Shown here piece after piece: positions 1-45,100 of a stretch of DNA of 45,100 nucleotides. The notes under the pieces are model-generated. The model did not search any database. It had not been told where the DNA came from and saw only the letters and a program-made list of their open reading frames with translations. The translations under genes and the position numbers were made by a program. Source of the DNA: a virus; IMG/VR virus record IMGVR_UViG_3300043399_000352, positions 1 through 45,100 of that record. One strand, written 5' to 3'. Positions within the stretch are counted from its first letter, which is position 1. The number at the start of each line of letters is the position of its first letter.

Positions 1-3000
1 CACTTCGTCCTCGATACCCTTGCGCAGCGTGGCGGCCTGCTTCTGAAGCGCTTTAATTGCCTTGTTACGGGCGTTAACCGTCCATTTGAGGTCGCGCAGG
101 GACCTGGCCTGCAGCGTCTCGATCGCCTCGTTGGTGGCCTCGAAATCGGGCAGCATGCCGGCGGCCTCCTCGGCCTGGGCGATCTGCTCGTCGGTGGCCA
201 GCATGCGGCCGAAGACCTGACGAATGTCGTCGCTGACCTGCAGGTTGCGGTCGCGCATGAACTGCGTGAGCGACTTGTAGACGTTGACCAGCCAGGAACG
301 GAAGCGCCGGAAGAGCGGCTGCAGCTCGATGTTGGGTGCCTGGCCCTCGAACAGGTACTGCTCGAAGCTCTCGGCCCAGCGCTCGTGATAGGGGCGCTTT
401 TGGTCCAGGGTGTAGCTGTTCCAAGTGGCAAGGTCCGGCACGCCGAACCAGGCCAGCACCTTGTTCATGTCATCGACGATCTGCTGGGGCGCGTTGGGCT
501 GGCTGGCCAGGTCGGCCATCACCTCGAGGAAGAAGTGCCCCGACTCGTGCAGGAATGTGGAGAGGTCGGCGTTCTCATTGAGAGTGACCAGCAGGGCCTG
601 CGGGTTGAAGGTGCCGCGGGGGCCCTGCTCAAGCACATCGCGGGGGCGGCCTGCCTGCAGCCACGCATTAACTTCATTTATCGCTTCGTTTGTGAAGTCG
701 ATGAAGTCATCTATCGTCCACCCGAGGCGTTTGCCTAAAGGCCCGATGCGGCGGTCAGCGCGATCGGCGTCGTTCACGTACATGTTCGCGTCGACGTAGT
801 CGTGCAAGTCTACGAAGCTGCTGACCGATTCGGGCAGAGTGCCGTCGGCGATGTCTTGCAGAATCTCGCTTTTTGCAACCTCAACCGTGTGGCGAAGAAC
901 AGCAGCGCGGTCGTCGCTCGCTGCCCTACCGGACGGGTTTAGGGCGCCGTCGTCTACGCCTTGTTGGTCGGATTCGTTTGCGGCGCTGGATCGGGCACGA
1001 TCGGCAGCTTGCTGCTGAAGAGCTTCTTCAATAGCGCGTTGCCCTTCGCCGGAGCCACCGGCGCGGTCTGCCCAGTAGCTGGCACGCTCGTCGAGGCGCT
1101 CTTGGTTGACTTCTGGTCGGGTGTACCGCGGGGCATTGCCACTCTCCGTTACTTTGAACTTGGCCGGGACGACGCCGGTGCCAGCACGTTTGATGTCCTC
1201 GAGGAAAGCGCGAAACGCCGGAACCGAGAACGCGTACTGCCCGCCGCTGGGTGTCTCGTAACCAAACCAAGGCGTGCCGTCTGAGTCCCTATTGTACCGC
1301 GCCCCGTACTCGTAGGCACCGTATTCGCCTTGCTTGGCGGACACGCTGGCGATGGCCTGATCGTCGCCCTTGGCGTCGGCCAGGATTGCGCCCAGCGTTC
1401 CGTGGCTGGCCTCCTGCTGGCTGTCGGCGACCCAAGTTTCCCAGTGGTAGCGGCCGATGCTGGCGTCCTGCGGGCGGCCGAGCTCGGTGTACATCTGCTG
1501 AATCTTGGCTTCCAAGCCGCGCTCGATCGCCTCATAGACCAAGATGCCGCGGGCGCCTTCGGCTAGGCTGTTCAATGACGAGCCGGCCAGCTTCTTACCG
1601 TCGGGCCCGCTGCTGCCGTCGTAAAGGTTCGTGCCGTTAAATCGCCCGTCGTCCCAGAGCTGGCGGATCTGCACGCGGTCCAAGACCATCACGTCGTTAA
1701 AGCCCGCGACCAGCAAGGTGAAGCTCACGACCTTGTTGTCGATACCCACACCCTCGCCAAAGGTGGCGAACTCGCGGCGGATGTTCTTACCCGTCTGTGC
1801 AGGGTCGGACATCATGTCGTGCAGACGCTGCATGTGCGTCTTGCCGTCCTCACCGACGCGTGACATTTTGAACAGGAAATCTTGGCCGAACGCGTTGAGG
1901 TTGTGCGTGGCGCCAGCGCCCGGCTGGCCGCTGCCCTTGGGCGCAACCGACTTGGCCCAGGCCTCGTACTCGGGGAACACGGCTTCGGTGAACTCACCCC
2001 GGGCGGCCATAGCGATCCACTTGTCCGCGCCGTCGAACGCGTCAATGAACAGCGCTTCTTGGGTGTAGGGCGACACGCCCCGCGACAGGAACGACCACAT
2101 GAACAGCTTGCCTGTGGTCTCCACGCCCAGCTCGCCCGCGACGTAAGCGCGGCGGAACTCGGCTGCGTTTTCAAAGCCGTGGCTGGCGTCGTCGATCTGT
2201 CCTTGGGTCAGCGTACGCAACTTGTCCAGCGAGCCGGTGCCGTTCAAGTCGCGGATGAACGCGTAGGGAGGGATCGGCACCTCGGTCGAGCCGAGAGCGT
2301 AGGCCATCATCTTCGTCCACTCGGCGGTGGACTCGGTGGCCTTGGGGAACTTCTTCAAGATGCCGTCGATCGCGGCGATCTGGCGAGCGGCGTTTTTGTT
2401 GGTGGTGCCGGTAAGGATAGGCGCCTTCTCTGGGAGCTTCAGCTTGGCGGTCAGCTTGACGCGCAGCGCAGGCCAGAAGCCCAGCTTGTTGCCCTCCTCC
2501 AGCCCAACACCTGGCGCGTCGGGGCCGGGCTTTTGCTTCTTGGCGGCTTGGTTAAACGCACCTGCAGCCTGCAGATTTCGGAAGGCTGCGCGAGCTGTGC
2601 GCTCCCCTGCCTCTGTCAGCCCGCCGGAAGGCGCAAACGGATTTTCCCGGCGGTATTCCGTTGACAGCAGCGCGCCAATGCCTTGCCTTTGAAACTCTTG
2701 CGCGACCGACAGGTCGGTGCCATCGCCGAGCGGTTGCATAAATCCCGCCTCAACGCCGTCGACCTTTGCCCACACGCCGCCCGACTCAGGGTCGCGGTAG
2801 AGTTCCACCGTCCGACCATCGCTGGTGGTGCGTACGCCTGCAACGCGTGTCGCGCCAGCCGGCATCGTTCCTTCAATGTCAGCAGCGTACACAACTGGAC
2901 GGTTAGCCTCCGTGAGGCGGCGCCCGCTGGGGTTAATCGCTGCGATGTACTGATCTTCCGTTATGCCAGCGTTCAGCACGCCACCCGGCAGTCCCTGCGC

Positions 3001-4746
3001 CGCCACCCTGAGCGAAAAGCGCTGGTACATCTCCTGCGGAGTGATGCCTGCGCGGGCGGCCATGCTCGAGAAAAAGTTGGCCTGCAGCAGCGCGTAGGCC
3101 TCATTGACGTCGGCAGTGAACCGGCCTGTCGCGTTGAGCTGGTCCTGGATCGTCTTCTGCACGGCCTGAGTGCTCAGCTGCCAGGCGGTCTGATCCGCGG
3201 CCTGCCGCAGCACGCGGTCGGCCTCCTGCTGAATCATCTCGGCTGCGAGCTGCGCCTCCACGCGAGACGCTGCGTTGGGACGCATGCGGGCGTTGTCGTT
3301 GAGCACCTGCTCGAGCTCGGTGCCCGGGGCTACGGTCAGGACATCGGACATCCCGATGGCCACCGTGCTGTTGGTCTCGAGGGCACCAGGGATCTGGTCA
3401 CGCACGCTCTGGGGCAGCTGGGCCAGCAGCTCCTGCGGCAGCTGGTTGAGCACCTGGGCGTCGACGTAGATCTCTTTCTTGGCGCCGTCGTTGACCTCGA
3501 CCACGCGCTGCACATGAGCGCGGAACTGCTCGGGGCTGCGCTGGCGCAGCAGCGACTGCGAGGCCAGGGCCATCTGCTCGGCCAGCTGGTCCTGCTCGAA
3601 CGTGAGCGACTGATTGCTCGCCTGCTCGATGATCTTGTTGATGCCGCGGATGGTGGACGTCTGCACGCCCACGCCGACCAGCGTCGCGATAAACGTCTGG
3701 TATGCCGCCTCCGGGCGCTCTTGGATGAACTGGGCCAGCGTCTTGTCTGGGTTCAGGTTCATCCACTCGTTGAAGTCTTGCGTCAGCGTAGTGAGCTGCT
3801 CGGTCCAGCCCTCGCTGATCGTCTGCCGGCCGAGCATCTTCAGCAGGCCGGTATTGGCCGCGATGTCGCCGAACAGCTTGGCGGCCGGGATACGCTCGAA
3901 CACGTACTCGAACGCGCCCTGCGGGATGGCAAAGACGGCCGACTGCAGATTGGTGCGGCCCTGCTCTCGCGCCTGGTTGAAAGCGCCAGCGCCCACGCCG
4001 GTGGCCATGATGCCGGCCACCGTTGCAGCGGCCTGGTTGGCGGTAGCGTACAAACCGCGGACCAAGCCGATCGGCAGCAGCGCCAGGTTAGTGCCGGCCG
4101 ATTGCAAGCCAGAGCGCACGGCCTGGCCGGTGCTCGATTCGGGCTGGAACCCGTAGCGGTCCATCACGCCCTGCAGTCGGTTGGCGGTGCCGCGTGCGGC
4201 CTGCGCCCCCGACTGCCAGCCGATCAGGTCGTTGACCGTTCCGGCGACGTCGAAGGCCATCTTGCCAACACCGACGGTAGCGCCAAGGCCGACCGTCTGC
4301 GCGCCGGCTGCGAGGTCCGAAGGCAGACCGCCTCTACCGTCTGCACCCATGACGTAACGCACGCCACGGCCGACCGTGCGCTCGATGTTCTTGAGCGTGT
4401 CCAGGTCGTCGATCGAGGTGGTGGTAAACGTCGGGTCGACGAGCTGGCGGTACAGCACCGGCGACTCTTGCGCCAGTTGGACCAGGTCGATGGCGCGAGC
4501 GCGCTCTTTGATGCGCAGCGCCTCGAGGTTGCGCTCGACAACCGGCAGCGGCACGCCCGAGGTCTGCGACAGCCGCAGGCGCTCGGCGGCGATGTCCGGG
4601 TCGTCTTTGAGCGCGGCCTCGAGAACGGTGCGCGTGCGGTTTTGCTGCAGCTCCTGTTGCTGACGCGCCAGCGGCAGGTAAGGATTGTCCTGCGTCGCGG
4701 GGTTCTGCGGTGCGCGCTCCTGCGCCAGACGCAAGTAATCGGTCAT
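1..4746 (-). CDS. Giant ejection/polyvalent virion protein, N-terminal 1582 codons (continues at 44973 downward)
   Basis: This is the 5' part of a 2662-aa protein. The ATG is at 4744-4746, after an in-frame stop (4747-4749). I walked the frame from 4746 to 1 and found no stop. It continues through the circular junction into 44973-41731. A zinc-metallopeptidase type HExxH motif (HESGH) lies at about residues 1400-1404. The region around residues 160-260 is hydrophobic and Gly/Ala-rich. The position after gp13-, gp14- and gp15-like genes and before the tail fibre matches T7 gp16, the largest internal ejection protein. Giant proteins of this kind in related podoviruses are often annotated as PLxRFG or 'polyvalent' proteins, thought to be injected with the DNA. 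The peptidase activity and the injection are inferred. The reading frame is certain. Confidence 0.9.
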   Translation of the reverse strand, partial: MTDYLRLAQERAPQNPATQDNPYLPLARQQQELQQNRTRTVLEAALKDDPDIAAERLRLSQTSGVPLPVVERNLEALRIKERARAIDLVQLAQESPVLYRQLVDPTFTTTSIDDLDTLKNIERTVGRGVRYVMGADGRGGLPSDLAAGAQTVGLGATVGVGKMAFDVAGTVNDLIGWQSGAQAARGTANRLQGVMDRYGFQPESSTGQAVRSGLQSAGTNLALLPIGLVRGLYATANQAAATVAGIMATGVGAGAFNQAREQGRTNLQSAVFAIPQGAFEYVFERIPAAKLFGDIAANTGLLKMLGRQTISEGWTEQLTTLTQDFNEWMNLNPDKTLAQFIQERPEAAYQTFIATLVGVGVQTSTIRGINKIIEQASNQSLTFEQDQLAEQMALASQSLLRQRSPEQFRAHVQRVVEVNDGAKKEIYVDAQVLNQLPQELLAQLPQSVRDQIPGALETNSTVAIGMSDVLTVAPGTELEQVLNDNARMRPNAASRVEAQLAAEMIQQEADRVLRQAADQTAWQLSTQAVQKTIQDQLNATGRFTADVNEAYALLQANFFSSMAARAGITPQEMYQRFSLRVAAQGLPGGVLNAGITEDQYIAAINPSGRRLTEANRPVVYAADIEGTMPAGATRVAGVRTTSDGRTVELYRDPESGGVWAKVDGVEAGFMQPLGDGTDLSVAQEFQRQGIGALLSTEYRRENPFAPSGGLTEAGERTARAAFRNLQAAGAFNQAAKKQKPGPDAPGVGLEEGNKLGFWPALRVKLTAKLKLPEKAPILTGTTNKNAARQIAAIDGILKKFPKATESTAEWTKMMAYALGSTEVPIPPYAFIRDLNGTGSLDKLRTLTQGQIDDASHGFENAAEFRRAYVAGELGVETTGKLFMWSFLSRGVSPYTQEALFIDAFDGADKWIAMAARGEFTEAVFPEYEAWAKSVAPKGSGQPGAGATHNLNAFGQDFLFKMSRVGEDGKTHMQRLHDMMSDPAQTGKNIRREFATFGEGVGIDNKVVSFTLLVAGFNDVMVLDRVQIRQLWDDGRFNGTNLYDGSSGPDGKKLAGSSLNSLAEGARGILVYEAIERGLEAKIQQMYTELGRPQDASIGRYHWETWVADSQQEASHGTLGAILADAKGDDQAIASVSAKQGEYGAYEYGARYNRDSDGTPWFGYETPSGGQYAFSVPAFRAFLEDIKRAGTGVVPAKFKVTESGNAPRYTRPEVNQERLDERASYWADRAGGSGEGQRAIEEALQQQAADRARSSAANESDQQGVDDGALNPSGRAASDDRAAVLRHTVEVAKSEILQDIADGTLPESVSSFVDLHDYVDANMYVNDADRADRRIGPLGKRLGWTIDDFIDFTNEAINEVNAWLQAGRPRDVLEQGPRGTFNPQALLVTLNENADLSTFLHESGHFFLEVMADLASQPNAPQQIVDDMNKVLAWFGVPDLATWNSYTLDQKRPYHERWAESFEQYLFEGQAPNIELQPLFRRFRSWLVNVYKSLTQFMRDRNLQVSDDIRQVFGRMLATDEQIAQAEEAAGMLPDFEATNEAIETLQARSLRDLKWTVNARNKAIKALQKQAATLRKGIEDEV
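2..127. repeat. Left copy of the 126-bp end overlap (circular closure)
   Basis: These 126 bases are identical to 44975-45100. The base before the repeat differs: c at position 1, g at 44974. The overlap joins one uninterrupted minus-strand reading frame across the ends, so the molecule closes as a circle. A fixed overlap of this size is what a k-mer assembler leaves on a circular or circularly permuted genome. A true short terminal repeat is possible but less likely, because it falls inside a coding frame. Confidence 0.9.
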
Positions 4747-4763
4747 TTAGCGGTGCCTTTCGC

Positions 4764-7019
4764 TTACTTTCTGAACGTGGTCCGGTCTTTGCTGGCGCCA
4801 GTAAGGATTTCCGTTATTTGCTCGTCGGTCACGCCAAGCTCCCTGAGCTTCTTTGAAAGTTCGCTGACGTCGGTTTGCAGCTGCTCTTTGAGTGCAGGTG
4901 CCAGCGCCTTGTCGTTCAGCACTCGCTTGAGACTGTATTCAAGCTCTCTGGTGACCCACGAAACATCTGGTCGCACAGCGCTCAAAACCGTAGCGTTAGT
5001 TTTAACTTGGTTCTCAGCGGTCTTTTCGCGAGCCAGGCTTTCTTCGAGAACTCTGTTGAACAGCGCCTGTCGTTTGGGGTCAACAGCGGCAGCCGGCGCA
5101 CGCGCAGGTGCCGGCGCGGGTGCGCGTGCGGTGTTCTCGCGAGCCAGGCTTTCTTCGAGGATTCTGTTGAACAGCGCCTGTGAATCGGGGTTGTCAACAG
5201 GCGCGGGTGCTCGTGCGGGTGCTGCAGCAGGTGCGGGTGCCGCAGCGGGTGCGCGGGCCGGCGCTGGTGCTCGTGCGGGGGCTGGCGCCGCTGCCGGCGC
5301 GGGTGCTGCTGCCGGCGCGGGTGCTGGCGCGCCCCAAGAACCGGTAGCGCCACCAGTGCTCGGTGCACGAGCCGGTGCTGCGGCAGGTGCCGGCGCGCTC
5401 GACCTGTTGCGCCCAGCCAAGTACATCTCCATGACGGCCTGCTCGGTCGGCACCTGGCCGGTCGACTTGAGCGCTTCGATGATCTGGCGGCGATCGGTCG
5501 TCGGCACCGAGGACACCTTGTAGTTCTTGCCGTTGACCGTGACGTAGGCCTCGCGCATCTCGTCGGCGGTGACCAGGGCCAGGGGCTTTTGCGAATCGCG
5601 GCCCCACTCGGAGACGTACACCTTGTCCATGACCACGCGGTCGACGACCGCCTGCTTCTCATCGGCAGTCAGCTCTTTGCCGCCCTTGGCGCTTGATGCC
5701 AGGCGCACCTGGCGGTCGATCTCGAGCGTCAGCCGAGATGCGGTCTCGGGGTCCTTTTTCTTGTCGATGCCCAGGCCGATCAGTGCGTTGTTGATGCGCG
5801 CCTCGTCGGTCATCATGCTGTCTTGCCTGCCGCCGCCTTTGGCCGCCGCGCCCTGGATGTCGAGCAGCGACTCCATCTGCGCCGGCGCGATCCGCTCGGT
5901 GTAAGCGCGCAGGTCGACCTTCTCACCTGCGGCGAGCTTTTCGCGCAGCGTGATGTAGGTGGCCATATCGGTCTTGACCGGCGTGCCGGCGGCCAGGCGC
6001 TCGGCGCGCACGCGCTGCGACTCTTGCAGCGCCGCACGCTCGCGCCCGTTCATCTGCGCCAGGATCGCCTCGGGGATCTTCTGGCCCTTGGAAAACAGCT
6101 GCCAGGCTTGGTCGGAAGCACGGGCCTCGACCTCTTGCTCGGCCGCCTTGACCATCGCGTGGTTGTTGCGGATCTGAGTGAGCGCCTTCTCGCGCCGGGT
6201 TGGGTCGGTGATTTTGGCCGCGTCGGCCAGCTGCTCGGCCAGGGGCTTGGTGGCCACGCTCGCGGCGAACTGCGTCGCAAACTGGTTGTCGGCCTCACCC
6301 TTGAGAATCTGCTCGACGCGGGCCTGGTTTTGAAATCCGACCTCGGCCTTGTTGGCGTCGTAGTAAGCCTGGGCAGCCTGCGCGTTGCTCTCGGCCAACT
6401 TGGCAATCTGCGCCAGGTGCATGCTCGACAGGTTCTTGTTGGCCTCGTCCTGCACTTGCGCGGTGGTCCAGCCCTTGCGGGCGCCCAGCAGTGCCGCCTT
6501 CTCGCGGATCTGCATCGCGGTGCTTGCGACGTCACCGGACGTCACGCCGAACTGGATCGTGGTGTTGACGTCGGCGGCGTAGACCTCGTCGGCGTGGCGC
6601 TCCTTCTCGGCCGCCGTGAAAGCAGCCACATTGCCTAGCGCGGCGGTCTTTTTTGCCTGCAGGCTGCGCGAGGCTAGTGCGCCCGCCCGCGGATCAAGGT
6701 CTTTGCCGTAGGTTTTGCGGGCTTGCTCCCACCAGCTTTCGGCTGCAGCTTCGTAACCCGCGGCGTTGGCGCCTCGGTATTTCGCGCGGCCCTCTGCGCT
6801 CGCATCCCACTTCATCCACTCATTGGTGATTTTCGACTCGACTTCGCTGGCCTTGGCCTGCGCGTCACGCAAGTCGATGCGGTCGATCGACTCGGCCGCC
6901 TGCATGAGGCCCTGGCCCAATGCGCGAGCGCCCGAGCTGACGTCGGGCGCCTGCTGCAAAACGGGCTGCAGTGGTTGCGTGCGGACCTGCGGCCCACCGT
7001 AAACTGGCACCTGCGGCAT
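4764..7019 (-). CDS. Internal virion protein, T7 gp15-like position (751 aa)
   Basis: Probable ejectosome component. The first ~530 residues are Ala/Gln/Glu-rich and alpha-helical with many charged heptads. The N-terminal part resembles internal virion proteins of BPP-1-like podoviruses. Residues ~545-650 form a low-complexity Ala-Pro linker. This is followed by two near-identical copies of a 37-aa unit (sharing QALFNRxLEESLAREKTA-like sequence) and a short helical C-terminus. The ATG at 7019 lies 3 nt after the stop of the gp14-like gene. The giant gene starts 17 nt after this gene ends. The order gp13-gp14-gp15-gp16 supports the role. Assignment is by context and composition, not by a catalytic motif. 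Confidence 0.75.
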   Translation of the reverse strand: MPQVPVYGGPQVRTQPLQPVLQQAPDVSSGARALGQGLMQAAESIDRIDLRDAQAKASEVESKITNEWMKWDASAEGRAKYRGANAAGYEAAAESWWEQARKTYGKDLDPRAGALASRSLQAKKTAALGNVAAFTAAEKERHADEVYAADVNTTIQFGVTSGDVASTAMQIREKAALLGARKGWTTAQVQDEANKNLSSMHLAQIAKLAESNAQAAQAYYDANKAEVGFQNQARVEQILKGEADNQFATQFAASVATKPLAEQLADAAKITDPTRREKALTQIRNNHAMVKAAEQEVEARASDQAWQLFSKGQKIPEAILAQMNGRERAALQESQRVRAERLAAGTPVKTDMATYITLREKLAAGEKVDLRAYTERIAPAQMESLLDIQGAAAKGGGRQDSMMTDEARINNALIGLGIDKKKDPETASRLTLEIDRQVRLASSAKGGKELTADEKQAVVDRVVMDKVYVSEWGRDSQKPLALVTADEMREAYVTVNGKNYKVSSVPTTDRRQIIEALKSTGQVPTEQAVMEMYLAGRNRSSAPAPAAAPARAPSTGGATGSWGAPAPAPAAAPAPAAAPAPARAPAPARAPAAAPAPAAAPARAPAPVDNPDSQALFNRILEESLARENTARAPAPAPARAPAAAVDPKRQALFNRVLEESLAREKTAENQVKTNATVLSAVRPDVSWVTRELEYSLKRVLNDKALAPALKEQLQTDVSELSKKLRELGVTDEQITEILTGASKDRTTFRK
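5030..5162 (-). repeat. In-frame 111-bp duplication inside the gp15-like gene
   Basis: A stretch containing gagccaggctttcttcgag and, shortly after, ctgttgaacagcgcctgt occurs twice, 111 bp (37 codons) apart, with few differences. The copies encode two QALFNR...EESLARE units joined by the Ala-Pro linker. Neighbouring bases up to about 5400 are Ala/Pro-coding tandem repeats, which probably expand and contract by slippage. Confidence 0.8.
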
Positions 7020-7022
7020 GGC

Positions 7023-7601
7023 TTAGGTCCTTCTGGTGTAGGTGTACCACTTGTCGGCGACTTGCCCGCCGCCTGAAAGCAGTGAACCTGCAGCGCCGTA
7101 CATGCTGTTGAGCGCGTCGGCCCTCCCCTGCGCGAGCTGTGCCTGTCCGCGAGCGCGCATGTTCCAGGCCTCGCGCTGCGCGTTGGTGCGGGTGGTGGCC
7201 ACGTCCGACTGCGTGAAAAAGTCGGTCTGGTCTTGCAGGTCGGCGGCGGTGCCGTAGGTCAGGTCCAGCCCCCGGCTGGCCAGGCTCACGCGCTGCGCGG
7301 ACTTGGTGGCAGCGCCCTTGCGCTGCACGGCAGCGGCCTCCTCCTCGCCACGGCGCTGGGCGTCCTGCGCCGCGTACTCGGCCATTGTGGCGTTGTTGCG
7401 GGCGGTGGCCTCGGCGGCCCTGCTCTGCTGCATCATCGCGCCCGCGGACATCACGGTGCTGCCGACGGTGGCGCCCAGCGTTATGGCCTGCGCGGCTGTT
7501 AGCGCACTGCTAAGACCAAGCGCGGACGCGCCGGCCGCTGTACCGGTGCCAACCCCTGCCAGGGTGCCGGCGAGAGCGCCAAGCGTAACTGGTTCACACA
7601 T
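7023..7601 (-). CDS. Internal virion protein, T7 gp14-like position (192 aa)
   Basis: The N-terminal ~65 residues are Gly/Ala/Leu/Thr-rich and hydrophobic. A long amphipathic helical part follows, rich in Ala, Gln and Arg. T7 gp14, the ejection protein placed in the outer membrane, has this size and layout, and the gene order agrees. The ATG at 7601 overlaps the end of the gp13-like gene by 8 nt, and the downstream gp15-like gene starts 3 nt after its stop, so the genes are tightly coupled. There is no catalytic motif. Confidence 0.75.
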   Translation of the reverse strand: MCEPVTLGALAGTLAGVGTGTAAGASALGLSSALTAAQAITLGATVGSTVMSAGAMMQQSRAAEATARNNATMAEYAAQDAQRRGEEEAAAVQRKGAATKSAQRVSLASRGLDLTYGTAADLQDQTDFFTQSDVATTRTNAQREAWNMRARGQAQLAQGRADALNSMYGAAGSLLSGGGQVADKWYTYTRRT

Positions 7602-8064
7602 GATGGGCCTTCATCTCAAACGGGTGGAACGGCTCGCCCAGGGCGCCGTAGGGCACGGCCTCATGCAGCGTAAAACCCAGCCGGCGCAACCAGCGCACGC
7701 TGGTCGTGTTCTTTGCATGGACAAAGTTCACCAGGTGCGGGAAGGCGTTTAGCATCCGCCCAATGTAATCGGGCGTCCTGCGGACAAGGACACGGGAATG
7801 CCGGTCCAGCACTGGCGTGCCCAGCATCCACGGCGAGCCGACGCCGGCCAGCATGTCGATCGGCGCCACGCCGATGATCGCCGCGAGCTCGCCGTCGACC
7901 AGGCCGGTCCAGCACAGGACCGAGCGCCTTACGCTCGACTCGATGCCAGCCTGGATGTCGGCGCGGCCGTAGGCCTGGCACTCGACCAGGTCGGGCAGTC
8001 GCAGGTTTTGGTAGAGGGTGTGCGCGTCGCCCGGCTCGGTCGGTCGAATCAGGACATCAGCCAC
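7594..8064 (-). CDS. T7 gp13-like / GNAT-fold virion protein (156 aa)
   Basis: Begins with a GTG codon (8062-8064) overlapping the stop of the tail tubular protein B gene by 8 nt. The protein has the look of a GNAT acetyltransferase: a beta-strand start (VLIRPTEPGD), a central hydrophobic part, and the C-terminal 'NTTSVRWLRRLGFTL' element typical of motif B. Phage proteins of the T7 gp13 family share this fold and position. No clear Q/RxxGxG/A acetyl-CoA loop is visible, so catalysis is doubtful and a morphogenetic role is more likely. Confidence 0.75.
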   Translation of the reverse strand: MADVLIRPTEPGDAHTLYQNLRLPDLVECQAYGRADIQAGIESSVRRSVLCWTGLVDGELAAIIGVAPIDMLAGVGSPWMLGTPVLDRHSRVLVRRTPDYIGRMLNAFPHLVNFVHAKNTTSVRWLRRLGFTLHEAVPYGALGEPFHPFEMKAHHV

Positions 8065-10543
8065 CGGTCTGCACTTCGAGCGTCATCGACAGCACGGTCA
8101 GCGGCAGCGGCAAGTCCTGGCGCACGCAGATGGCGGCGTCGGTGTTCCAGCTCGGGTCGACCGAGAGGGACAGCTCCCCGTCGCGCAGCGCCGGCGGCGA
8201 GCCGTAGGGGTCGGTAATAGCCCGCGCCGGGTACTCGCGCAGGCGGTCGAAGCTGGGCCCGGCCTTGACGATGCTCGACTGCGTCACGCGCAGGTGCACC
8301 TTGTTGACGTTCTTGGTCGTGCCCTGCCCCACCGCCTGCGCGCCTTCGATGGCCAGCGGGAGCGTGCGAATGTCGGCCGTGACCGGCAGGCCCACGCTGA
8401 TCTTGCTCGAGGCGGTCGGCAGCGTGATCGCGCCGTTGGTGACGGCCTGGCGCGGGATCACGGCGCCGTCGGCCAGGACGTCCACCTGCTTGCCTTCCAG
8501 GTGCCAGAGCCCCGACAGCGTCGTGATCGGCGAGCCAGCGTAGCTCAGGCCCGAGTCGACAAAAAAGGCGTCGTCCTGGTCGGTCAGGATGCGGGTGCGC
8601 AGGCGCTCGATGTACCGCACGGTGCGAGAGTTGACGGTGCGCCTGACGACCGCGTAGAGCACGTCCTCGTTGTCCTCGGAGACCACACACACCGACTCAA
8701 AAGCGCCGTCCGTGTCGTGGGCGTGCCAGCCGTAGACCTGCTGGTCCGGCAGGTAGGTCATGCCCAGCAGCGTGCCGTCGCTGCGCACGGCCCACAGCAG
8801 CGACTCCGGCGCCCGACTGTAGGCCAGGTCGGTAACGGTGAACCCGTTGAAGCGGTGCGGTGCCATGACCGAGGTGTCGACCGTCTTGTAAGAGTTGGCC
8901 TCCCAGCTGTAGCTGAGCTCACGGATGCGCGAGCCTTGGGCCTGCACGTACAGGATCGAGCCCATCGTCACCACGGGCTGCACATTGCTCGAGCCGGCGT
9001 AGCCCTGGGGCTTGATCGACACCGAGGTCGGCGTGATGGCCGGCGCGCCGTCGGCGTAGATGCGGAACTCACCGCCGGCCGTGAGCGCGATCAGATCGGA
9101 CAGCGCGACCAGGTGGCGGATCTGGTTGTACTGGCTTGAAGCCACGCGCAGCTCCATCGCGTCGGCCTCGCGTGAAGGAATCGAGCTCGTGAGGTTGGTC
9201 TCGGTGCCGGTGCGCGTGGCCCACAGCACCTGGGGCTTGACCGTCGTGCCGGCAAACCAGCGACGCTGCTCGTGGTAAACGGTGGCTGCCGGGTAGTCGC
9301 CGGTCGAGCTGTTGAGCGCGATGATGTCCTCCGGCGGCGAGGACGTCGTGTCGGCCACCACGTTGTCGTCCACAAGAGACAGTGCCGCCGTGCTGGCGGT
9401 GCCGCCGGTCGTGGGCACTTTAAGCTGCGTCGTTTTGGCGTAGTTGAACGTCGTCGTGTTCTCGACCGTGATCTGATAGAAACCGTCGAAAAACTGCGTG
9501 CCGTCGATCAGTACGCGGTCGCCGGTGCTGAACCCGTGCGCCGTGCTGGTGACGATGCGCACGCGCCGGTACTTGAAAAAGCCATCGTCCTGGTACGGGG
9601 TCGAGCTCGTGATGGTCTTGCTGACCGCGGCGACCGGCGTGACCTGGCCGATGTAGCCGTAGATGCCACCGCGCAGCTTGTAGACGTTGTAGCGGTTGTA
9701 GCCGTCGACGCCGGTCCAGCTGATGGTGTTGTAGTTGCCGGCCAGGGTGAGGTTGTTGGTCGCGGTCGCGGGGCTGCTGGGCAGCGACTCGGTGACGCCG
9801 TCCTCGGCAACCGAGGTCACCACGTACTTGGCCTGCGTGAGGTTGTTGTTCTGAGCGATGGTGGTCGTGGCGGTCACGCCAGTGGGCGCTGCGCTGGGCG
9901 GCACGAACGAGACGGTCGTCAGCGTCCACTCGGTGGCGCTCTTGCGTGCGACCTCGCGGGTGGCGTAGTCGGGGTGCGTGATTGTGATGATGTCGGCCGA
10001 CTGCGCGTAGTGCAGGTCAAACAGGTCGTCCGCATCGTAGGGGGTCACCAGCGTGAATACGCGAGCCGCGGTCGCGCCCGAGGCGGTCTTGGCCGAGCCC
10101 CACAGATCGGCCGTCGTGAACGCGGTGCTCGAGGTGACGGTGATCTTGTAAAAGCGCGTGCCGATGTAGACCCAGTCGCCGGTCGCGTAGCCGTGCGCTG
10201 CGGACATCGTGACCGTCGAGCCGGCGATCGAGCTGATGGCTTTGGTGGCCTCCAGCAGCGTGCCGCCGGCGATGTGCACCCGCATGTACAGGTGGCCGAA
10301 CTCGAGCACCGCGGTCTCGGTGGCGCTGAACGAAAACGGGATGATGCGCACGGCCTCGGTCGAGTCCTTGGCCTCGTTGATGAACTCGAAGCCGGTGCGG
10401 CGCGTGGCCGGGCCGTGGGGCAAGGTGATGAAGTTGCGGCACAGCGACAGGCCGGTCTGGTACTTGACCAGGTCCAGGCGCCCGGCCAGCTCGGGCGTGA
10501 TCTCGCCGCCGGCAAACGATCGCAGCAGGTGTTTCGTGCTCAT
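8057..10543 (-). CDS. Tail tubular protein B / nozzle-like protein (828 aa)
   Basis: A large beta-rich protein. Its N-terminus (FAGGEITPELAGRLDLVKY, then CRNFITLPHGPATRRTGFEFI) is the characteristic opening of podovirus tail-nozzle or 'stabilisation' proteins, some of which carry E1-FCCH-like beta domains. Length and position directly after tail tubular protein A correspond to T7 gp12. The ATG overlaps the preceding stop as ATGA (10540-10543). The protein should form the distal tube of the short tail. Confidence is high from the N-terminal motif plus synteny. Confidence 0.88.
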   Translation of the reverse strand: MSTKHLLRSFAGGEITPELAGRLDLVKYQTGLSLCRNFITLPHGPATRRTGFEFINEAKDSTEAVRIIPFSFSATETAVLEFGHLYMRVHIAGGTLLEATKAISSIAGSTVTMSAAHGYATGDWVYIGTRFYKITVTSSTAFTTADLWGSAKTASGATAARVFTLVTPYDADDLFDLHYAQSADIITITHPDYATREVARKSATEWTLTTVSFVPPSAAPTGVTATTTIAQNNNLTQAKYVVTSVAEDGVTESLPSSPATATNNLTLAGNYNTISWTGVDGYNRYNVYKLRGGIYGYIGQVTPVAAVSKTITSSTPYQDDGFFKYRRVRIVTSTAHGFSTGDRVLIDGTQFFDGFYQITVENTTTFNYAKTTQLKVPTTGGTASTAALSLVDDNVVADTTSSPPEDIIALNSSTGDYPAATVYHEQRRWFAGTTVKPQVLWATRTGTETNLTSSIPSREADAMELRVASSQYNQIRHLVALSDLIALTAGGEFRIYADGAPAITPTSVSIKPQGYAGSSNVQPVVTMGSILYVQAQGSRIRELSYSWEANSYKTVDTSVMAPHRFNGFTVTDLAYSRAPESLLWAVRSDGTLLGMTYLPDQQVYGWHAHDTDGAFESVCVVSEDNEDVLYAVVRRTVNSRTVRYIERLRTRILTDQDDAFFVDSGLSYAGSPITTLSGLWHLEGKQVDVLADGAVIPRQAVTNGAITLPTASSKISVGLPVTADIRTLPLAIEGAQAVGQGTTKNVNKVHLRVTQSSIVKAGPSFDRLREYPARAITDPYGSPPALRDGELSLSVDPSWNTDAAICVRQDLPLPLTVLSMTLEVQTGG

Positions 10544-11181
10544 GCGCGGACGGCCATGATCGACGGCTGCGTCGTGTCGGTTTCAGCGCTCGAGGCGTTG
10601 GCGCTGGCCGTGGCCGAGAGCTCGGCCGCCGACATTGCGCGCTGGCGCATCGCGTCGCCGAGCTTGGCGCCCTCGTTGCCCTTGACAATCGGGCCCGCCA
10701 GGAAGCCGGCCAGGTTGAAGCTGAGCGCGGCGGTGAAGCTGGCCGGGAACTTGGTGCTGTCGGTGACGTCGCGCACGTACACGAGCACCGCGTCGGGGTG
10801 GTTGGTAAAGATGACATCGCCCTCGATGTCGAACTGCGCGCTGTCGCGGTCGTCGATATGGGGCTCGAGGTGCTGGTCCTCGAGCGCGAACACCGTCAGC
10901 CCGATCTTGGGCCGGGGAATGCGCAGGGGGCGCAGGCAGTCGGAGGGCTTGGCGTAGGCGTAGGCCCAGGCGTCGCTTTCGTTGGTCACCTCGGCCAGGC
11001 TGATGCGCTTGAGCGAGAAGGCCCAGCTGCCGGGCTCGAGCAGCTCGGTGCGGGCCAGGTCGTAGAAGGTCGCGCAGTGCCCCGCCTCGACGCTCCCATC
11101 AGGCGGGCTGATGCTGGTGACGCGCGCGTCCGAGCCAATGTGGCTCAGGGCCATGTTGCAAATCTGGACGACTGAGGCCAT
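10540..11181 (-). CDS. Tail tubular protein A / adaptor (213 aa)
   Basis: The N-terminus (VVQICNMALSHIGSD) and the central EPGSWAFSLKR segment are typical of the podovirus gp11-type adaptor that joins the portal to the tail tube. The ATG at 11181 is preceded by a good ribosome site (CAGGAG in ggcggCCAGGAGatccctc). A GTGTCCGT-type late promoter lies at 11201-11232, so this gene opens a tail/ejection sub-operon running left into the giant gene. Confidence 0.9.
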   Translation of the reverse strand: MASVVQICNMALSHIGSDARVTSISPPDGSVEAGHCATFYDLARTELLEPGSWAFSLKRISLAEVTNESDAWAYAYAKPSDCLRPLRIPRPKIGLTVFALEDQHLEPHIDDRDSAQFDIEGDVIFTNHPDAVLVYVRDVTDSTKFPASFTAALSFNLAGFLAGPIVKGNEGAKLGDAMRQRAMSAAELSATASANASSAETDTTQPSIMAVRA

Positions 11182-11200
11182 GAGGGATCTCCTGGCCGCC

Positions 11201-11232
11201 AGTGTAGGAGCGGGGTCTCAGTACACGGACAC
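11201..11232 (-). promoter_or_regulatory. Late promoter motif before tail tubular protein A
   Basis: Read on the minus strand: GTGTCCGT (11232-11225), exactly 18 nt, then TACACT (11206-11201). The predicted start site near 11194 gives a ~13-nt leader that includes the CAGGAG ribosome site. Same spacing as five other sites. Confidence 0.75.
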
Positions 11233-11835
11233 TCAGCGCCGGCGCAGCCAGACGTTGCCGCCCCGATAGGTCCCGGTGTAGATCTGCCCGGGCCCGTACA
11301 CCACCCCGAACTTGACCTCGGAGGGGTCTGGGTACAGACCGATGCGCACGCCAGTCATGGCGGCCTGGTCGGCGGCCTCGGTCGCAGCTAGGGTGCCGAC
11401 CGACGCCCGGAAGCCGTCGGCGTATACGGTGTCGGAGGGCTCGGTCGCGGCGAGTGTGCCGACCGACGCACGAAAGCCGTCGGCGTAGACGATGTCGGGC
11501 TCTTCGAGCGCCGCCAGGGTGCCGACGTGCGCGATGAATGCGTCGGCGTCGAACGTGTCGGGCTCTTCGGTAGCGGCTAGGGTGCCGACGTGAGTGACAA
11601 AGCCCGCGGCTGCGAAAGTGTCGGTCTGCTCGGTTGCAGACAGTGAGCCGACGTGGGCCAGGCTGCCGACAAACGATGCAGTGTCTTGCGCCTCAGTCGC
11701 GGCCAGTGAACCGACGTGCGCAACGTCGCCAGCAAACGACGCGGTGTCCTGCGTCTCGGTCGCGGCAAGCGTGCCAGTGATCGCTCCTGTCGAAACGACC
11801 TGGCCGTTGATGTAACTGACGCTTAGGTAGTTCAT
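11233..11835 (-). CDS. 21-aa-repeat virion protein (200 aa)
   Basis: Residues 21-146 are six tandem 21-residue repeats of the form G[TS]LAATExxDTxxxxGxxxHV, with a seventh partial copy. A C-terminal beta-like domain of about 50 residues ends in GGNVWLRRR. LAATE-type repeats are seen in phage and prophage structural proteins; the function is unknown, with surface decoration or tail attachment being plausible. The gene lies 4 nt after the 651-aa protein gene and directly before a late promoter, so it closes the head-side unit. Confidence 0.8.
   Translation of the reverse strand: MNYLSVSYINGQVVSTGAITGTLAATETQDTASFAGDVAHVGSLAATEAQDTASFVGSLAHVGSLSATEQTDTFAAAGFVTHVGTLAATEEPDTFDADAFIAHVGTLAALEEPDIVYADGFRASVGTLAATEPSDTVYADGFRASVGTLAATEAADQAAMTGVRIGLYPDPSEVKFGVVYGPGQIYTGTYRGGNVWLRRR
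11398..11775 (-). repeat. Six 63-bp tandem repeats (21-aa units)
   Basis: Six degenerate in-frame 63-bp units each encode G[TS]LAATExxDT...HV or ...ASV. The third and fourth positions after LAATE and the second half vary most. The units are coding repeats with no unique spacers between them, so this is not a CRISPR array. Two units in the later half (residues ~105-146) are nearly identical, suggesting recent duplication. Confidence 0.85.
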
Positions 11836-11839
11836 GGCA

Positions 11840-13795
11840 TCAGACGAAGGTCAACCCGGTGTTGTTGCCCGCGTCGGTTGAGTTGGTGAGCGTCCAGGAA
11901 CCTGGCTTCTTGAGGATCGCCTGCGTGGTGTTGGTGCTACCAAGCTGCAAGAGGTTGCCAGCAGTTCCGGCGATGCTGAAGCTAGTGAACTCGTTGGTCG
12001 TGCCGCCGGTAAATTGAATACGGCCAATGGCTGTGTTTGTGATGTTGGCAAACTTGTTGGAGCCCGTGACCGTCAGTGTGCCGGTGCCACCTTGGTTCAG
12101 CGTTGGGTAGGTCTGGATGCCACCGCCAGCAAATGTCTTGGCGGATGCGCTTGTCAGGCTGATCGTGCCTGTGCCTGTAACGGTAGTGTTGGCTGGAGTT
12201 CCTGCTGTCCATGCTGAAACAGCAGAAAGAGTCCATGTTCCTGAGCCTATTGCAATGGTTTTCGAAGAACTACTGTTACTTAATACAGAACTTGAATTAG
12301 TAAAGTTATAACCGTTGGCATCAAAAGTTCCAACAGTTATTTGGCAAGTATTTGCGGTGTTGTTTGATACGAAAGCGTCTTGCAGCGTAACAGACCCTGA
12401 AGGGCTATTGACACTTAATTGCTGCGTAAACGTCTTCCCAGCACTCGTAATAGTCTGACTACCACGCCCTGCAAACGTCAGCGTTCCAGTGCCCGTCAGG
12501 GTGGTGCCAGTACCGTTGATCCAGTTGCCATAAATCGTTGGTGTTGACGTACTCGTTGCCAGCGTCATTGTGTTGCTGGTACGGGCAGACATATCAATCG
12601 TGCCGATGTTGTAAGCAATACCAATTGTTATTGTTCCAGATGTTGGGTAAAGTGCAGGGAAAACTGCGGTATCTTGTGCCAAAGGAAAGTTATTAACCGC
12701 CGCACCTGTGCCATTTGAAGTAAGCGACCAGTTAGTTCCTTGCCAGTTTGAACCACCCGCCGTTAATGCGTAATACACCGTTTTAGCCGCATCAAACGTA
12801 ATCCCGCTGTTGCCCTTGCAGTCACCCAATCGAGTACCGCTGACAGGAGCCGCTGCACCAGCAATGGTGATGTCGCGGAAATCAATGTCAGTGAGCGATG
12901 CGACGGCAGCGCAGGTCAGTGTGCGGGTTGTGCCAATGGTGTCAGAGCGCAAGAACGTCCGCATCGTGGCGTTTGTACCTGCGGAAAGCGTGAGAGTGCC
13001 GTTGATGGTTTGGTTGGCGGAAATTGAAATCTGGTTTAAACCAACGTTGGTGCGGCCCGTGATTGACCAGTTGTTAAATGTATTTGCGCCACTAACCGTT
13101 GTAACGCTTGAGTTGTTACTGGTGAAACTGACGTTGTAGAACGTTTGCCCACCACCGTTAAATGTCGGGCCGGCAACGGAACAGACAATGCTAGACGTGC
13201 CCGCATTAAATGCCAGATTCGTGGAAGTGGCAAAGTTAATTGGAGTTGCAATACTCAACGTAACTGTACTGCTACCCAGATTTATCGTGCGGGTGTTGCT
13301 GTTGCTGGACGACAGAGAACCTGCGGTGACGTTGTAGTTGTTGGTGGTGAAGGTGCCTGAGGTTACAGTAATAGCGCCAGAAGATGTCAAGGCATCGCCC
13401 AGTGTCCAAGTGGCAGTTGATGTCCCTGTAAAACCAAACGTGGGTGGGCCTAAAGTTTTGCCAGCAGTTGTAATAGTGAATGAACCTGACGAAGCACGAA
13501 TGTCTATGGCTCCTGTATGGCTCCATGTTGTACCAGCACCAATGGTCAAACCACCATGTATGGTGATTGTTCCAGAGCCTGACATGGTTCCCGTGAACCC
13601 TGTCGTGTTTAATGTTCTACAAACGGCTTGAGCCGTAACAGGAGTGACAGTACCCGTTGAACTCGCGTCAAAATACACATCATCTGCACTGGTCGGAACA
13701 GACGCACCACCAGTACCATTAGACGTAGTTGCCCATTTGGTGCCAGCGGTGCCGTCCCAGTTGGCAGTGCCCCCAACCCAATACCTATCAGCCAT
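11840..13795 (-). CDS. Beta-rich virion/appendage protein (651 aa), AT-richer than its neighbours
   Basis: Starts MADRYWVGGTANWDGTAG and is dominated by Thr, Ser, Gly, Asn and Val, with repeating patterns such as SGTITI, TFTTNNYN and GTLTLSAG. This is typical of stacked beta-strand or beta-helix phage surface proteins whose first residues are YWVGG-type. No catalytic residues are recognised. The base composition drops visibly relative to both flanks (long stretches near 12241-13700 are rich in A and T), which suggests a separate origin. A host-surface or decoration role is inferred. Confidence 0.82.
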   Translation of the reverse strand: MADRYWVGGTANWDGTAGTKWATTSNGTGGASVPTSADDVYFDASSTGTVTPVTAQAVCRTLNTTGFTGTMSGSGTITIHGGLTIGAGTTWSHTGAIDIRASSGSFTITTAGKTLGPPTFGFTGTSTATWTLGDALTSSGAITVTSGTFTTNNYNVTAGSLSSSNSNTRTINLGSSTVTLSIATPINFATSTNLAFNAGTSSIVCSVAGPTFNGGGQTFYNVSFTSNNSSVTTVSGANTFNNWSITGRTNVGLNQISISANQTINGTLTLSAGTNATMRTFLRSDTIGTTRTLTCAAVASLTDIDFRDITIAGAAAPVSGTRLGDCKGNSGITFDAAKTVYYALTAGGSNWQGTNWSLTSNGTGAAVNNFPLAQDTAVFPALYPTSGTITIGIAYNIGTIDMSARTSNTMTLATSTSTPTIYGNWINGTGTTLTGTGTLTFAGRGSQTITSAGKTFTQQLSVNSPSGSVTLQDAFVSNNTANTCQITVGTFDANGYNFTNSSSVLSNSSSSKTIAIGSGTWTLSAVSAWTAGTPANTTVTGTGTISLTSASAKTFAGGGIQTYPTLNQGGTGTLTVTGSNKFANITNTAIGRIQFTGGTTNEFTSFSIAGTAGNLLQLGSTNTTQAILKKPGSWTLTNSTDAGNNTGLTFV

Positions 13796-13797
13796 GT

Positions 13798-13971
13798 TTA
13801 CTCCTGCGGAGTTTCAACAGGCTGGGCAGTGACGATTGCAATCCAGTTGTCGCGGCGTTGCTCTTTCACTGCCTCAATTTGCTCTTCGCTCAAGCCGTGA
13901 TCATCAGGCAGATGAAGGGCATCAGCAAACTTGCCGTAGTCGGTCTGAAACTCAAAGTCGATCTTGACCAT
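13798..13971 (-). CDS. Small acidic protein (57 aa)
   Basis: Start chosen at the ATG 13969-13971 (MVKIDFEFQTDYGKFADALHL); an upstream extension in the same frame is Arg/His-rich and overlaps the neighbouring gene antisense-like. The middle part (LPDDHGLSEEQIEAVKEQRRDNWIA) looks like one or two short helices. Similar tiny acidic proteins sit beside structural genes in many phages. It ends 2 nt before the start of the 651-aa gene. Function unknown. Confidence 0.7.
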   Translation of the reverse strand: MVKIDFEFQTDYGKFADALHLPDDHGLSEEQIEAVKEQRRDNWIAIVTAQPVETPQE

Positions 13972-13979
13972 CGCCAGCC

Positions 13980-14354
13980 TCAGCCGTGGGTGATGGTGGC
14001 GCTGCTCAGCGTTACGGTGTCGCCTGCGGTGATGCCGACGCTCGAGAGGTTGATGTTCGCGCCGGAGGTGCCGACGGTCAGACCGGACACGATGACGGTG
14101 CCGCTGCTGTCCTTGATGCGGGCCTCGGCCGCGGTGCCGCTGGCGTCGGCGTTGGTGTCCGACTGGGGCATGCTGAACGTCAGCACGCCAGACGAGACAG
14201 ATCCGCACGGGTCGGCCAGGGGGATGACGGCCAGCACGGTGCCCATGCTGGTGGTGCCGATCTCGAGCGTGCCGTTCGACGAGCCGCCGTCGATCGCATC
14301 GCGCACGGCCGTGAGCCGGGTGTTTTTGACGGTGGTGGAATAAACGACTGGCAT
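13980..14354 (-). CDS. Small virion protein, beta-rich (124 aa)
   Basis: ATG at 14354 (MPVVYSTTVKNTRLTAVRDAID). The protein is Gly/Ser/Thr/Val-rich with alternating hydrophobic strands and no signal peptide. This N-terminus is common among small head or tail-associated proteins of BPP-1-like phages. It lies 8 nt before the small 57-aa gene. The exact role is not recognisable. Confidence 0.75.
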   Translation of the reverse strand: MPVVYSTTVKNTRLTAVRDAIDGGSSNGTLEIGTTSMGTVLAVIPLADPCGSVSSGVLTFSMPQSDTNADASGTAAEARIKDSSGTVIVSGLTVGTSGANINLSSVGITAGDTVTLSSATITHG

Positions 14355-14366
14355 GTCGGGTGCCCC

Positions 14367-14723
14367 TTAGATTGACTTGCGTCCCGACAGTACGACCTTC
14401 AAATTGGTAAAGCCGTCACCGCCAAAGACGCGCGGTTTGATGAACACGGGCAGCTCGACGATCTGCTTGAGAGCGCCCGCGGTAAGAGTCAGCGGTGCGC
14501 CTGACGTGTCGGTCAGGGCGTGGTAGGTCTCGCCATCGTTGGAGCCGCCGATCGTCACGGAGGCCCCGCCGAACACACCCGAGACCTGGATGGATCGGTC
14601 GGAATAGACAGCGAGCCGCACGGGCTCGCCATCGTCATCGGCAAGCAACCCGGACCAGGTCGTGACCGCCACATCGAGACTGGTCTCGAACGGGAAGGTC
14701 GTAACGCTGGGCCGGGTTGCCAT
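14367..14723 (-). CDS. Small virion protein (118 aa)
   Basis: Begins MATRPSVTTFPFETSLD. It contains a beta-sandwich-like pattern (RSIQVSGVFGGASVTIGGSNDG) reminiscent of short structural proteins that follow the capsid gene in this phage group. No enzyme motif. It sits between the 69-aa and 124-aa genes with short gaps and the same strand bias, so it is part of the head unit. Function unknown. Confidence 0.75.
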   Translation of the reverse strand: MATRPSVTTFPFETSLDVAVTTWSGLLADDDGEPVRLAVYSDRSIQVSGVFGGASVTIGGSNDGETYHALTDTSGAPLTLTAGALKQIVELPVFIKPRVFGGDGFTNLKVVLSGRKSI

Positions 14724-14729
14724 CGCCTA

Positions 14730-14939
14730 TCAGGCCATGTCGGTAGCCGCGGCCACGGGGGCCTTGGCCAGCTCCGACAAGGTCTTGAGCTGAGATGCAG
14801 GCTTGGCCTTGGCCGGCGCCTTGTACTCCTCGAGCGGCACGAACCAGGAGGCCTTGGCACCTGCGGGCGCCTCGAACACCTGACCCGCGCGCACGCGAGA
14901 GCCGTTGAAGAAGCCGGTCTGGAGGGCTTTAACCTTCAT
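14730..14939 (-). CDS. Small Ala/Lys-rich protein (69 aa)
   Basis: ATG at 14939 (MKVKALQTGFFNGSRVRAGQVFEAP). An N-terminal beta-like part with a 'WFVPLEEY' patch is followed by a Lys/Ala/Pro-rich tail. Small proteins with this KALxxGFxxGxRxRxGxxF opening occur between capsid and head-tail genes in many phages. Function unknown. The start is preceded by AGGAG in the minus-strand leader (ggAGGAGctgagca). Confidence 0.78.
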   Translation of the reverse strand: MKVKALQTGFFNGSRVRAGQVFEAPAGAKASWFVPLEEYKAPAKAKPASQLKTLSELAKAPVAAATDMA

Positions 14940-14956
14940 TGCTCAGCTCCTCCCCA

Positions 14957-15424
14957 TCAAGCCTGGCTCGGGGAGTCGTAGGCGCGCCACATGGCAATGT
15001 CAGGCGTCAGGAACGCATTGACCTTACCTGCGGTGATCGCAGCGGTGCCAGTGACCTGGCGCACGCCGAGATAGCGCTTGTAGTCAAAGCCCTGCGGCAC
15101 CTTCACTGCGGCCAGCAGAGTGCCGGCCTTCAGCGTGCCGGTGCCCGTGCCAGTGCCGGTGGTGAACGCGGCGGTCTGGTAGTGCACGACCGGGTTGGTC
15201 GTCAGCGCTGCGTCCTCAGCCGAAACCAGCTGGAACGTCACGCTGCCGGCCGAACCGGCGGCGATACCGGTGTCGACGTTGATCACCAGGTACAGCTCGT
15301 CCTCGGCGCCCATGTTCGCAGCAGCGGTGCCCAGGTCGATCTGATCCCCGATCGTGTAGGTGCCGGCGGCGCCGGTGTTGAGGCTGACGGCGTCAGCAAA
15401 CTCATTGCGTTTGTCGATGATCAT
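14957..15424 (-). CDS. Bbp16-like capsid cement protein (155 aa)
   Basis: The opening MIIDKRNEFADAVSLNTGA and the following 'GDQIDLGTAA' are characteristic of the Bbp16 family, which stabilises the capsid of Bordetella phage BPP-1. The rest is a beta-rich barrel-like sequence with AAVKVPQGFDYKRYLGVRQ near the C-terminus. The gene follows the major capsid gene by 30 nt, as in relatives. The role is to clamp the expanded capsid at threefold or quasi-threefold sites (family knowledge). Confidence 0.88.
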   Translation of the reverse strand: MIIDKRNEFADAVSLNTGAAGTYTIGDQIDLGTAAANMGAEDELYLVINVDTGIAAGSAGSVTFQLVSAEDAALTTNPVVHYQTAAFTTGTGTGTGTLKAGTLLAAVKVPQGFDYKRYLGVRQVTGTAAITAGKVNAFLTPDIAMWRAYDSPSQA

Positions 15425-15454
15425 TTTCAGGTTCCTTTCTGTTCAATGCTGCGG

Positions 15455-16447
15455 TCAGACCACGCGGGCCTCGTTGTTGACCAGGGCGTCGGTGCGGCGC
15501 ACGGGGATGTCGTCGAACGTCATCACGCGCTTGCCTTCCACGGTTTCCCAGGACAGGTTGGAGCTGACGCGCTCGAGGATGCCCAGACGCAGCTTCTCGC
15601 GGATCGTGCGGTTGACGTACCAGCAGGTGCGGCCCTTGCCGAAGCTCGGGATACGCTCAGAAGCCTGAACCATCCAGTTGATCAGGTTCTTGGTGTTGGC
15701 GATCGTGTTCAGGTCGGACACGTCGACGTTGGCGATGCGCACGAAGTAGCGCCAGTCGCGGATCGTCAGACCAGCGTCCCAGCGATAGTGCGTGCGGTAG
15801 CCTTCCATCCGGCCGCCGTTGCCATCGACGTTCTCGATGGTCACCTGGCCTTTGTCGGTCATCGACAGACCAGCCTTCGAGCCCTTCGGGTAGATACCGA
15901 AGCCGGTCTGGGGACCCCAAACGCACAGCCAGATGGAGGTGTTGTCGGTGCTCGAGCCGCCAGCGTCGATGATGTTGTCGACGTTCTCAGCAGACAGCGA
16001 GTTGAAGCGCGGAGCCAGGCCGGTGAAAGCCTCGGGCTCGGTGCCCTCGTTGCCGTAGAACAGCGTGCTGGCCATCTCCTGGCTGATGCCTTCGATGTGC
16101 GCAGCGTCTTCGCTCAGGCGGAAGGCGGCGGTGTTGCCGTTGAGGTCGGCCAGGGCCTTGTCGATCTCGGCGTAGGCCTCGAGCATGCCGCACGAGTCGG
16201 TCACCTGCGCGGTGGTCGACTTGGTGGGCTGCACGCCACCGTACAGCTTGCGCCAGGTGGGAGTGGGCAGACCGGTGCGGACGGTGGTCTTGTTGCCGGT
16301 GGGCAGGTTGCCTTCGACCCAGCTCATGTCGCTGAGCACGTCGTTGGACTGGTTGAGCAGTTCAACGATCGTGGCGATCGAGCCATCGGGGTCAGTACGT
16401 TTCGCGACGTCCAGGAGCGTCGGGTTGTTTGCAGCGAGAGCAGCCAT
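15455..16447 (-). CDS. Major capsid protein (330 aa)
   Basis: A BPP-1-type HK97-fold major capsid protein by sequence appearance: N-terminal helical arm (NPTLLDVAKRTDPDGSIATIVE), an aromatic-rich middle (ALADLNGNTAAFRLSED, FYGNEG) and a C-terminal domain with WYVNRTIREKL and the 'DDIPVRRTDALVNNEARV' ending typical of the family. The ATG at 16447 has AAAGGT upstream. It sits between scaffold and cement genes, as expected. Confidence 0.9.
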   Translation of the reverse strand: MAALAANNPTLLDVAKRTDPDGSIATIVELLNQSNDVLSDMSWVEGNLPTGNKTTVRTGLPTPTWRKLYGGVQPTKSTTAQVTDSCGMLEAYAEIDKALADLNGNTAAFRLSEDAAHIEGISQEMASTLFYGNEGTEPEAFTGLAPRFNSLSAENVDNIIDAGGSSTDNTSIWLCVWGPQTGFGIYPKGSKAGLSMTDKGQVTIENVDGNGGRMEGYRTHYRWDAGLTIRDWRYFVRIANVDVSDLNTIANTKNLINWMVQASERIPSFGKGRTCWYVNRTIREKLRLGILERVSSNLSWETVEGKRVMTFDDIPVRRTDALVNNEARVV

Positions 16448-16460
16448 TTGAATTTACCTT

Positions 16461-17069
16461 TCAGTTCATGTTGGGGAACAGTTTCTTTGCGATGTCCGTC
16501 TCGGGCCCTTTCGGTGCGCCGGAAACGAACCGGTCTTCGCTGATAGCTTTACCGGCTTTCACAAATGCTTTGATGACCTCGGGGTGGTTGCCCAGTCCCG
16601 ATGCGTTCAGCACGTCCTTGAGCTCGGGCGTTCCAAACGTGTCAAGCGCTTTGCGTGCGATGCCCAGGTTTTCTTCGAGCTTGTCGCCACCGATCTCTTT
16701 GTCGGTCTTGACCTTCTCCACCCAGGACTCCACCAGCTTTGCGTGCGCTTCGACTTGGCGCTGGGCTTGCTTTGCAGCAATGTCCGCCAGCTTCTGCGCC
16801 GCGGTCTGGTCGAGCTTGAGCTCCTTGGCAATCGTCGTGAACTCTTCGGCCGAGGCCTTATCGAGTTCAATTCCGTCTGGCATTTTCAGGTCATAGCTGT
16901 CGGGCACCTTGACCTCGTCGGTCTTGGTTTCCTCGGGCTTTGCCCCGTCGGCGCCCTGGCTGTCGCCAGTTGCCGAAGTGTCCGCCGGCTTATCGGCAGT
17001 GCTATCTGCTTTGGTCGCATCCCCAGCGTCGTTGGAAGGTGTGCTGGTTGTCGCGTTAACGTCACTCAT
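16461..17069 (-). CDS. Scaffolding protein (202 aa)
   Basis: The first ~55 residues are Asp/Ala/Thr/Glu-rich and likely disordered. Next comes VPDSYDLKMPDGIELD, a signature of phage scaffold proteins, then a long charged coiled-coil-like helix (residues ~75-150) and a Lys-containing C-terminus that could bind the capsid. It lies directly upstream of the capsid gene. Its ATG overlaps the end of the Bbp19-like gene by 8 nt. Confidence 0.88.
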   Translation of the reverse strand: MSDVNATTSTPSNDAGDATKADSTADKPADTSATGDSQGADGAKPEETKTDEVKVPDSYDLKMPDGIELDKASAEEFTTIAKELKLDQTAAQKLADIAAKQAQRQVEAHAKLVESWVEKVKTDKEIGGDKLEENLGIARKALDTFGTPELKDVLNASGLGNHPEVIKAFVKAGKAISEDRFVSGAPKGPETDIAKKLFPNMN

Positions 17070-17382
17070 CTTTGGCCTTAAATTCCTTCAGGACTTTCAT
17101 GTACCCGTCGGGTGACGCTTCCAGGAGCTCGCTGGTGAGAAACAGGCCCATGTGCCGCTTGCCTTCACTGAAGGCCATTACTGACCCGGAGTGATTGAAG
17201 GAGCTGCGGAACACGCCTGCCTCGTCCAGCATGCGACCGATGATGCGTCGCCCTTGCGGGTGGCCCAGCCACCAACGCAGATCCTCCAGCTCTTTGCGCC
17301 GGCGCTCGCGCGCCACCAGCTCTTCGCTTTCGGCTTCGCGTGCCAGACGGTTCAGGTCTGTGGGGTCTTTGTCGGTAACCAC
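17062..17382 (-). CDS. Bbp19-like protein (106 aa)
   Basis: GTG start at 17380-17382. A helical, Arg/Glu-rich N-terminus leads into LRWWLGHPQGRRIIGRMLDEAGVF, then NHSGSVMAFSEGKR. This is the typical core of the small Bbp19 family encoded between portal and scaffold in BPP-1-like phages. The function is unproven; an assembly role is plausible. A variant late promoter (17389-17420) ends only 7 nt before the GTG, so the mRNA may be nearly leaderless or a different start may be used. Confidence 0.8.
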   Translation of the reverse strand: MVTDKDPTDLNRLAREAESEELVARERRRKELEDLRWWLGHPQGRRIIGRMLDEAGVFRSSFNHSGSVMAFSEGKRHMGLFLTSELLEASPDGYMKVLKEFKAKDE

Positions 17383-17388
17383 GCGCGC

Positions 17389-17420
17389 ATCCTAGTGCGC
17401 GTACACAACGTCACGGATAC
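17389..17420 (-). promoter_or_regulatory. Late promoter motif (variant) before the Bbp19/scaffold/capsid unit
   Basis: Minus strand: GTATCCGT (17420-17413, one mismatch to GTGTCCGT), 18 nt, then TAGGAT (17394-17389). The exact spacing argues that the match is real despite the mismatch. Confidence 0.6.
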
Positions 17421-17422
17421 GC

Positions 17423-19111
17423 TCAGACCATCGGCGCCGGGCTGACGTTGCTGTATCCCTGCAGCGACGTGAGCACGTCCTGCAGATTGTTGGTGTCGAT
17501 CTCGCTCGCGGTCTTCGCGCTTTCGACGACTTGCGGTGCGGTGGCTGCAGACTGCGCCGCCTGCATCGCGGCCTGGCGCTGCTGGCGCACCGCTGCGACC
17601 TGGTCGTCGGGCACGATCACCTTCGGGTTTACGCCGTAGGCCTCGCCGTAGTCGTCGACCACCTGGTCGAAGTCGATTTTGTCGAGCACCTCGGGCTTGA
17701 CCGCGGCCAGCTGGCCGACGGTGCCCAGCAGGCGGTCCATGCCCTGGGTCGCGACCGCACGCTGCGCCTGAGCCAGCACCGAGATGAACTCGACATCGAG
17801 GTCCATGCCCTCGAGCTCGGGCGGAGGCGGCGGCAGGATGCCGGCCTCGCTCGCGTAGTCGAACGTGATGTCGATCAGCGGCTGCAGCAGCTCGTTGTGC
17901 AGGCGCTCGAGCACCGGGCCCAGCATCAGCAGCTTTTCCTCGTGGCGCTCGGCGACCTCGGTGGCCGTGATGCCAGAGCGGTTGTCGTTGGCCAGCATCA
18001 GGAACAGGTCGGCGTAGTACGCGCTGCGGATGCGCTCGCGCACGTCTTGGATGTCGAGCAGCAGGTGCTGCAGGTCCAGCTGCACCTCGTAGGCCGAGCG
18101 CACGCCCTGGCCCTGCCCCATGCTGTCGACGTAGAACACGCCGCCCGGCAGGCGGGCCTTGTGCGCTTCCTTGTACTTGGTCGGCACCTGCAGCGGTGGG
18201 TTGACCTGGTAGTCGATCGCCTGGCCCTTGCGCAGCTGCTGGTGCTGCAGCTGCTTGACGTCGCCCAGGCACTCCATGCCGGGGCTCGTGCCATACACGT
18301 CGTTGCCGGTGACGACCCAGCGCGGGGCCAGCACGGGGAAGCGGTTGAAGCCCGACTCGCTCAGGAACTTGTCGAAGGCCTCGCGCCCGGGCTCCACGTA
18401 GTAGCTGGCAAAGCGCTTGTTCTTGCCGTCGAGCTTCTTGAGGTCGCGCTCGCGGCGCGGCTCGACCAGGTGCACCACGTCGACCCAGGCGTCATAGCTG
18501 CCCTTGTCGTACAGGTTGCGCACGGTGTCGGAGACGTTCTCCTTGCCGAACTTGGCCACCAGCTGCTCGACCGTCATCTGGAACTCGCGGCACAGCGTGT
18601 TGACGTTGCCCTTCTCGTCGGTGGCCAGCGCGTACTCACCCACGGTCAGCGGGTGGTGGTGAATCACGTTGTCGAAGTCAGGCAGCACGCACGAGGCGCC
18701 GGTGCCGAACAGGCCGAGCTCCTCGTACATCGTGTGCAGGCTGCGGTAGGTGTTGCTCGCAGCGAAGACACCGCGCAGCAGCTCGGCGCTTTGGTGCAGC
18801 CAGGCCTTGACGGCGCCGGCCTCCATCAGGTCCTTGTCCTTGATGCCGAGTCGAAACCACGGCCGGGCCGGGCTGGTGATGCCCGACATCAGGCCGGCGG
18901 CCAGTGTCCTGGCGCCGAAGACGGCCGTGTTGTCGAGGATGTGGTTGGTGCGCTTGTCGCCCCGATTGCGATCAGTCACGACGAAGCGACCAGCACGCGG
19001 CTGCTGGTACTCGCTGATCTCGCGCCAGTGCGTGAGCCAGCTCGAGCGCTCAGTCCACAGCGCCTGCTTGCGCGCCAGGATGCGCTGCCGTCGATTGATC
19101 GGCTGGTCCAT
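17423..19111 (-). CDS. Portal (head-tail connecting) protein (562 aa)
   Basis: Podovirus-type portal of the T7/BPP-1 'head-tail connector' family. It has an N-terminal WREISEYQQPRAGRF segment and the conserved LDNTAVFGARTLAAGLMSGITSPARPWF. The middle has GTGASCV, PRWVVTGNDVYGTSPGM and QQLRKGQAIDYQVNPP. A C-terminal helical barrel ends in a Gln/Ala-rich tail. A PPPPPELEG turn lies near residue 430. Twelve copies should form the DNA gate at one capsid vertex. The ATG directly abuts the stop of the 63-aa gene. Confidence 0.93.
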   Translation of the reverse strand: MDQPINRRQRILARKQALWTERSSWLTHWREISEYQQPRAGRFVVTDRNRGDKRTNHILDNTAVFGARTLAAGLMSGITSPARPWFRLGIKDKDLMEAGAVKAWLHQSAELLRGVFAASNTYRSLHTMYEELGLFGTGASCVLPDFDNVIHHHPLTVGEYALATDEKGNVNTLCREFQMTVEQLVAKFGKENVSDTVRNLYDKGSYDAWVDVVHLVEPRRERDLKKLDGKNKRFASYYVEPGREAFDKFLSESGFNRFPVLAPRWVVTGNDVYGTSPGMECLGDVKQLQHQQLRKGQAIDYQVNPPLQVPTKYKEAHKARLPGGVFYVDSMGQGQGVRSAYEVQLDLQHLLLDIQDVRERIRSAYYADLFLMLANDNRSGITATEVAERHEEKLLMLGPVLERLHNELLQPLIDITFDYASEAGILPPPPPELEGMDLDVEFISVLAQAQRAVATQGMDRLLGTVGQLAAVKPEVLDKIDFDQVVDDYGEAYGVNPKVIVPDDQVAAVRQQRQAAMQAAQSAATAPQVVESAKTASEIDTNNLQDVLTSLQGYSNVSPAPMV

Positions 19112-19303
19112 TTACTGGCCGAGGAGCGTGGCGCGGCCGGTGGGTGCGGCGCCGGCGCCCGAGGGGCCGGTCAGCAGCGAAGACATGCCCATGCCGCCGG
19201 CGCGATTGCGCCTGGCCTTGTTCATCAGATTCGCGGTGTCGGGCTGCTTAACCTCCTGCGGGGGCGGAGGCGGCGGAGGAATATCCGGGGAAGACATGCA
19301 CAT
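19112..19303 (-). CDS. Small proline-rich protein between terminase and portal (63 aa)
   Basis: MCMSSPDIPPPPPPPQEVKQ, followed by a short basic/Gly-rich tail (NLMNKARRNRAGGMGMSSLL). Short 'MC-SxP-PPPP' proteins occupy this slot in many podovirus genomes; their role is unknown. The start at 19303 is supported by AGGAGT 7 nt upstream. Its stop is immediately followed by the portal ATG. A late promoter lies at 19330-19361, making it the first gene of the portal unit. Confidence 0.78.
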   Translation of the reverse strand: MCMSSPDIPPPPPPPQEVKQPDTANLMNKARRNRAGGMGMSSLLTGPSGAGAAPTGRATLLGQ

Positions 19304-19329
19304 GGGGCGGACTCCTGTGAGTTGCAGGC

Positions 19330-19361
19330 ATTGTGCTGCGCGCAGTTTGCAACACGGACAC
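19330..19361 (-). promoter_or_regulatory. Late promoter motif before the portal unit
   Basis: Minus strand: GTGTCCGT (19361-19354), 18 nt, CACAAT (19335-19330). The predicted start near 19323 gives a ~20-nt leader with AGGAG before the ATG at 19303. Confidence 0.75.
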
Positions 19362-19368
19362 CCCAGCC

Positions 19369-20973
19369 TCAGACGCGGGCGTAGGGGTCGTAGTCGAGCA
19401 CGTTCTGCGGCGTGGCCTCGCGGTCCAGGTAGCGCAGCTGCGGCACCTTCGGCGTGACCATGTTGGCCAGCACCAGGGCGCTCGCCCGGTCTGGCGATCG
19501 GCCCACGCGCTTGACGATCTCCTCGCGGCTCTCGACCTTGATCGTCATGCCCGAGAGCTCCCAGCGCGGTGCGCACAGCTCCTTGACCAGCTCGGGGTCC
19601 GGCGGCAGGCAGATGCCGTTCTCGGCCTCGGGGTCGAGCGCCTCGCGCATCTCCCACCAGATCTGGGTGCGCAGGTTGAAGAACCCGAGCCGGCCCGACT
19701 TGTCACGCGCCGTCGCCTTCTCGCTCACGTTCACGCCGTAGACCGGCTGGCCCGTTTCAGCCAGCACGTCGAAGGGGCTCGCGCCGACGCCGATTACGTC
19801 CAGGTGAATCGGTGCGTGGTCGCGGTGCTCGGCGATCACCAGGCCTGCGACCTTGCGCCCGCTCGGCGTCTCGGTGCCCGGGTGGATCTGCAGGCGATCG
19901 AACCACAGCTCGGTGCTCTCGGTCTTGTAGCGCTTGGCAATGACCGTGCTGTCGGCGCCGCCTCTAGCCACGTCGACGCCCAGGCTCATGAGCTCGCCCT
20001 TGCGTGCTCGCTCGCGCCAGCGCTCCTGGGCGATCTCGACCCAGCGGGTCGGGATGACCTGCCAGGGGTCGTCCTCCATGCCGGCGTGGAAGTCGCCGAG
20101 CAGCATCTGGCTGCGCAGGGGCTCGGGCAGGGCCTGCAGCTGCGCCATGTAGCCGGTCGACACGAGAAACGGGTTGTCGGTGATGCGGCTCGGCACGAAG
20201 GTGCGCGACTCGGGCCGGATGATCTCCTCGGGCCGGTAGCGCTCGGCGTCGAACTCGTACACCCGGCGGCCACCCACGAGCACGAAGGCGCGCCCGTCGT
20301 CGCTGTCGATCCACACGTTCTTGCCGGTCTCGGGGTCGACGTACACGTAGCGCAGTGCGCCCGGGTCGGTCGGGAACAGGTGGTGCTTTTTGTCGAGCCA
20401 GGGGCCGAAGAAGTCGACGACCCAGCGGCCCTCGGCGCTGGTCGGTGGGTTGAAGGTCAGCAGCGTGCGGGTGCGCTGGCCGGGCCTGGTGGTTCGCACC
20501 CAGCCCTTGACGAAGCGCACCTGCTGCTCGAGGAAGTTGGCCGCCTCATCGATGACCAGCAGGTCCTTGGGCCGGCCCTGGTACTTGGTCTCGTCGCCCA
20601 GGTTGGGCATGGAGTTGAATTCGATCTGGCGCTCGCCGTCGTTGTAGACGGGCGGATTGCCGGTCACGAGCTGCGGGTCGACGATCTCACGCAGGCGGTC
20701 GATGATGCCCTTGAGCTGCGGGCCCTCGCGCCGAAACATCTGCGCCCGGTAGTGCTGCGTCAGCGCCAGGCCGATCGCCAGGTCCGTCTTGCCACCGCCG
20801 GCCGCGCCACCGAACCCGATCACGTCGGCCTGCGATTGGTAGGCCAAGGTCTGCGGGCCAGGCAGCGGGCGCCAGGGTCGCTCGGCCAGGTCGCCGGCAA
20901 TCAATGCGGCGAGCTCTTCGCGCTCGGCGGGCGTGAGGTAGCGCTCGAGGTCGCGCGCCTGCTGTGGGGTCAA
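19369..20973 (-). CDS. terL: Terminase large subunit (534 aa)
   Basis: ATP-driven DNA-packaging motor and nuclease. The Walker A motif GGAAGGGKT spans about residues 55-63 (K62). Walker B is LLVIDEAA (D142, E143). A coupling motif LLTFNPP lies at ~171-177. The nuclease domain starts at GVDVARGGADS (D334, D341). The start is a TTG at 20971-20973 overlapping the small-subunit stop as TTGA; no ATG in frame precedes Walker A. A late promoter lies just beyond its stop. Confidence 0.95.
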   Translation of the reverse strand: MTPQQARDLERYLTPAEREELAALIAGDLAERPWRPLPGPQTLAYQSQADVIGFGGAAGGGKTDLAIGLALTQHYRAQMFRREGPQLKGIIDRLREIVDPQLVTGNPPVYNDGERQIEFNSMPNLGDETKYQGRPKDLLVIDEAANFLEQQVRFVKGWVRTTRPGQRTRTLLTFNPPTSAEGRWVVDFFGPWLDKKHHLFPTDPGALRYVYVDPETGKNVWIDSDDGRAFVLVGGRRVYEFDAERYRPEEIIRPESRTFVPSRITDNPFLVSTGYMAQLQALPEPLRSQMLLGDFHAGMEDDPWQVIPTRWVEIAQERWRERARKGELMSLGVDVARGGADSTVIAKRYKTESTELWFDRLQIHPGTETPSGRKVAGLVIAEHRDHAPIHLDVIGVGASPFDVLAETGQPVYGVNVSEKATARDKSGRLGFFNLRTQIWWEMREALDPEAENGICLPPDPELVKELCAPRWELSGMTIKVESREEIVKRVGRSPDRASALVLANMVTPKVPQLRYLDREATPQNVLDYDPYARV

Positions 20974-21515
20974 GCCAGATCCCCGAACTCGTCCTGCTGC
21001 TCTTTGCGCGCTGCAGCGAGCGCCATCAGCTGCGCCACGCGGGCGGCCTTGGCCGTCTCATCGACCTGCTGCACCGGGCCGCCATCGGCGCCGGTGAGCT
21101 CGGTGCGGTCGGCATAGACCTTCTTGCGCCGGCCCTTCAGGTACAGGGCCAGCAGCGAGTCGCTGTGCTTCTTGACGGTCAGCGGCACGGGCTGGCCGTT
21201 GGCGTCCAGCACCTGGCGGTACTGCTCTTTGCCATCGTTGTCGATGTAGCGCTCGTACACGTACTGCAGGCGGCCCTGGTGGAGCACGGGCTCGTCGAAG
21301 CCCACCACAGCCCGCCTGAAGGCTTCCTGCTCGGCGCGGTCGATGCCTTCCTCCAGCGCCTCGTCCCAAGCCTGGGCAAAGCCCTCGTCGTCCTGTCGAC
21401 CACGCCAGGCGGTCGAGCGGTTGATCCCCGCGACCTCACAGGCGTGACGTATCACCGGCACGTTGCGCAGCGCCTCCAGGAACAAAGGTTTCCAGTCGAT
21501 GGGTTTGATGGCCAT
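20970..21515 (-). CDS. terS: Terminase small subunit (181 aa)
   Basis: An N-terminal HTH-like region (LFLEALRNVPVIRHACEVAGINRSTAWRGRQ) would bind the packaging site. A helical oligomerisation part (RAEQEAFRRAVVG) and the SDSLLALYLKGRRKKVYADR segment, frequent in this family, follow. It immediately precedes terL with a 4-nt overlap. The -10 of the upstream late promoter ends 7 nt before the ATG and no ribosome site is visible, so translation may be leaderless. Confidence 0.88.
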   Translation of the reverse strand: MAIKPIDWKPLFLEALRNVPVIRHACEVAGINRSTAWRGRQDDEGFAQAWDEALEEGIDRAEQEAFRRAVVGFDEPVLHQGRLQYVYERYIDNDGKEQYRQVLDANGQPVPLTVKKHSDSLLALYLKGRRKKVYADRTELTGADGGPVQQVDETAKAARVAQLMALAAARKEQQDEFGDLA

Positions 21516-21521
21516 GCCCGC

Positions 21522-21553
21522 AATTTAGCTTGCTGCTGCAATCACACGGACAC
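21522..21553 (-). promoter_or_regulatory. Late promoter motif before the terminase genes
   Basis: Minus strand: GTGTCCGT (21553-21546), 18 nt, TAAATT (21527-21522). An extra GTCCGTG half overlaps just upstream. The motif lies in the last codons (VRVSV) of the HTH gene. Confidence 0.7.
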
Positions 21554-21772
21554 ACGGACCAGTCGTCCCAAGGCCTGACCGCGGCGCCGGCCGGTGGCGA
21601 TGTGCGCGACGCAGGACTTGCTGACGTCCATCTTCTCGGCGACCTGCGCGTAACTGAAGCCGGCTTCAAGCAGAGCCAGCACCTGATCAACCTCGCGATC
21701 CAGCAACTTGGCTCGCGGATGCGACTCGCCAATGCGGCGCCCGTTTTCGTTCAATGCGACCAGCTTCTGCAT
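21542..21772 (-). CDS. Small HTH DNA-binding protein (76 aa)
   Basis: The C-terminal half (LDREVDQVLALLEAGFSYAQVAEKMDVSKSCVAHIATGRR) is a clear helix-turn-helix of the resolvase/invertase-like or homeodomain-like type. It is too short to be a recombinase. It sits between the octamer-repeat region and terS, so it might bind those repeats or act as a packaging or late regulator. Its final codons contain a late-promoter element. Start ATG at 21772 with GGAAAGG upstream. Confidence 0.75.
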   Translation of the reverse strand: MQKLVALNENGRRIGESHPRAKLLDREVDQVLALLEAGFSYAQVAEKMDVSKSCVAHIATGRRRGQALGRLVRVSV

Positions 21773-21851
21773 GTCCAGGCCTTTCCCTTAACAAAGTTGC
21801 AATCTGATGCACGTTCAGAGTTCCAGTCCCTGTTTGCAATTTTTTGCACAT

Positions 21852-21987
21852 ACCCTTCCTTCACACCCCCGATCCCTACCCTTCACCCTTCACACCCTAT
21901 AGGTGTGTGAAGGGTTGAAGGGTGGTTTTGGGATCTTCGCAAACCCTTCATTTCCTTCGTGAAGGGTCCCGTGAAGGGTTGAAGGGT
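21852..21987. repeat. Octamer repeat cluster TGAAGGGT/ACCCTTCA with a large inverted repeat
   Basis: Eight exact copies of TGAAGGGT or its complement lie at 21878, 21885, 21908, 21916, 21943, 21960, 21972 and 21980 (first bases). One 7-of-8 copy lies at 21852. Some are directly abutting. 21879-21896 and 21902-21922 form an almost perfect inverted repeat around CTATA. The stretch 21773-22051 has no gene. It lies between the RepA-like primase/helicase and the HTH/terS genes, so an iteron origin or a packaging site are the leading ideas; both are inference. Confidence 0.85.
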
Positions 21988-22051
21988 GCCTCCATTCCTG
22001 CCATGCAAACGTGCAAATAAACGCCTATTCGCAATTTGTTGCGCGCTCATG

Positions 22052-24040
22052 TCACATCACCGCGATCGTGTTTGTTTCGGGGTCTAGCCAGTAGGGGGCG
22101 TCGTCGCCATCGCAAAGCCTGTGCAATGCGCGTCGCGCGTTGCTCTTGTAGTTGCCCTTGGGGTCCTTTTCAACGCCATCACGCTCGCGCATGCGACGCG
22201 CTGCCTCCTCGAGCACCGGCTTGATTTCAATCCCCTCGGTCTGCGCCTGGGCCATCTCCTGCAGCACCTCGTTGACCACCTTTTCGTTTTTGCCCAGCTT
22301 GCGATCGGCCACGCCGCCGACCGGTATCTCGGCCTCGACCACCACGCAGCTGGTGACCGGGTCCAGGTCCTCGTCGACGCCCAGCTGCACCACCTCGAGC
22401 GCAAAGCCCCACTGCAGGCCGTCCTCGCCGTCCTTGTTCTTGGACAGGCGGATTGACCTGAGCTCGCCCTCGCGCAGGATCTCGAGCTCAGCGTCGGCCG
22501 CGGCGCGCAGGCCAGACCAGCCCCTGGCGCCCTTGCTGGCGTCCTTGCCGCTGTGGTGGATGAGCACCACCAGGGCGCCCGTGAGCTCGTGCAGGCGCTT
22601 GCAATGGCCCAAGGCCTTGCCCACGTCCTCGCCGGCGTTCTCGTTGGCCCCTGGCGTGGTCTGGGCGAACGTGTCGACCACGATCACCTCGGCGCCACCG
22701 CTGGCGATGACGCCCGCGGCCAGGTCCTTGGCGTCCTTGAGCTCCATCAGGTTGGGCGCCGCGTTGAGCACGCTCATGGGAACCGTCGACAAGTCGACAC
22801 CCTGGGCCTGGGCGTAGGCCGCCAGGCGCTTGCGAAAGCCCTCGGCGCCCTCGGCTGCGATGTAGGCCACCCTGCCCTGCTTGGTGCGCTTGCCGCGCCA
22901 CGGCTGGCCCCGTGCGATCGCCAGCGCCATGTCGAGCACTGCAAAGGACTTGCCCGAGCCGCTGGCGCCGTAGACCACCGCGAGCCCCGCCTGGGGCAGC
23001 ACGCCCTTGATGATCCAAGGCAGCGCGGTTGCGCTCGAGAACTCGTGCACCGGCTCGAATGTGAAGCGCAGGCCGGCGCTGTCGGCTCGCTCGAGCGCCT
23101 GCTCGACCAGGTCCTCGAACTCATCGGCCGATGCCGGCGCGTTCAGGCTGATGCGTGCGCCGTGATCGTTGGCCATCTTGACCAGCGTGCGGCCGGTGAC
23201 CTGGGCGCCCGAGCCCTTGCCGAAAGAGCGCCAGCGCTCCTCGTTGAACTCGCGGGTCGTGTACTTGGGGCTGGCCTGGCTCCACTCATCCCAGAGCTCG
23301 AAGCCCTCGCCCTGGGTCTCGCAGTGAATGGCCATGCCGACCTGCAGCCAGTCGTCGTAGTGCAGGTCGTGCGGGAGCGCGGCCAGGCACTGCTGTATCT
23401 GCGAGACGGTCAAGCCCGAGGGCTCGGTGTGGGTCGGCGCCTCGGCGTGCTCTGTCCTGGCAAAGCGCTGCGCATGCAGCGTGCGCACGTCGTCGTTGAG
23501 CTGAGCAACCTCGTCGGTGTTGCCCAACAGCTCGGTGAGCTCGAGCGTGTTGCCGGTGAAGGTCACAAAGCCGCGAGAGCTGAAGCACTCCATGCCGTAG
23601 GCGCCGCCGCGCAGGGCTTTGCCGTTGCCGAGATCCCCTTTGAAGAAGAGCCGCACGCCTCGCCCGCTGGGGCTGAACTCGGCATAGGTGTCGACCAGCA
23701 GCTGCTCGACGTCTGGGTGCACGCGGCCGTCGGTGATGCAGTCGTCGAAGTCGAGCGCGCAGATCCCGAACTGGGACAGCGTCGCAAAACCGACACCGTC
23801 GAAACCCCGACGCACAGCGGCAGCCTTGGCGGCGTCGAATGTGACCAGGTTTGCTACGTCTCGAGTTCCGCCTTGTTCACCGTGACGTTTGCCACCGTTG
23901 GCGTAATAGGGAACCTTGCGGGGCTTGCCCCCGCCTGGGTTGTCCTCGAAGCGCCAGATAACCCAGGCCTCGAGATCGCGGATCGCCGCGGGCGCTTCGA
24001 CGTTGCGAAGGTGGGGAGTGATGCGGGCCACGTTACTCAT
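22052..24040 (-). CDS. Primase/RepA-like helicase fusion (662 aa)
   Basis: The N-terminal ~200 residues resemble a primase-polymerase-like domain: [31 protein letters not shown] (acidic pair) and [13 protein letters not shown] PriCT-like helical linker follows. The C-terminal half is a RecA/RepA-type ATPase with Walker A GASGSGKS (about residues 358-365, K364), Walker B EVIVVDTF (~455) and [11 protein letters not shown] (motif 3-like). It should prime and unwind phage DNA. Its ATG overlaps the stop of the alternative-frame reading frame as ATGA. Homologues are common in phages and plasmids. Confidence 0.88.
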
Positions 24041-24981
24041 GCCAACTCCTCAAGGTTGGCAGTCGAGCCATGCACCGATGAACTCGGCCGCGACTTGCGG
24101 GACGATGGCATTGCCGTAGGCGCGCAGACGTCCCACTCGGCCGGGAGACCCATGAGCCAGCGGGAATGCGCCGGGTTCAACTGGCCGCCACTTGCCGTCC
24201 CGGCAAGCCAGCCAGTCAGCATTACTCCAGTGGCCGTTAACCGAGCCGGGCCGCCCAACGTGGATAGAGCCGCCGTGCACAGGTCGTTCCCCCAACCCTT
24301 GCGGGCCGCTTCCGCTTCCGCACCGCTCAGTGTCCTTACCGACTTGTCTCCATCCTTCGCACCTGTTGTCGGCCAGCCCGCTAGGTTCGCTTGCCTCGGC
24401 AACTGGTCGAACCGCTCCGACCCGTCCGCCCTCGGCTTGATGTCGCCGCCCGTGTCCTTCCAGTCGCGCGTCGTCGGTGTGACCCACCCAGTACAGTCGC
24501 TGTCGGATGTGCGGCGCGCCGATGCCCGCAGCGCACAGATCGGCGGCCCCAGCGGCGTAGCCCGCAGCTTCCAGGTCAGCGCGTACAAGGTCGAGCCAAG
24601 CGAGGCCGTCCTTGCTTGCAACCTGCTCGCCAAAGACGACTGGAGGGCGGCACTCTTCGATGAGGTGGTAGAAGGCTGGCCAGAGGTGCCGCTCGTCAGC
24701 AAACCCAGCGCCTTTGCCTGCATCGGAGAAAGGCTGACAAGGGCAGCTACCTGTCCACACTCGTCGGGTGTCAGCCCAGCCAGCAAGGCGGAGAGCTCGG
24801 GACCAGACACCGATGCCCGCGAAAAAATGACACTGGGTGAACTCTCGCAGCTCAATCGGATGGACGTCTTCGATGCTGCGGGTGTCGACGACACCGTCTG
24901 CGATGTGACCCTCGGCGATAAGGTTGCGCAGCCACTGTGCTGCGTAAGGGTCAACCTCGTTGTAGTAAGCGGACATGACAT
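24037..24981 (-). CDS. Overprinted reading frame spanning the whole methyltransferase gene (314 aa, same strand, other frame)
   Basis: Its ATG (24979-24981) lies 5 nt upstream of the methyltransferase ATG. The frame stays open throughout and its TGA overlaps the primase/helicase start as ATGA, as coupled genes do. The product is Ser/Thr/Arg/Ala-rich. It contains [39 protein letters not shown] and [16 protein letters not shown]. From memory these match a family of phage proteins annotated as methyltransferase-associated or hypothetical; the LNPxxxxWLMGxP element also occurs near the end of unrelated phage methyltransferase-type proteins. The frame could open further up at 25062, inside the leader hairpin, but the ATG at 24981 is preferred. 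Whether it is translated is unproven. Confidence 0.5.
24050..24976 (-). CDS. C5-cytosine DNA methyltransferase (308 aa)
   Basis: It transfers a methyl group from SAM to cytosine, probably to shield phage DNA from host restriction. Motif I is [14 protein letters not shown]. Motif IV carries the catalytic cysteine in [26 protein letters not shown] matches motif VI (ENV-like). [10 protein letters not shown] is the motif VIII region. [19 protein letters not shown] is motifs IX-X. It is compact, with a short target-recognition region (~190-240). ATG at 24974-24976; stop 9 nt before the primase start. A second reading frame covers it completely. Target sequence unknown. Confidence 0.93.
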
Positions 24982-25002
24982 GGCGACTTTCAAAAAAGCG
25001 CC

Positions 25003-25088
25003 ACGGGTGAGGGTTGTGAAGTCGCCAAACCGTACCCGCTGTCCACGGGCCACAACCCTCACCCGTAGCGGGACAGTTTTGGTTTGGC
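25003..25088 (-). promoter_or_regulatory. Attenuator-like leader of the methyltransferase
   Basis: In the leftward RNA, a perfect 16-bp hairpin (25066-25051 with 25018-25003) is followed by GGCGC and six U (24997-24992), an intrinsic-terminator layout. A competing 5' hairpin pairs 25088-25081 with 25031-25024 (8 bp) and 25076-25071 with 25044-25039 (6 bp). It encloses the first strand of the terminator stem, so the two folds exclude each other. A -10-like TACAGT at 25101-25096 would start RNA close to 25088. Confidence 0.65.
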
Positions 25089-25093
25089 AGGGG

Positions 25094-25112
25094 TTACTGT
25101 AGCAGACAGTAA
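25094..25112. promoter_or_regulatory. Operator O1 (TTACTGT-N5-ACAGTAA), leftward
   Basis: A perfect 7-bp inverted repeat containing TGTAGC-AGAC-AGTAAA (25098-25113). On the minus strand the GCTACAGT part supplies a TACAGT -10 hexamer. No good -35 is visible. It lies between the 58-aa gene and the methyltransferase leader. Confidence 0.7.
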
Positions 25113-25120
25113 AGCCGTGG

Positions 25121-25297
25121 CTAGACGCGCATGCCGTGCTTGCGCAGCCACACGCTCGAGAAGACGACCTCCCCGCGAGCCCGGGAGTAGGTCGTGTACC
25201 GGCACAGCCACTCGGTGCGCTCGCGGTAGATCAGCACGACGACGTTGCCGCTGGGCAGCATCACGCGCATGCCTGGCTCGAGGAACTCAATCATCAT
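25121..25297 (-). CDS. Small protein (58 aa), unknown
   Basis: Reads [34 protein letters not shown] and onward. The short beta-rich sequence resembles small phage proteins with an SH3-like '[14 protein letters not shown]' strand pair. Start chosen at 25297 (double ATG), because it overlaps the end of the 38-aa gene by 11 nt, in keeping with the overlaps elsewhere; an in-frame ATG at 25321 is further inside that gene. Function unknown. Confidence 0.6.
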
Positions 25298-25403
25298 TGT
25301 CGGTCCATAGCCTGCTGTCATCGGACAGCGACAAGATGCCGCACAGCACGTAGCCGGCGATAAAGCCTATCCAGCCGGCGAGCACCAGCCAGACCCAGCT
25401 CAC
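25287..25403 (-). CDS. Tiny membrane protein (38 aa)
   Basis: GTG start at 25401-25403, overlapping the stop of the upstream regulator as GTGA. One hydrophobic helix fills residues 3-25 (WVWLVLAGWIGFIAGYVLCGIL), followed by an Asp/Ser-rich tail. This would be a single-span inner-membrane peptide. The coupling and clean membrane helix argue for a real gene. Function unknown; superinfection exclusion or immunity roles are possible but not shown. Confidence 0.55.
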   Translation of the reverse strand: MSWVWLVLAGWIGFIAGYVLCGILSLSDDSRLWTDNDD

Positions 25404-25729
25404 AGCGTCAGCTCCAGCTGGCGAGCATCCACGATCGGGAACTCGCTGATCACCGCCTGGCCCTTGAGACAGCGCTGCGCATACTCGCAGTGCAGGCAGG
25501 CCTCGCTCAGGTCGGTGCGGTAGATCTTGGGCAGCCGGCCCTTGCTGGCGCGGTGCATCTCGGCGGTGGCCCGCTCGATTGCACCGGCCCGCTCAGCGCT
25601 GGCCGTGCGGTATCCGCCGGCGTACTGGTACAGCATCCCGCGGGTCGTGCCCACGCGCTCGGCCAGGGTTTCCTGCTCCTCGACCGTAGCCGCAGACATC
25701 CATGCCTTCATCGAAGTGATAGTTTTCAT
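25400..25729 (-). CDS. YdaS/Cro-like HTH regulator (109 aa)
   Basis: Residues ~5-60 form a Cro-superfamily helix-turn-helix (AATVEEQETLAERVGTTRGMLYQYAGGYRTAS), similar to YdaS-type antirepressor/Cro proteins. The C-terminal part has Cys pairs (CLHCEYAQRC) that could bind metal. It is divergent from the CI-like gene at 25797, the classic immunity-switch arrangement. The intervening operator overlaps its -10 (TAAAAT). ATG at 25729; an in-frame ATG at 25711 is an alternative. Confidence 0.82.
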   Translation of the reverse strand: MKTITSMKAWMSAATVEEQETLAERVGTTRGMLYQYAGGYRTASAERAGAIERATAEMHRASKGRLPKIYRTDLSEACLHCEYAQRCLKGQAVISEFPIVDARQLELTL

Positions 25730-25735
25730 GTGGCA

Positions 25736-25764
25736 AATTTTAGCAAACAGTACAGGTCTTGCAG
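25736..25764. promoter_or_regulatory. Divergent control region with operator O2
   Basis: The operator TTTAGC-AAAC-AGTACA lies at 25739-25754. On the minus strand its GCTAAA half runs into AT to make a TAAAAT -10 for the YdaS-like gene, with CTGCAA 17 nt upstream as a weak -35. Rightward, TTGCAG (25759-25764) and TACCCT (25783-25788), 18 nt apart, could drive the CI-like gene with an almost leaderless mRNA. Confidence 0.6.
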
Positions 25765-25796
25765 CAAGCAGCTACACCCTGCTACCCTGCCCGGCC

Positions 25797-26225
25797 ATGA
25801 AGACCGTCTATGACGTCCGGCGCGAGAACCTGCGCGCAATGGTCAAGAGCTGGGGCGGGCCGACCAGCCTGGCCAAGAAGCTCGGCCACGCCAATGGCTC
25901 GTACCTGGCGCAGCTGGTGGGGCCCAACCCCCGGCGCGACGTCAGCGAGAAGGTGGCCCGCGAGATCGAAAGCAAGCTGGGCCTGACGCTCGGCTGGATG
26001 GACCAGGAGCACGAAAGGCAGCCCGGCAAGCTCAACGACCAAGCATTAACTGAGGTCGTGCGGGCGGTGGCCACCGTACTTCGTGACGCCGGTCTCAGAC
26101 CGGACCCCGAAACGTATGGGACGCTCGTGCAGCTGGCTTATGACAGAGCGAAGCTCACGGGCCAGGTCGACGAGTCTTACATTCAAAAACTTTCAACTCT
26201 TGTCCGGCGGAGCGGCAAGTCATGA
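25797..26225 (+). CDS. CI-like repressor, short form (142 aa)
   Basis: An N-terminal helix-turn-helix (LRAMVKSWGGPTSLAKKLGHANGSYLAQLVG, residues ~11-45) with the LGLTLGWMD ending typical of phage repressors. The C-terminal ~75 residues are helical and carry no LexA/S24 peptidase domain, so RecA-triggered self-cleavage is not expected. No ribosome site precedes the ATG, in line with leaderless translation known for several CI genes. It is the natural candidate to bind the TGTAGC-N4-GCTACA sites (inference). Confidence 0.82.
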   Translation: MKTVYDVRRENLRAMVKSWGGPTSLAKKLGHANGSYLAQLVGPNPRRDVSEKVAREIESKLGLTLGWMDQEHERQPGKLNDQALTEVVRAVATVLRDAGLRPDPETYGTLVQLAYDRAKLTGQVDESYIQKLSTLVRRSGKS

Positions 26226-26386
26226 TGAACGAAGAGATCAAGCAGCGTATTCAGTACCTGGTCGAGCACGGGGGCATCTGGGATGACCCACTCAACGACC
26301 TGCGCCGGCAGATCCGCCGAGCGATCGCCGTGTCGGCCATCGGCCTGCTGGTGACCTGGGTGCTGGTGGCCACGCTGCACTTCTGA
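26222..26386 (+). CDS. Small membrane protein coupled to the repressor (54 aa)
   Basis: ATGA overlap with the repressor stop. The N-terminal ~30 residues are charged and helical (MMNEEIKQRIQYLVEHGG). Residues ~34-52 form a transmembrane helix (AIAVSAIGLLVTWVLVATL). Being co-transcribed with the repressor suggests a lysogeny-state function such as superinfection exclusion; this is inference. An intrinsic terminator follows 17 nt later. Confidence 0.7.
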   Translation: MMNEEIKQRIQYLVEHGGIWDDPLNDLRRQIRRAIAVSAIGLLVTWVLVATLHF

Positions 26387-26402
26387 TCTGGTGTCTGCGG
26401 CA

Positions 26403-26428
26403 AAAACCCCACGCTTTAGTGGGGTTTT
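26403..26428. terminator. Intrinsic terminator after the repressor operon
   Basis: A perfect 10-bp inverted repeat AAAACCCCAC-GCTTTA-GTGGGGTTTT. The flanking A and T runs make it usable in both directions. It separates the repressor unit from the next promoter. Confidence 0.9.
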
Positions 26429-26430
26429 CT

Positions 26431-26460
26431 TTGCGCCTGCGTTTTAGCAGGTGCTACAAT
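26431..26460 (+). promoter_or_regulatory. Early promoter with operator O3
   Basis: -35 TTGCGC (26431-26436), 18-nt spacer, -10 TACAAT (26455-26460). The operator TTTAGC-AGGT-GCTACA (26443-26458) lies between the boxes and shares bases with the -10, so binding would block RNA polymerase. Confidence 0.82.
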
Positions 26461-26504
26461 GCAGCCTGGCAAACGCCAAACAGAAACAAACCCAGGAGCA
26501 TCAA

Positions 26505-26753
26505 ATGAACAAACGCTACGACGCCCTCCTCGCCGACTGCGCCAAGCTGCGGAGCCGCGACAACCGCAGGGCCATTGACCTGATCATCGACAGCGCCTGT
26601 GACAACGCCAACTACACCATCGACGTCGAGAAGGCCGCCCCCGCCGAGCAGTGGGACAGCCTGTTCGTTGGCAGCATCGGCGGCCTGCTGGCCGGCGGCG
26701 ACTACAACACCAACGTCGTCAAGTTCTTCGCCGCCCGCGGCATCCGCGCCTGA
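26505..26753 (+). CDS. First early gene, unknown (82 aa)
   Basis: ATG at 26505 with a strong CCCAGGAG ribosome site 6 nt upstream. The protein (MNKRYDALLADCAKLRSRDNRR...) is soluble and mixed helical. It has a Gly-rich turn (VGSIGGLLAGGDYNTN) and no recognised domain. As the first gene behind a repressible promoter it would be expressed very early, which makes a host-takeover or anti-defence role worth testing. No function is claimed. Confidence 0.72.
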   Translation: MNKRYDALLADCAKLRSRDNRRAIDLIIDSACDNANYTIDVEKAAPAEQWDSLFVGSIGGLLAGGDYNTNVVKFFAARGIRA

Positions 26754-26766
26754 AAGGAGCCCCATC

Positions 26767-26892
26767 ATGAAACACGACCTCTTCGAGTTCTTCGCCCCAG
26801 GCATGACCTGGGCCCAGCGCGCCTGGCGCGTGGCCGCCCTGGTGGCAGTCGTCGTCGTGCTGCTGGCCGACATCCTGGTGTGGAGGCCATGA
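26767..26892 (+). CDS. Tiny membrane protein (41 aa)
   Basis: MKHDLFEFFAPGMTWAQRAWR, followed by a membrane helix (VAALVAVVVVLLADILVW, residues 22-39). The ATG is preceded by AAAGGAG. Its stop overlaps the next start as ATGA. Single-span inner-membrane peptide, function unknown. Confidence 0.68.
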   Translation: MKHDLFEFFAPGMTWAQRAWRVAALVAVVVVLLADILVWRP

Positions 26893-26996
26893 GCTGGCCC
26901 TTCCCGCCGCCCGGCGGGCCCATCCCCTGGACGCCCGCTCAGAAGCGGGCCTACGACGAAGAGCAGCGCGCCAGCCTTCCGCCGGCGCCGTTTTAA
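26889..26996 (+). CDS. Tiny proline-rich protein (35 aa)
   Basis: MSWPFPPPGGPIPWTPAQKR, then a short charged helix and PPAPF. It starts in ATGA overlap with the membrane peptide gene, the only direct support for translation. Function unknown. Confidence 0.5.
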   Translation: MSWPFPPPGGPIPWTPAQKRAYDEEQRASLPPAPF

Positions 26997-27000
26997 AAAT

Positions 27001-27029
27001 TTGCCCGCCCCTGTAGCAGCCGCTACAAT
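27001..27029 (+). promoter_or_regulatory. Main early promoter with perfect operator O4
   Basis: -35 TTGCCC (27001-27006), 17-nt spacer, -10 TACAAT (27024-27029). The operator TGTAGC-AGCC-GCTACA (27012-27027) is a perfect palindrome overlapping the -10. It stands before the replication operon. Confidence 0.87.
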
Positions 27030-27065
27030 GTAACTTCATCAACCGCTAAAACCGAAAGGAAGCAC

Positions 27066-27560
27066 ATGAGTCTCGAGCAAGCCCTGGCCGACAACACGGC
27101 CGCCATCCGCGAGCTGATCGCCGCGTTTACCAGCGGGCAGGTGGCTGCCCCAAAGCCTGCGCAGGCCCCCGCGCCTGCTGCTGGCCCAGCTACTGCCAAG
27201 GAAAGCGCTGCGCCCAAGAAGACGGCCGCCGACAAAGCCCCTGCTGCAGCATCTGCGGCCAGCGCTGCGCCAGCCTCGACTGCTGCGACCGCACCCCAGG
27301 AGACCGCCTCTGAGGGAAAGCCTGCTGCGGCGGCCTCCGCACCGGCAGCGCCCGCTGCATCGCCTGCCTCATCGAGCGCGCCGGTCGACTACCCGACGCT
27401 GCAGAAAGCCGTGTTCGCGCTGGCCGGCAAGTCGCGTGAAGCAGCTGCTGCAGTGGCCAGCTCGTTTGGCGTGAAGACGTTCAAGGAGCTGGGCCAGGAC
27501 CAGTGGGGCGCCGCGCTCGGCGCCGTGCAGGAAAAGCTCGCGGAGCTGGAGAACGTTTGA
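27066..27560 (+). CDS. Ala-rich protein with helical ends (164 aa)
   Basis: An N-terminal helix (MSLEQALADNTAAIRELIAAFTSG) leads into a ~75-residue disordered Ala/Pro/Lys linker and then a folded C-terminal part (YPTLQKAVFALAGKSREAAAAVASSFGVKTFKELG). Similar proteins lie just before DUF2800/DUF2815 genes in other phages. A role as a partner of the nuclease or ssDNA-binding protein is plausible but unproven. Its stop overlaps the next ATG as TGATG. AAAGGAAG precedes the ATG. Confidence 0.78.
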   Translation: MSLEQALADNTAAIRELIAAFTSGQVAAPKPAQAPAPAAGPATAKESAAPKKTAADKAPAAASAASAAPASTAATAPQETASEGKPAAAASAPAAPAASPASSSAPVDYPTLQKAVFALAGKSREAAAAVASSFGVKTFKELGQDQWGAALGAVQEKLAELENV

Positions 27561-28864
27561 TGACCGCCGCTCACTCGTACTGGTCCGCCAGCAAGTTCGA
27601 GTCGATCATGCTGTGCCCCGGCAAGATCGTGCTCGAAGACGGCGCGCCGGATGACACCAACGCCTACGCCGCCGAGGGCACGGCCGCGCACCAGGTGCTG
27701 ACCTGGGCGCTGCAGGAGGACCGCCCTGCCGGCGCCTACATCGGCCGCATGGTGCACTTGAACGCCGCCGGCAAGCCATGCGACCCAGACGCCGCCCAAT
27801 ATCGGTTCGAGGTCGACCAGGACATGGCCGACCACGTCCAGACGTGCATCGACTACTGCCGCGACCTGCAAGGCGACGACGGCGTGCTGTTCGCCGACAT
27901 CCGCGTGAACTACAGCACCTACCTGGGCGTCGAGCATGACACCGCGTGGGGCACTGCTGACGTGATCATCGCCCGCGGCAACGAGCTCATCGTGGTCGAC
28001 TTCAAGTACGGCCGCGGTGTCGAGGTCGACGCCGAGCGCAACCCGCAGATGTCGCTGTACGGTCTCGGCGCGCTGCAGGCCTACCAGGGCCTGGTGGCCG
28101 ACTTCGAGCGCGTGCGCCTGGCCATCAGCCAGCCCCGCGTGAAGGCTGCGCCCAGCGAGTGGGACTGCACCGTTGACGAGCTCGAGGCCTGGGGCCGGTC
28201 GACTGCGCGCAGCGCGGTGGCCACCTGCGCCAACGCATCCCGCGAAGCCGGCAACATCACCGACGGCTTATGGGCCGAGCTGTTCCTGTCGCCCGGCGAG
28301 AAGCAGTGCAAGTTCTGCAAGGCCAAAGCTACCTGCCCGGCGCTTCGCAACGAGGTGAGTTCCACCGCGTTCGACATTACGCCGGCCAGTCCGGACGATT
28401 TTGCCGAAGCCGTTTTGCCGTTCAGCGGCTACGACCACACCGACGTTGCGTGGCTGTCGGCCGCCCTGTCCCAAGTGGACCTGATCGAGGACTGGTGCAA
28501 GGCGATCCGCGCCGAGGCCGAGCGCCGCCTGCTGGCCGGTGACAAGGTTCCAGGCTTCAAGGTCGTCGCCGGCAAGAAAGGCGCGCGCCAGTGGGTCGAC
28601 GCCAAGGCCGCCGAGGAAGCGCTCAAGAGCTACCGCCTGAAGGTCGAGGAAATGTACGACCTCAAACTGATCAGCCCGACCAGCGCCGAGAAGCTGCACA
28701 AGGCCGGCGCGATCGGCCCGCGTCAATGGCCGAAGCTGCAGGGCCTGATCAGCCAGTCCGAGGGCAAGCCCCATGTGGCGCCCGAATCCGATTCACGCCC
28801 GGCCCTGGTGGTCACGCCGGTCGCTGATGATTTCACCGACGTGACCGCCGAAGACTTTGCATGA
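27560..28864 (+). CDS. DUF2800 family protein, RecB/Cas4-like nuclease (434 aa)
   Basis: Starts with SYWSASKFESIMLCPG, as expected for DUF2800. EGTAAHQVL supplies a conserved His. TADVIIARGNELIVVDFKYGRG matches the PD-(D/E)XK core (D...DxK). A C-terminal CKFCKAKATCP cluster plus the upstream Cys resembles the Fe-S site of Cas4/AddB-like nucleases. Likely a phage recombination or replication exonuclease acting with the DUF2815 ssDNA-binding protein. Activity is inferred from motifs. Confidence 0.85.
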   Translation: MTAAHSYWSASKFESIMLCPGKIVLEDGAPDDTNAYAAEGTAAHQVLTWALQEDRPAGAYIGRMVHLNAAGKPCDPDAAQYRFEVDQDMADHVQTCIDYCRDLQGDDGVLFADIRVNYSTYLGVEHDTAWGTADVIIARGNELIVVDFKYGRGVEVDAERNPQMSLYGLGALQAYQGLVADFERVRLAISQPRVKAAPSEWDCTVDELEAWGRSTARSAVATCANASREAGNITDGLWAELFLSPGEKQCKFCKAKATCPALRNEVSSTAFDITPASPDDFAEAVLPFSGYDHTDVAWLSAALSQVDLIEDWCKAIRAEAERRLLAGDKVPGFKVVAGKKGARQWVDAKAAEEALKSYRLKVEEMYDLKLISPTSAEKLHKAGAIGPRQWPKLQGLISQSEGKPHVAPESDSRPALVVTPVADDFTDVTAEDFA

Positions 28865-29118
28865 AAGAACTGACCATGACTGAAGCAACACAACGAGAGA
28901 TGACCTTCGGCGAGAAAGCCGTCGGCCTGACCTTCAACCCCAGCGGAGACCCAACGGTCGAAGCGATCAAACGTAAATGCGCGGACCTGATCGACGAGAT
29001 CCATGAGCTCCGCACGAACCAGCCAAACGGCGAGATCGCCCGCATGGCCTCAATCGCCATCACCGAGATCCAGACAGGCCAAATGTGGGCCGTCAAGGCC
29101 GCCACCTGGAAATTTTGA
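28861..29118 (+). CDS. Acb2/Tad1-like hairpin protein, candidate anti-CBASS/Thoeris sponge (85 aa)
   Basis: Two helices separated by a turn. The pattern AVGLTFNPSGD...VEAIKRKCADLIDEI...RMASIAITEIQTGQMWAVKAATW is what I recall for phage proteins annotated as Acb2/Tad1-domain. Characterised members sequester the cyclic nucleotides used by CBASS and Thoeris defences. The first ATG (28861) overlaps the previous stop as ATGA; an ATG at 28876 may be the real start. The family call is from memory and needs a profile search. Confidence 0.68.
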   Translation: MKELTMTEATQREMTFGEKAVGLTFNPSGDPTVEAIKRKCADLIDEIHELRTNQPNGEIARMASIAITEIQTGQMWAVKAATWKF

Positions 29119-29129
29119 AAGGACTGACC

Positions 29130-29336
29130 ATGATCGACAGCAAATTTAACGACCCCCGCGACATCACCGTGGGCCGTGGCCGAATCATCTACGCCAGGGC
29201 CACCGTGGATTTCAACGGCAACAAGCACCCCGAAGGCTGGGTGCTGCCTGGTGGCCAGCGCACGCGCTCGCGTGAAATCGCTGAGACCGTCGCCCACAAC
29301 ATTGACCAGATCACCGCAGCTCGCTCCATCAACTGA
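29130..29336 (+). CDS. Small protein, unknown (68 aa)
   Basis: MIDSKFNDPRDITVGRGRII, a beta-rich centre (YARATVDFNGNKHPEGWVLPGG) and a C-terminal helix. AAAGGA precedes the ATG. It lies between the Acb2-like and ssDNA-binding genes. It is a compact soluble protein with no recognised domain and may belong to the same accessory or anti-defence group. No function claimed. Confidence 0.72.
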   Translation: MIDSKFNDPRDITVGRGRIIYARATVDFNGNKHPEGWVLPGGQRTRSREIAETVAHNIDQITAARSIN

Positions 29337-29349
29337 AAGGACCACCAAC

Positions 29350-29925
29350 ATGTCTACCAACCAACCCATCGGCCGCATCCTGCTCAAAGACGTGCGCCTT
29401 GCATTCCCCAACCTCTGGGAGCCCACCACCGTCAACGGTGAGGGCAAGCCCCGCTACAGCGCCACGCTGCTGATGGCGCAGGACCACCCGCAGGTCGAGG
29501 AGATCAAGCGCAAGATCGAGTCGATCGCCAAGGACAAGTGGCGCGACAAGGCCGCCTCGATCCTGGCCGGCCTGTACAAGACCGACAAGGTTGCGCTGCA
29601 CGACGGCGACACCAAGGCCCAGTACGACGGCTTCTCCGGCAACCTGTTCGTGGCCAGCGCCGCGCAGGAGAACGCCGCGCCGACCGTGGTTGACCGCGAT
29701 CGCTCGCCCCTGAGCCAGCGCAGCGGCCGGCCCTACGCCGGGTGCTACGTCAACGCGAGCCTGGAGTTCTGGGCCCAGGACAACGCCTACGGCAAGCGCA
29801 TCAACTGCACGCTGCGCGGCATCCAGTTCTACGCCGACGGCGACAGCTTTAGCGCTGGCCGCCCTGCGGACTCTGACGAGTTCGAGGACGTGAGCGCCGG
29901 CGCCGACGCGGAAGACTTCGCATAA
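29350..29925 (+). CDS. DUF2815 ssDNA-binding protein (191 aa)
   Basis: Begins PIGRILLKDVRLAFPNLWEP, the hallmark of DUF2815, an OB-fold family related in role to T7 gp2.5. GKPRYSATLLM and the acidic C-terminus (SDEFEDVSAGADAEDFA) fit a single-strand binder that recruits partners by its tail. It is paired with the DUF2800 protein as in many phages. The ribosome site is GAAAGGA. Confidence 0.88.
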   Translation: MSTNQPIGRILLKDVRLAFPNLWEPTTVNGEGKPRYSATLLMAQDHPQVEEIKRKIESIAKDKWRDKAASILAGLYKTDKVALHDGDTKAQYDGFSGNLFVASAAQENAAPTVVDRDRSPLSQRSGRPYAGCYVNASLEFWAQDNAYGKRINCTLRGIQFYADGDSFSAGRPADSDEFEDVSAGADAEDFA

Positions 29926-30074
29926 ACGGGGGGCCCTACCTCCTCCCCGGGTTGACCGCCCGGTAACAAAGCCAGATGGTTAATCGAGCTGCTCCCGTGG
30001 AAATGTTAGCAACTCGAGGTGCGCACACCGGTGGGCCCGTAACCATGAGCCGGCAATCTGGCGCAGGTTTGACA
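29926..30074 (+). ncRNA. Candidate structured RNA upstream of DNA polymerase
   Basis: There is no gene here. The RNA can form several exact stems. P0 pairs 29951-29957 with 29962-29967, with one bulge. P1 pairs GCCAGAT (29971-29977) with ATCTGGC (30056-30062). P2 pairs ATGGTTA (29976-29982) with TAACCAT (30040-30046), sharing two bases with P1. P3 pairs TCGAG-C-TGCT (29984-29993) with AGCA-A-CTCGA (30008-30017). P4 is GGTG-CGCA-CACC (30018-30029). P2, P3 and P4 meet in a junction. An intrinsic terminator follows directly. No known riboswitch class was recognised. Confidence 0.5.
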
Positions 30075-30097
30075 CCCCGGAAAGACGGGGCCTTTTT
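30075..30097 (+). terminator. Intrinsic terminator/attenuator before DNA polymerase
   Basis: CCCCG-GAAAGA-CGGGG followed by CC and five T. It stands 14 nt before the polymerase ATG, inside the early operon, so it must be read through or regulated for the polymerase and the ten genes behind it to be expressed. Confidence 0.8.
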
Positions 30098-30110
30098 ACG
30101 AAAGCACGCG

Positions 30111-32222
30111 ATGACGATACTTTGGTTTGACTGCGAAACGTACAGCGAATGCGACCTTAAGACCGCAGGCACGCACCGCTACGCCGAGCACGAGTCCACC
30201 GAGATCACGGTCGCCCAGTGGGCGATCGACGACGGCGAGCCGCAGGTCGTTGACTGTAGCCACATCGGCCCCCCTCCGGCGGACCACGACGACATCCCGC
30301 ACGAACTGTTCATGCTGCTGCACCGGGCGCGGTTCTACGACGACATCACCGTCGTCGCGCACAACAGCATGTTCGACCGCACCCTGCTGCGCCACTGCTG
30401 GGGCATCGACGTGCCGGTCGAACGCTGGCAGGACACGATGATCAAGGCCATGAGCCACGGCCTGCCTGGCTCGCTCGACAAGATCGGCCAGATCGTCGGC
30501 CTCGAGGACGACCAGGCCAAGGACAAGCGCGGGCGCGAGCTGATCCAGCTCTTTTGCAAACCGCGGCCCAAGGGCAGCAAGCTGCGCCGGGCCACCCGCG
30601 AGACGCACCCCAAGGAGTGGGCCGAGTTCCTCGAGTACAGCCGCCAGGACATCGTGGCCATGCGCGCCATCGACCAGCGCCTGCCGAGCTGGAACTACCG
30701 CGCCGGCCACGCCGAGCTCGAGCTCTGGCACCTGGACCAGCGCATCAACGACCGCGGCGTGGCCGTGGACGTGCAGCTCGCTGAGGCCGCTATCGACGCG
30801 GTGGCGCGCGAGCAAAAGCGCCTGAAGGCCGAAGTCGTCGAGGCCACCGACGGCCTGGTCACCAACGTAAGCCGGCGCGACGCGCTGCTTGCCTTCATCT
30901 GCGCGGAGTACGGCGTCGACCTGCCGGACCTCAAGGCCGACACGCTGCGCCGGCGCGTCGAGGACCCGGCCCTGCCCGAGGGCGTGCGCCTGCTGCTGGC
31001 CCTGCGACTCGAAGGCACGAAGACCAGCACCGCCAAGTACAAGGCCCTGGTCACCGCCACGAGCGCCGACGGCCGCCTGCGCAACACGCTACAGTTTGCC
31101 GGCGCCACCCGCACCGCTCGCTGGGCCGGCCGCATCTTCCAGCCGCAGAACATGCCAAGGCCTGACATGAAGCAGGCCGACATCGACGCAGGCATAGAGG
31201 CGCTCAAGGCCGGCTGCGCGGATCTGTTTTTCACCAACGTCATGCAGCTGACCGCCAACACCGTGCGCGGCTGCATCGTGGCGCCGCCCGGCAAGAAGCT
31301 CGTCATCGCCGACCTGTCCAACATCGAGGGCCGGGGCCTGGCTTTCCTGGCCGGCGAGCGCTGGAAGCTCAAGGCCTTCGCCGACTTCGACCAGGGCACC
31401 GGCGAGGACCTGTACAAGGTGGCGTACGGCCGCTCGTTCAACATCGACCCCAAGGACGCGGTCGGCCAGAAGCGCCAGATCGGCAAGGTGATGGAGCTGG
31501 GCCTGGGCTACGAGGGTGGCGTCGCCGCCTTCCTGACATTCGCCGCGGTCTACAACATGGACCTCGAGGAGCTGGCTAAGGCGGTCTGGGACACGGCCTC
31601 ACGCGAGGCGCTCGAGAACGCGCTCGGCATGTGGAAGTGGGCCACCGAGAAGAAGCGCACGCTGGGCCTGAGCCAGCAGGTCTACGTCGCCTGCGAGGTG
31701 CTCAAGCGCGCTTGGCGCGATGCGCACCCCAACACCACCGCACTGTGGGCCGCAGCTGGCGACAGTGTGCGAGCTGCGATCGCCAACCCCGGCCAGTCGT
31801 TTGCGATCGGCCCGCACCTGAAAGCCCGCGTCGACGGCAAGTGGCTGCGCATCCGGCTGCCCAGCGGCCGCTACCTCTGCTACATCAACCCGGCCGTCGA
31901 CGAGGACGGCAGCATCACCTACTTCGGCGTGAACCAGTACACGCGCCAGTGGGGACGCATCAAAACCTACGGCGGCAAGCTGATCGAGAACGCGACCCAG
32001 GCCTTCGCTCGCGACATCCTGGGTCACAACATGCCAGCCATTGAGCGCGAAGGGTTCGAGATCGTGCTGTCGGTGCACGACGAACTGCTCACCGAAACCC
32101 CCGACGAGCCAGGCTACAGCGTCGATCGGCTCGCCGGGATGATGGCCACCGCACCAGCCTGGGCGCGTGGCATTCCGCTGGCCGCGGCCGGCTTTGAGAC
32201 AACCCGCTACAGAAAGGACTGA
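30111..32222 (+). CDS. Family A DNA polymerase with 3'-5' exonuclease (703 aa)
   Basis: The start MTILWFDCETYSE places the exonuclease motif I acids at D7 and E9. Motif A is KLVIADLSNIEGRGL (D401). Motif B lies around KRQIGKVMELGLGYEGG (K454). Motif C is VLSVHDELL (H656-D657-E658). It lacks a 5' nuclease domain, as T7-type phage enzymes do. An in-frame start at 29976 would add 45 residues translated from the structured RNA and terminator, so the ATG at 30111 is preferred. It is the replicative enzyme. Confidence 0.93.
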   Translation: MTILWFDCETYSECDLKTAGTHRYAEHESTEITVAQWAIDDGEPQVVDCSHIGPPPADHDDIPHELFMLLHRARFYDDITVVAHNSMFDRTLLRHCWGIDVPVERWQDTMIKAMSHGLPGSLDKIGQIVGLEDDQAKDKRGRELIQLFCKPRPKGSKLRRATRETHPKEWAEFLEYSRQDIVAMRAIDQRLPSWNYRAGHAELELWHLDQRINDRGVAVDVQLAEAAIDAVAREQKRLKAEVVEATDGLVTNVSRRDALLAFICAEYGVDLPDLKADTLRRRVEDPALPEGVRLLLALRLEGTKTSTAKYKALVTATSADGRLRNTLQFAGATRTARWAGRIFQPQNMPRPDMKQADIDAGIEALKAGCADLFFTNVMQLTANTVRGCIVAPPGKKLVIADLSNIEGRGLAFLAGERWKLKAFADFDQGTGEDLYKVAYGRSFNIDPKDAVGQKRQIGKVMELGLGYEGGVAAFLTFAAVYNMDLEELAKAVWDTASREALENALGMWKWATEKKRTLGLSQQVYVACEVLKRAWRDAHPNTTALWAAAGDSVRAAIANPGQSFAIGPHLKARVDGKWLRIRLPSGRYLCYINPAVDEDGSITYFGVNQYTRQWGRIKTYGGKLIENATQAFARDILGHNMPAIEREGFEIVLSVHDELLTETPDEPGYSVDRLAGMMATAPAWARGIPLAAAGFETTRYRKD

Positions 32223-32223
32223 C

Positions 32224-32379
32224 ATGAAGGTCAACGTGCTGCGCCATGTGCGCCAACTATTCAACGTGCCCTACGTGCCGAAGCACGTAAACCGGCACAA
32301 CCAGCGGGCCTGGGTGCGAAGCGTGCGCAACCTTGGCGACAAGTGGCTCCTGGCCAAGAAAGTCGAGCGTCGGGCATGA
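32224..32379 (+). CDS. Small basic protein (51 aa)
   Basis: MKVNVLRHVRQLFNVPYVPK followed by a His/Asn/Arg-rich helix. Net charge strongly positive, so nucleic-acid binding is possible. AAAGGA precedes the ATG, and its stop overlaps the next start as ATGA. Unknown function. Confidence 0.7.
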   Translation: MKVNVLRHVRQLFNVPYVPKHVNRHNQRAWVRSVRNLGDKWLLAKKVERRA

Positions 32380-32654
32380 GCGACCACAACAGCGACTTCC
32401 CGTCCCGCGTGGCCAATATCGGCCAGCGTATGCCGGCTGCTGAGCCCCTGCCGCCTTCAAGCTGGCGCGACCGCCTCGAGTACGCGGCCTGGGCTGCACT
32501 GTTCATAGTGACGTCGCTGCTGATGCTGGCGACCCTGGCGCTGGCCATGATGCTGAGCTCCGGGCCCCGCCGGATCGACTGCACCTGGGCCGAGATCAGC
32601 CCCGACTTTACGCCGGCCATGCGCGAGGCGTGCCGAAAGGCCAGCCGTGCGTGA
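32376..32654 (+). CDS. Small membrane protein (92 aa)
   Basis: A soluble N-terminus of ~35 residues, one membrane helix (AAWAALFIVTSLLMLATLALAMML, ~37-60), then a C-terminal part with Cys residues (IDCTWAEISPDFTPAMREACR). The layout suggests one inner-membrane span. Coupled by ATGA upstream; it overlaps the nuclease gene by 8 nt. Function unknown. Confidence 0.72.
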   Translation: MSDHNSDFPSRVANIGQRMPAAEPLPPSSWRDRLEYAAWAALFIVTSLLMLATLALAMMLSSGPRRIDCTWAEISPDFTPAMREACRKASRA

Positions 32655-32964
32655 GGCGACCGTCGAGCGCTACCTAGTAACGTGCGTGAAGTCGCTCGGC
32701 GGCGAGGTGCGCAAGGTCGTCTGGGTCGGACGAAAGAACGCTCCCGATCGGCTGGTGATGCTGCCCGAGATCCGCTTTGGTGGGGGCACGACAGTTCCCG
32801 CGCAAACCGTATGGGTCGAGCTCAAAAACCCGAAGACAATCGTCACCTTCCCAGCCAACGCGCACGAGCGCGCCCAGGCCCGCGAGCACGAGCGCATGCG
32901 CCGGCTCGGCCAGCGCGTCGAGGTGATCGGAACCATTGAACAAATTGAGGAATTGCTGTCATGA
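32647..32964 (+). CDS. VRR-NUC domain nuclease (105 aa)
   Basis: A stand-alone VRR-NUC protein of the PD-(D/E)XK superfamily. The catalytic set is visible: NAPDRLVM (D34) and WVELKNP (E58, K60), with an N-terminal helix ERYLVTCVKSLGGEVRK. Such phage proteins are thought to cut branched or flap DNA. GTG start at 32647, overlapping the membrane gene; its stop overlaps the next gene as ATGA. Confidence 0.9.
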   Translation: MREATVERYLVTCVKSLGGEVRKVVWVGRKNAPDRLVMLPEIRFGGGTTVPAQTVWVELKNPKTIVTFPANAHERAQAREHERMRRLGQRVEVIGTIEQIEELLS

Positions 32965-33284
32965 AACAAGTCAAAGTCGGCGCACTGACCTACGCCCAGC
33001 TCATCAAGCACATGTTTGAGGGCATCTACAACTGCCGCGAGCTGGCCGAGATCACCGGCCTGCACTACGTCACCGTGCTGCAGTACACCCGCGAGCTGCA
33101 CGCCGCCGGCGCCGCTCACATTTGCAGCTGGGAGAAGGATTGCCGTGGGCGAGACGTCATCAAAATCTACAAGCTCGGCGAAGGGCGCGATGCAAAGCGC
33201 CAGAAACTAAGCGGCGCCGTGCGCCAGGCGCGCACCCGCGCCAAGCGCCAGCACCTCGAGCTCGTGCAAAGGATGGCAGCATGA
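32961..33284 (+). CDS. Winged-helix-like DNA-binding protein (107 aa)
   Basis: A central helix-turn-helix (CRELAEITGLHYVTVLQYTRELHAAGAAHICSWEKD) with a wing-like beta pair (VIKIYKLGEG) and a strongly basic C-terminal helix (Arg/Lys/Gln-rich). This suits a transcription or replication regulator. ATGA overlaps on both sides. It could be one candidate for a middle or late activator; no direct evidence. Confidence 0.75.
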   Translation: MKQVKVGALTYAQLIKHMFEGIYNCRELAEITGLHYVTVLQYTRELHAAGAAHICSWEKDCRGRDVIKIYKLGEGRDAKRQKLSGAVRQARTRAKRQHLELVQRMAA

Positions 33285-33442
33285 AGTGCCCACAATGCAC
33301 CGGCTGGCTAAAAGTGCTGCAGACAAAGCAACAACCTGACGGCACGACCTATCGTCGCTACGAGTGCGCCAACCTGCACCGGTTCAGCACCCTGGAGCAG
33401 GTGGCCCAGCTCAAGCGCGGGCGCCAGCGCAAGAATGCGTAA
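33281..33442 (+). CDS. Zinc-ribbon protein (53 aa)
   Basis: CPQC near the N-terminus, then YRRYECANLHRF as a likely second metal-binding half (Cys/His), with a basic tail (KRGRQRKNA). Reminiscent of Ogr/Delta-like or NrdR-type small zinc ribbons found in phage operons. Its end overlaps the helicase start by 8 nt. Nucleic-acid binding is likely; the target is unknown. Confidence 0.75.
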   Translation: MKCPQCTGWLKVLQTKQQPDGTTYRRYECANLHRFSTLEQVAQLKRGRQRKNA

Positions 33443-34823
33443 GGCCTACACGCCCCGCCCCTACGCCGGCCTGGCCGAGCGCCACCTGTACGGCGCCGAG
33501 CGCTGCGCCCTGTGGGCCAAGCCCGGCATGGGTAAGACTGTCATCACCATGACGTTCTTGGACACGCTGCACAACGTCGTCGGCGAGGACGCACCGAGCC
33601 TGGTGCTGGCGCCGCTGCGCGTGGCGCGTGACACCTGGGCCAATGAGGCCAGCAAGTGGGAGCACCTGTCCGGCTTGAGCGTGCAGCCTGTCGTCGGCGA
33701 CGCCAAGGCCCGGGCGCGTGCGCTCGAGCGCGAGGCCCAGGTCTACACAACCAACTACGACAACCTGGTCTGGCTGCGCGATCACTTCAAGAAGGCCGGC
33801 AAGGCCTGGCCGTTTCGCACGGTGGTCGCTGACGAGAGCACCAAGCTAAAGGGATTCCGGCTGCGCCAGGGCGGTGTGCGCGCTCAGGCGATCGCAGGCG
33901 TCGCTCACAAGGACGTGCGCCGCTGGATCAATCTCACCGGCACGCCGGCCAGCAACGGCCTCGAGGACCTGTGGGGTCAGACCTGGTTCTTGGACGCGGG
34001 CCAGCGCCTCGGGCGCACGTTCTCGAGCTTTCGCGAGCGCTGGTTTCGGCCGGTCAACAAGGGCCAGTTCCACCAGTGGGTGCAGGCCGAATGGGCGGCC
34101 GACGACATTCACGCACGTCTGGCTGACATTTGTCTGACACTCGACCCTCGCGACTGGTTCGACCTGCACGAGCCGATCGTCAACGTGGTCGAGGTCGAGT
34201 TGCCGCCGACGGCCAAGGTCAAGTACCGCGAGATGGAGCGCGAGCTCTTTACGCTGATTGGCGCCGCCGAGGTCGAGGCCATGAGCGCCGCGGCCAAGTA
34301 CAGCAAGTGCCTGCAGATGGCCAGCGGCTCGGTCTACCTCGAGGACGGCGTCAGCTGGGTTGCGCTGCACGACGAGAAGCTCGACGCCCTCGAGGAGCTG
34401 GTCGACGCCACAGGCAGCGATCCGATCCTCGTGGCGTACCAGTTCAAGAGCGATCTGGCGCGCCTCCAGGCGCGTTTTCCAGGCGCCCTGAACCTTGCCC
34501 TACCCCAGGACCTGAAAGCCGCTCAGGCGGGCTCTGGCAAGGTCTGGCTGGGTCATCCCGGCAGCATGGGTCACGGCGTCGACGGGCTGCAGGAGCACTG
34601 CAATACGATCGTGTTCTACAGCCAAGACCCGAACCTTGAGTACCACGACCAGATCCTTGAGCGCGTGGGACCGATGCGACAATTTCAAGCCGGCAAAGAC
34701 CGGCCCGTGTTCGTGCACTACCTGGTCGCACGCGGCACGATCGACGAGCTCGAGATGACCAGGCGAACCACGAAGCGCAGCGTTCAGGACGCGCTGATGG
34801 AATACATGAAAGGCAAGCAATGA
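33435..34823 (+). CDS. SNF2-family DEAD-like helicase (462 aa)
   Basis: Walker A AKPGMGKT (K34). Motif Ia-like LVLAPLRVARDTW. Motif II is ADEST (D133, E134). Motif III is LTGTPASNG. Motifs V and VI are in WLGHPGSMGHGVDGL and QILERVGPMRQ. This is the compact SNF2-type translocase of many phage replication modules, placed with VRR-NUC and PolA. A role in fork repair or recombination is inferred. Confidence 0.9.
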   Translation: MRKAYTPRPYAGLAERHLYGAERCALWAKPGMGKTVITMTFLDTLHNVVGEDAPSLVLAPLRVARDTWANEASKWEHLSGLSVQPVVGDAKARARALEREAQVYTTNYDNLVWLRDHFKKAGKAWPFRTVVADESTKLKGFRLRQGGVRAQAIAGVAHKDVRRWINLTGTPASNGLEDLWGQTWFLDAGQRLGRTFSSFRERWFRPVNKGQFHQWVQAEWAADDIHARLADICLTLDPRDWFDLHEPIVNVVEVELPPTAKVKYREMERELFTLIGAAEVEAMSAAAKYSKCLQMASGSVYLEDGVSWVALHDEKLDALEELVDATGSDPILVAYQFKSDLARLQARFPGALNLALPQDLKAAQAGSGKVWLGHPGSMGHGVDGLQEHCNTIVFYSQDPNLEYHDQILERVGPMRQFQAGKDRPVFVHYLVARGTIDELEMTRRTTKRSVQDALMEYMKGKQ

Positions 34824-35191
34824 GTGCGTGCAACAAGACCCTGCAAGACCTGGGTCAACCCTACCCCAGGACCTGCGCCAAGTGCGGGAAGGGCCCCTGC
34901 GTTGCCGACGCAGTTCAGTCCGAGTACACCGGCGGTAGCGTGAGCTACTACCAGCTCAGGATCACCGCCCCGACCTCGGGCGGCGATGCGTACACCGCCG
35001 AGTGCAACGACATCATCGAGGCGCTCGGCATGAACTACGCCGAGGGCAACGCCTTCAAGGCGATCTGGCGCCGCTGCGCCGCGCGAACCCTTGGCAAGGC
35101 CAAGGCCGGCTACAAGGACGGGCTCTACGACGCCGAGAAGGTGGTCTTTTTCGGCCAGCGCATGGTCGCCCAGGAGAAGCGTCATGGCTGA
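34820..35191 (+). CDS. DUF3310-like protein with N-terminal Cys pair (123 aa)
   Basis: CAKCGKGPC near the N-terminus may bind zinc. The rest (YYQLRITAPT...CNDIIEALGMNYAEGNAFKAIWRR...LYDAEKVVFFGQRMV) matches the pattern of DUF3310 proteins, related to the T7 gp1.7 nucleotide kinase group. ATGA overlap with the helicase. Enzyme activity is uncertain because the usual domain appears modified. Confidence 0.65.
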   Translation: MSACNKTLQDLGQPYPRTCAKCGKGPCVADAVQSEYTGGSVSYYQLRITAPTSGGDAYTAECNDIIEALGMNYAEGNAFKAIWRRCAARTLGKAKAGYKDGLYDAEKVVFFGQRMVAQEKRHG

Positions 35192-35378
35192 CGAGATCGA
35201 CCGCGCAAATACTCAGGCCGAGTTCAACCTGGCTGCGTTGATGCGTTTGCGCCGCCCCGCCGGGCCGACACCTACCGGGCGCTGCCTGTACTGCGACGAG
35301 ATCGTGCCCGACCAGCACCGCTGGTGCGGCATCGAGTGCCGCGAGGGTTGGGAACAGGAGGCGCGCCGTGTCCGTTAA
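35184..35378 (+). CDS. DksA/TraR-type zinc-finger protein (64 aa)
   Basis: MADEIDRANTQAEFNLAALMR followed by a four-Cys finger (CLYCDEIVPDQHRWCGIECREGWE). This is the typical short phage TraR/DksA-like layout. Larger relatives bind the RNA polymerase secondary channel; this one may modulate host transcription. It overlaps the preceding gene by 8 nt. Confidence 0.82.
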   Translation: MADEIDRANTQAEFNLAALMRLRRPAGPTPTGRCLYCDEIVPDQHRWCGIECREGWEQEARRVR

Positions 35379-35556
35379 GTTCATCGCCGAGCTGCCCGCA
35401 GGCTACGACGAGCGCACACGCCTGGCGCTGCGCGACGACAACCATGTGATCGCCACACACCCCGAGCACCCTCCCCTTCTGCTACAGCCCAACGGCCGGT
35501 GGCTTGCAATACAGCCCCAGCCCGTGCATTCTGCACACAGTTCTAGCAGCAGCTAG
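35368..35556 (+). CDS. Small protein (62 aa), unknown
   Basis: GTG start at 35368-35370 with a strong ACAGGAGG ribosome site. Contains FIAELPAGYDERTRLALRDDNHVIA and a Ser-rich end. Its last codons (SSSSS-stop) lie inside palindrome O5, so coding and operator overlap. Function unknown. Confidence 0.68.
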   Translation: MSVKFIAELPAGYDERTRLALRDDNHVIATHPEHPPLLLQPNGRWLAIQPQPVHSAHSSSSS

Positions 35557-35559
35557 AAC
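35540..35559. promoter_or_regulatory. Operator O5
   Basis: Perfect 8-4-8 palindrome GTTCTAGC-AGCA-GCTAGAAC, the longest symmetric member of the family. It lies at the end of the 62-aa gene, upstream of the DUF3653-like gene. Confidence 0.75.
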
Positions 35560-35590
35560 CGCGCCGAGCACGATGTCCCCCTAAGTGCTC

Positions 35591-35616
35591 GGCCCTGTAG
35601 CAAATACTACAGGGCC
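35591..35616. promoter_or_regulatory. Operator O6
   Basis: Perfect 10-6-10 palindrome GGCCCTGTAG-CAAATA-CTACAGGGCC. The core TGTAGC-AAAT-ACTACA matches the operator consensus. As RNA it would also form a stable hairpin, but no U tract follows. Confidence 0.75.
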
Positions 35617-35646
35617 AAATATACATTATGTGTACCGAAACGGGGG

Positions 35647-35681
35647 TTGACGTTAGAGCATCTGCTAAAGGACACTGTAGC
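35647..35681 (+). promoter_or_regulatory. Operator O7 and possible -35 before the DUF3653-like gene
   Basis: TTGACG (35647-35652) is a good -35. The operator-like TAGAGC-ATCT-GCTAAA (35654-35669) covers the spacer. A further TGTAGC half-site lies at 35676-35681. The -10 is unclear (TAAAGG is too close). Confidence 0.5.
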
Positions 35682-35683
35682 GC

Positions 35684-36094
35684 ATGCTTGAGATCAACGC
35701 CCTGCCTGGCCGGCACCTGCGCGCCCTCCTGGAGCTGATCGGCGAGCAGCGCGTGTGCCGGGAGCTCAACGTCCACCGCACCACGGTGCGCCGTTGGCTC
35801 GCCGGCCAGGTCCAGATTCCCGGTCACCAGCACCAGGTCATCCGCATGCTGCTCGGCGATCTGCCGGGGACCTGCGGCAAGTGGACCGGCTGGCGTTTCC
35901 ACGACGGCCAGCTCGTCGCCCCAGGCGGCGACAGCTTCAGGCCCGGCGACGTGCTCAGCCTAATCATCCTGCGCCAGCAGTTGACCGCCCAGCGCCGCGA
36001 GCTCGAGGCCCTCAAGGTCCGCCTGGCCATCGCTGAAGAAGCTGAACGGCGCCACGCGGGCGCCGCCAATGAAGACCTGGTGCTCAGGGCTTAG
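35684..36094 (+). CDS. DUF3653/VC1465-like HTH regulator (136 aa)
   Basis: N-terminal HTH (VCRELNVHRTTVRRWLAGQVQIPG). Next is WTGWRFHDGQLVAPGGDSFRPGDVLSL, typical of DUF3653-type phage proteins, and a C-terminal coiled coil (RQQLTAQRRELEALKVRLAIAEEAE). Three operator-like sites stand before it and it ends the rightward block. It overlaps the convergent minus-strand gene by 4 nt. It is the best-placed candidate for the late activator; this is inference from position only. Confidence 0.75.
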   Translation: MLEINALPGRHLRALLELIGEQRVCRELNVHRTTVRRWLAGQVQIPGHQHQVIRMLLGDLPGTCGKWTGWRFHDGQLVAPGGDSFRPGDVLSLIILRQQLTAQRRELEALKVRLAIAEEAERRHAGAANEDLVLRA

Positions 36095-36501
36095 GGCTCG
36101 ATGTAGATGCCCATGTACAGCGTGGCGGTGTACGCCACCGTGCTGGTGCCGGCCAGGAGAATCTCCACAGTGGCGTTCAGCGACTTGTCTGTCGACGTTG
36201 AGGACAGGGTGATCTGTCGGTCGCTGCCCAGGTTGTAGGCCGTGCCGCTCACCAAGCCGGTGTCCCAGGCGGTGCCGCTCACCAGCGTGAACTTGATGTC
36301 GTAGCTCGAGCCAATGCCCGTGGTTGTCGGCGAGTACCAGTTGTTGGGGCCGGAGAGCTTCGTGTTGCCCAGGTAGTCGATGGTGCCGTTGCTTTTGAAG
36401 GCAATCTCGACCGAGTCGGGCAACGTGTAGTCCTCGAGCCCAATGGCGCCCAGCGACACCGGGCCTCCCACTACCTGGTGCACTCGTGCGGCGAACGTCA
36501 C
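36091..36501 (-). CDS. Small beta-rich virion-type protein (136 aa)
   Basis: GTG start at 36499-36501 (GTGA overlap with the upstream stop), giving VTFAARVHQVVGGPVSLGAIGL. A longer start would run through the neighbouring gene. The rest is beta-rich (DYTLPDSVEIAFKSNGTIDYLGN, TSTVAYTATLYMGIYI). It is the last gene of the leftward late unit, after the metallophosphoesterase. Likely a minor structural or fibre-associated protein; function unknown. Confidence 0.72.
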   Translation of the reverse strand: MTFAARVHQVVGGPVSLGAIGLEDYTLPDSVEIAFKSNGTIDYLGNTKLSGPNNWYSPTTTGIGSSYDIKFTLVSGTAWDTGLVSGTAYNLGSDRQITLSSTSTDKSLNATVEILLAGTSTVAYTATLYMGIYIEP

Positions 36502-36881
36502 TTGAAGTCCTTCAGAAGCGTTGCGTACCAGTGACCGGTCGACGACAAGTAAGTCGCCACCAGCAGGTCCCGCGAGTTGGCTGCGGTGGAGAGCGTGGGC
36601 ACGGAGCCGCCCGGCCATTTGAACGAGGTCGGCCAGGTCATGGTGCGCGAGCCGGTCCCGTCCTGGGTGATGAACCAGTTAATCGTCTGGCCATCGTTGG
36701 CGCTCGAGAGCGTGGGCGCGGTCGTCACGTTGGCCGTGAACGTGGTCGTGAACACGTTCGACAGGTCGCAGTTGAGCGTCATCGCGGTGGCGCTGAAGGT
36801 CACTGCAACCGGCGGGGTCTGCACGGCAGACGGCACGCCGCCTGCGAAGTCGGTCATGTTGCCGGGTACACGGGTGGTCAT
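36498..36881 (-). CDS. Beta-rich virion-type protein (127 aa)
   Basis: MTTRVPGNMTDFAGG, then repeated Thr/Ala strands with LSSANDGQTINWFITQDGTGSRTMTWP and NSRDLLVATYLSSTGHWYATL. This 'W-ITQDGTGSRTMTWP' pattern is common in phage tail or decoration proteins with a trimeric beta fold. ATGA overlap with the upstream metallophosphoesterase. Function inferred as structural. Confidence 0.75.
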   Translation of the reverse strand: MTTRVPGNMTDFAGGVPSAVQTPPVAVTFSATAMTLNCDLSNVFTTTFTANVTTAPTLSSANDGQTINWFITQDGTGSRTMTWPTSFKWPGGSVPTLSTAANSRDLLVATYLSSTGHWYATLLKDFK

Positions 36882-37903
36882 TTACTCCCTTTCGACGCGC
36901 CGCGTGAGCGCAGGAATGTCAGGTAATCAGCGGCGGCCTCCACGTCCCAGAAAGGCTTGACTCGCTCAGCCGCTATTTTCTTGGACGGGTCGATGACAAC
37001 GGACACGCCGGGCGCCAGGCGCTTCGGCCGGAAGCCTTTCTCCTTGGCGAAGTCGTCGATCACCTTGTAGCCCGACAGGCGGAAGAACCAGTGCACGTCA
37101 CCCTCGATCGACGGCTCGACGCGGGCCTCGTCGACGTGGGTGTGGCCGGCCACCAGGATGTGGTCCTTGTGCCCGAACAGCAGCTCGCGCTTCATGCCGT
37201 GGGTGTCCGAGTATTGGCTGCGCCCTGGGAAGTCGTGGCGGGCGTGGATGCGGATCTGCTCACCGCCCGGGAAGTTGAGCGCCAGCCTGGCGCCGTGCGC
37301 CTGCAACGGCCCGCTCGGGCCCTGCTTGACGATAAAGTTCAGCAGGTCCATGCCCTTTTCCCAGCAGTCGTGATTGCCACCCACGACAAACAGGTTGGGC
37401 GCCAGGCCCAGCATCCACTCGGTCAGGCGCAGGCCGTCGCGAAAGGTGGTGCCCTGGTTCGCGTACAGCGCCTTCAGGCGCCCGACCCAGTTGTTGGTCA
37501 GGTCACCCACATGCCCCGCGAAAAACGCCTTGGTGCGCCCGACCGTGGTCAGGTCGTGCTCGAGCTGGGCGATGTCGCAGTGGTCGTCATCGACGTGCGG
37601 GTCGCCCACCAGGAACAGGCCGATCGGGCCGGGGGTCTTGACCTGCACGGGGATCAACTTGGCCCAGGCCTCGTAGGCGTTGGCACGCGCCATGCCGGCT
37701 TTCTTGCGGGCGATCAGCGCCTCCAGCGGCTCGTTGGGGTCGGGCGCCGGGGAGACATTAACCTCCTCGGAGAATGGCTGCATGCGTCCTGCCCAGTACC
37801 GCACCGTCGTGCGCGGTACGCCGAGCTCGCGTGCGATTGCGTGGTGAGCGTCACCGCGCCTGATCTTGTCCTCGACCACGGCGCGCAGTTTCTTTCGGTC
37901 CAT
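36878..37903 (-). CDS. HTH plus calcineurin-like metallophosphoesterase (341 aa)
   Basis: Residues 1-40 form a HTH (AHHAIARELGVPRTTVRYWAGR). The catalytic domain carries the metal ligands in order: GDPHVD (D101, H103), GHVGDLTN (D134), GGNHDCWE (N177, H178), IHARHDFPG and LVAGHTHVD. A phosphodiesterase or nuclease acting on nucleic acid or nucleotides is likely. Phages often carry such HTH-phosphoesterase fusions in late regions; the substrate is unknown. ATG overlaps the GNAT stop by 1 nt. Confidence 0.87.
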   Translation of the reverse strand: MDRKKLRAVVEDKIRRGDAHHAIARELGVPRTTVRYWAGRMQPFSEEVNVSPAPDPNEPLEALIARKKAGMARANAYEAWAKLIPVQVKTPGPIGLFLVGDPHVDDDHCDIAQLEHDLTTVGRTKAFFAGHVGDLTNNWVGRLKALYANQGTTFRDGLRLTEWMLGLAPNLFVVGGNHDCWEKGMDLLNFIVKQGPSGPLQAHGARLALNFPGGEQIRIHARHDFPGRSQYSDTHGMKRELLFGHKDHILVAGHTHVDEARVEPSIEGDVHWFFRLSGYKVIDDFAKEKGFRPKRLAPGVSVVIDPSKKIAAERVKPFWDVEAAADYLTFLRSRGASKGSK

Positions 37904-38319
37904 CAGTCAGCTTTCAGTTGTTTGCGCCAGTACAGCGCGCCCCTGTCCAGCCAGGGGCGGCTGGGTTCATAGAGCCGGTAGCCGGCTGCAATCAATGAAT
38001 TGCTGCTGGCGATGTTCTTGTAGGTGGCGGTCACCAACCAATTGAGCCCGACGCTGCGGGCAAAGCGCTCACGCACGCGCAGCAGGCGCTTTTGCAGGCC
38101 CCTGCCCCGCCAAGCCGGCAGCACGCCGGCGCGCACCAGGTAACCGCAGTCAGAGAATTGAACGCTCGGCGTTAAGCCGGCAAAGGCAACCGCACGGTCG
38201 CCGTCAAATACGAGCCACCAGGTGCCCGACTCCCAGTCCGGGTGCTCGTCGCGTGGAAAAGTTGCGGCGTGCAAAACACGCAGCAGCTTGTGGCTGGGGG
38301 CAACGCGCTCGACTCGCAT
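37903..38319 (-). CDS. GNAT acetyltransferase (138 aa)
   Basis: A complete GNAT fold by motif: WWLVFDGDRAVAFAGL, then the acetyl-CoA loop in CGYLVRAGVLPAWRGRGLQKRLL (RxxGxG-type) and a C-terminal NSLIAAGYRLYEPSRPW. The target is unknown (host protein, peptide or toxin). It lies between the lysis and phosphoesterase genes, so it is expressed late. Distinct from the degenerate gp13-like GNAT fold at 7.6-8.1 kb. Confidence 0.87.
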   Translation of the reverse strand: MRVERVAPSHKLLRVLHAATFPRDEHPDWESGTWWLVFDGDRAVAFAGLTPSVQFSDCGYLVRAGVLPAWRGRGLQKRLLRVRERFARSVGLNWLVTATYKNIASSNSLIAAGYRLYEPSRPWLDRGALYWRKQLKAD

Positions 38320-38322
38320 GGA

Positions 38323-38817
38323 TCATTGAGGGTTACTCGGCGTCACACACACGCCTGCGGTGTAGTTCTGCAGAGCTCTTGCTTTCGCCTCCAGGCCTCG
38401 AGCATGTTCGTCCAGCGCAATAAGAGCTCTTCCACATTCACCGGCGATGGCGGCAAAGGGGCCAGAAGCTCCGCTGGTGGGGCTGGAATGCTGGGCGGTG
38501 CGATCACTGACGGCATCGGCGAGGGCGGACTCGTAGTCGCGCAGCCGCTGAGCAGACTCACGAGCAGCAGCGGCAGCAGCCAGCTTTTGTTTCTCAAGAT
38601 CATTGCGCACCCTTTCGACGGTGGAGGCCAGCGCCTGCTCCTTTGCTCGAGCAGCCTCGCTGGCGGCCAGTGTTTGCGTGGCGGTGGCCGCGCGCTCGGC
38701 GTCCCACTGGTGCTGGACATCAGCGCGCCCGGTTTTCTGTCCAGTGTGATAGGCCTTCCAGTGCGTGCCCGCCAGGAAGACGACCGCGGCGATTACGAGA
38801 GTGAGGCGCCAATACAT
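38323..38817 (-). CDS. Rz: Rz-like inner-membrane spanin (164 aa)
   Basis: An N-terminal membrane anchor (LTLVIAAVVFLAGTHW, ~5-20) is followed by a long periplasmic coiled coil (ADVQHQWDAERAATATQTL...). It would join Rz1 in the outer membrane and fuse the membranes at the last step of lysis. It overlaps the endolysin gene by 25 nt and contains the Rz1 gene in another frame, the classic nested arrangement. Confidence 0.88.
   Translation of the reverse strand: MYWRLTLVIAAVVFLAGTHWKAYHTGQKTGRADVQHQWDAERAATATQTLAASEAARAKEQALASTVERVRNDLEKQKLAAAAAARESAQRLRDYESALADAVSDRTAQHSSPTSGASGPFAAIAGECGRALIALDEHARGLEAKARALQNYTAGVCVTPSNPQ
38343..38603 (-). CDS. Rz1: Rz1-like outer-membrane lipoprotein spanin (86 aa)
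   Basis: The ATG at 38601-38603 gives a lipoprotein signal LLPLLLVSLLSGC with the acylated Cys at residue 21. A Pro-rich region (PPSPMPSVIAPPSIPAPPAELL) typical of Rz1 and a C-terminal helix follow. It is fully nested in Rz in a different frame. At 86 aa it is longer than lambda Rz1. Confidence 0.87.
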   Translation of the reverse strand: MILRNKSWLLPLLLVSLLSGCATTSPPSPMPSVIAPPSIPAPPAELLAPLPPSPVNVEELLLRWTNMLEAWRRKQELCRTTPQACV

Positions 38818-39257
38818 TGCCGGTACTCCTTCTCGCGTCGGATCGTCAGCCCTTTGAGGGGCTGGCCCTTAAAGTTGTCCCAGCGCAGGATCTCCTTGCA
38901 GGCGCCTTCGTAGTCCTGGGCGTTCAGCTTTTTGACCAGGGTGCTTTTGCAGAAGGCGCCCGAGCCGATGTTGTAAGACAGGCTGACGTAGGCGTCGTAC
39001 TCGTACTGGTGCAGCGGCACCTTTACGCACTGCTTGAGCGCACCCTCGAACTTTTGCACGTCTTGCAGAGCCCGCACCAGCGCCTGCGGTGGCGTGATCT
39101 TGTCGCCCATCTTGACCCCGCCGGTGGTGCCAAAGCCGATCGTCGGCACGTCACCAGGCACGGGGATGTAGGCGGTGTCGCGGTAGCCCTCATGCAAAGC
39201 AATGCCGACAAGCGTTGTAGCACTGAGTGCTATACCGGCGAGGGCGCGACGGTTCAC
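38793..39257 (-). CDS. SAR-type endolysin, GH24 lysozyme (154 aa)
   Basis: Muramidase that cuts peptidoglycan. Residues ~5-21 (ALAGIALSATTLVGIAL) form a weakly hydrophobic signal-anchor-release segment, immediately followed by the catalytic glutamate in LHEGYRD (E23). GDVPTIGFGTTGG supplies the rest of the active site. YVSLSYNIGSGAFC and RWDNFKGQPLKGLTIRREKE are family hallmarks. The SAR domain implies Sec export and activation on membrane release. Confidence 0.92.
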   Translation of the reverse strand: MNRRALAGIALSATTLVGIALHEGYRDTAYIPVPGDVPTIGFGTTGGVKMGDKITPPQALVRALQDVQKFEGALKQCVKVPLHQYEYDAYVSLSYNIGSGAFCKSTLVKKLNAQDYEGACKEILRWDNFKGQPLKGLTIRREKEYRQCIGASLS

Positions 39258-39514
39258 TCGTATAGCCCCATGCGCCGCTCGTGCTCAGCCTGCTGGCGCT
39301 TGTCTTCTTTGTGCTTGTAGAACCAGTTCACGCAAAAGCCGGCGATGGCTATCACCACGCCGATGAGCACAGCAAACTCGTTGGAGAGAAGCCACCCGAA
39401 CACACTGGCACCAGCACCGGTGTAGGTGGCCTTGCTGCCAGCGGCAGCCATCGTGGCGTCGAATGTTGCGTGCTGCTCTGGGGTCATGGTGTCGTGGTGT
39501 CGTGCGAGGATCAT
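39254..39514 (-). CDS. Holin (86 aa), possible dual start
   Basis: One clear membrane helix (NEFAVLIGVVIAIAGFCVNWFY, ~45-66), followed by a charged C-terminus (KHKEDKRQQAEHERR). The N-terminus has MILARHHDTMTPEQH, so ATGs at 39514 and 39487 could give long and short forms, as in holin/antiholin pairs. The late-promoter -10 ends 14 nt before the first ATG, leaving only a few leader bases. ATGA overlap with the endolysin. Confidence 0.82.
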   Translation of the reverse strand: MILARHHDTMTPEQHATFDATMAAAGSKATYTGAGASVFGWLLSNEFAVLIGVVIAIAGFCVNWFYKHKEDKRQQAEHERRMGLYE

Positions 39515-39527
39515 GTGCTGTACCTGT

Positions 39528-39559
39528 ATGGTAGGCAGCGAGTTTTACTAGACGGACAC
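39528..39559 (-). promoter_or_regulatory. Late promoter motif before the lysis genes
   Basis: Minus strand: GTGTCCGT (39559-39552), 18 nt, TACCAT (39533-39528). The motif starts inside the last codons of the fibre-assembly gene. Confidence 0.75.
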
Positions 39560-39814
39560 AGGCTGCTCAGGCCATGAAACGTTAAGGGGAAACCCCGGCT
39601 GCGCGGGGATGTCTCGCAAGGCCTGGCGGTAGGCAGCCCATGCCACCTTGTCCACCGGAACGTCGGGAACCTGCGTCCAGTCCGAGGCGATGAGCAGCTC
39701 GTTCCTGCGCTCGCGCACGGCCGCGGCGGCGGTCTCGGTGATCGCACTGTCGTCGGCGGAGACGACCGTCGTCGTCTGGTTGGTGGACACGTCGATGATG
39801 ACTTGTGTGCTCAT
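39548..39814 (-). CDS. Tail fibre assembly-like protein (88 aa)
   Basis: The C-terminal half has RRNELLIASDWTQVPD and WAAYRQALRDIP, the signature of small fibre-assembly/XkdW-like phage proteins found next to fibres. The N-terminus is Thr/Val-rich. It starts 3 nt after the tail fibre stop. It probably helps fold or attach the fibre. Confidence 0.85.
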   Translation of the reverse strand: MSTQVIIDVSTNQTTTVVSADDSAITETAAAAVRERRNELLIASDWTQVPDVPVDKVAWAAYRQALRDIPAQPGFPLNVSWPEQPVSV

Positions 39815-39817
39815 GGT

Positions 39818-41671
39818 TTATCCAAACTTGATGCCGATCAGCTTGTAGGTCCCGGCGGTGAACGTGCCGCCGACCGCGCTCACGGTGAAGCTGGTGATCT
39901 CGGATATGGCGCCACCAGAGGCGGAGCCTGCACCGCCCGACGCCCTGAAGAAGTGCCGCTCAGTTCCGCTGGTGATCGAGCTCGGCACGTCCAGGATGGC
40001 GGTGTTGCCGTTGGTGCCGAAGTGCGCCATCAGCACGGCGGGCGTGGCGAAGGGGGCGTTTTGCTTGCGGTTGTAAAACGAGATCTGGCCCGCATACGGG
40101 TTCGACTTGTTCGTGTCGTAGGTTGTGGTCAACCCGACCGAGAAGTACGTGCCGCCGCCGACGTTCCACAGCAGCTGGTTGCCGGAGCCCCAGCTGGTAT
40201 TGACGCCCTCATAGATCAGCTTGAAGCCATCGTAAGCCGTGCTCAGGCCGGAGAACGTGATCGAGGCGGCGGCCGGGAATGAACCCGTGGCGATCTCGGT
40301 GAACTCCAGGCCAGCGGCGCCCGCTGCCATCTTCGCTCGCGTGACCGCGCCGTCGGCCAGCTTGGGCGTGGTGACCGAGCCGTTTTCCGGCACACCCGAG
40401 GCATAGGCGCTGAGGATCTTGACCTCAATGTTGTTGGTGCCGCTGGGCGGCGCGCTGGTAAACACCAGCGAGGTGCCGGAGATGTTGTAGTCGACGTCGA
40501 CCACCTGGTGCACACCGCCGACGTACACGTCACAGCTGGCCTCGGTCGCCGGCGTTGCAGACAGCGTGAACGTCGTGGTGCTGCCGTTGCCGCTGAAGAG
40601 CTGCGGCGTGATGGTGACCGGCGACGGCGTGGCGGCATCGCTCCAGCCGCCGGCGCTGTAAACCCGCAGCTTGTCGTTGACGGTGTTGTAGTACAGGTCG
40701 CCGTACTGCAGCGCGGTGCTGTCGTTGCGCACCGACGGGTTGCTGCTTTTCGCACCTTGGTAGAGGTCAGCAAAGGTGCTCACGTCGACCAGGTTGTCCG
40801 CAACGATACCGATGTCGGCCGCTGCGCCGGCGACCGTGTTGATGTTGGCCGAGTTACCGGCGACGGCGGTCACGTTGCCCGAGATGCCGGCCACCGTACT
40901 GACGTTGCCGGAGATGCCGGCCACCGTGCTCACGCTCGCGGAGACGCCGGCGACCGTGTTGATGTTGGAGGCGTTGCCTGCGACCGAGGTCACGTTTGCC
41001 GCGATGCCTGCAACGGTGGTGACGTTGGCCGAGACGCCGGCGACCGTGTTGATGTTGGCCGCATTGCCAGCAACCGCGGTGACGTTGGCCGCGATGCCGG
41101 CGACGGTGTTGACGCTGGCGATGCTGCCACCCACCGCGCTCACGGCGGCGATGTGCACCGAGACGTTCTCGACGGCGTTGATGTCGCCCGCAACGATCTC
41201 AATGTCGTCGACGATCGGGCTGAGCGCCAAAATGCCGTCGGCCAGGTCTTGGCTCAGCTGGCCCGTCGCATCGTCGGTGACCGGCACCTTGACGGCGCGC
41301 GCCATCTCCTCGGCCAGCTGCTGGGTCTGCATAACCATCCGGTCGAGCTGGTTCTCCAGGGCCACCGGGTTGAAGTTGCCGCCGGCCGGGATGTCATACG
41401 ACTGGTCGTAATCGAGGTCGCCAGTGATGGTGAGCTTGTGCCCGCTGGGCAGCAGGTAGGAAACCGTGCCGCCAGGGCTGGTTTCCTGGTTCGCGTTGAG
41501 CGAGACCGTGTAATTGGTGCCAAGCACCAGCACGGTTTCAACGCCCGCAGCGTCGGCCTTGGTCACCTTGATGTCGCCATCGGCAAACACCTTGAAGGTG
41601 AATGGCCAGCTCGAGGTCGAGCCGTTGCCAGTGAACGGCCCGGCCTTACGGGCGGTGGATGGTGTCGTCAT
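39818..41671 (-). CDS. Tail fibre (617 aa)
   Basis: Residues ~10-120 match the T7 gp17-like N-terminal tail-attachment domain (FTGNGSTSSWPFTFKVF, ALENQLDRMVMQTQQL). Residues 181-290 are eleven 10-aa repeats (NVTxVAGNAA / NINTVAGVSA). Next come YGDLYYNTVNDKLRVYS, a second beta domain (FSGNGSTTTFTLS) and a C-terminal receptor-binding head ending AGTYKLIGIKFG. No endosialidase or lyase motif. ATG at 41671 with CAGGAG upstream. Confidence 0.9.
   Translation of the reverse strand: MTTPSTARKAGPFTGNGSTSSWPFTFKVFADGDIKVTKADAAGVETVLVLGTNYTVSLNANQETSPGGTVSYLLPSGHKLTITGDLDYDQSYDIPAGGNFNPVALENQLDRMVMQTQQLAEEMARAVKVPVTDDATGQLSQDLADGILALSPIVDDIEIVAGDINAVENVSVHIAAVSAVGGSIASVNTVAGIAANVTAVAGNAANINTVAGVSANVTTVAGIAANVTSVAGNASNINTVAGVSASVSTVAGISGNVSTVAGISGNVTAVAGNSANINTVAGAAADIGIVADNLVDVSTFADLYQGAKSSNPSVRNDSTALQYGDLYYNTVNDKLRVYSAGGWSDAATPSPVTITPQLFSGNGSTTTFTLSATPATEASCDVYVGGVHQVVDVDYNISGTSLVFTSAPPSGTNNIEVKILSAYASGVPENGSVTTPKLADGAVTRAKMAAGAAGLEFTEIATGSFPAAASITFSGLSTAYDGFKLIYEGVNTSWGSGNQLLWNVGGGTYFSVGLTTTYDTNKSNPYAGQISFYNRKQNAPFATPAVLMAHFGTNGNTAILDVPSSITSGTERHFFRASGGAGSASGGAISEITSFTVSAVGGTFTAGTYKLIGIKFG
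40802..41131 (-). repeat. Eleven 30-bp coding repeats in the fibre shaft
   Basis: Eleven in-register 10-aa units follow the pattern [NS][VI]xxVAGxxA (residues 181-290). Alternating NINTVAG and NVTxVAG units suggest a beta-helical or triple-stranded shaft whose length can change by repeat gain or loss. Confidence 0.85.
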
Positions 41672-41697
41672 GTACGGGGCTCCTGCAACTATCTACG

Positions 41698-41729
41698 ATG
41701 GTAGGTGCAGGCCCCGCGATCACGGACAC
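41698..41729 (-). promoter_or_regulatory. Late promoter motif before the tail fibre
   Basis: Minus strand: GTGTCCGT (41729-41722), 18 nt, TACCAT (41703-41698). The predicted start near 41691 leaves ~20 nt of leader including CAGGAG. It lies just after the giant gene's stop. Confidence 0.77.
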
Positions 41730-41730
41730 A

Positions 41731-44700
41731 TCAGCGCTGCTTGCTCTCCGGGCTGGCAGTGCCAGTCACCACACCGCGTGTCAGGTCGACCGGGCCGGTC
41801 GGCTCAATCTTGCCTTGAGCGACGCCGGCCGCGTATCCGACCGGGCGAGCCAGGGCGAAGATGGGCAGGCCGGTGATCAGCGTTGCAGCAGATGCTACGT
41901 CGCGCACCGCCTTCTGCGCGTTGCCGTCGTCGACGACCGCCTTGTAAACGCTGGCCGGCGAGCTCACCGCCGACTCGATCAGCGACACCGCGGGCGACAG
42001 CGAGAACTTGTCATCGGCCGGGTTGTCGTTGAACCGGTTGACCACGAGCTGCGCCGCCTGGCCGACGATCGGAACCATCGCGACCATGCCACGCACGGTG
42101 CCCAGGCCGAACACGGCGGCGAGCCAGTCGTCGAGATACCCGTCGCCCTCGTCGTCCTCGGGGCCGCCACGGAATGCCTGGGCGATTGCCTCAGCCACCC
42201 AGATCGGCACCAGCAGGCCGGCGAGCGCCACGTACAGCAGCTTGCCGGCGCCCTTCTTCAGACCCATGTCGTCGACGATCTGCTTGATCGCAGTCGCGTT
42301 GGTGTTGGCCATCATGTTGAAGTAGGACACGAACTGCGTGAACAGTCGGGCGTAGCCCGGGCCAGTCTCAAACCGGCTCACGTCTTCGGGCAGCGTCGAG
42401 CCCTGGGTCTGGCGCACGACGCCGTCGGCAAACCGCAGCGCGTCGCTTTCCTCCATGCCCTGCTCGATCGCCTGGTTGTACGCGGCGGTCCAGATGATCG
42501 GGCTCATCGTGTTGTCGACGGCCGCTTGCAGGAAGTAGGCGTGGCGCTGTGTCCAGGCCTGGCCGCGCTCGAGCAGCGTCGGGTCGACCAGGATCTCCTC
42601 GACGGCGTCGTTCATGGCCGACGTCTCGTTGAGCATGCGGTCCTTCATGTAGGCCGAGGACGCGGCCACCGACTCGCGCATTGCCTTGGGGTCCGCCGTA
42701 AACCGCGCCGCGGCGCTGAGCATCAGGCTGGGCTTGACCTTGACCGCTGCCAGGCTGAAGCCCGTGATCTGCTGCGCCGTGTTCGACAGGTTGGCAAACA
42801 TCAGCGCCATGCCCGCACGCGAGCGCGCCGCGCTCAGGAACCGGGACAGCTTGCGGTCGCCCACCACCGGGGTCTCGACAACCTGGCGGGCGCTGCGGTT
42901 GAGCCAGGGGGTCAGCATGCCCTCGTAGGCGCCCGGGTCGATGCGATCGAGCGCGTAGCTCACCCGCTTGTTGGTGAGCAGGCGGCGCACGTCGGTGACC
43001 GCGCCCTGCATGTGCGAGAACAGCAGCACCTTGTCCATGTGCTGGGCCAGCGCACGGATGTCCAGCAGCAGAGGCTTGTTGTACTCGACGCGGCTCTTGG
43101 TGAACCCGCTGGGCGCTGCCGGGAAGGCGTAGGCCATGCTCTCGTTCTCGCCCTCGGCGAGCTCGCGCAGCTTGGCGTCCTTGACCAGGCGGCTGTCCGT
43201 CTGCGCCGGCACGTAGCCGCCACGGTAGGTCCCGAACGGGGTGACCACCTCGTTGGCTGTGACCTCGGCAAAGTACCGGCCGAAGACCTTGCGGTGCGTC
43301 TCCTGGGCCAGGGGCTTCATCTGCTCGAGCAGGTCCCACACGCCCTGGGCAAAGTCGTAGTGCTCCTTGCGCAGCTTGCCTTCGCTGATCAGGCGCGCGA
43401 TGAAGGCATCCCAGCGGCTGGTGTCGAGCGTGCCGTCGGCGTTTTCAAAGGCCCACTGGCGGCCCAGCAGCAGCTTGCGCTTGTTGCTGTCGTTGCCGGT
43501 GTGCAGGATCGCGTGCATGAGCTCGGCCATGCCAGAGTCGCGGGCGTTGCCGAAGGTGTAGCCGAGCTCGGGCGCTTCAATCGCGCCTCGAGGCAGCATG
43601 GGCGCGATCGCCTGCAGCAGCGCGGTGAACTGCTTGCGGTAGGCCACGCGGTCGGTACGGTAGCGATCGGCGGCGTCCTTGACCGGCTGGAACACCAGGC
43701 GCAGGAACGGGCCGCCGAAACGGCCGTCCAGGCGCTCGGCCCACTGCTCGACCCGGCTCAGGATCGACTTGGCAAATTGCAGCTTGAGGCCGCGCTCCTC
43801 GCGGTCGGTGATGGCGCCCTTCTCGCCCGGCACCTGGTCGGGGATGCCGATGTCATCCATCCGGCCCATGAGCTCGTCGGCAGCGTCCTCGATGTCCAGC
43901 AGGTTGCCGGCCACCTCCATCTGGCGCGAGCGCTTGGCCAGCTCCCACATGGCGCGCAGCTCGTCGTTGAGCCCGCGCAGCTCCTCCACCGTGAGCTCGT
44001 CCAGCGGCATGGCATTGATCAGCGCAGCATCGACGCCAGGCTTGAGCGCGGCGTACATGGCCGGGTCGTTCTTGGCGACCGTCTCCATGTACTCGAGCGC
44101 AGACTTCTCCAGGCGAGGGGCCACGCCGTAGGCGGCCAGGATCGCACGCATTGCGTTGACGACGTCGGGGTCGCGCCCACCTTTGACGACCTTCTCGTCG
44201 TTGCCCTTGGTGACGCGCTTGAAAAACTCCAGGATCTTGATCGCCTCGGCCTGGGCGTCTTGCAGCGCCTTGACCGTCGCGTTGTTGAGCATCTGGTCGC
44301 GCTTGGCCTGCACGGCCGCCTGCGTCTCACCCTTGGCCGTGGCTTCCTGCCAGCGCTTGCCGGCGCGGGCCTCGGCGCTGCGGTGCTGCCACGCCGCATT
44401 GCGCAGGTCCTTGACCCGGCGGCGTGCGGCGATGTTGGCGGCAAACTCTTTGGCGGCCCGCAGGACCGCGTTGACCGTAATCGGCCGGCCGTTGCTGGCC
44501 GTGCGCCCGGTGTCCTCGCGCTCGTTGAGCATCTCGGCCTGGCTCTTGAGCTCGGTGGCCAGGCTGCGGGCGCGCGCCTCGTTGTGCACCGCCTGGTTGG
44601 CAGCGTCCGCGATCGCCTCGGGCGTGGCCAGGTCGCCGTGGCGCTCGAGCATGCGCTGGTCGGTCTTGCCCTCGACCACGGACTTGATGTCCTCGGCCGC

Positions 44701-45100
44701 GAGGATTGCGCGCACCAGGGCGTCGCCGTTGGCGAAGCCAAACATCTCGGCGACCATGTCCGGGTGCAGGCCCTCTTTGGCCGTCATGCCCTTGAGACGG
44801 GTCAGATCCGGCCGGCCCAGCATGGTCTCGGGGTAGATCTCGGCCAGGCCTTCGGTCGACAGCCGGAAGCCCTTCTGCGCCTTGATCTGGTCGCCGGTCT
44901 CCGGGTCGACGGTCTCGCCCTTCTTCAGCCAATTGATCGCACGGTAGATCGGCTCCGCCTCGACCTCGGCGCGGACTTCGTCCTCGATACCCTTGCGCAG
45001 CGTGGCGGCCTGCTTCTGAAGCGCTTTAATTGCCTTGTTACGGGCGTTAACCGTCCATTTGAGGTCGCGCAGGGACCTGGCCTGCAGCGTCTCGATCGCC
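41731..45100 (-). CDS. Giant ejection/polyvalent virion protein, C-terminal part (from the circular junction)
   Basis: In-frame continuation of the gene starting at 4746 (residues ~1583-2662); bases 44975-45100 repeat 2-127. No stop interrupts the frame. The first ~500 residues are helical. Residues near 2020-2230 carry the block (AELMHAILHTGND, VVTPFGTYRGGYVPAQTDS, YNKPLLLDIRALAQHMDKVL) seen in PLxRFG-type phage proteins. A hydrophobic segment (LLYVALAGLLVPIWVAEAIAQ) lies at about residue 2500. The position before the fibre equals T7 gp16. Membrane or DNA translocation during ejection is inferred. No lysozyme motif was seen. Confidence 0.9.
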   Translation of the reverse strand, partial: AIETLQARSLRDLKWTVNARNKAIKALQKQAATLRKGIEDEVRAEVEAEPIYRAINWLKKGETVDPETGDQIKAQKGFRLSTEGLAEIYPETMLGRPDLTRLKGMTAKEGLHPDMVAEMFGFANGDALVRAILAAEDIKSVVEGKTDQRMLERHGDLATPEAIADAANQAVHNEARARSLATELKSQAEMLNEREDTGRTASNGRPITVNAVLRAAKEFAANIAARRRVKDLRNAAWQHRSAEARAGKRWQEATAKGETQAAVQAKRDQMLNNATVKALQDAQAEAIKILEFFKRVTKGNDEKVVKGGRDPDVVNAMRAILAAYGVAPRLEKSALEYMETVAKNDPAMYAALKPGVDAALINAMPLDELTVEELRGLNDELRAMWELAKRSRQMEVAGNLLDIEDAADELMGRMDDIGIPDQVPGEKGAITDREERGLKLQFAKSILSRVEQWAERLDGRFGGPFLRLVFQPVKDAADRYRTDRVAYRKQFTALLQAIAPMLPRGAIEAPELGYTFGNARDSGMAELMHAILHTGNDSNKRKLLLGRQWAFENADGTLDTSRWDAFIARLISEGKLRKEHYDFAQGVWDLLEQMKPLAQETHRKVFGRYFAEVTANEVVTPFGTYRGGYVPAQTDSRLVKDAKLRELAEGENESMAYAFPAAPSGFTKSRVEYNKPLLLDIRALAQHMDKVLLFSHMQGAVTDVRRLLTNKRVSYALDRIDPGAYEGMLTPWLNRSARQVVETPVVGDRKLSRFLSAARSRAGMALMFANLSNTAQQITGFSLAAVKVKPSLMLSAAARFTADPKAMRESVAASSAYMKDRMLNETSAMNDAVEEILVDPTLLERGQAWTQRHAYFLQAAVDNTMSPIIWTAAYNQAIEQGMEESDALRFADGVVRQTQGSTLPEDVSRFETGPGYARLFTQFVSYFNMMANTNATAIKQIVDDMGLKKGAGKLLYVALAGLLVPIWVAEAIAQAFRGGPEDDEGDGYLDDWLAAVFGLGTVRGMVAMVPIVGQAAQLVVNRFNDNPADDKFSLSPAVSLIESAVSSPASVYKAVVDDGNAQKAVRDVASAATLITGLPIFALARPVGYAAGVAQGKIEPTGPVDLTRGVVTGTASPESKQR
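44975..45100. repeat. Right copy of the 126-bp end overlap
   Basis: Identical to bases 2-127. See the left copy. Confidence 0.9.

Follow-up and report, generated by a model that had tools for sequence, protein, structure and literature searches.

The window, the whole 45,100-base stretch of a single virus record (IMGVR_UViG_3300043399_000352), was compared with named relatives and with fetched loci. The 127 bases at its two ends are identical save one position, and joining the ends produces a single open frame of 2,663 codons, which together show the phage genome to be closed into a circle, with a length of about 44.97 kb. Late genes are carried by the minus strand and early genes mostly by the plus strand. 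The named phages nearest to the window by their capsid protein are BcepC6B (71.5%) and BPP-1 (60.4%). The gene order cro-methylase-primase-HTH-terS is common to the window and BPP-1, with a plus-strand gene ahead of bbp27, the helix-turn-helix (HTH) gene, in BPP-1. The HTH gene was not named in a preliminary description of this DNA.

That description proposed a family of six late promoters, each composed of an 8-mer located 18 nt from a -10-like hexamer and each preceding a different late block. All six are present on the minus strand with these boxes, hexamers and spacing (Table 1), and the blocks downstream are indeed distinct: terS/terL, portal, protease/capsid, tail (recognised by the homology of its tail gene to BPP-1 bbp14), holin/lysozyme and tail fibre. 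The proposed hexamer pattern, TAnnnT, fits five of the six sites, the exception being the site at 19361 (CACAAT). The fixed spacing of 18 nt holds at all six sites of the window but is 19 nt in one clade of relatives. The box of the putative terS promoter overlaps the 3′ end of the HTH gene and codes for the C-terminal residues of its product. The window contains seven copies of GTGTCCGT, six of them on the minus strand; the lone plus-strand copy (35368) has no -10 at its position. A further match at 7793, absent from the preliminary list, was ruled out as a seventh promoter because it lies in conserved coding sequence (reading R-V-L-x-R...Y-I) whose frame is open in 15/15 copies.

Table 1. 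Putative late promoters of the window and associated features (N18, 18 nt between box and hexamer).
Feature	Position	Strand	Elements or basis
76-aa HTH protein of the Bbp27 family, candidate late activator and box reader	21542..21772	-	Family, co-occurrence, covariation and model; between primase and terS
Terminase small subunit (terS)	20970..21515	-	First gene past the HTH gene; phrog_4044, 9.4e-29
Putative late promoter of terS	21522..21553	-	GTGTCCGT (21553-21546), N18, TAAATT (21527-21522)
Putative late promoter of a small gene (19300-19112) and portal	19330..19361	-	GTGTCCGT, N18, CACAAT
Putative late promoter of bbp19-like gene, protease and capsid	17389..17420	-	GTATCCGT, N18, TAGGAT
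Putative late promoter of tail genes (ATG 11181)	11201..11232	-	GTGTCCGT, N18, TACACT
Putative late promoter of holin (ATG 39514), lysozyme and downstream lysis genes	39528..39559	-	GTGTCCGT, N18, TACCAT
Putative late promoter of tail fibre gene (ATG 41671)	41698..41729	-	GTGTCCGT, N18, TACCAT
Possible additional promoter-like site, within gene 37903-36878	36975..37006	-	GTGTCCGT (exact box), N18, GAAAAT
Look-alike, rejected	7762..7793	-	GTGTCCTT, N18, TACATT

The six sites clearly exceed chance expectation. The exact box followed by N18 and TAnnnT occurs four times, against a mean of 0.01 and a maximum of 1 in 100 dinucleotide shuffles; when the hexamer is allowed to carry either A2 and T6 or T1 and T6, the count is six, against a mean of 0.19 and a maximum of 3 (100 dinucleotide shuffles). 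Among the 36 boxes with at most one mismatch, TAnnnT is found at spacing 18 in six cases (including the rejected 7793) and only three times in total across the remaining 21 spacings between 8 and 29. A motif-blind search of the window with 7-mers and gaps of 10-26 gave TGTCCGT at 18 as its top word, with a best p of 3.8e-10 compared with 7.9e-7 for the best of 100 shuffles. In line with the preliminary description, no TTGACA-like -35 element is seen: a TTGACA/TATAAT scan of positions 10800-22200, which hold four of the six sites, detected none at 16-18 nt.

The same arrangement recurs in related phages. Exact matches were found in 21 of 25 whole records, always on one strand per record and 78 altogether, against a single match for the reversed-pattern control in these 25 records. 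Among the 80 top-ranked of 297 related loci, fetched by the capsid protein, 63 carry GTRTCCGT-N18-TAnnnT and eight more carry it at N19, giving 71/80; one locus (L074) has GTGCGCGT at N18. Both the GTRTCCGT box at 18/19 and the variant box of the record G023 are absent from 8/80 of these loci, all of them fragments no longer than 9.04 kb. Allowing up to one mismatch gave 142 matches at spacing 18 in the capsid loci, of which 14 are coding copies of the 7793 type. Enumeration of 6-/7-mers with gaps of 10-26 ranked part of the box first in 15/15 genomes (the window, 11 GTRTCCGT records, G023, BPP-1 and vB_BbrP_003); it revealed no comparable word in the more distant phages BcepC6B, Tyrion, phiV10, HU1, Tr60 and AF, and inspection of BcepC6B intergenic stretches by eye revealed no motif.

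The box itself varies at constant spacing, reading GTGCCCGT in BPP-1 and GTGCGCGT, GTGCACGT, GTTCACAT or GTGTGCAT in other relatives. BPP-1 and vB_BbrP_003 (Rauchvirus) share the architecture of the window, with GTGCCCGT as box and a Bbp27 homologue encoded just before terS; in BPP-1, the centre of the box is CC instead of TC and there are four boxes instead of six. The BPP-1 genome has exactly four copies of GTGCCCGT; each is followed on the late strand by a -10-like hexamer at N18, and they precede terS, bbp24, bbp19 and bbp9; no box was found ahead of the BPP-1 tail block. The position of the terS box implies that the true start of BPP-1 terS is downstream of the annotated one.

Scans for the Bbp27 family yielded at least 80, 5 and at least 80 loci, with 160 gene-bearing loci among the matches listed. 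In these 160 loci, GTRnnCGT-N18/19-TAnnnT occurs 176 times in the forward and five times in the reverse orientation. Sixty of them lack such a match, and 24 of these carry another repeated GTnnnCnT box at N18 (GTTCACAT, GTTCACTT, GTGTGCAT, GTGCACCT and others), with none on the reverse strand of the 60 loci by the same rule; no box of either kind was found in 36 of the 160. The boxes of DC33, zth2-2 and MW202640 read GTACCCGT, GTACCCGT and GTGCCCGT, and their diverged HTH proteins retain K57. Caulobacter phage Jess A encodes an HTH homologue and no box was found in it. The -10 is sigma70-like across all box classes. We define here a Bbp27-type late promoter class by a late-strand GTnnnCnT box with a TAnnnT-like -10 at a spacing of 18-19 nt and by a Bbp27-family gene just before terS; the window has both features, with the box at several late blocks. 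As judged from these motif counts, the putative class is broader than the six-copy family of the window and spans many phages.

The position of start codons is informative about the transcripts. We pooled 207 distinct sites, which come from related phages and are not independent, and located the first start codon of a frame of at least 40 codons. In 110 cases it is 6 nt (74 sites) or 7 nt (36 sites) past the -10, and at the remaining sites mostly 13-39 nt past it. Sigma70 polymerase initiates about 7 nt past the -10, so that at the former sites the mRNA would begin at the start codon or adjoining it, and these late mRNAs are predicted to be leaderless. In the window, this placing is seen at terS (ATG at 21515) and at the capsid block (GTG at 17382), both six bases past the -10. 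Among tailed phages with Gram-negative hosts, late mRNAs lacking a leader are unusual. The start-codon peak, together with the strand-specific recurrence of the motif, supports the earlier proposal that these are late promoters with a sigma70-like -10.

The HTH protein of the window is homologous to BPP-1 Bbp27, annotated as "endonuclease"; members of the family are annotated as endonuclease, hypothetical or ribosomal protein. We searched all 49 BPP-1 genes with iterated profiles in 20 genomes, chosen as the longest fetched records and named relatives. Only bbp27 is present in 14/14 box-bearing and 0/6 box-less genomes, the latter six being also more distant relatives. BPP-1 cro31, a candidate second universal gene, was discarded since its matches are the same Bbp27-family ORFs. 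The Bbp27-family protein is thus the likely reader of the box, as far as co-occurrence and the covariation described below can tell.

In boxes of the form GTRnnCGT, the central nn is TC, CC, CA or CG and tracks the recognition helix of the HTH protein, which reads SKSCVAHI or SKGCVWKI with TC, SKGAIAKI with CC, SKWAVGRI with CA and SKSTVADI with CG. Boxes were assigned to loci by two agreeing sites, which left 56 of the 160 gene-bearing loci without assignment; that of L267 differs between covariation runs, indicating some noise. With all classes taken together, three columns that are not part of the recognition helix (44, 61 and 12) equal or exceed columns 54 and 57 in score, and for base 4 columns 44, 72, 32, 59 and 12 are ahead of or level with 54. 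We attribute this to shared ancestry, which the covariation partly reflects, and consequently place more weight on the tests outside the TC class and on base 5. When the TC class is left out (35 distinct pairs), the residue carrying most information on box class is 57 (1.24 of 1.52 bits, z 10.6), with residues 50, 56, 53 and 62 next. Over 84 distinct protein/box pairs, residue 57 is the top column for box base 5 (z 16.8). The correspondence is consistent for D with G (7/7), H with C (19/19) and Y with A (6/6), and mixed for K and R: K57 occurs with C in 24 pairs but also with A in one and G in two, and R57 with A in nine but with C in two and G in two. The other residues found at position 57 are W (2) with C; N (3), M (2) and one each of W, L and G with A; and G (1) and S (1) with G. 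Contacts of D with the strand opposite G, and of H or K with the strand opposite C, would be chemically sensible. A phage-encoded factor had been postulated in the preliminary description, and both the co-occurrence of a phage gene with the box and the covariation of its recognition helix argue for one.

A model of the HTH protein (23 sequences; mean pLDDT 83, pTM 0.62) predicts the order strand, three helices, strand. A fold search with this model gave no PDB match and two viral models at E 0.001 or better. Weak matches include the HTH domains of IstA, Tc3, PAX, GcrA and resolvases, among them gamma-delta resolvase (VIA Z 5.1 over 43 residues, 2.1 Å); all VIA Z values are below 8, and such predicted similarities are too weak for naming a family. 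The profile match to the resolvase-type Pfam family HTH_7 is also weak (5.4e-5, 23.7 bits against a curated cut-off of 23.8), and sigma70 region 4 scores E 0.021 with Sigma70_r4_2 and a fold Z of about 4.5, tied with many HTH folds. A profile scan of the HTH proteins of the window and BPP-1 gave no match to a nuclease family, even with E allowed up to 10. We therefore rejected the HNH/GIY-YIG homing endonuclease identity implied by the bbp27 annotation; the weak matches to HNH PHROGs cover the HTH part. That HNH-endonuclease PHROGs match through this part suggests that the HTH protein derived from the DNA-binding domain of a homing endonuclease.

Taken together, these observations lead us to propose, with a probability of about 0.8, that a phage activator occupies the -35 region of the late promoters and draws host sigma70 polymerase to them. 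The promoters would be host sigma70-type promoters in which the -35 element is replaced by the 8-bp box, at about -38 to -31. The Bbp27-family protein, probably made early since its gene follows the primase gene, would bind the box through its recognition helix and recruit or stabilise host sigma70 RNA polymerase, presumably by direct contact, while sigma70 region 2 would read the -10. Several late blocks with separate boxes would thus be switched on together, giving leaderless mRNAs where the start codon is 6-7 nt past the -10.

The HTH protein could instead bind the box as a repressor, keeping the late promoters closed until relieved, with another factor or host polymerase alone initiating transcription. 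The box does overlap the -35 position, where repressors bind too, and the genome is of temperate type, with cro-like and repressor-like genes. We consider this improbable: activation is the more likely since, without the box, no -35 remains to repress, nor any TTGACA-type promoter in 10800-22200, whereas a spacing to the -10 fixed at N18 across many phages is what an activator or a sigma-like contact would require, and the location of the gene between primase and terS fits a late switch. Even less credible is a reading in which Bbp27 is a mere neighbour and the box is read by another phage protein, for example one of the small early-region proteins with DNA-binding or zinc-ribbon signatures (HTH/DUF3653, 35684-36094; YdaS/Cro-like, 25400-25729; zinc-ribbon, 33281-33442), as these three genes are present in only 9, 12 and 7 of 15 genomes searched and are all missing from BPP-1 and G023, which carry the promoter class; like them, the repressor-like gene (25797-26225) was rejected as reader because it is absent from some box-bearing genomes. 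A host factor, either an alternative sigma or an activator borrowed by the phages, might be shared by the hosts of the named box-bearing relatives, which come from Betaproteobacteria (Bordetella, Limnohabitans), but is very hard to reconcile with a box that varies between phages jointly with the recognition helix of a phage protein, with a sigma70-like -10 in every class, and with a genome collection scan that gave only five relatives of the HTH protein.

The proposed activator may be of wider interest. In the open-access literature, which leaves out most subscription papers, we found no description of late promoters, a late regulator or Bbp27 in BPP-1-like phages, and a search for the string GTGTCCGT gave unrelated primer matches among the matches listed. 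If correct, activation by Bbp27-family proteins would offer a concrete and testable account of the late switch in BPP-1-like podoviruses, and a function for a protein family with the annotations listed above; the covarying box/helix pairs would form a natural set of distinct promoter/activator pairs. Since one BPP-1 box lies ahead of bbp9-mtd-avd-brt, with the bbp9 block running on into mtd, avd and brt, the diversity-generating retroelement block of this phage may be under late control. More tentatively, and with the odds somewhat against so complete a picture, the Bbp27 family could read the -35 position on its own: an HTH of homing-endonuclease type would have become a promoter-specificity subunit of 76 aa that replaces sigma70 region 4 and follows a simple residue 57/base 5 code. 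It would have diversified into many mutually distinct late-promoter/activator pairs, most of them giving rise to leaderless mRNAs, and in BPP-1 would also drive the tail-fibre block with its diversity-generating retroelement.

The proposed system resembles several known ones in part. The HTH domains of Hin/gamma-delta resolvase, Tc3/IstA, GcrA and homing endonucleases show the weak fold (VIA Z 4.8-5.9) and profile likeness reported above; unlike resolvases, transposases and homing endonucleases, the present protein stands alone at 76 aa, with no nuclease or recombinase domain detected. Lambda Q is an antiterminator acting at one late promoter. Its gene likewise closes the cro-side early operon and adjoins the late genes, whereas here several dispersed promoters each have their own box; no Q-like gene was found among the window proteins that were profile-scanned. 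P2 Ogr is a zinc-finger protein recognising a dyad near -55, and Mu C is a larger HTH protein. Both resemble the candidate activator in being small phage activators that serve several late promoters with host sigma70 polymerase, and differ from it in that the window combines a non-palindromic 8-mer at -35 with a resolvase/homing-endonuclease-like HTH. Neither AsiA nor MotA appears by name among the 31 proteins, of the window or hits, that were profile-scanned. In T4 middle promoters, a phage box takes the place of the -35 and the sigma70 -10 is retained; the MotA box is (a/t)(a/t)(a/t)TGCTTtA, centred at -30 and 12 +/- 1 bp from the -10, and MotA itself combines an activation domain at its N terminus with a double-wing domain that binds DNA (PMC2988021). 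The window shares with T4 MotA/AsiA the layout of a phage box over the -35 with a host -10, and differs in its GTRTCCGT-like box 18-19 bp from the -10, its single small HTH protein and its late instead of middle genes. A T4 MotA middle promoter was rejected as identity, the window box with its 18-nt spacing lacking the TGCTT core at 12 +/- 1 bp. By analogy, the box would work like a MotA box in layout, yet it is not one, since box, spacing and protein all differ.

The interval between the primase gene and the gene for the 76-aa Bbp27-family protein proposed to read the late-promoter box (HTH gene) holds repeats (see table). At the matching place, Bordetella phage BPP-1 and a related locus, L200, carry 22-bp inverted arms separated by a 60-bp loop, and another related locus, L099, carries 19-bp inverted arms; the sequences themselves are unrelated. 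This block is perhaps an origin or an operator.

Features of the window and their coordinates
Feature	Window position	Location	Remarks
Tandem and inverted repeat block	21773-22051	between primase and HTH gene	GTGAAGGGT-like, 5 copies
NrdR-like zinc-ribbon protein, 53 aa	33281-33442	early operon	PF22811
HTH/DUF3653 protein	35684-36094	end of plus-strand operon	

The segment 11840-14354, adjoining the predicted tail promoter, is likely a recent insertion, since its genes (11840-13795 and 13980-14354) gave no tblastn match in the 14 related genomes searched and its GC content drops to 0.507. Among the small early-region proteins, relatives of the zinc-ribbon protein bear a C-terminal HTH-like extension in some phages, and the HTH/DUF3653 protein is present in 9 of the 15 genomes searched. 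The window ends form a terminal repeat (1-127 versus 44974-45100, 126 of 127 bases identical), and a single virion gene of 2,663 codons crosses their junction.

In BPP-1 (L002 26255-26318), the predicted promoter of the terminase small subunit gene falls within the annotated start of this gene, bbp26, which suggests from sequence that its true start would be the ATG near 26255. Caulobacter phage Jess A (L284, L288) encodes a Bbp27 homologue upstream of its own terminase small subunit gene, and no box was detected there with the motif searches used. Limnohabitans phage DC33 (L285, L289; PQ492659.1), with a genome of 39 kb, is filed under Inoviridae, probably a misclassification; it bears the HTH gene and the box promoters of the podovirus group of the window.

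Follow-up and report, generated by a model that had tools for sequence, protein, structure and literature searches.

Within the 45,100-nt stretch of viral DNA analysed here (the window; IMG/VR record IMGVR_UViG_3300043399_000352, positions 1-45,100), a gene for a C5 cytosine methyltransferase shares its DNA with a second long reading frame on the same strand. The question is whether this second frame is a gene and, if so, what its product does. A sequence-only reading had described two ATGs 5 nt apart that open two frames of about 310 aa, here called alpha (the methyltransferase frame) and beta (+1 relative to alpha), with the TGA of beta overlapping the start of a primase/helicase gene as ATGA, and the layout of the locus agrees with it (Table 1). 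Alpha is a C5 methyltransferase as described, matching phrog_363 (2e-88) and PF00145 (5.5e-14). Beta matches phrog_1008 and phrog_31772, and the segments of it that had been recognised from phage proteins (residues 129-138 and within 266-283) do fall in conserved regions of a family that PHROGs already lists.

Table 1. Features of the overlapping locus in the window
Feature	Position	Strand	Details
Alpha, C5 cytosine methyltransferase frame	24050..24976	-	308 aa + stop; ATG 24976
Alpha motif I	24826-24809	-	
Alpha motif IV	24742-24725	-	
Alpha motif VI	24634-24620	-	
Alpha motif VIII	24514-24488	-	
Alpha motif X	24133-24098	-	
Beta, second frame, +1 relative to alpha	24037..24981	-	314 aa + stop; probable start ATG 24981, TGA 24039-24037
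Beta conserved core	24109..24849	-	residues 45-291
Beta motif IX-like segment	24133..24186	-	18 residues
Paired starts	24974..24981	-	ATGTCATG; beta ATG 24981 (probable), alpha ATG 24976
Position at which most homologues have an internal beta start and Shine-Dalgarno sequence, lost here	24865..24883	-	ACCCGCAGCATCGAAGACG; ACG replaces ATG, no GGAG
ATGA junction	24037..24040	-	beta stop overlapping primase-helicase start (ATG 24040)
Primase-helicase, downstream gene	22052..24040	-	662 aa; PriCT-2 + AAA domains

The ATGA junction suggests that translation of the primase-helicase is coupled to that of beta in this phage, which is an ordinary arrangement; a GAGGAG also lies 5' of the primase-helicase ATG. 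On the opposite strand, an open frame of 849 aa (window 22553-25102, +) runs across the primase and methyltransferase genes and is taken as a GC-driven by-product. Elsewhere in the window, a 1030-aa protein (41731-44823, -) matches phrog_9880, a family of unknown function (1e-222), over only the C-terminal half of the 2231-position profile.

Taken alone, the open second frame of the window is weakly unusual and suggestive only. Synonymous shuffling of this gene, at 65% GC, gives 2.7 expected stops in the beta frame and a probability of an open frame of 0.016. Homologues were gathered from viral contigs, genomes and phages, and a match to beta, read +1 relative to the methyltransferase, was present at 382 of 382 loci. 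These genes do not freely carry stops in the second frame, the outcome that the sequence-only reading had set against itself: in 236 non-redundant homologues, 4 stops were observed in the +1 core against 701 expected (SD 19), and the four exceptions lie near the core edges. A set of 94 genes, in which GC reaches down to 53%, has 1 stop in the +1 core against 280 expected and 1024 stops in the +2 control frame.

Selection was measured from isolated differences in 97 disjoint pairs of genes, each difference being scored by its effect in both frames. The dNN/dNS of beta is 0.27 (CI 0.23-0.32) over alpha residues 45-295, as compared to 2.8 in the +2 control frame and 2.1 at residues 3-33, outside the usual overlap. 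By region, the value is 0.51 over residues 45-125, a weaker signal, and 0.14 and 0.23 in two later parts of the overlap. The rate of changes that are synonymous in alpha and alter beta falls from 0.166 (residues 3-33) to 0.045 (residues 166-295), and constraint on beta is strongest where alpha varies most. The stop counts in homologues and the frame-specific rates thus indicate purifying selection on both frames and lead us to reject a chance open frame. Judged by these patterns, beta is a real protein-coding gene that overlaps the methyltransferase gene.

The second frame might instead be untranslated, left open as a side effect of GC-rich codons and of the motifs conserved in alpha, as the GC content and modest improbability of the open frame in the window would allow, and as would the long open +1 runs over motifs IV-VIII in some single-chain enzymes. 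We regard this as hardly credible given the near absence of stops across genes whose GC reaches down to 53% in the 94-gene set, the rate tests, the conserved start signal described below and the peak of beta constraint where alpha is most variable. The open runs in question occur in three related single-chain C5 methyltransferases of Streptococcus and Lactobacillus phages (L394:798-1880, L397:801-1664 and L398:819-1943); they span 141-161 codons and exceed those in all 500 synonymous shuffles. Because some single-chain enzymes show such runs in this region, the conserved motifs of alpha may account for part of the conservation seen at beta residues 45-125.

In most homologues, beta opens near alpha codon 37 and stops ahead of alpha's stop. 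An ATG at codon 37 (GAT|G) is found in 169 genes versus 77 expected, 122 genes combine an internal ATG with a GGAG spaced at 8 nt (13 expected), and GAT is used at this codon in 80% of cases versus 37% elsewhere. This pattern indicates that an internal ribosome binding site is written into the codons of alpha in most homologues. Six genes, including that of the window (L001, L004, L007, L014, L308 and L333), lack both the internal ATG and the Shine-Dalgarno sequence and have an ATG or GTG 5 nt 5' of the alpha start. A start codon at this position occurs in 6 of 9 genes with the frame open upstream as compared to 10 of 147 others (Fisher 3e-5, uncorrected for kinship). When a tree was used to ask whether the upstream start arose once, five of the six adjoined one another and the sixth, L333, was placed elsewhere. 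Beta of the window's group therefore probably starts at this upstream codon. In L004, L014 and L308, the GTG that may start beta shares nucleotides with a TGA (GTGA) that apparently ends an upstream frame, in the style of coupled genes.

The complete overlap that had been described is accordingly present in the window, but it does not hold for the family in general: by the positions of the start signals, start-to-stop overlap appears as a local variant of the window's small group. Nor does selection extend along the whole second frame. No selection was detectable on the N-terminal ~40 residues of beta in this group (14 NN and 6 NS differences, both small counts), and because of this the first ~40 residues are at most a tolerated leader.

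A clue to the role of beta lies in what alpha lacks. Alpha carries motifs I, IV, VI, VIII and X, and its profile aligned with single-chain C5 enzymes across motifs I-VIII (E 2.6e-17), with a weak match at motif X. Motif IX is absent from alpha's frame, where the profile aligns on either side of the motif IX columns and not over them. Alpha is thus not a single-chain C5 methyltransferase in the sense of a PF00145 protein with motifs I-X in one frame. In 4 of 11 control single-chain genes, a pattern search located IX and X together in the same frame. An AlphaFold model of alpha (pTM 0.66) has structural matches to M.HaeIII and M.HhaI; residues 173-239 and 273-286 were modelled with very low confidence, and the variable region differs widely between homologues.

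The sole local match of beta to single-chain enzymes is motif IX (L-N-P...L-M-G-x-P), at an E value of 0.33 that is not significant alone. Its codons begin 65 nt 5' of the G-N of alpha's motif X in 181 of 193 genes, the IX-X spacing in measured single-chain enzymes being 84-99 nt. The order VIII-IX-X along the DNA is as in ordinary enzymes, with the putative IX in the other frame. Searches with beta found nothing over cut-off in Pfam and NCBIfam, and its profile had no match among PDB sequences. Modelled alone, beta gave a poor structure (pLDDT 60, pTM 0.30), with which a fold search found no structural match. A subunit folding on its partner should model poorly by itself, though a poor model does not count as evidence for one. 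A stand-alone beta was sought and not found among the 382 loci or in the distant relatives examined.

A precedent for such a pair exists in M.EcoHK31I (YGGCCR) of E. coli, in which the frame of the small subunit lies inside the gene for the large subunit. The beta polypeptide of M.EcoHK31I is internal and shorter, at about 176 aa, whereas the open beta frame of the window overruns alpha at both ends. In that enzyme, the large subunit carries motifs I-VIII, X and a predicted recognition domain, and the smaller polypeptide carries motif IX only (PMC3404938); a requirement for both in methylation is also published. In the window, alpha has the motif content of the large subunit and beta has a motif IX-like segment, a likeness of published layout and not of sequence. 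The window pair is a phage gene, whereas M.EcoHK31I is part of a restriction-modification system. M.AquI (CYCGRG) is likewise a C5 enzyme of two polypeptides, with motifs IX and X both in the smaller subunit (PMC3404938); unlike the window pair, it is split in linear order with no embedded frame.

Because alpha is without motif IX, beta has a motif IX-like segment and M.EcoHK31I has this layout, we favor beta as a subunit over beta as a protein with a separate function. The latter reading, in which beta is a real overlapping gene with its own job (e.g. in binding DNA, countering restriction or regulating the gene that follows), draws on the weak score of the motif IX match and on the lack of a Pfam domain or structural match, but it is improbable: beta never occurs without alpha at the loci and in the distant relatives read, a segment resembling the motif missing from alpha sits at the expected place in beta, and M.EcoHK31I divides its motifs likewise. 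A still less probable alternative is that the second frame is translated as a fusion, by a programmed frameshift from alpha into +1 that joins motifs I-VIII to motif IX of beta. Such a shift would rebuild the single-chain order up to IX, but the second frame has starts of its own, whether the strong internal ATG and Shine-Dalgarno sequence of most homologues or the probable ATG or GTG start upstream of alpha in the window's group, and M.EcoHK31I consists of two polypeptides.

Sequence evidence and analogy with M.EcoHK31I make it very probable that alpha and beta, written in two frames over one stretch of DNA, are the subunits of a C5-cytosine DNA methyltransferase of two polypeptides and assemble into one enzyme. 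The second product, which had been proposed as a separate gene, would thus be coding and overlapping but not independent, and is most likely a motif IX-bearing beta subunit. Both polypeptides would be made in this phage from one mRNA via separate starts. The catalytic domain (motifs I-VIII) would come from alpha, as would motif X; beta would contribute motif IX and perhaps some of the target recognition. Alpha and beta would bind each other to form one active enzyme, with both required for methylation of phage DNA, which would presumably be shielded thereby from host restriction.

The overlap recurs in phages from several phyla of bacteria. A tblastn search with the second frame returned 213 phage records (E < 1e-5), and a search from the Paenibacillus beta reaches the betas of proteobacterial phages. 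The same kind of protein was read directly in the +1 frame in phages of Paenibacillus (Tadhana), Lactobacillus (Lc-Nu), Bacteroides (BKO1-TP3), Escherichia (Delraymugoa, CarlMeissner and N15) and Xanthomonas (XAP3), and relative to gp75 in Mycobacterium phage Llama. All seven distant +1 frames scanned, including those of Tadhana, Lc-Nu, BKO1-TP3, ctjLE16 and Llama, match phrog_1008 (2e-74 to 6e-17), although the openness test is weak for Llama (P 0.05) and ctjLE16 (P 0.04). The overlapping pair is probably present in Mycobacterium phages. In Llama (L384:1884-2643), one methyltransferase seems to draw on three frames: motifs I-IV lie in gp74, VIII and X in gp75, which is read in another frame, and the LMGFP segment in the third.

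Among the records listed, most annotate only one gene at the locus. The pair is annotated in phage K1H (ORF28 within ORF29) and in a Paenibacillus phage (Tadhana_54/55). The 'C-specific methylase' and 'Mte8-like protein' of phages K1G and K1H (ORF29/ORF28) are the same overlapping pair, annotated as two ORFs with no joint function assigned; unlike that of the window, their beta starts internally (within alpha codon 30) and ends before the alpha stop. The two frames, in the window and in distant phages alike, match PHROGs families 363 (alpha) and 1008 (beta), each being labelled 'DNA methyltransferase', a label that is silent on the shared DNA. In Paenibacillus phage HB10c2 (KP202972.1 29842-30543), the annotation given to the beta frame is 'putative BsuMI modification methylase subunit YdiP'.

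As to how the arrangement arose, one possibility, to which we give somewhat less than even weight, is an ancient frame swap followed by spread among phages. The motif IX segment of a single-chain ancestor would have moved to the +1 frame, the corresponding stretch of alpha and the N-terminal half of beta would each have been overprinted, and the window's group would have shifted its beta start upstream of that of alpha, so completing the overlap. The frame-swapped pair would then comprise about 250 codons of same-strand overlap in phages of Proteobacteria, Firmicutes, Bacteroidota and probably Actinobacteria. This origin is attractive but unproven.

Overlapping methyltransferase pairs are a known kind, as seen in M.EcoHK31I and in the annotated pairs of K1-specific and Paenibacillus phages. 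A literature search of open-licence papers found none describing the phage-wide overlap. Within that literature, novelty appears to lie in the breadth of the overlap, the quantified selection in two frames, the start signal internal to alpha and, in the window's group, the apparent relocation of the start by which the overlap becomes complete. Same-strand overlaps this long with selection shown in both frames are uncommon, and this one turns up in phage records by the hundreds. Because the pair is mostly annotated as one gene, ignoring the second frame in a knock-out, in codon-optimised expression or in specificity assignment could silently break the enzyme. The family also offers a large natural data set on the co-evolution of two frames and on a split enzyme arising by frame change.

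Follow-up and report, generated by a model that had tools for sequence, protein, structure and literature searches.

Phage P4 makes a processed antisense RNA with seqA and seqC targets. The c4 RNA is a leader RNA of phages, complementary to the region where a small ORF starts, and this ORF is coupled to the controlled gene. Amino-acid and riboswitch attenuators consist of chained, mutually exclusive helices that end in a terminator and/or in masking of the Shine-Dalgarno (SD) sequence. The c4 antisense RNA corresponds to RF01695, as named in one part of PMC2864571. In the part of PMC4825925 that deals with IsrK, this RNA of prophage Gifsy-1 is described as having its own promoter and terminator, with a readthrough mRNA that takes alternative folds. 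The same part reports an upstream ORF coupled to the controlled gene, control of anrP/AntQ, and activation in trans by the short RNA. It also likens P4 SeqA/CI to IsrK and describes the P4 replication genes as silenced by premature termination (PMC4825925).

We analysed a leader RNA in a 45,100-nucleotide stretch of a viral record (IMGVR_UViG_3300043399_000352), referred to here as the window. Judged from sequence, this leader is very probably an on/off switch belonging to the replication genes. Our preferred reading, held with moderate confidence, is that it acts as a promoter-proximal attenuator which is OFF by default, terminates transcription and masks the start site, and whose ON fold is a pseudoknot. 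Uncultivated phages in IMG/VR yielded 58 distinct versions of the leader, which normally has a Cro-like gene before it and a primase-helicase gene after it. The conserved architecture, as read from the aligned sequences, is an outer helix A, a pseudoknot B-E, a long hairpin D and a helix F, and A, B, D and F covary. The features of the window are as follows.

25096–25113, minus strand: operator/promoter-like element TTTACTGTCTGCTACAGT; extended −10 TGCTACAGT, with TACAGT at 25101–25096, 7 nt upstream of helix A
25081–25088, minus strand: 5′ arm of A, GCCAAACC, pairing with 25024–25031; predicted 5′ end of the RNA at or next to 25088
25071–25076, minus strand: 5′ arm of B, CTGTCC, pairing with the loop of hairpin E
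25051–25070, minus strand: 5′ arm of the long hairpin D (5′ strand of the terminator); two-sided changes in 17 of 20 pairs
25046–25049, minus strand: 5′ arm of E, CCCG; paired in 41 of 41
25039–25044, minus strand: 3′ arm of B, GGACAG, within the loop of E; from covariation and parse
25035–25038, minus strand: 3′ arm of E, CGGG; paired in 41 of 41
25024–25031, minus strand: 3′ arm of A, GGTTTGGC, common to helix F
25019–25026, minus strand: 5′ arm of F, GGCGACTT; three bases overlap the 3′ arm of A
24999–25018, minus strand: 3′ arm of D (3′ strand of the terminator)
24992–24997, minus strand: U6 tract
24982–24989, minus strand: 3′ arm of F, AAGTCGCC, overlapping the putative Shine-Dalgarno sequence GAAAG at 24991–24987
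24979–24981, minus strand: first AUG after the RNA; in relatives, the ORF beginning here has its stop at the start of the next gene
24050–24976, minus strand: C5 DNA methyltransferase (PF00145, phrog_363), an optional gene between leader and primase
22052–24040, minus strand: primase-helicase (PriCT_2 + AAA_25), the usual downstream gene
25121–25321, minus strand: 66-aa ORF directly upstream of the leader; relatives found by it carried the leader
25400–25729, minus strand: upstream Cro-like gene of 109 aa; a homologue precedes 34 of 44 leaders

Inspection of the minus strand from 25101 to 24992 found every piece named by an earlier note on this DNA. The 16-bp perfect hairpin followed by six U is there, with arms at 25066–25051 and 25018–25003 and U6 at 24997–24992. 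Four more pairs, one of them G·U, lengthen the stem to 25070–25051/25018–24999, and a single C separates this 20-bp stem from the U6; a stable hairpin with a near-adjacent U-tract, the hallmark of an intrinsic terminator, is present in the window. The upstream pairing of 8 + 6 bp could also be located, as 25088–25081 with 25031–25024 and 25076–25071 with 25044–25039, and the placement of the RNA start at the upstream hairpin agrees with the position of TACAGT, 7 nt before its first base. The letters of an inner ACGGG/CCCGT pairing are present as well, but this pairing was dropped because relatives do not keep it; their CCCG belongs to hairpin E, where it pairs with CGGG in 41 of 41. Folding of 24981–25110 gave −55.2 kcal/mol, whereas the shuffles averaged −41.6 (sd 3.6; z −3.78), and none of 200 dinucleotide shuffles was as low. 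The leader does look like a two-state, attenuator-like switch, as suggested in the earlier note, but the element runs past the U-run, and its true 3′ end is the start codon at 24981–24979. A covariance model of 41 leaders, run on the window, matched once, at the leader position only.

Relatives were collected by several searches. Among the 80 loci in IMG/VR nearest to the methyltransferase, inspection, which covered 46 of them, found no leader directly upstream except in an identical contig (L004). The 66-aa ORF retrieved six loci: an identical contig (L091), one that ends too early (L092), and L093 to L096, which show a clear homologous leader without methyltransferase and have the primase, or a small ORF before the primase, directly behind it. 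Primase relatives (37 loci) and a degenerate RNA pattern (90 stretches) then yielded 44 long-stem leaders, that is, pattern matches with a stem of at least 10 pairs, after the chance hits L197, L167 and L136 had been dropped by eye. Trimming left 41 distinct leaders in the alignment. The covariance model built from them added the divergent members L106, L244, L231, L259, L250, L247, L246, L253 and L101; the 58 leaders are the distinct cores from 70 model matches, with further matches in duplicate loci left out. A model made from the 17 leaders of the other sequence class alone recovers the window leader (63.3 bits, E 1.9e-16). Scanning viral contigs for exact 16-mers gave 7 stretches, which include the identical contig.

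Outside these sets, the Cro-like protein, scanned against genome contigs, matched weakly at 2 loci out of 35 candidate stretches, neither with a leader, and had no match in named phages. The stretches fetched for the closest named-phage primases, of Caulobacter phage GB2A (43%) and Curvibacter phage PCA1 (39%), carry no leader, and DNA searches of the phage collection with parts of L096 and L152 gave nothing relevant. Rfam 15 at gathering score returned no match for the window and none for seven leader loci, a result that bears on c4, IsrK, SAM and SAH riboswitches only as far as the library includes them. Up to E 10, only chance-level matches (E 0.5–9) were obtained in the window region, and c4 (RF01695) was not among them. 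Our literature search found no description of this leader RNA; a 2017 survey, said to list 224 candidate RNAs, could contain one.

The alignment of 41 leaders over A, B, D and E has 97.8% of its 1534 cells paired. Two-sided changes occur in 23 of 38 pairs and 266 cells, which are not counts of events because the sequences, all metagenomic, are related; shuffles gave 97.7 such cells (0 of 500 as high) and slid versions 10–34. The earlier note had looked to relatives for covariation, and compensatory changes, far from being missing, are extensive. For helix A (8 bp), 98.3% of the cells in the 7 pairs of helix 1 are paired, with an AU/CG exchange at one pair; two pairs are compensated, one of them at the edge and unpaired in 10 sequences. 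Helix B is paired in 100% of cells with two-sided changes in four of its six pairs, and compensation on both sides is seen in 17 of the 20 pairs of D. The CCCG/CGGG of E is invariant and paired in all 41 aligned leaders. It is altered on both sides in the divergent L234 (CUCUG/CAGAG), L009 (CCGUG/CACGG) and L101 (CUGGG/CCCAG), and the B strands of L009 and L101 differ yet still pair. An alignment-free parse found the B-E pseudoknot in 58 of 58 leaders, with 17 different B strands; this parse picked a pairing other than our reading by eye for L257, L244, L231, L247 and L106. Since 303 of 1160 shuffled controls also pass this loose rule, the parse carries little weight by itself, and the stronger evidence comes from covariation.

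Helix F forms between the ribosome-binding region and the last bases of the A 3′ arm (A′) plus those that follow. In the 41 leaders, 91.9% of its cells are paired and 35 are two-sided (0 of 500 shuffles as high), with 15 A·C cells; most of this covariation reflects a single division between two classes of sequence, with a few additional events. F, or A′ with F, pairs the start region over at least 8 bp in 40 of 58 leaders and is short or failing in the others. Swapping partners between sequences cost a modest amount of energy, from −14.1 to −11.7 kcal/mol for F, −18.2 to −15.2 for A and −12.8 to −11.6 for B. A local hairpin G (GGCG/CGCC) before the AUG was tried and rejected, with 61.7% of cells paired and no two-sided changes.

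Hairpin D, which can reach about 20 bp, sits between B and E; once it pairs, the two partners of B, and likewise those of A, are held at opposite ends of a helix. On this geometric argument, D and A/B should not coexist. A and F directly share bases (a 3-base overlap in the window). The fold competing with D is kept by compensatory changes, as in an attenuator whose two folds exclude each other, here presumably by geometry. The earlier note was thus right about a competition between the terminator and an upstream fold, but the latter is a pseudoknot that D would displace geometrically, and not simply a hairpin holding one strand of the terminator. When the growing transcript of the window was folded, A appeared at 68–83 nt and D dominated from 86 nt. 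The energies, with pseudoknot terms left out, are −14.9 kcal/mol for A+E, −18.6 for A+B and −43.7 for D+E. From the prefix folding and these energies, the default end state is therefore D, and D is so stable that the ON state could work only with assistance or with fast kinetics.

Scoring places a −10-like hexamer 6–9 nt before A in 39 of the 44 leaders. Four of the five exceptions (L196, L183, L152 and L148) show TAAGGT or TAATGT at 6 nt by eye, which leaves L097; no −35 box was identified. The window also contains 7 sites of a TTTAC-N4-TGCTAMAGT element with up to three mismatches, against 1.5 expected. The three best copies lie upstream of the leader (25096–25113, minus strand, 0 mismatches), upstream of the Cro-like gene (25737–25754, minus strand, 2 mismatches) and at the start of ORF 26451 (26443–26460, plus strand, 2 mismatches), and these copies are probably operators of CI/Cro-type proteins. 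The Cro-like family itself has a GRLP..RTD motif after an HTH-like start and a C-terminal C-x2-C-x5-C, whose three cysteines are invariant in 20 sequences.

At the 3′ end of the RNA, the first AUG falls −3 to +5 nt from the end in 53 of 58 leaders, and GAAAG, which we take to suit the 16S 3′ end of betaproteobacteria, is found within 17 nt upstream of the script-assigned AUG in 52 of 58. An ORF of at least 80 codons starts at the stop of the first ORF in 49 of 58, and the first ORF is just 9–24 codons long in 20 of 58. The U-run after D has at least four U in 22 of 41 leaders, three in 11 and at most two in 8; because of these last 8, termination cannot be the sole output. The leaders with a U-run of at most two have F helices of 8–11 bp, and L101 and L253 have U-runs and no F. 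This pattern fits two alternative OFF outputs, the trade-off being weak (Spearman 0.31, p 0.017, relatedness ignored). The earlier note had missed the probable second output, in which the 3′ half of A and F together mask the ribosome-binding site.

A primase homologue lies downstream of 35 of 44 leaders and a Cro-like homologue upstream of 34, with some misses due to contig ends, e.g. downstream in L207, L137 and L145. Leader and primase remain together while other genes come and go. In L196, L191, L183, L157, L152, L148 and L143, the leader stands with a primase only about 31–33% identical and a Cro-like gene was undetected, and their RNA is near-identical to that of L166. The RNA thus behaves as a module, since near-identical copies accompany a distant primase without a detectable Cro-like gene. 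L125 carries the end of a leader and a primase on the plus strand (1–57); on its minus strand (1093–1200) are a second, unlike leader and the beginning of another primase, a layout that suggests a chimeric assembly.

A homologue of the window's methyltransferase follows 3 of 44 leaders, and the covariance model found the RNA at 2 of 79 methyltransferase loci, L009 and L030; in L009 it lies downstream of the methyltransferase gene by which the locus was fetched. A methyltransferase-specific leader is rejected on these counts, and the earlier idea that the leader senses SAM/SAH or the enzyme finds no support. As far as gene order tells, the leader travels with the primase operon and the methyltransferase is next to it only sometimes. 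The window-type enzyme stands behind the leader in the window, L173/L227 and L220. In L097 and L145 the first gene encodes another C5 methyltransferase, and in L104, L110, L234, L009 and L030 one of the N6/N4 type; the seven proteins tested, which gave seven methyltransferase hits, had been chosen for methyltransferase-looking N-termini. DNA methyltransferases of two Pfam families thus recur right behind the leader, as if exchanged there, and by gene content the slot between leader and primase is favoured for them, though most leaders do without.

Within the methyltransferase gene, the +1 frame (24981–24037, minus strand) is nearly stop-free except near its ends across the phage C5 family. In 23 homologues chosen from the 80 methyltransferase loci, the stops per gene eighth number 39, 1, 0, 0, 0, 0, 0 and 17, against 37, 8, 18, 12, 6, 7, 7 and 16 from synonymous shuffles. 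In the window, this frame starts at the AUG right after the leader, ends with a TGA overlapping the ATG of the primase, and matches phrog_31772 (3e-30) and phrog_1008 (4e-25). It looks like a conserved overlapping ORF.

Starting from the computed helices, their covariation and overlap, the conserved position, the −10 element and the AUG placement, we infer an order of folding in the cell together with termination, SD masking, coupling and an ON-stabilising signal or factor. The transcript of the primase operon would begin at helix A, from a promoter probably controlled by CI/Cro-type proteins. The nascent RNA would first fold A, E and B, and the pseudoknot would hold the 5′ strand of D in a loop, which is the ON state. 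Once the 3′ strand of D emerges, the RNA may refold into the far more stable hairpin D, which is the OFF state. D would then be an intrinsic terminator wherever a U-tract follows, and the freed 3′ half of A, with F, would pair the ribosome-binding site of the first downstream ORF. The next gene, usually the primase-helicase, appears to be translationally coupled to this ORF. A signal or factor would stabilise the ON fold.

The same features can be read in other ways. The terminated RNA of about 95 nt may itself be the product, its F bases in the loop of hairpin D pairing with the F 3′ arm of readthrough mRNAs or of mRNAs from a superinfecting phage, so as to silence replication or, like IsrK, to remodel them. 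The leader has all the parts of a small-RNA gene, with its own −10 at a constant distance and a terminator, the region around the start of the next ORF is complementary to F, and IsrK and P4 CI/SeqA, in the part of PMC4825925 that treats them, employ related logic. Pairing of F in cis is nevertheless enough to account for its conservation, some members have a weak F or none, and DNA similarity revealed no second target in the window; we regard a trans-acting product as rather unlikely. With the same modest chance, the leader would represent a new family of phage immunity RNAs, in which a stable leader RNA loop (A′/F) silences the start sites of replication genes in trans. This would amount to RNA-based superinfection immunity alongside a CI-type repressor, with the pseudoknot as an escape route in lytic growth.

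A ligand or protein riboswitch, with the A/B/E pseudoknot as binding site, possibly for SAM/SAH or the methyltransferase, seems improbable to us. Its pseudoknot with an exclusive terminator does give a riboswitch-like layout, and E keeps its CCCG/CGGG unchanged throughout the 41 aligned sequences, but divergent members change the sequence of A, B and E and keep the pairing, so that no conserved binding core is visible. The association with SAM metabolism or methyltransferases typical of SAM/SAH riboswitches is also lacking, the window-type enzyme being behind only 3 of 44 leaders, although several more have some other kind of DNA methyltransferase after them. The position between cro-like and replication genes and the hairpin with U6 would suit a plain tR1-like terminator with incidental upstream pairing. 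That B and F covary, that A and F overlap and that D is kept in leaders without a U-tract already speak against this reading, which we consider very unlikely. Least probable, and only barely credible, is an element acting as DNA, either a replication origin fold or protein-binding inverted repeats; it would suit the nearby replication genes, and single-stranded DNA folds are suggested for the STAXI motif in part of PMC2864571. Departures from Watson-Crick pairing in the inner 15 pairs of D speak against it: in the 41 leaders these are 29 G·U cells vs 2 A·C cells, and such G·U would be A·C on the opposite strand. Selection thus acts on this RNA strand, because G·U far exceed A·C, and the fixed placement between −10 and AUG likewise argues against a DNA element.

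The leaders make up a structured RNA family with good support, absent from Rfam 15, which sits where DNA replication is controlled in a large group of uncultivated phages and has two exclusive folds both recorded in covariation. On the attenuator reading, one switch would join transcription termination and start-site masking, and would offer a directly testable case of RNA control over phage replication beside P4 and IsrK. The seemingly elaborate leader of the methyltransferase would also be explained, as DNA methyltransferases of more than one kind are found in the slot that follows the RNA.

Compared with known systems, the leader resembles amino-acid and riboswitch attenuators in that mutually exclusive helices follow one another and lead to a terminator and/or to SD masking, but it has no internal leader peptide, and no conserved aptamer core was seen. 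Like c4, it is a phage RNA complementary to the start region of a coupled small ORF; unlike c4, neither the window nor the seven leader loci give an Rfam match at gathering score. IsrK and P4 CI appear to be its closest analogues. In contrast to P4 CI, no separate antisense RNA was found by a DNA-similarity search of the window, a search that short complementarities could escape. The B-E pseudoknot is a feature of the leader that is absent from the IsrK model as given in part of PMC4825925. IsrK controls anrP/AntQ whereas the leader precedes a primase and is without a gathering-score match in Rfam. Activation in trans is a feature of IsrK that the leader's sequence would permit, F being complementary to the start region. 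As far as IsrK is portrayed in that part, the two would share a promoter with a terminator, alternative folds, a coupled upstream ORF and control of a prophage gene.

Follow-up and report, generated by a model that had tools for sequence, protein, structure and literature searches.

Control of replication genes by structured leader RNAs is, to our knowledge, known from only a few cases in phages. The single-stranded-DNA-binding protein (SSB) of T4, gp32, represses via a pseudoknot of its own mRNA, and the DUF2815 and DUF2800 RNA motifs are candidate RNAs that have been described for Firmicutes. The stretch of DNA analysed here (45,100 nt, hereafter the window) comes from a virus akin to Bordetella phage BPP-1 (BPP-1-like), and in it 185 nt separate an SSB gene, whose Pfam domain Enc34_ssDNA-bd we take to be the former DUF2815, from the gene of a family-A DNA polymerase; the gene for a DUF2800 protein starts at 27503. 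Just upstream in the same operon, a small gene at 28861-29115 encodes a Pfam Acb2/Tad1 hairpin domain (E 3.7e-12), a family of sponges of anti-phage defence signals (CBASS, Thoeris).

A first-pass annotation had placed a structured RNA, ending in a hairpin and five T residues, at 29926-30110. Both the region and the hairpin with its T5 are present there, the last T being position 30097 and the polymerase ATG 30111, and the following features can be assigned in and around it.

29350..29925, + strand: SSB gene (Pfam Enc34_ssDNA-bd, E 1.4e-37)
29926..30069, + strand: body of the leader RNA, P1-P7 with four pseudoknots (covariance model match of 74.6 bits at 29922-30072; covariation)
29926..29930, + strand: 5' strand of P5, ACGGG, forming a pseudoknot with CCCGT (29994-29998) in the P4 loop; 4/5 pairs vary on both sides
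29931..29936, + strand: 5' strand of P1, GGGCCC, partner 30033-30038; 7/7 pairs vary on both sides
29947..29963, + strand: P2 hairpin, 29947-29951 with 29959-29963; 6/6 pairs vary on both sides
~29954-29957, + strand: 5' strand of P6, GACC, within the P2 loop
29971..29977, + strand: 5' strand of P3, GCCAGAT, partner ATCTGGC at 30056-30062, crossing P1; 8/9 pairs vary on both sides
29985..30016, + strand: P4 hairpin, 29985-29988 with 30013-30016, extendable inward with one mismatch and holding the 3' strand of P5 in its loop; 8/8 pairs vary on both sides
30027..30054, + strand: P7, 30027-30031 with 30050-30054, its loop containing the 3' strand of P1 (30033-30038); 5/5 pairs vary on both sides
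30066..30069, + strand: 3' strand of P6, GGTT, partner of GACC in the P2 loop, placed by eye; family-wide, 5/6 pairs vary on both sides
30070..30090, + strand: H module, TGACACCCCGGAAAGACGGGG, a UGACA linker plus a hairpin with a GAAAGA loop (MFE -10.5 kcal/mol; stem covaries)
30093..30097, + strand: U5 run after H, terminator-like in a pattern scan and, with H, a possible intrinsic terminator
30100..30104, + strand: GAAAG, probably a weak ribosome-binding site for the polymerase, similarly placed in many relatives
30111..32222, + strand: family-A DNA polymerase gene, ATG at 30111; the tblastn alignments of most relatives start at residue 1

Related loci were pulled from viral contigs via the polymerase and the SSB, and 43 distinct forms of the same gap were read, many of which carry an RNA of common plan. 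Members were chosen partly by eye, near-identical loci were collapsed by eye, and pair counts ignore kinship (the set of 48 members includes near relatives, e.g., L008/L009 and L060/L490). Judged by this comparison, the RNA at 29926-30069 belongs to a family without Rfam match, whose strand order, 5a-1a-P2 (loop with 6a)-3a-P4 (loop with 5b)-7a-1b-7b-3b-6b, yields seven helices and four pseudoknots. The simple multi-branched junction that the first-pass annotation had built from its stems P1 to P4 gives way to this more elaborate, pseudoknotted fold. A pairing of the P2 loop with the segment later seen as P7, considered for the window-type sequences, was dropped on reading the relatives. In the window, P6 is weak, with four pairs including one G-U (the pairing is GACC/GGTC in L003).

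Folding energy alone is uninformative for the window (z = -1.49; 17/200 shuffles fold equally well): the single-sequence minimum-energy structure contains P1, P2, P4, and the 3' hairpin, misses P3, P5, P6, and P7, and adds helices that receive no support from relatives. A fixed-topology search, in which the order and short gaps were set, solved 20/23 members of the B/C type and 19/21 later-found members (L486 and L508 being the exceptions among the latter), each above all 40 of its dinucleotide shuffles. Folds were placed by hand in L065, L045, and L036 (B/C type), in L029, and in the four H-bearing sequences (the window, L003, L015, and L030); automatic solutions of these last four were equalled or exceeded by 2, 0, 5, and 0 of 40 shuffles, respectively, and that of L003 differs from the hand placing. 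The weaker score of the window (2/40) is due to the search not requiring P6 in H-bearing sequences.

The structure is accepted as real because of comparative evidence, not folding energy. In a MAFFT alignment made from sequence alone (25 of the 27 first-set sequences, with L009 and L036 left out), 39/46 pairs vary on both sides, the covariation score is 0.552 (versus 0.205 when shuffled and ≤0.164 when slid; 0/500 shuffles reach it), and 85.3% of the cells are paired (versus 64.5% shuffled and ≤49.6% slid). P1, P5, and P6, although left out of the covariance model, covary on the alignment it produces, at a score of 0.426 versus ≤0.113 when slid. With 22 members added (47 in all), 43/46 pairs vary on both sides, at a score of 0.573 versus ≤0.151 slid. 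The pseudoknot strands change in concert: P5 occurs as GCGGG/CCCGC, GTGGG/CCCAC, GCAGG/CCTGC, and GCAGC/GCTGC; P6 as CACCC/GGGTG, TGACCC/GGGTCA, CACTC/GAGTG, and GACCGGG/CCCGGTC; and P7 as CCAAC/GTTGG and CTCAG/CTGAG. Compensatory changes in the paired columns thereby exceed both shuffled and slid controls, and on these alignments the region is a structured RNA under selection. The earlier proposal of a structured RNA within this replication operon holds: the paired columns, whose lack of conservation in homologues had been named beforehand as a refuting outcome, are conserved and covary above controls.

Conservation outside the helices is sparse: seven unpaired columns, six A and one G, are conserved at ≥80% (44/47 rows mapped), and they lie in the linkers that follow P2 and P1 and in the one preceding P6. 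The term “riboswitch architecture” in the first-pass annotation is kept as no more than a possible reading, given only about seven such positions and no known ligand. An N-terminally extended polymerase, translated through the region from 29976, had also been considered. The polymerase frame is open back to that ATG, and in the nearest relatives, L003 and L004, an in-frame stop lies 72 nt upstream of the polymerase ATG with no ATG or GTG between; a start at 29976 is not supported by these sequences.

Searches with Rfam covariance models at curated thresholds gave no matches in the window or in the loci of 19 relatives, in line with the earlier view that the RNA falls in no nameable class; at E values of up to 10, the window matched only CcsR1 (E 3.4, chance) and L060 matched nothing. 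An earlier description of the leader RNA was looked for in the literature, mostly outside subscription papers, and none was found. Compact pseudoknotted folds are typical of ribozymes, and the place of the RNA in a replication module would also suit an element that acts as DNA, for example an origin of replication; both a self-cleaving or splicing RNA and an origin are nevertheless very improbable, as there is no Rfam ribozyme or intron match and no interrupted gene, and the G-U combinations among the kept pairs, together with the fixed orientation, favour an RNA over a DNA element.

The distribution of the family was followed with a covariance model built from 25 members without P1, P5, and P6, the E values of which are rough. 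The RNA was found in 32/60 SSB and polymerase loci (E ≤0.00013, training loci among them) and, in the same gap and on the same strand, in 28/53 new polymerase loci (E ≤1.8e-5; L514 additionally at 0.03). Among 41 records searched, 27 hold one copy each, 14 hold none, and none has the RNA outside the SSB-polymerase gap. Among 99 loci picked for the H motif, the model matched two (L159 and L208), the latter on a contig titled Uliginosibacterium gangwonense; among 399 genomes of the order of the L208 genome, it again matched two, that genome itself and L538, where the RNA once more lies between an SSB (45% identical to that of the window) and a polymerase (40%), over the aligned parts. A loose pattern for the P2 loop returned mostly chance sites, and the model found the RNA at E <0.3 in 0/92 such loci. 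When one member was compared by BLASTN with a collection of 50,697 phage records, none matched, cultured phages included. A second match in the window, at 36926-36992, is weak (11.7 bits, E 0.43) and probably due to chance.

Relative to its neighbours, the RNA starts ≤4 nt from the SSB stop codon in 18/30 rows, and a start codon on the coding strand follows its last helix, P6, by 6-25 nt in 23/48 members. (The ORF finder ignored TTG, and several listed GTG starts, at -3, 4, 17, and 36, are probably spurious.) In 28/48, a T-run follows at ≤14 nt, counted from the last helix or, in H-bearing members, from H. Six of the 48 (L027, L500, L501, L503, L506, and L508) have no T-run and a polymerase ATG 6-11 nt past the end of the fold; in L523, likewise lacking a T-run, a likely TTG start, identified by eye, comes 9 nt after the fold. 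In 13/48 members, there is no T-run and no start codon at ≤11 nt. The gene after the RNA varies, being the polymerase in many members and HNH-like genes or others elsewhere; HNH-like genes beginning M-x-x-WKD-x-PGYEGRYQ follow the RNA in L013, L045, and L498. By position, the RNA is thus placed as a leader, in fixed orientation and just upstream of coding starts, with a palindrome intervening in many other members.

Putative HNH-like genes occur in the SSB-polymerase gap of L013, L045, L046, L060, L069, L208, L498, and L527 as frames starting near WKDIPGYEGRYQ, often directly after the RNA. The palindromes between RNA and gene are long in many members, and one of their arms supplies the T-run. 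Long palindromes that read GGTGAGGG...CCCTCACC, variable in their interior, occur in the gap of L008, L012, L043, L060, and others, as well as after H in L100, L114, L182, and L185; they lie on either side of the RNA, often overlap a hairpin resembling a terminator (AGCCCT..AGGGCTGTTTGG), and look like a recurring small element. ARAGORN, run on 12 loci for tRNA-like palindromes, returned none.

Since the RNA lies as near the SSB stop as any start, a role in the 3' untranslated region also fits, i.e., a passive stabiliser and partial terminator of the SSB message that responds to no signal. Gaps of the same operon that are without the RNA often carry a plain terminator-like hairpin in its stead (9/14 in our own scan), which is compatible with such a role and also with a leader. 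We nevertheless regard the passive role as improbable: a plain hairpin would suffice for it, conserved pseudoknots and nearly invariant unpaired adenines exceed what it needs, and the seven members described above have a start codon close behind the fold and no T-run.

Attached to the 3' end of the RNA in the window is the H module, which has a distribution of its own. What the first-pass annotation called the terminator (30070-30097) consists of TGACACCCCGGAAAGACGGGG, then CC, then T5, and the exact 21-mer TGACACCCCGGAAAGACGGGG is present in at least 120 stretches of viral contigs and also in 15 contigs from genomes, with titles that include Flavobacteriaceae, Muribaculaceae, Clostridiales, Kamptonema, and Pacearchaeota; several of these genome contigs are bins and may hold phage contigs. 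When the stem was left partly free, all three free pairs were complementary at 65/98 distinct sites, in 14 different stems, where about 2/98 would be expected by chance (our own arithmetic). When the loop was left free, the 120 stretches listed comprised 92 with the already-known GAAAGA (120 minus 28 new loci), with GAGAGA in 11 and GACAGA in 2. In 16 H loci searched with Rfam, no match fell on the H site.

As a terminator, H presents two aspects. TTTT within 14 nt follows only 20/151 non-redundant H sites (background 4.7%), and H is therefore not a terminator in general. The window-type members that bear H (4/48) all have a T-run after it, so H may have been taken up as a terminator here. In the window, a stem of five GC pairs is followed after 2 nt by U5, the shape of an intrinsic terminator; a terminator pattern scan over 6.7 kb gave 4 sites versus 6.4 in shuffles, which is not above chance. 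Going by this shape, H with U5 can serve as a terminator in the window; the earlier terminator call is upheld in its hairpin and U5, and its inclusion in the RNA proper is replaced by a separate, widespread phage module.

Among 227 H sites examined, 27 lie ≤400 nt from a tRNA predicted by ARAGORN, all on the same strand, and of the 18 with the tRNA downstream, 13 are at exactly 5-7 nt. These 13 precede phage tRNAs in L127, L138, L151, L156, L235, L251, and L256 and further in L259, L264, L267, L277, L297, and L316. Other structured RNA modules of phages likewise carry H at their ends. Arrays of further conserved RNA modules lie downstream of H in L088, L155, L164, L191, L192, and L514 (in L514, inside the SSB-polymerase gap) and contain CYAACACGCATGNGGATTG...CAGTCNCCAGYCGTGTTRG stems, GTGAATGCGCAGGCTGATGCGC...GCCGGAGATCAGCACCGGCCACYAACA, whose loops could kiss, and GAAAGCGGATGCTG...CAGACGCAGCGAGTAG; a reading of these modules as integron attC-like was discarded, the core sites not fitting the consensus. 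Tandem H-like hairpins (GAC..GGGAAAGACC..) stand right before a Shine-Dalgarno-like GGAGG and a start codon in L218, L220, L230, L275, and L291, and the H-bearing phage contig L085 has an Rfam match to Burkholderiales-2 RNA at 2490-2565. Theta (HDV-like) ribozymes, which adjoin phage tRNAs (cf. PMC10879173), were weighed as an identity for H and set aside, no shared anatomy being shown, and a likeness of GGAAAGAC to 23S rRNA (PMC12887398, PMC7449152) is probably chance because the loop also occurs as GAGAGA and GACAGA. Overall, the H module points to an unnamed RNA signal in phages of several bacterial phyla that is partly tied to tRNA genes.

These properties of H bear on whether the RNA might act as a free-standing noncoding RNA, with the SSB transcript cut or ending after it and the body plus H forming a stable, trans-acting small RNA whose 3' end H would mark. 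Two further settings of H, module ends and sites 5-7 nt upstream of some tRNAs, are consistent with this, as are the single copy per record and the finding that the 5-mer before UGAC has an upstream complement at 45/151 non-redundant sites, versus 9-28 at other offsets. We consider it unlikely all the same, as most members are without H, the short leader distance to varied downstream genes is kept, and no copy lies outside the SSB-polymerase gap in the records searched.

With moderate confidence, we favour reading the RNA as a cis-regulatory leader of the next gene, usually that of the phage DNA polymerase, and most likely as a switch on that gene. Support comes from the fold and its covariation, the location in the SSB-polymerase gap on the coding strand, the single copy per record, and the frequency of ordinary terminator-like hairpins where the RNA is missing; the gating of a downstream gene proposed at first pass is accordingly kept as the probable reading, the RNA being in leader position before the next gene. 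Counting against it are the 13/48 members with neither T-run nor near start, the T-runs borne by palindromes, the 14/41 records without the RNA, and, in the window, the weak P6 and a U-run that is short and begins 2 nt after the H stem.

Under the cis-regulatory reading, the SSB-polymerase operon would be transcribed and the RNA past the SSB stop would fold into a compact body (P1, P2, P4, P5, and P7), after which the 3' strands would close P3 and the loop-to-3'-end pseudoknot P6, if folding proceeds co-transcriptionally in this order. The completed fold would lower expression of the next gene, since P6 (in the window, P6 and H) directly precedes the U-run or start codon: by premature termination in members with a U-run and by blocking of the start site in those whose start codon is 6-11 nt away. 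As with other leader RNAs, we infer that a single RNA body would serve two types of output. In the window, the output would be attenuation at H-U5, and hence less polymerase than SSB unless a signal or bound protein prevents the fold from closing; candidate triggers are the SSB or polymerase protein, a metabolite, or none.

Should the trigger be the SSB or the polymerase, the RNA would be a protein-binding operator through which one of them represses polymerase synthesis, a version of the leader explanation with a named trigger. Its site exactly between the two genes and its constant shape despite varied sequence would suit such binding, as with T4 gp32. We assign this version a low probability: HNH and other genes replace the polymerase immediately downstream in several members, and 14/41 records, all picked via SSB, polymerase, or the H motif, are without the RNA. 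A broader proposal, which we advance tentatively as a possibility short of even chances, is that of a new signal-responsive leader class with a previously undescribed quadruple-pseudoknot fold, which would sense the state of replication (a replication protein or nucleotide) and set polymerase synthesis by termination or start-site blocking.

A compact, well-supported family of pseudoknotted RNAs, kept by dozens of related phages and with two types of 3' context, would make an RNA switch in replication-gene control open to testing, and its fold, absent from Rfam, is a target for structural work. Among known systems, the T4 gene 32 operator is likewise pseudoknotted and linked to the SSB and polymerase genes of a phage, but it has a single pseudoknot and lies upstream of the SSB gene, whereas the leader RNA has four and lies downstream. 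The DUF2815 and DUF2800 RNA motifs belong to operons with the same two protein families; the leader RNA differs in following, not preceding, the SSB gene and in having no Rfam match. Intrinsic terminators share the shape of H plus U5 in the window but not the conserved GANAGA loop and UGACA flank of H, nor its general scarcity of T-runs. Finally, the leader RNA is set apart from riboswitch and attenuator leaders by its few conserved unpaired bases, no known ligand, a fold not in Rfam, and its place in a phage replication operon, yet it has in common with them a compact pseudoknotted body before a U-run or start codon and a variety of downstream genes.
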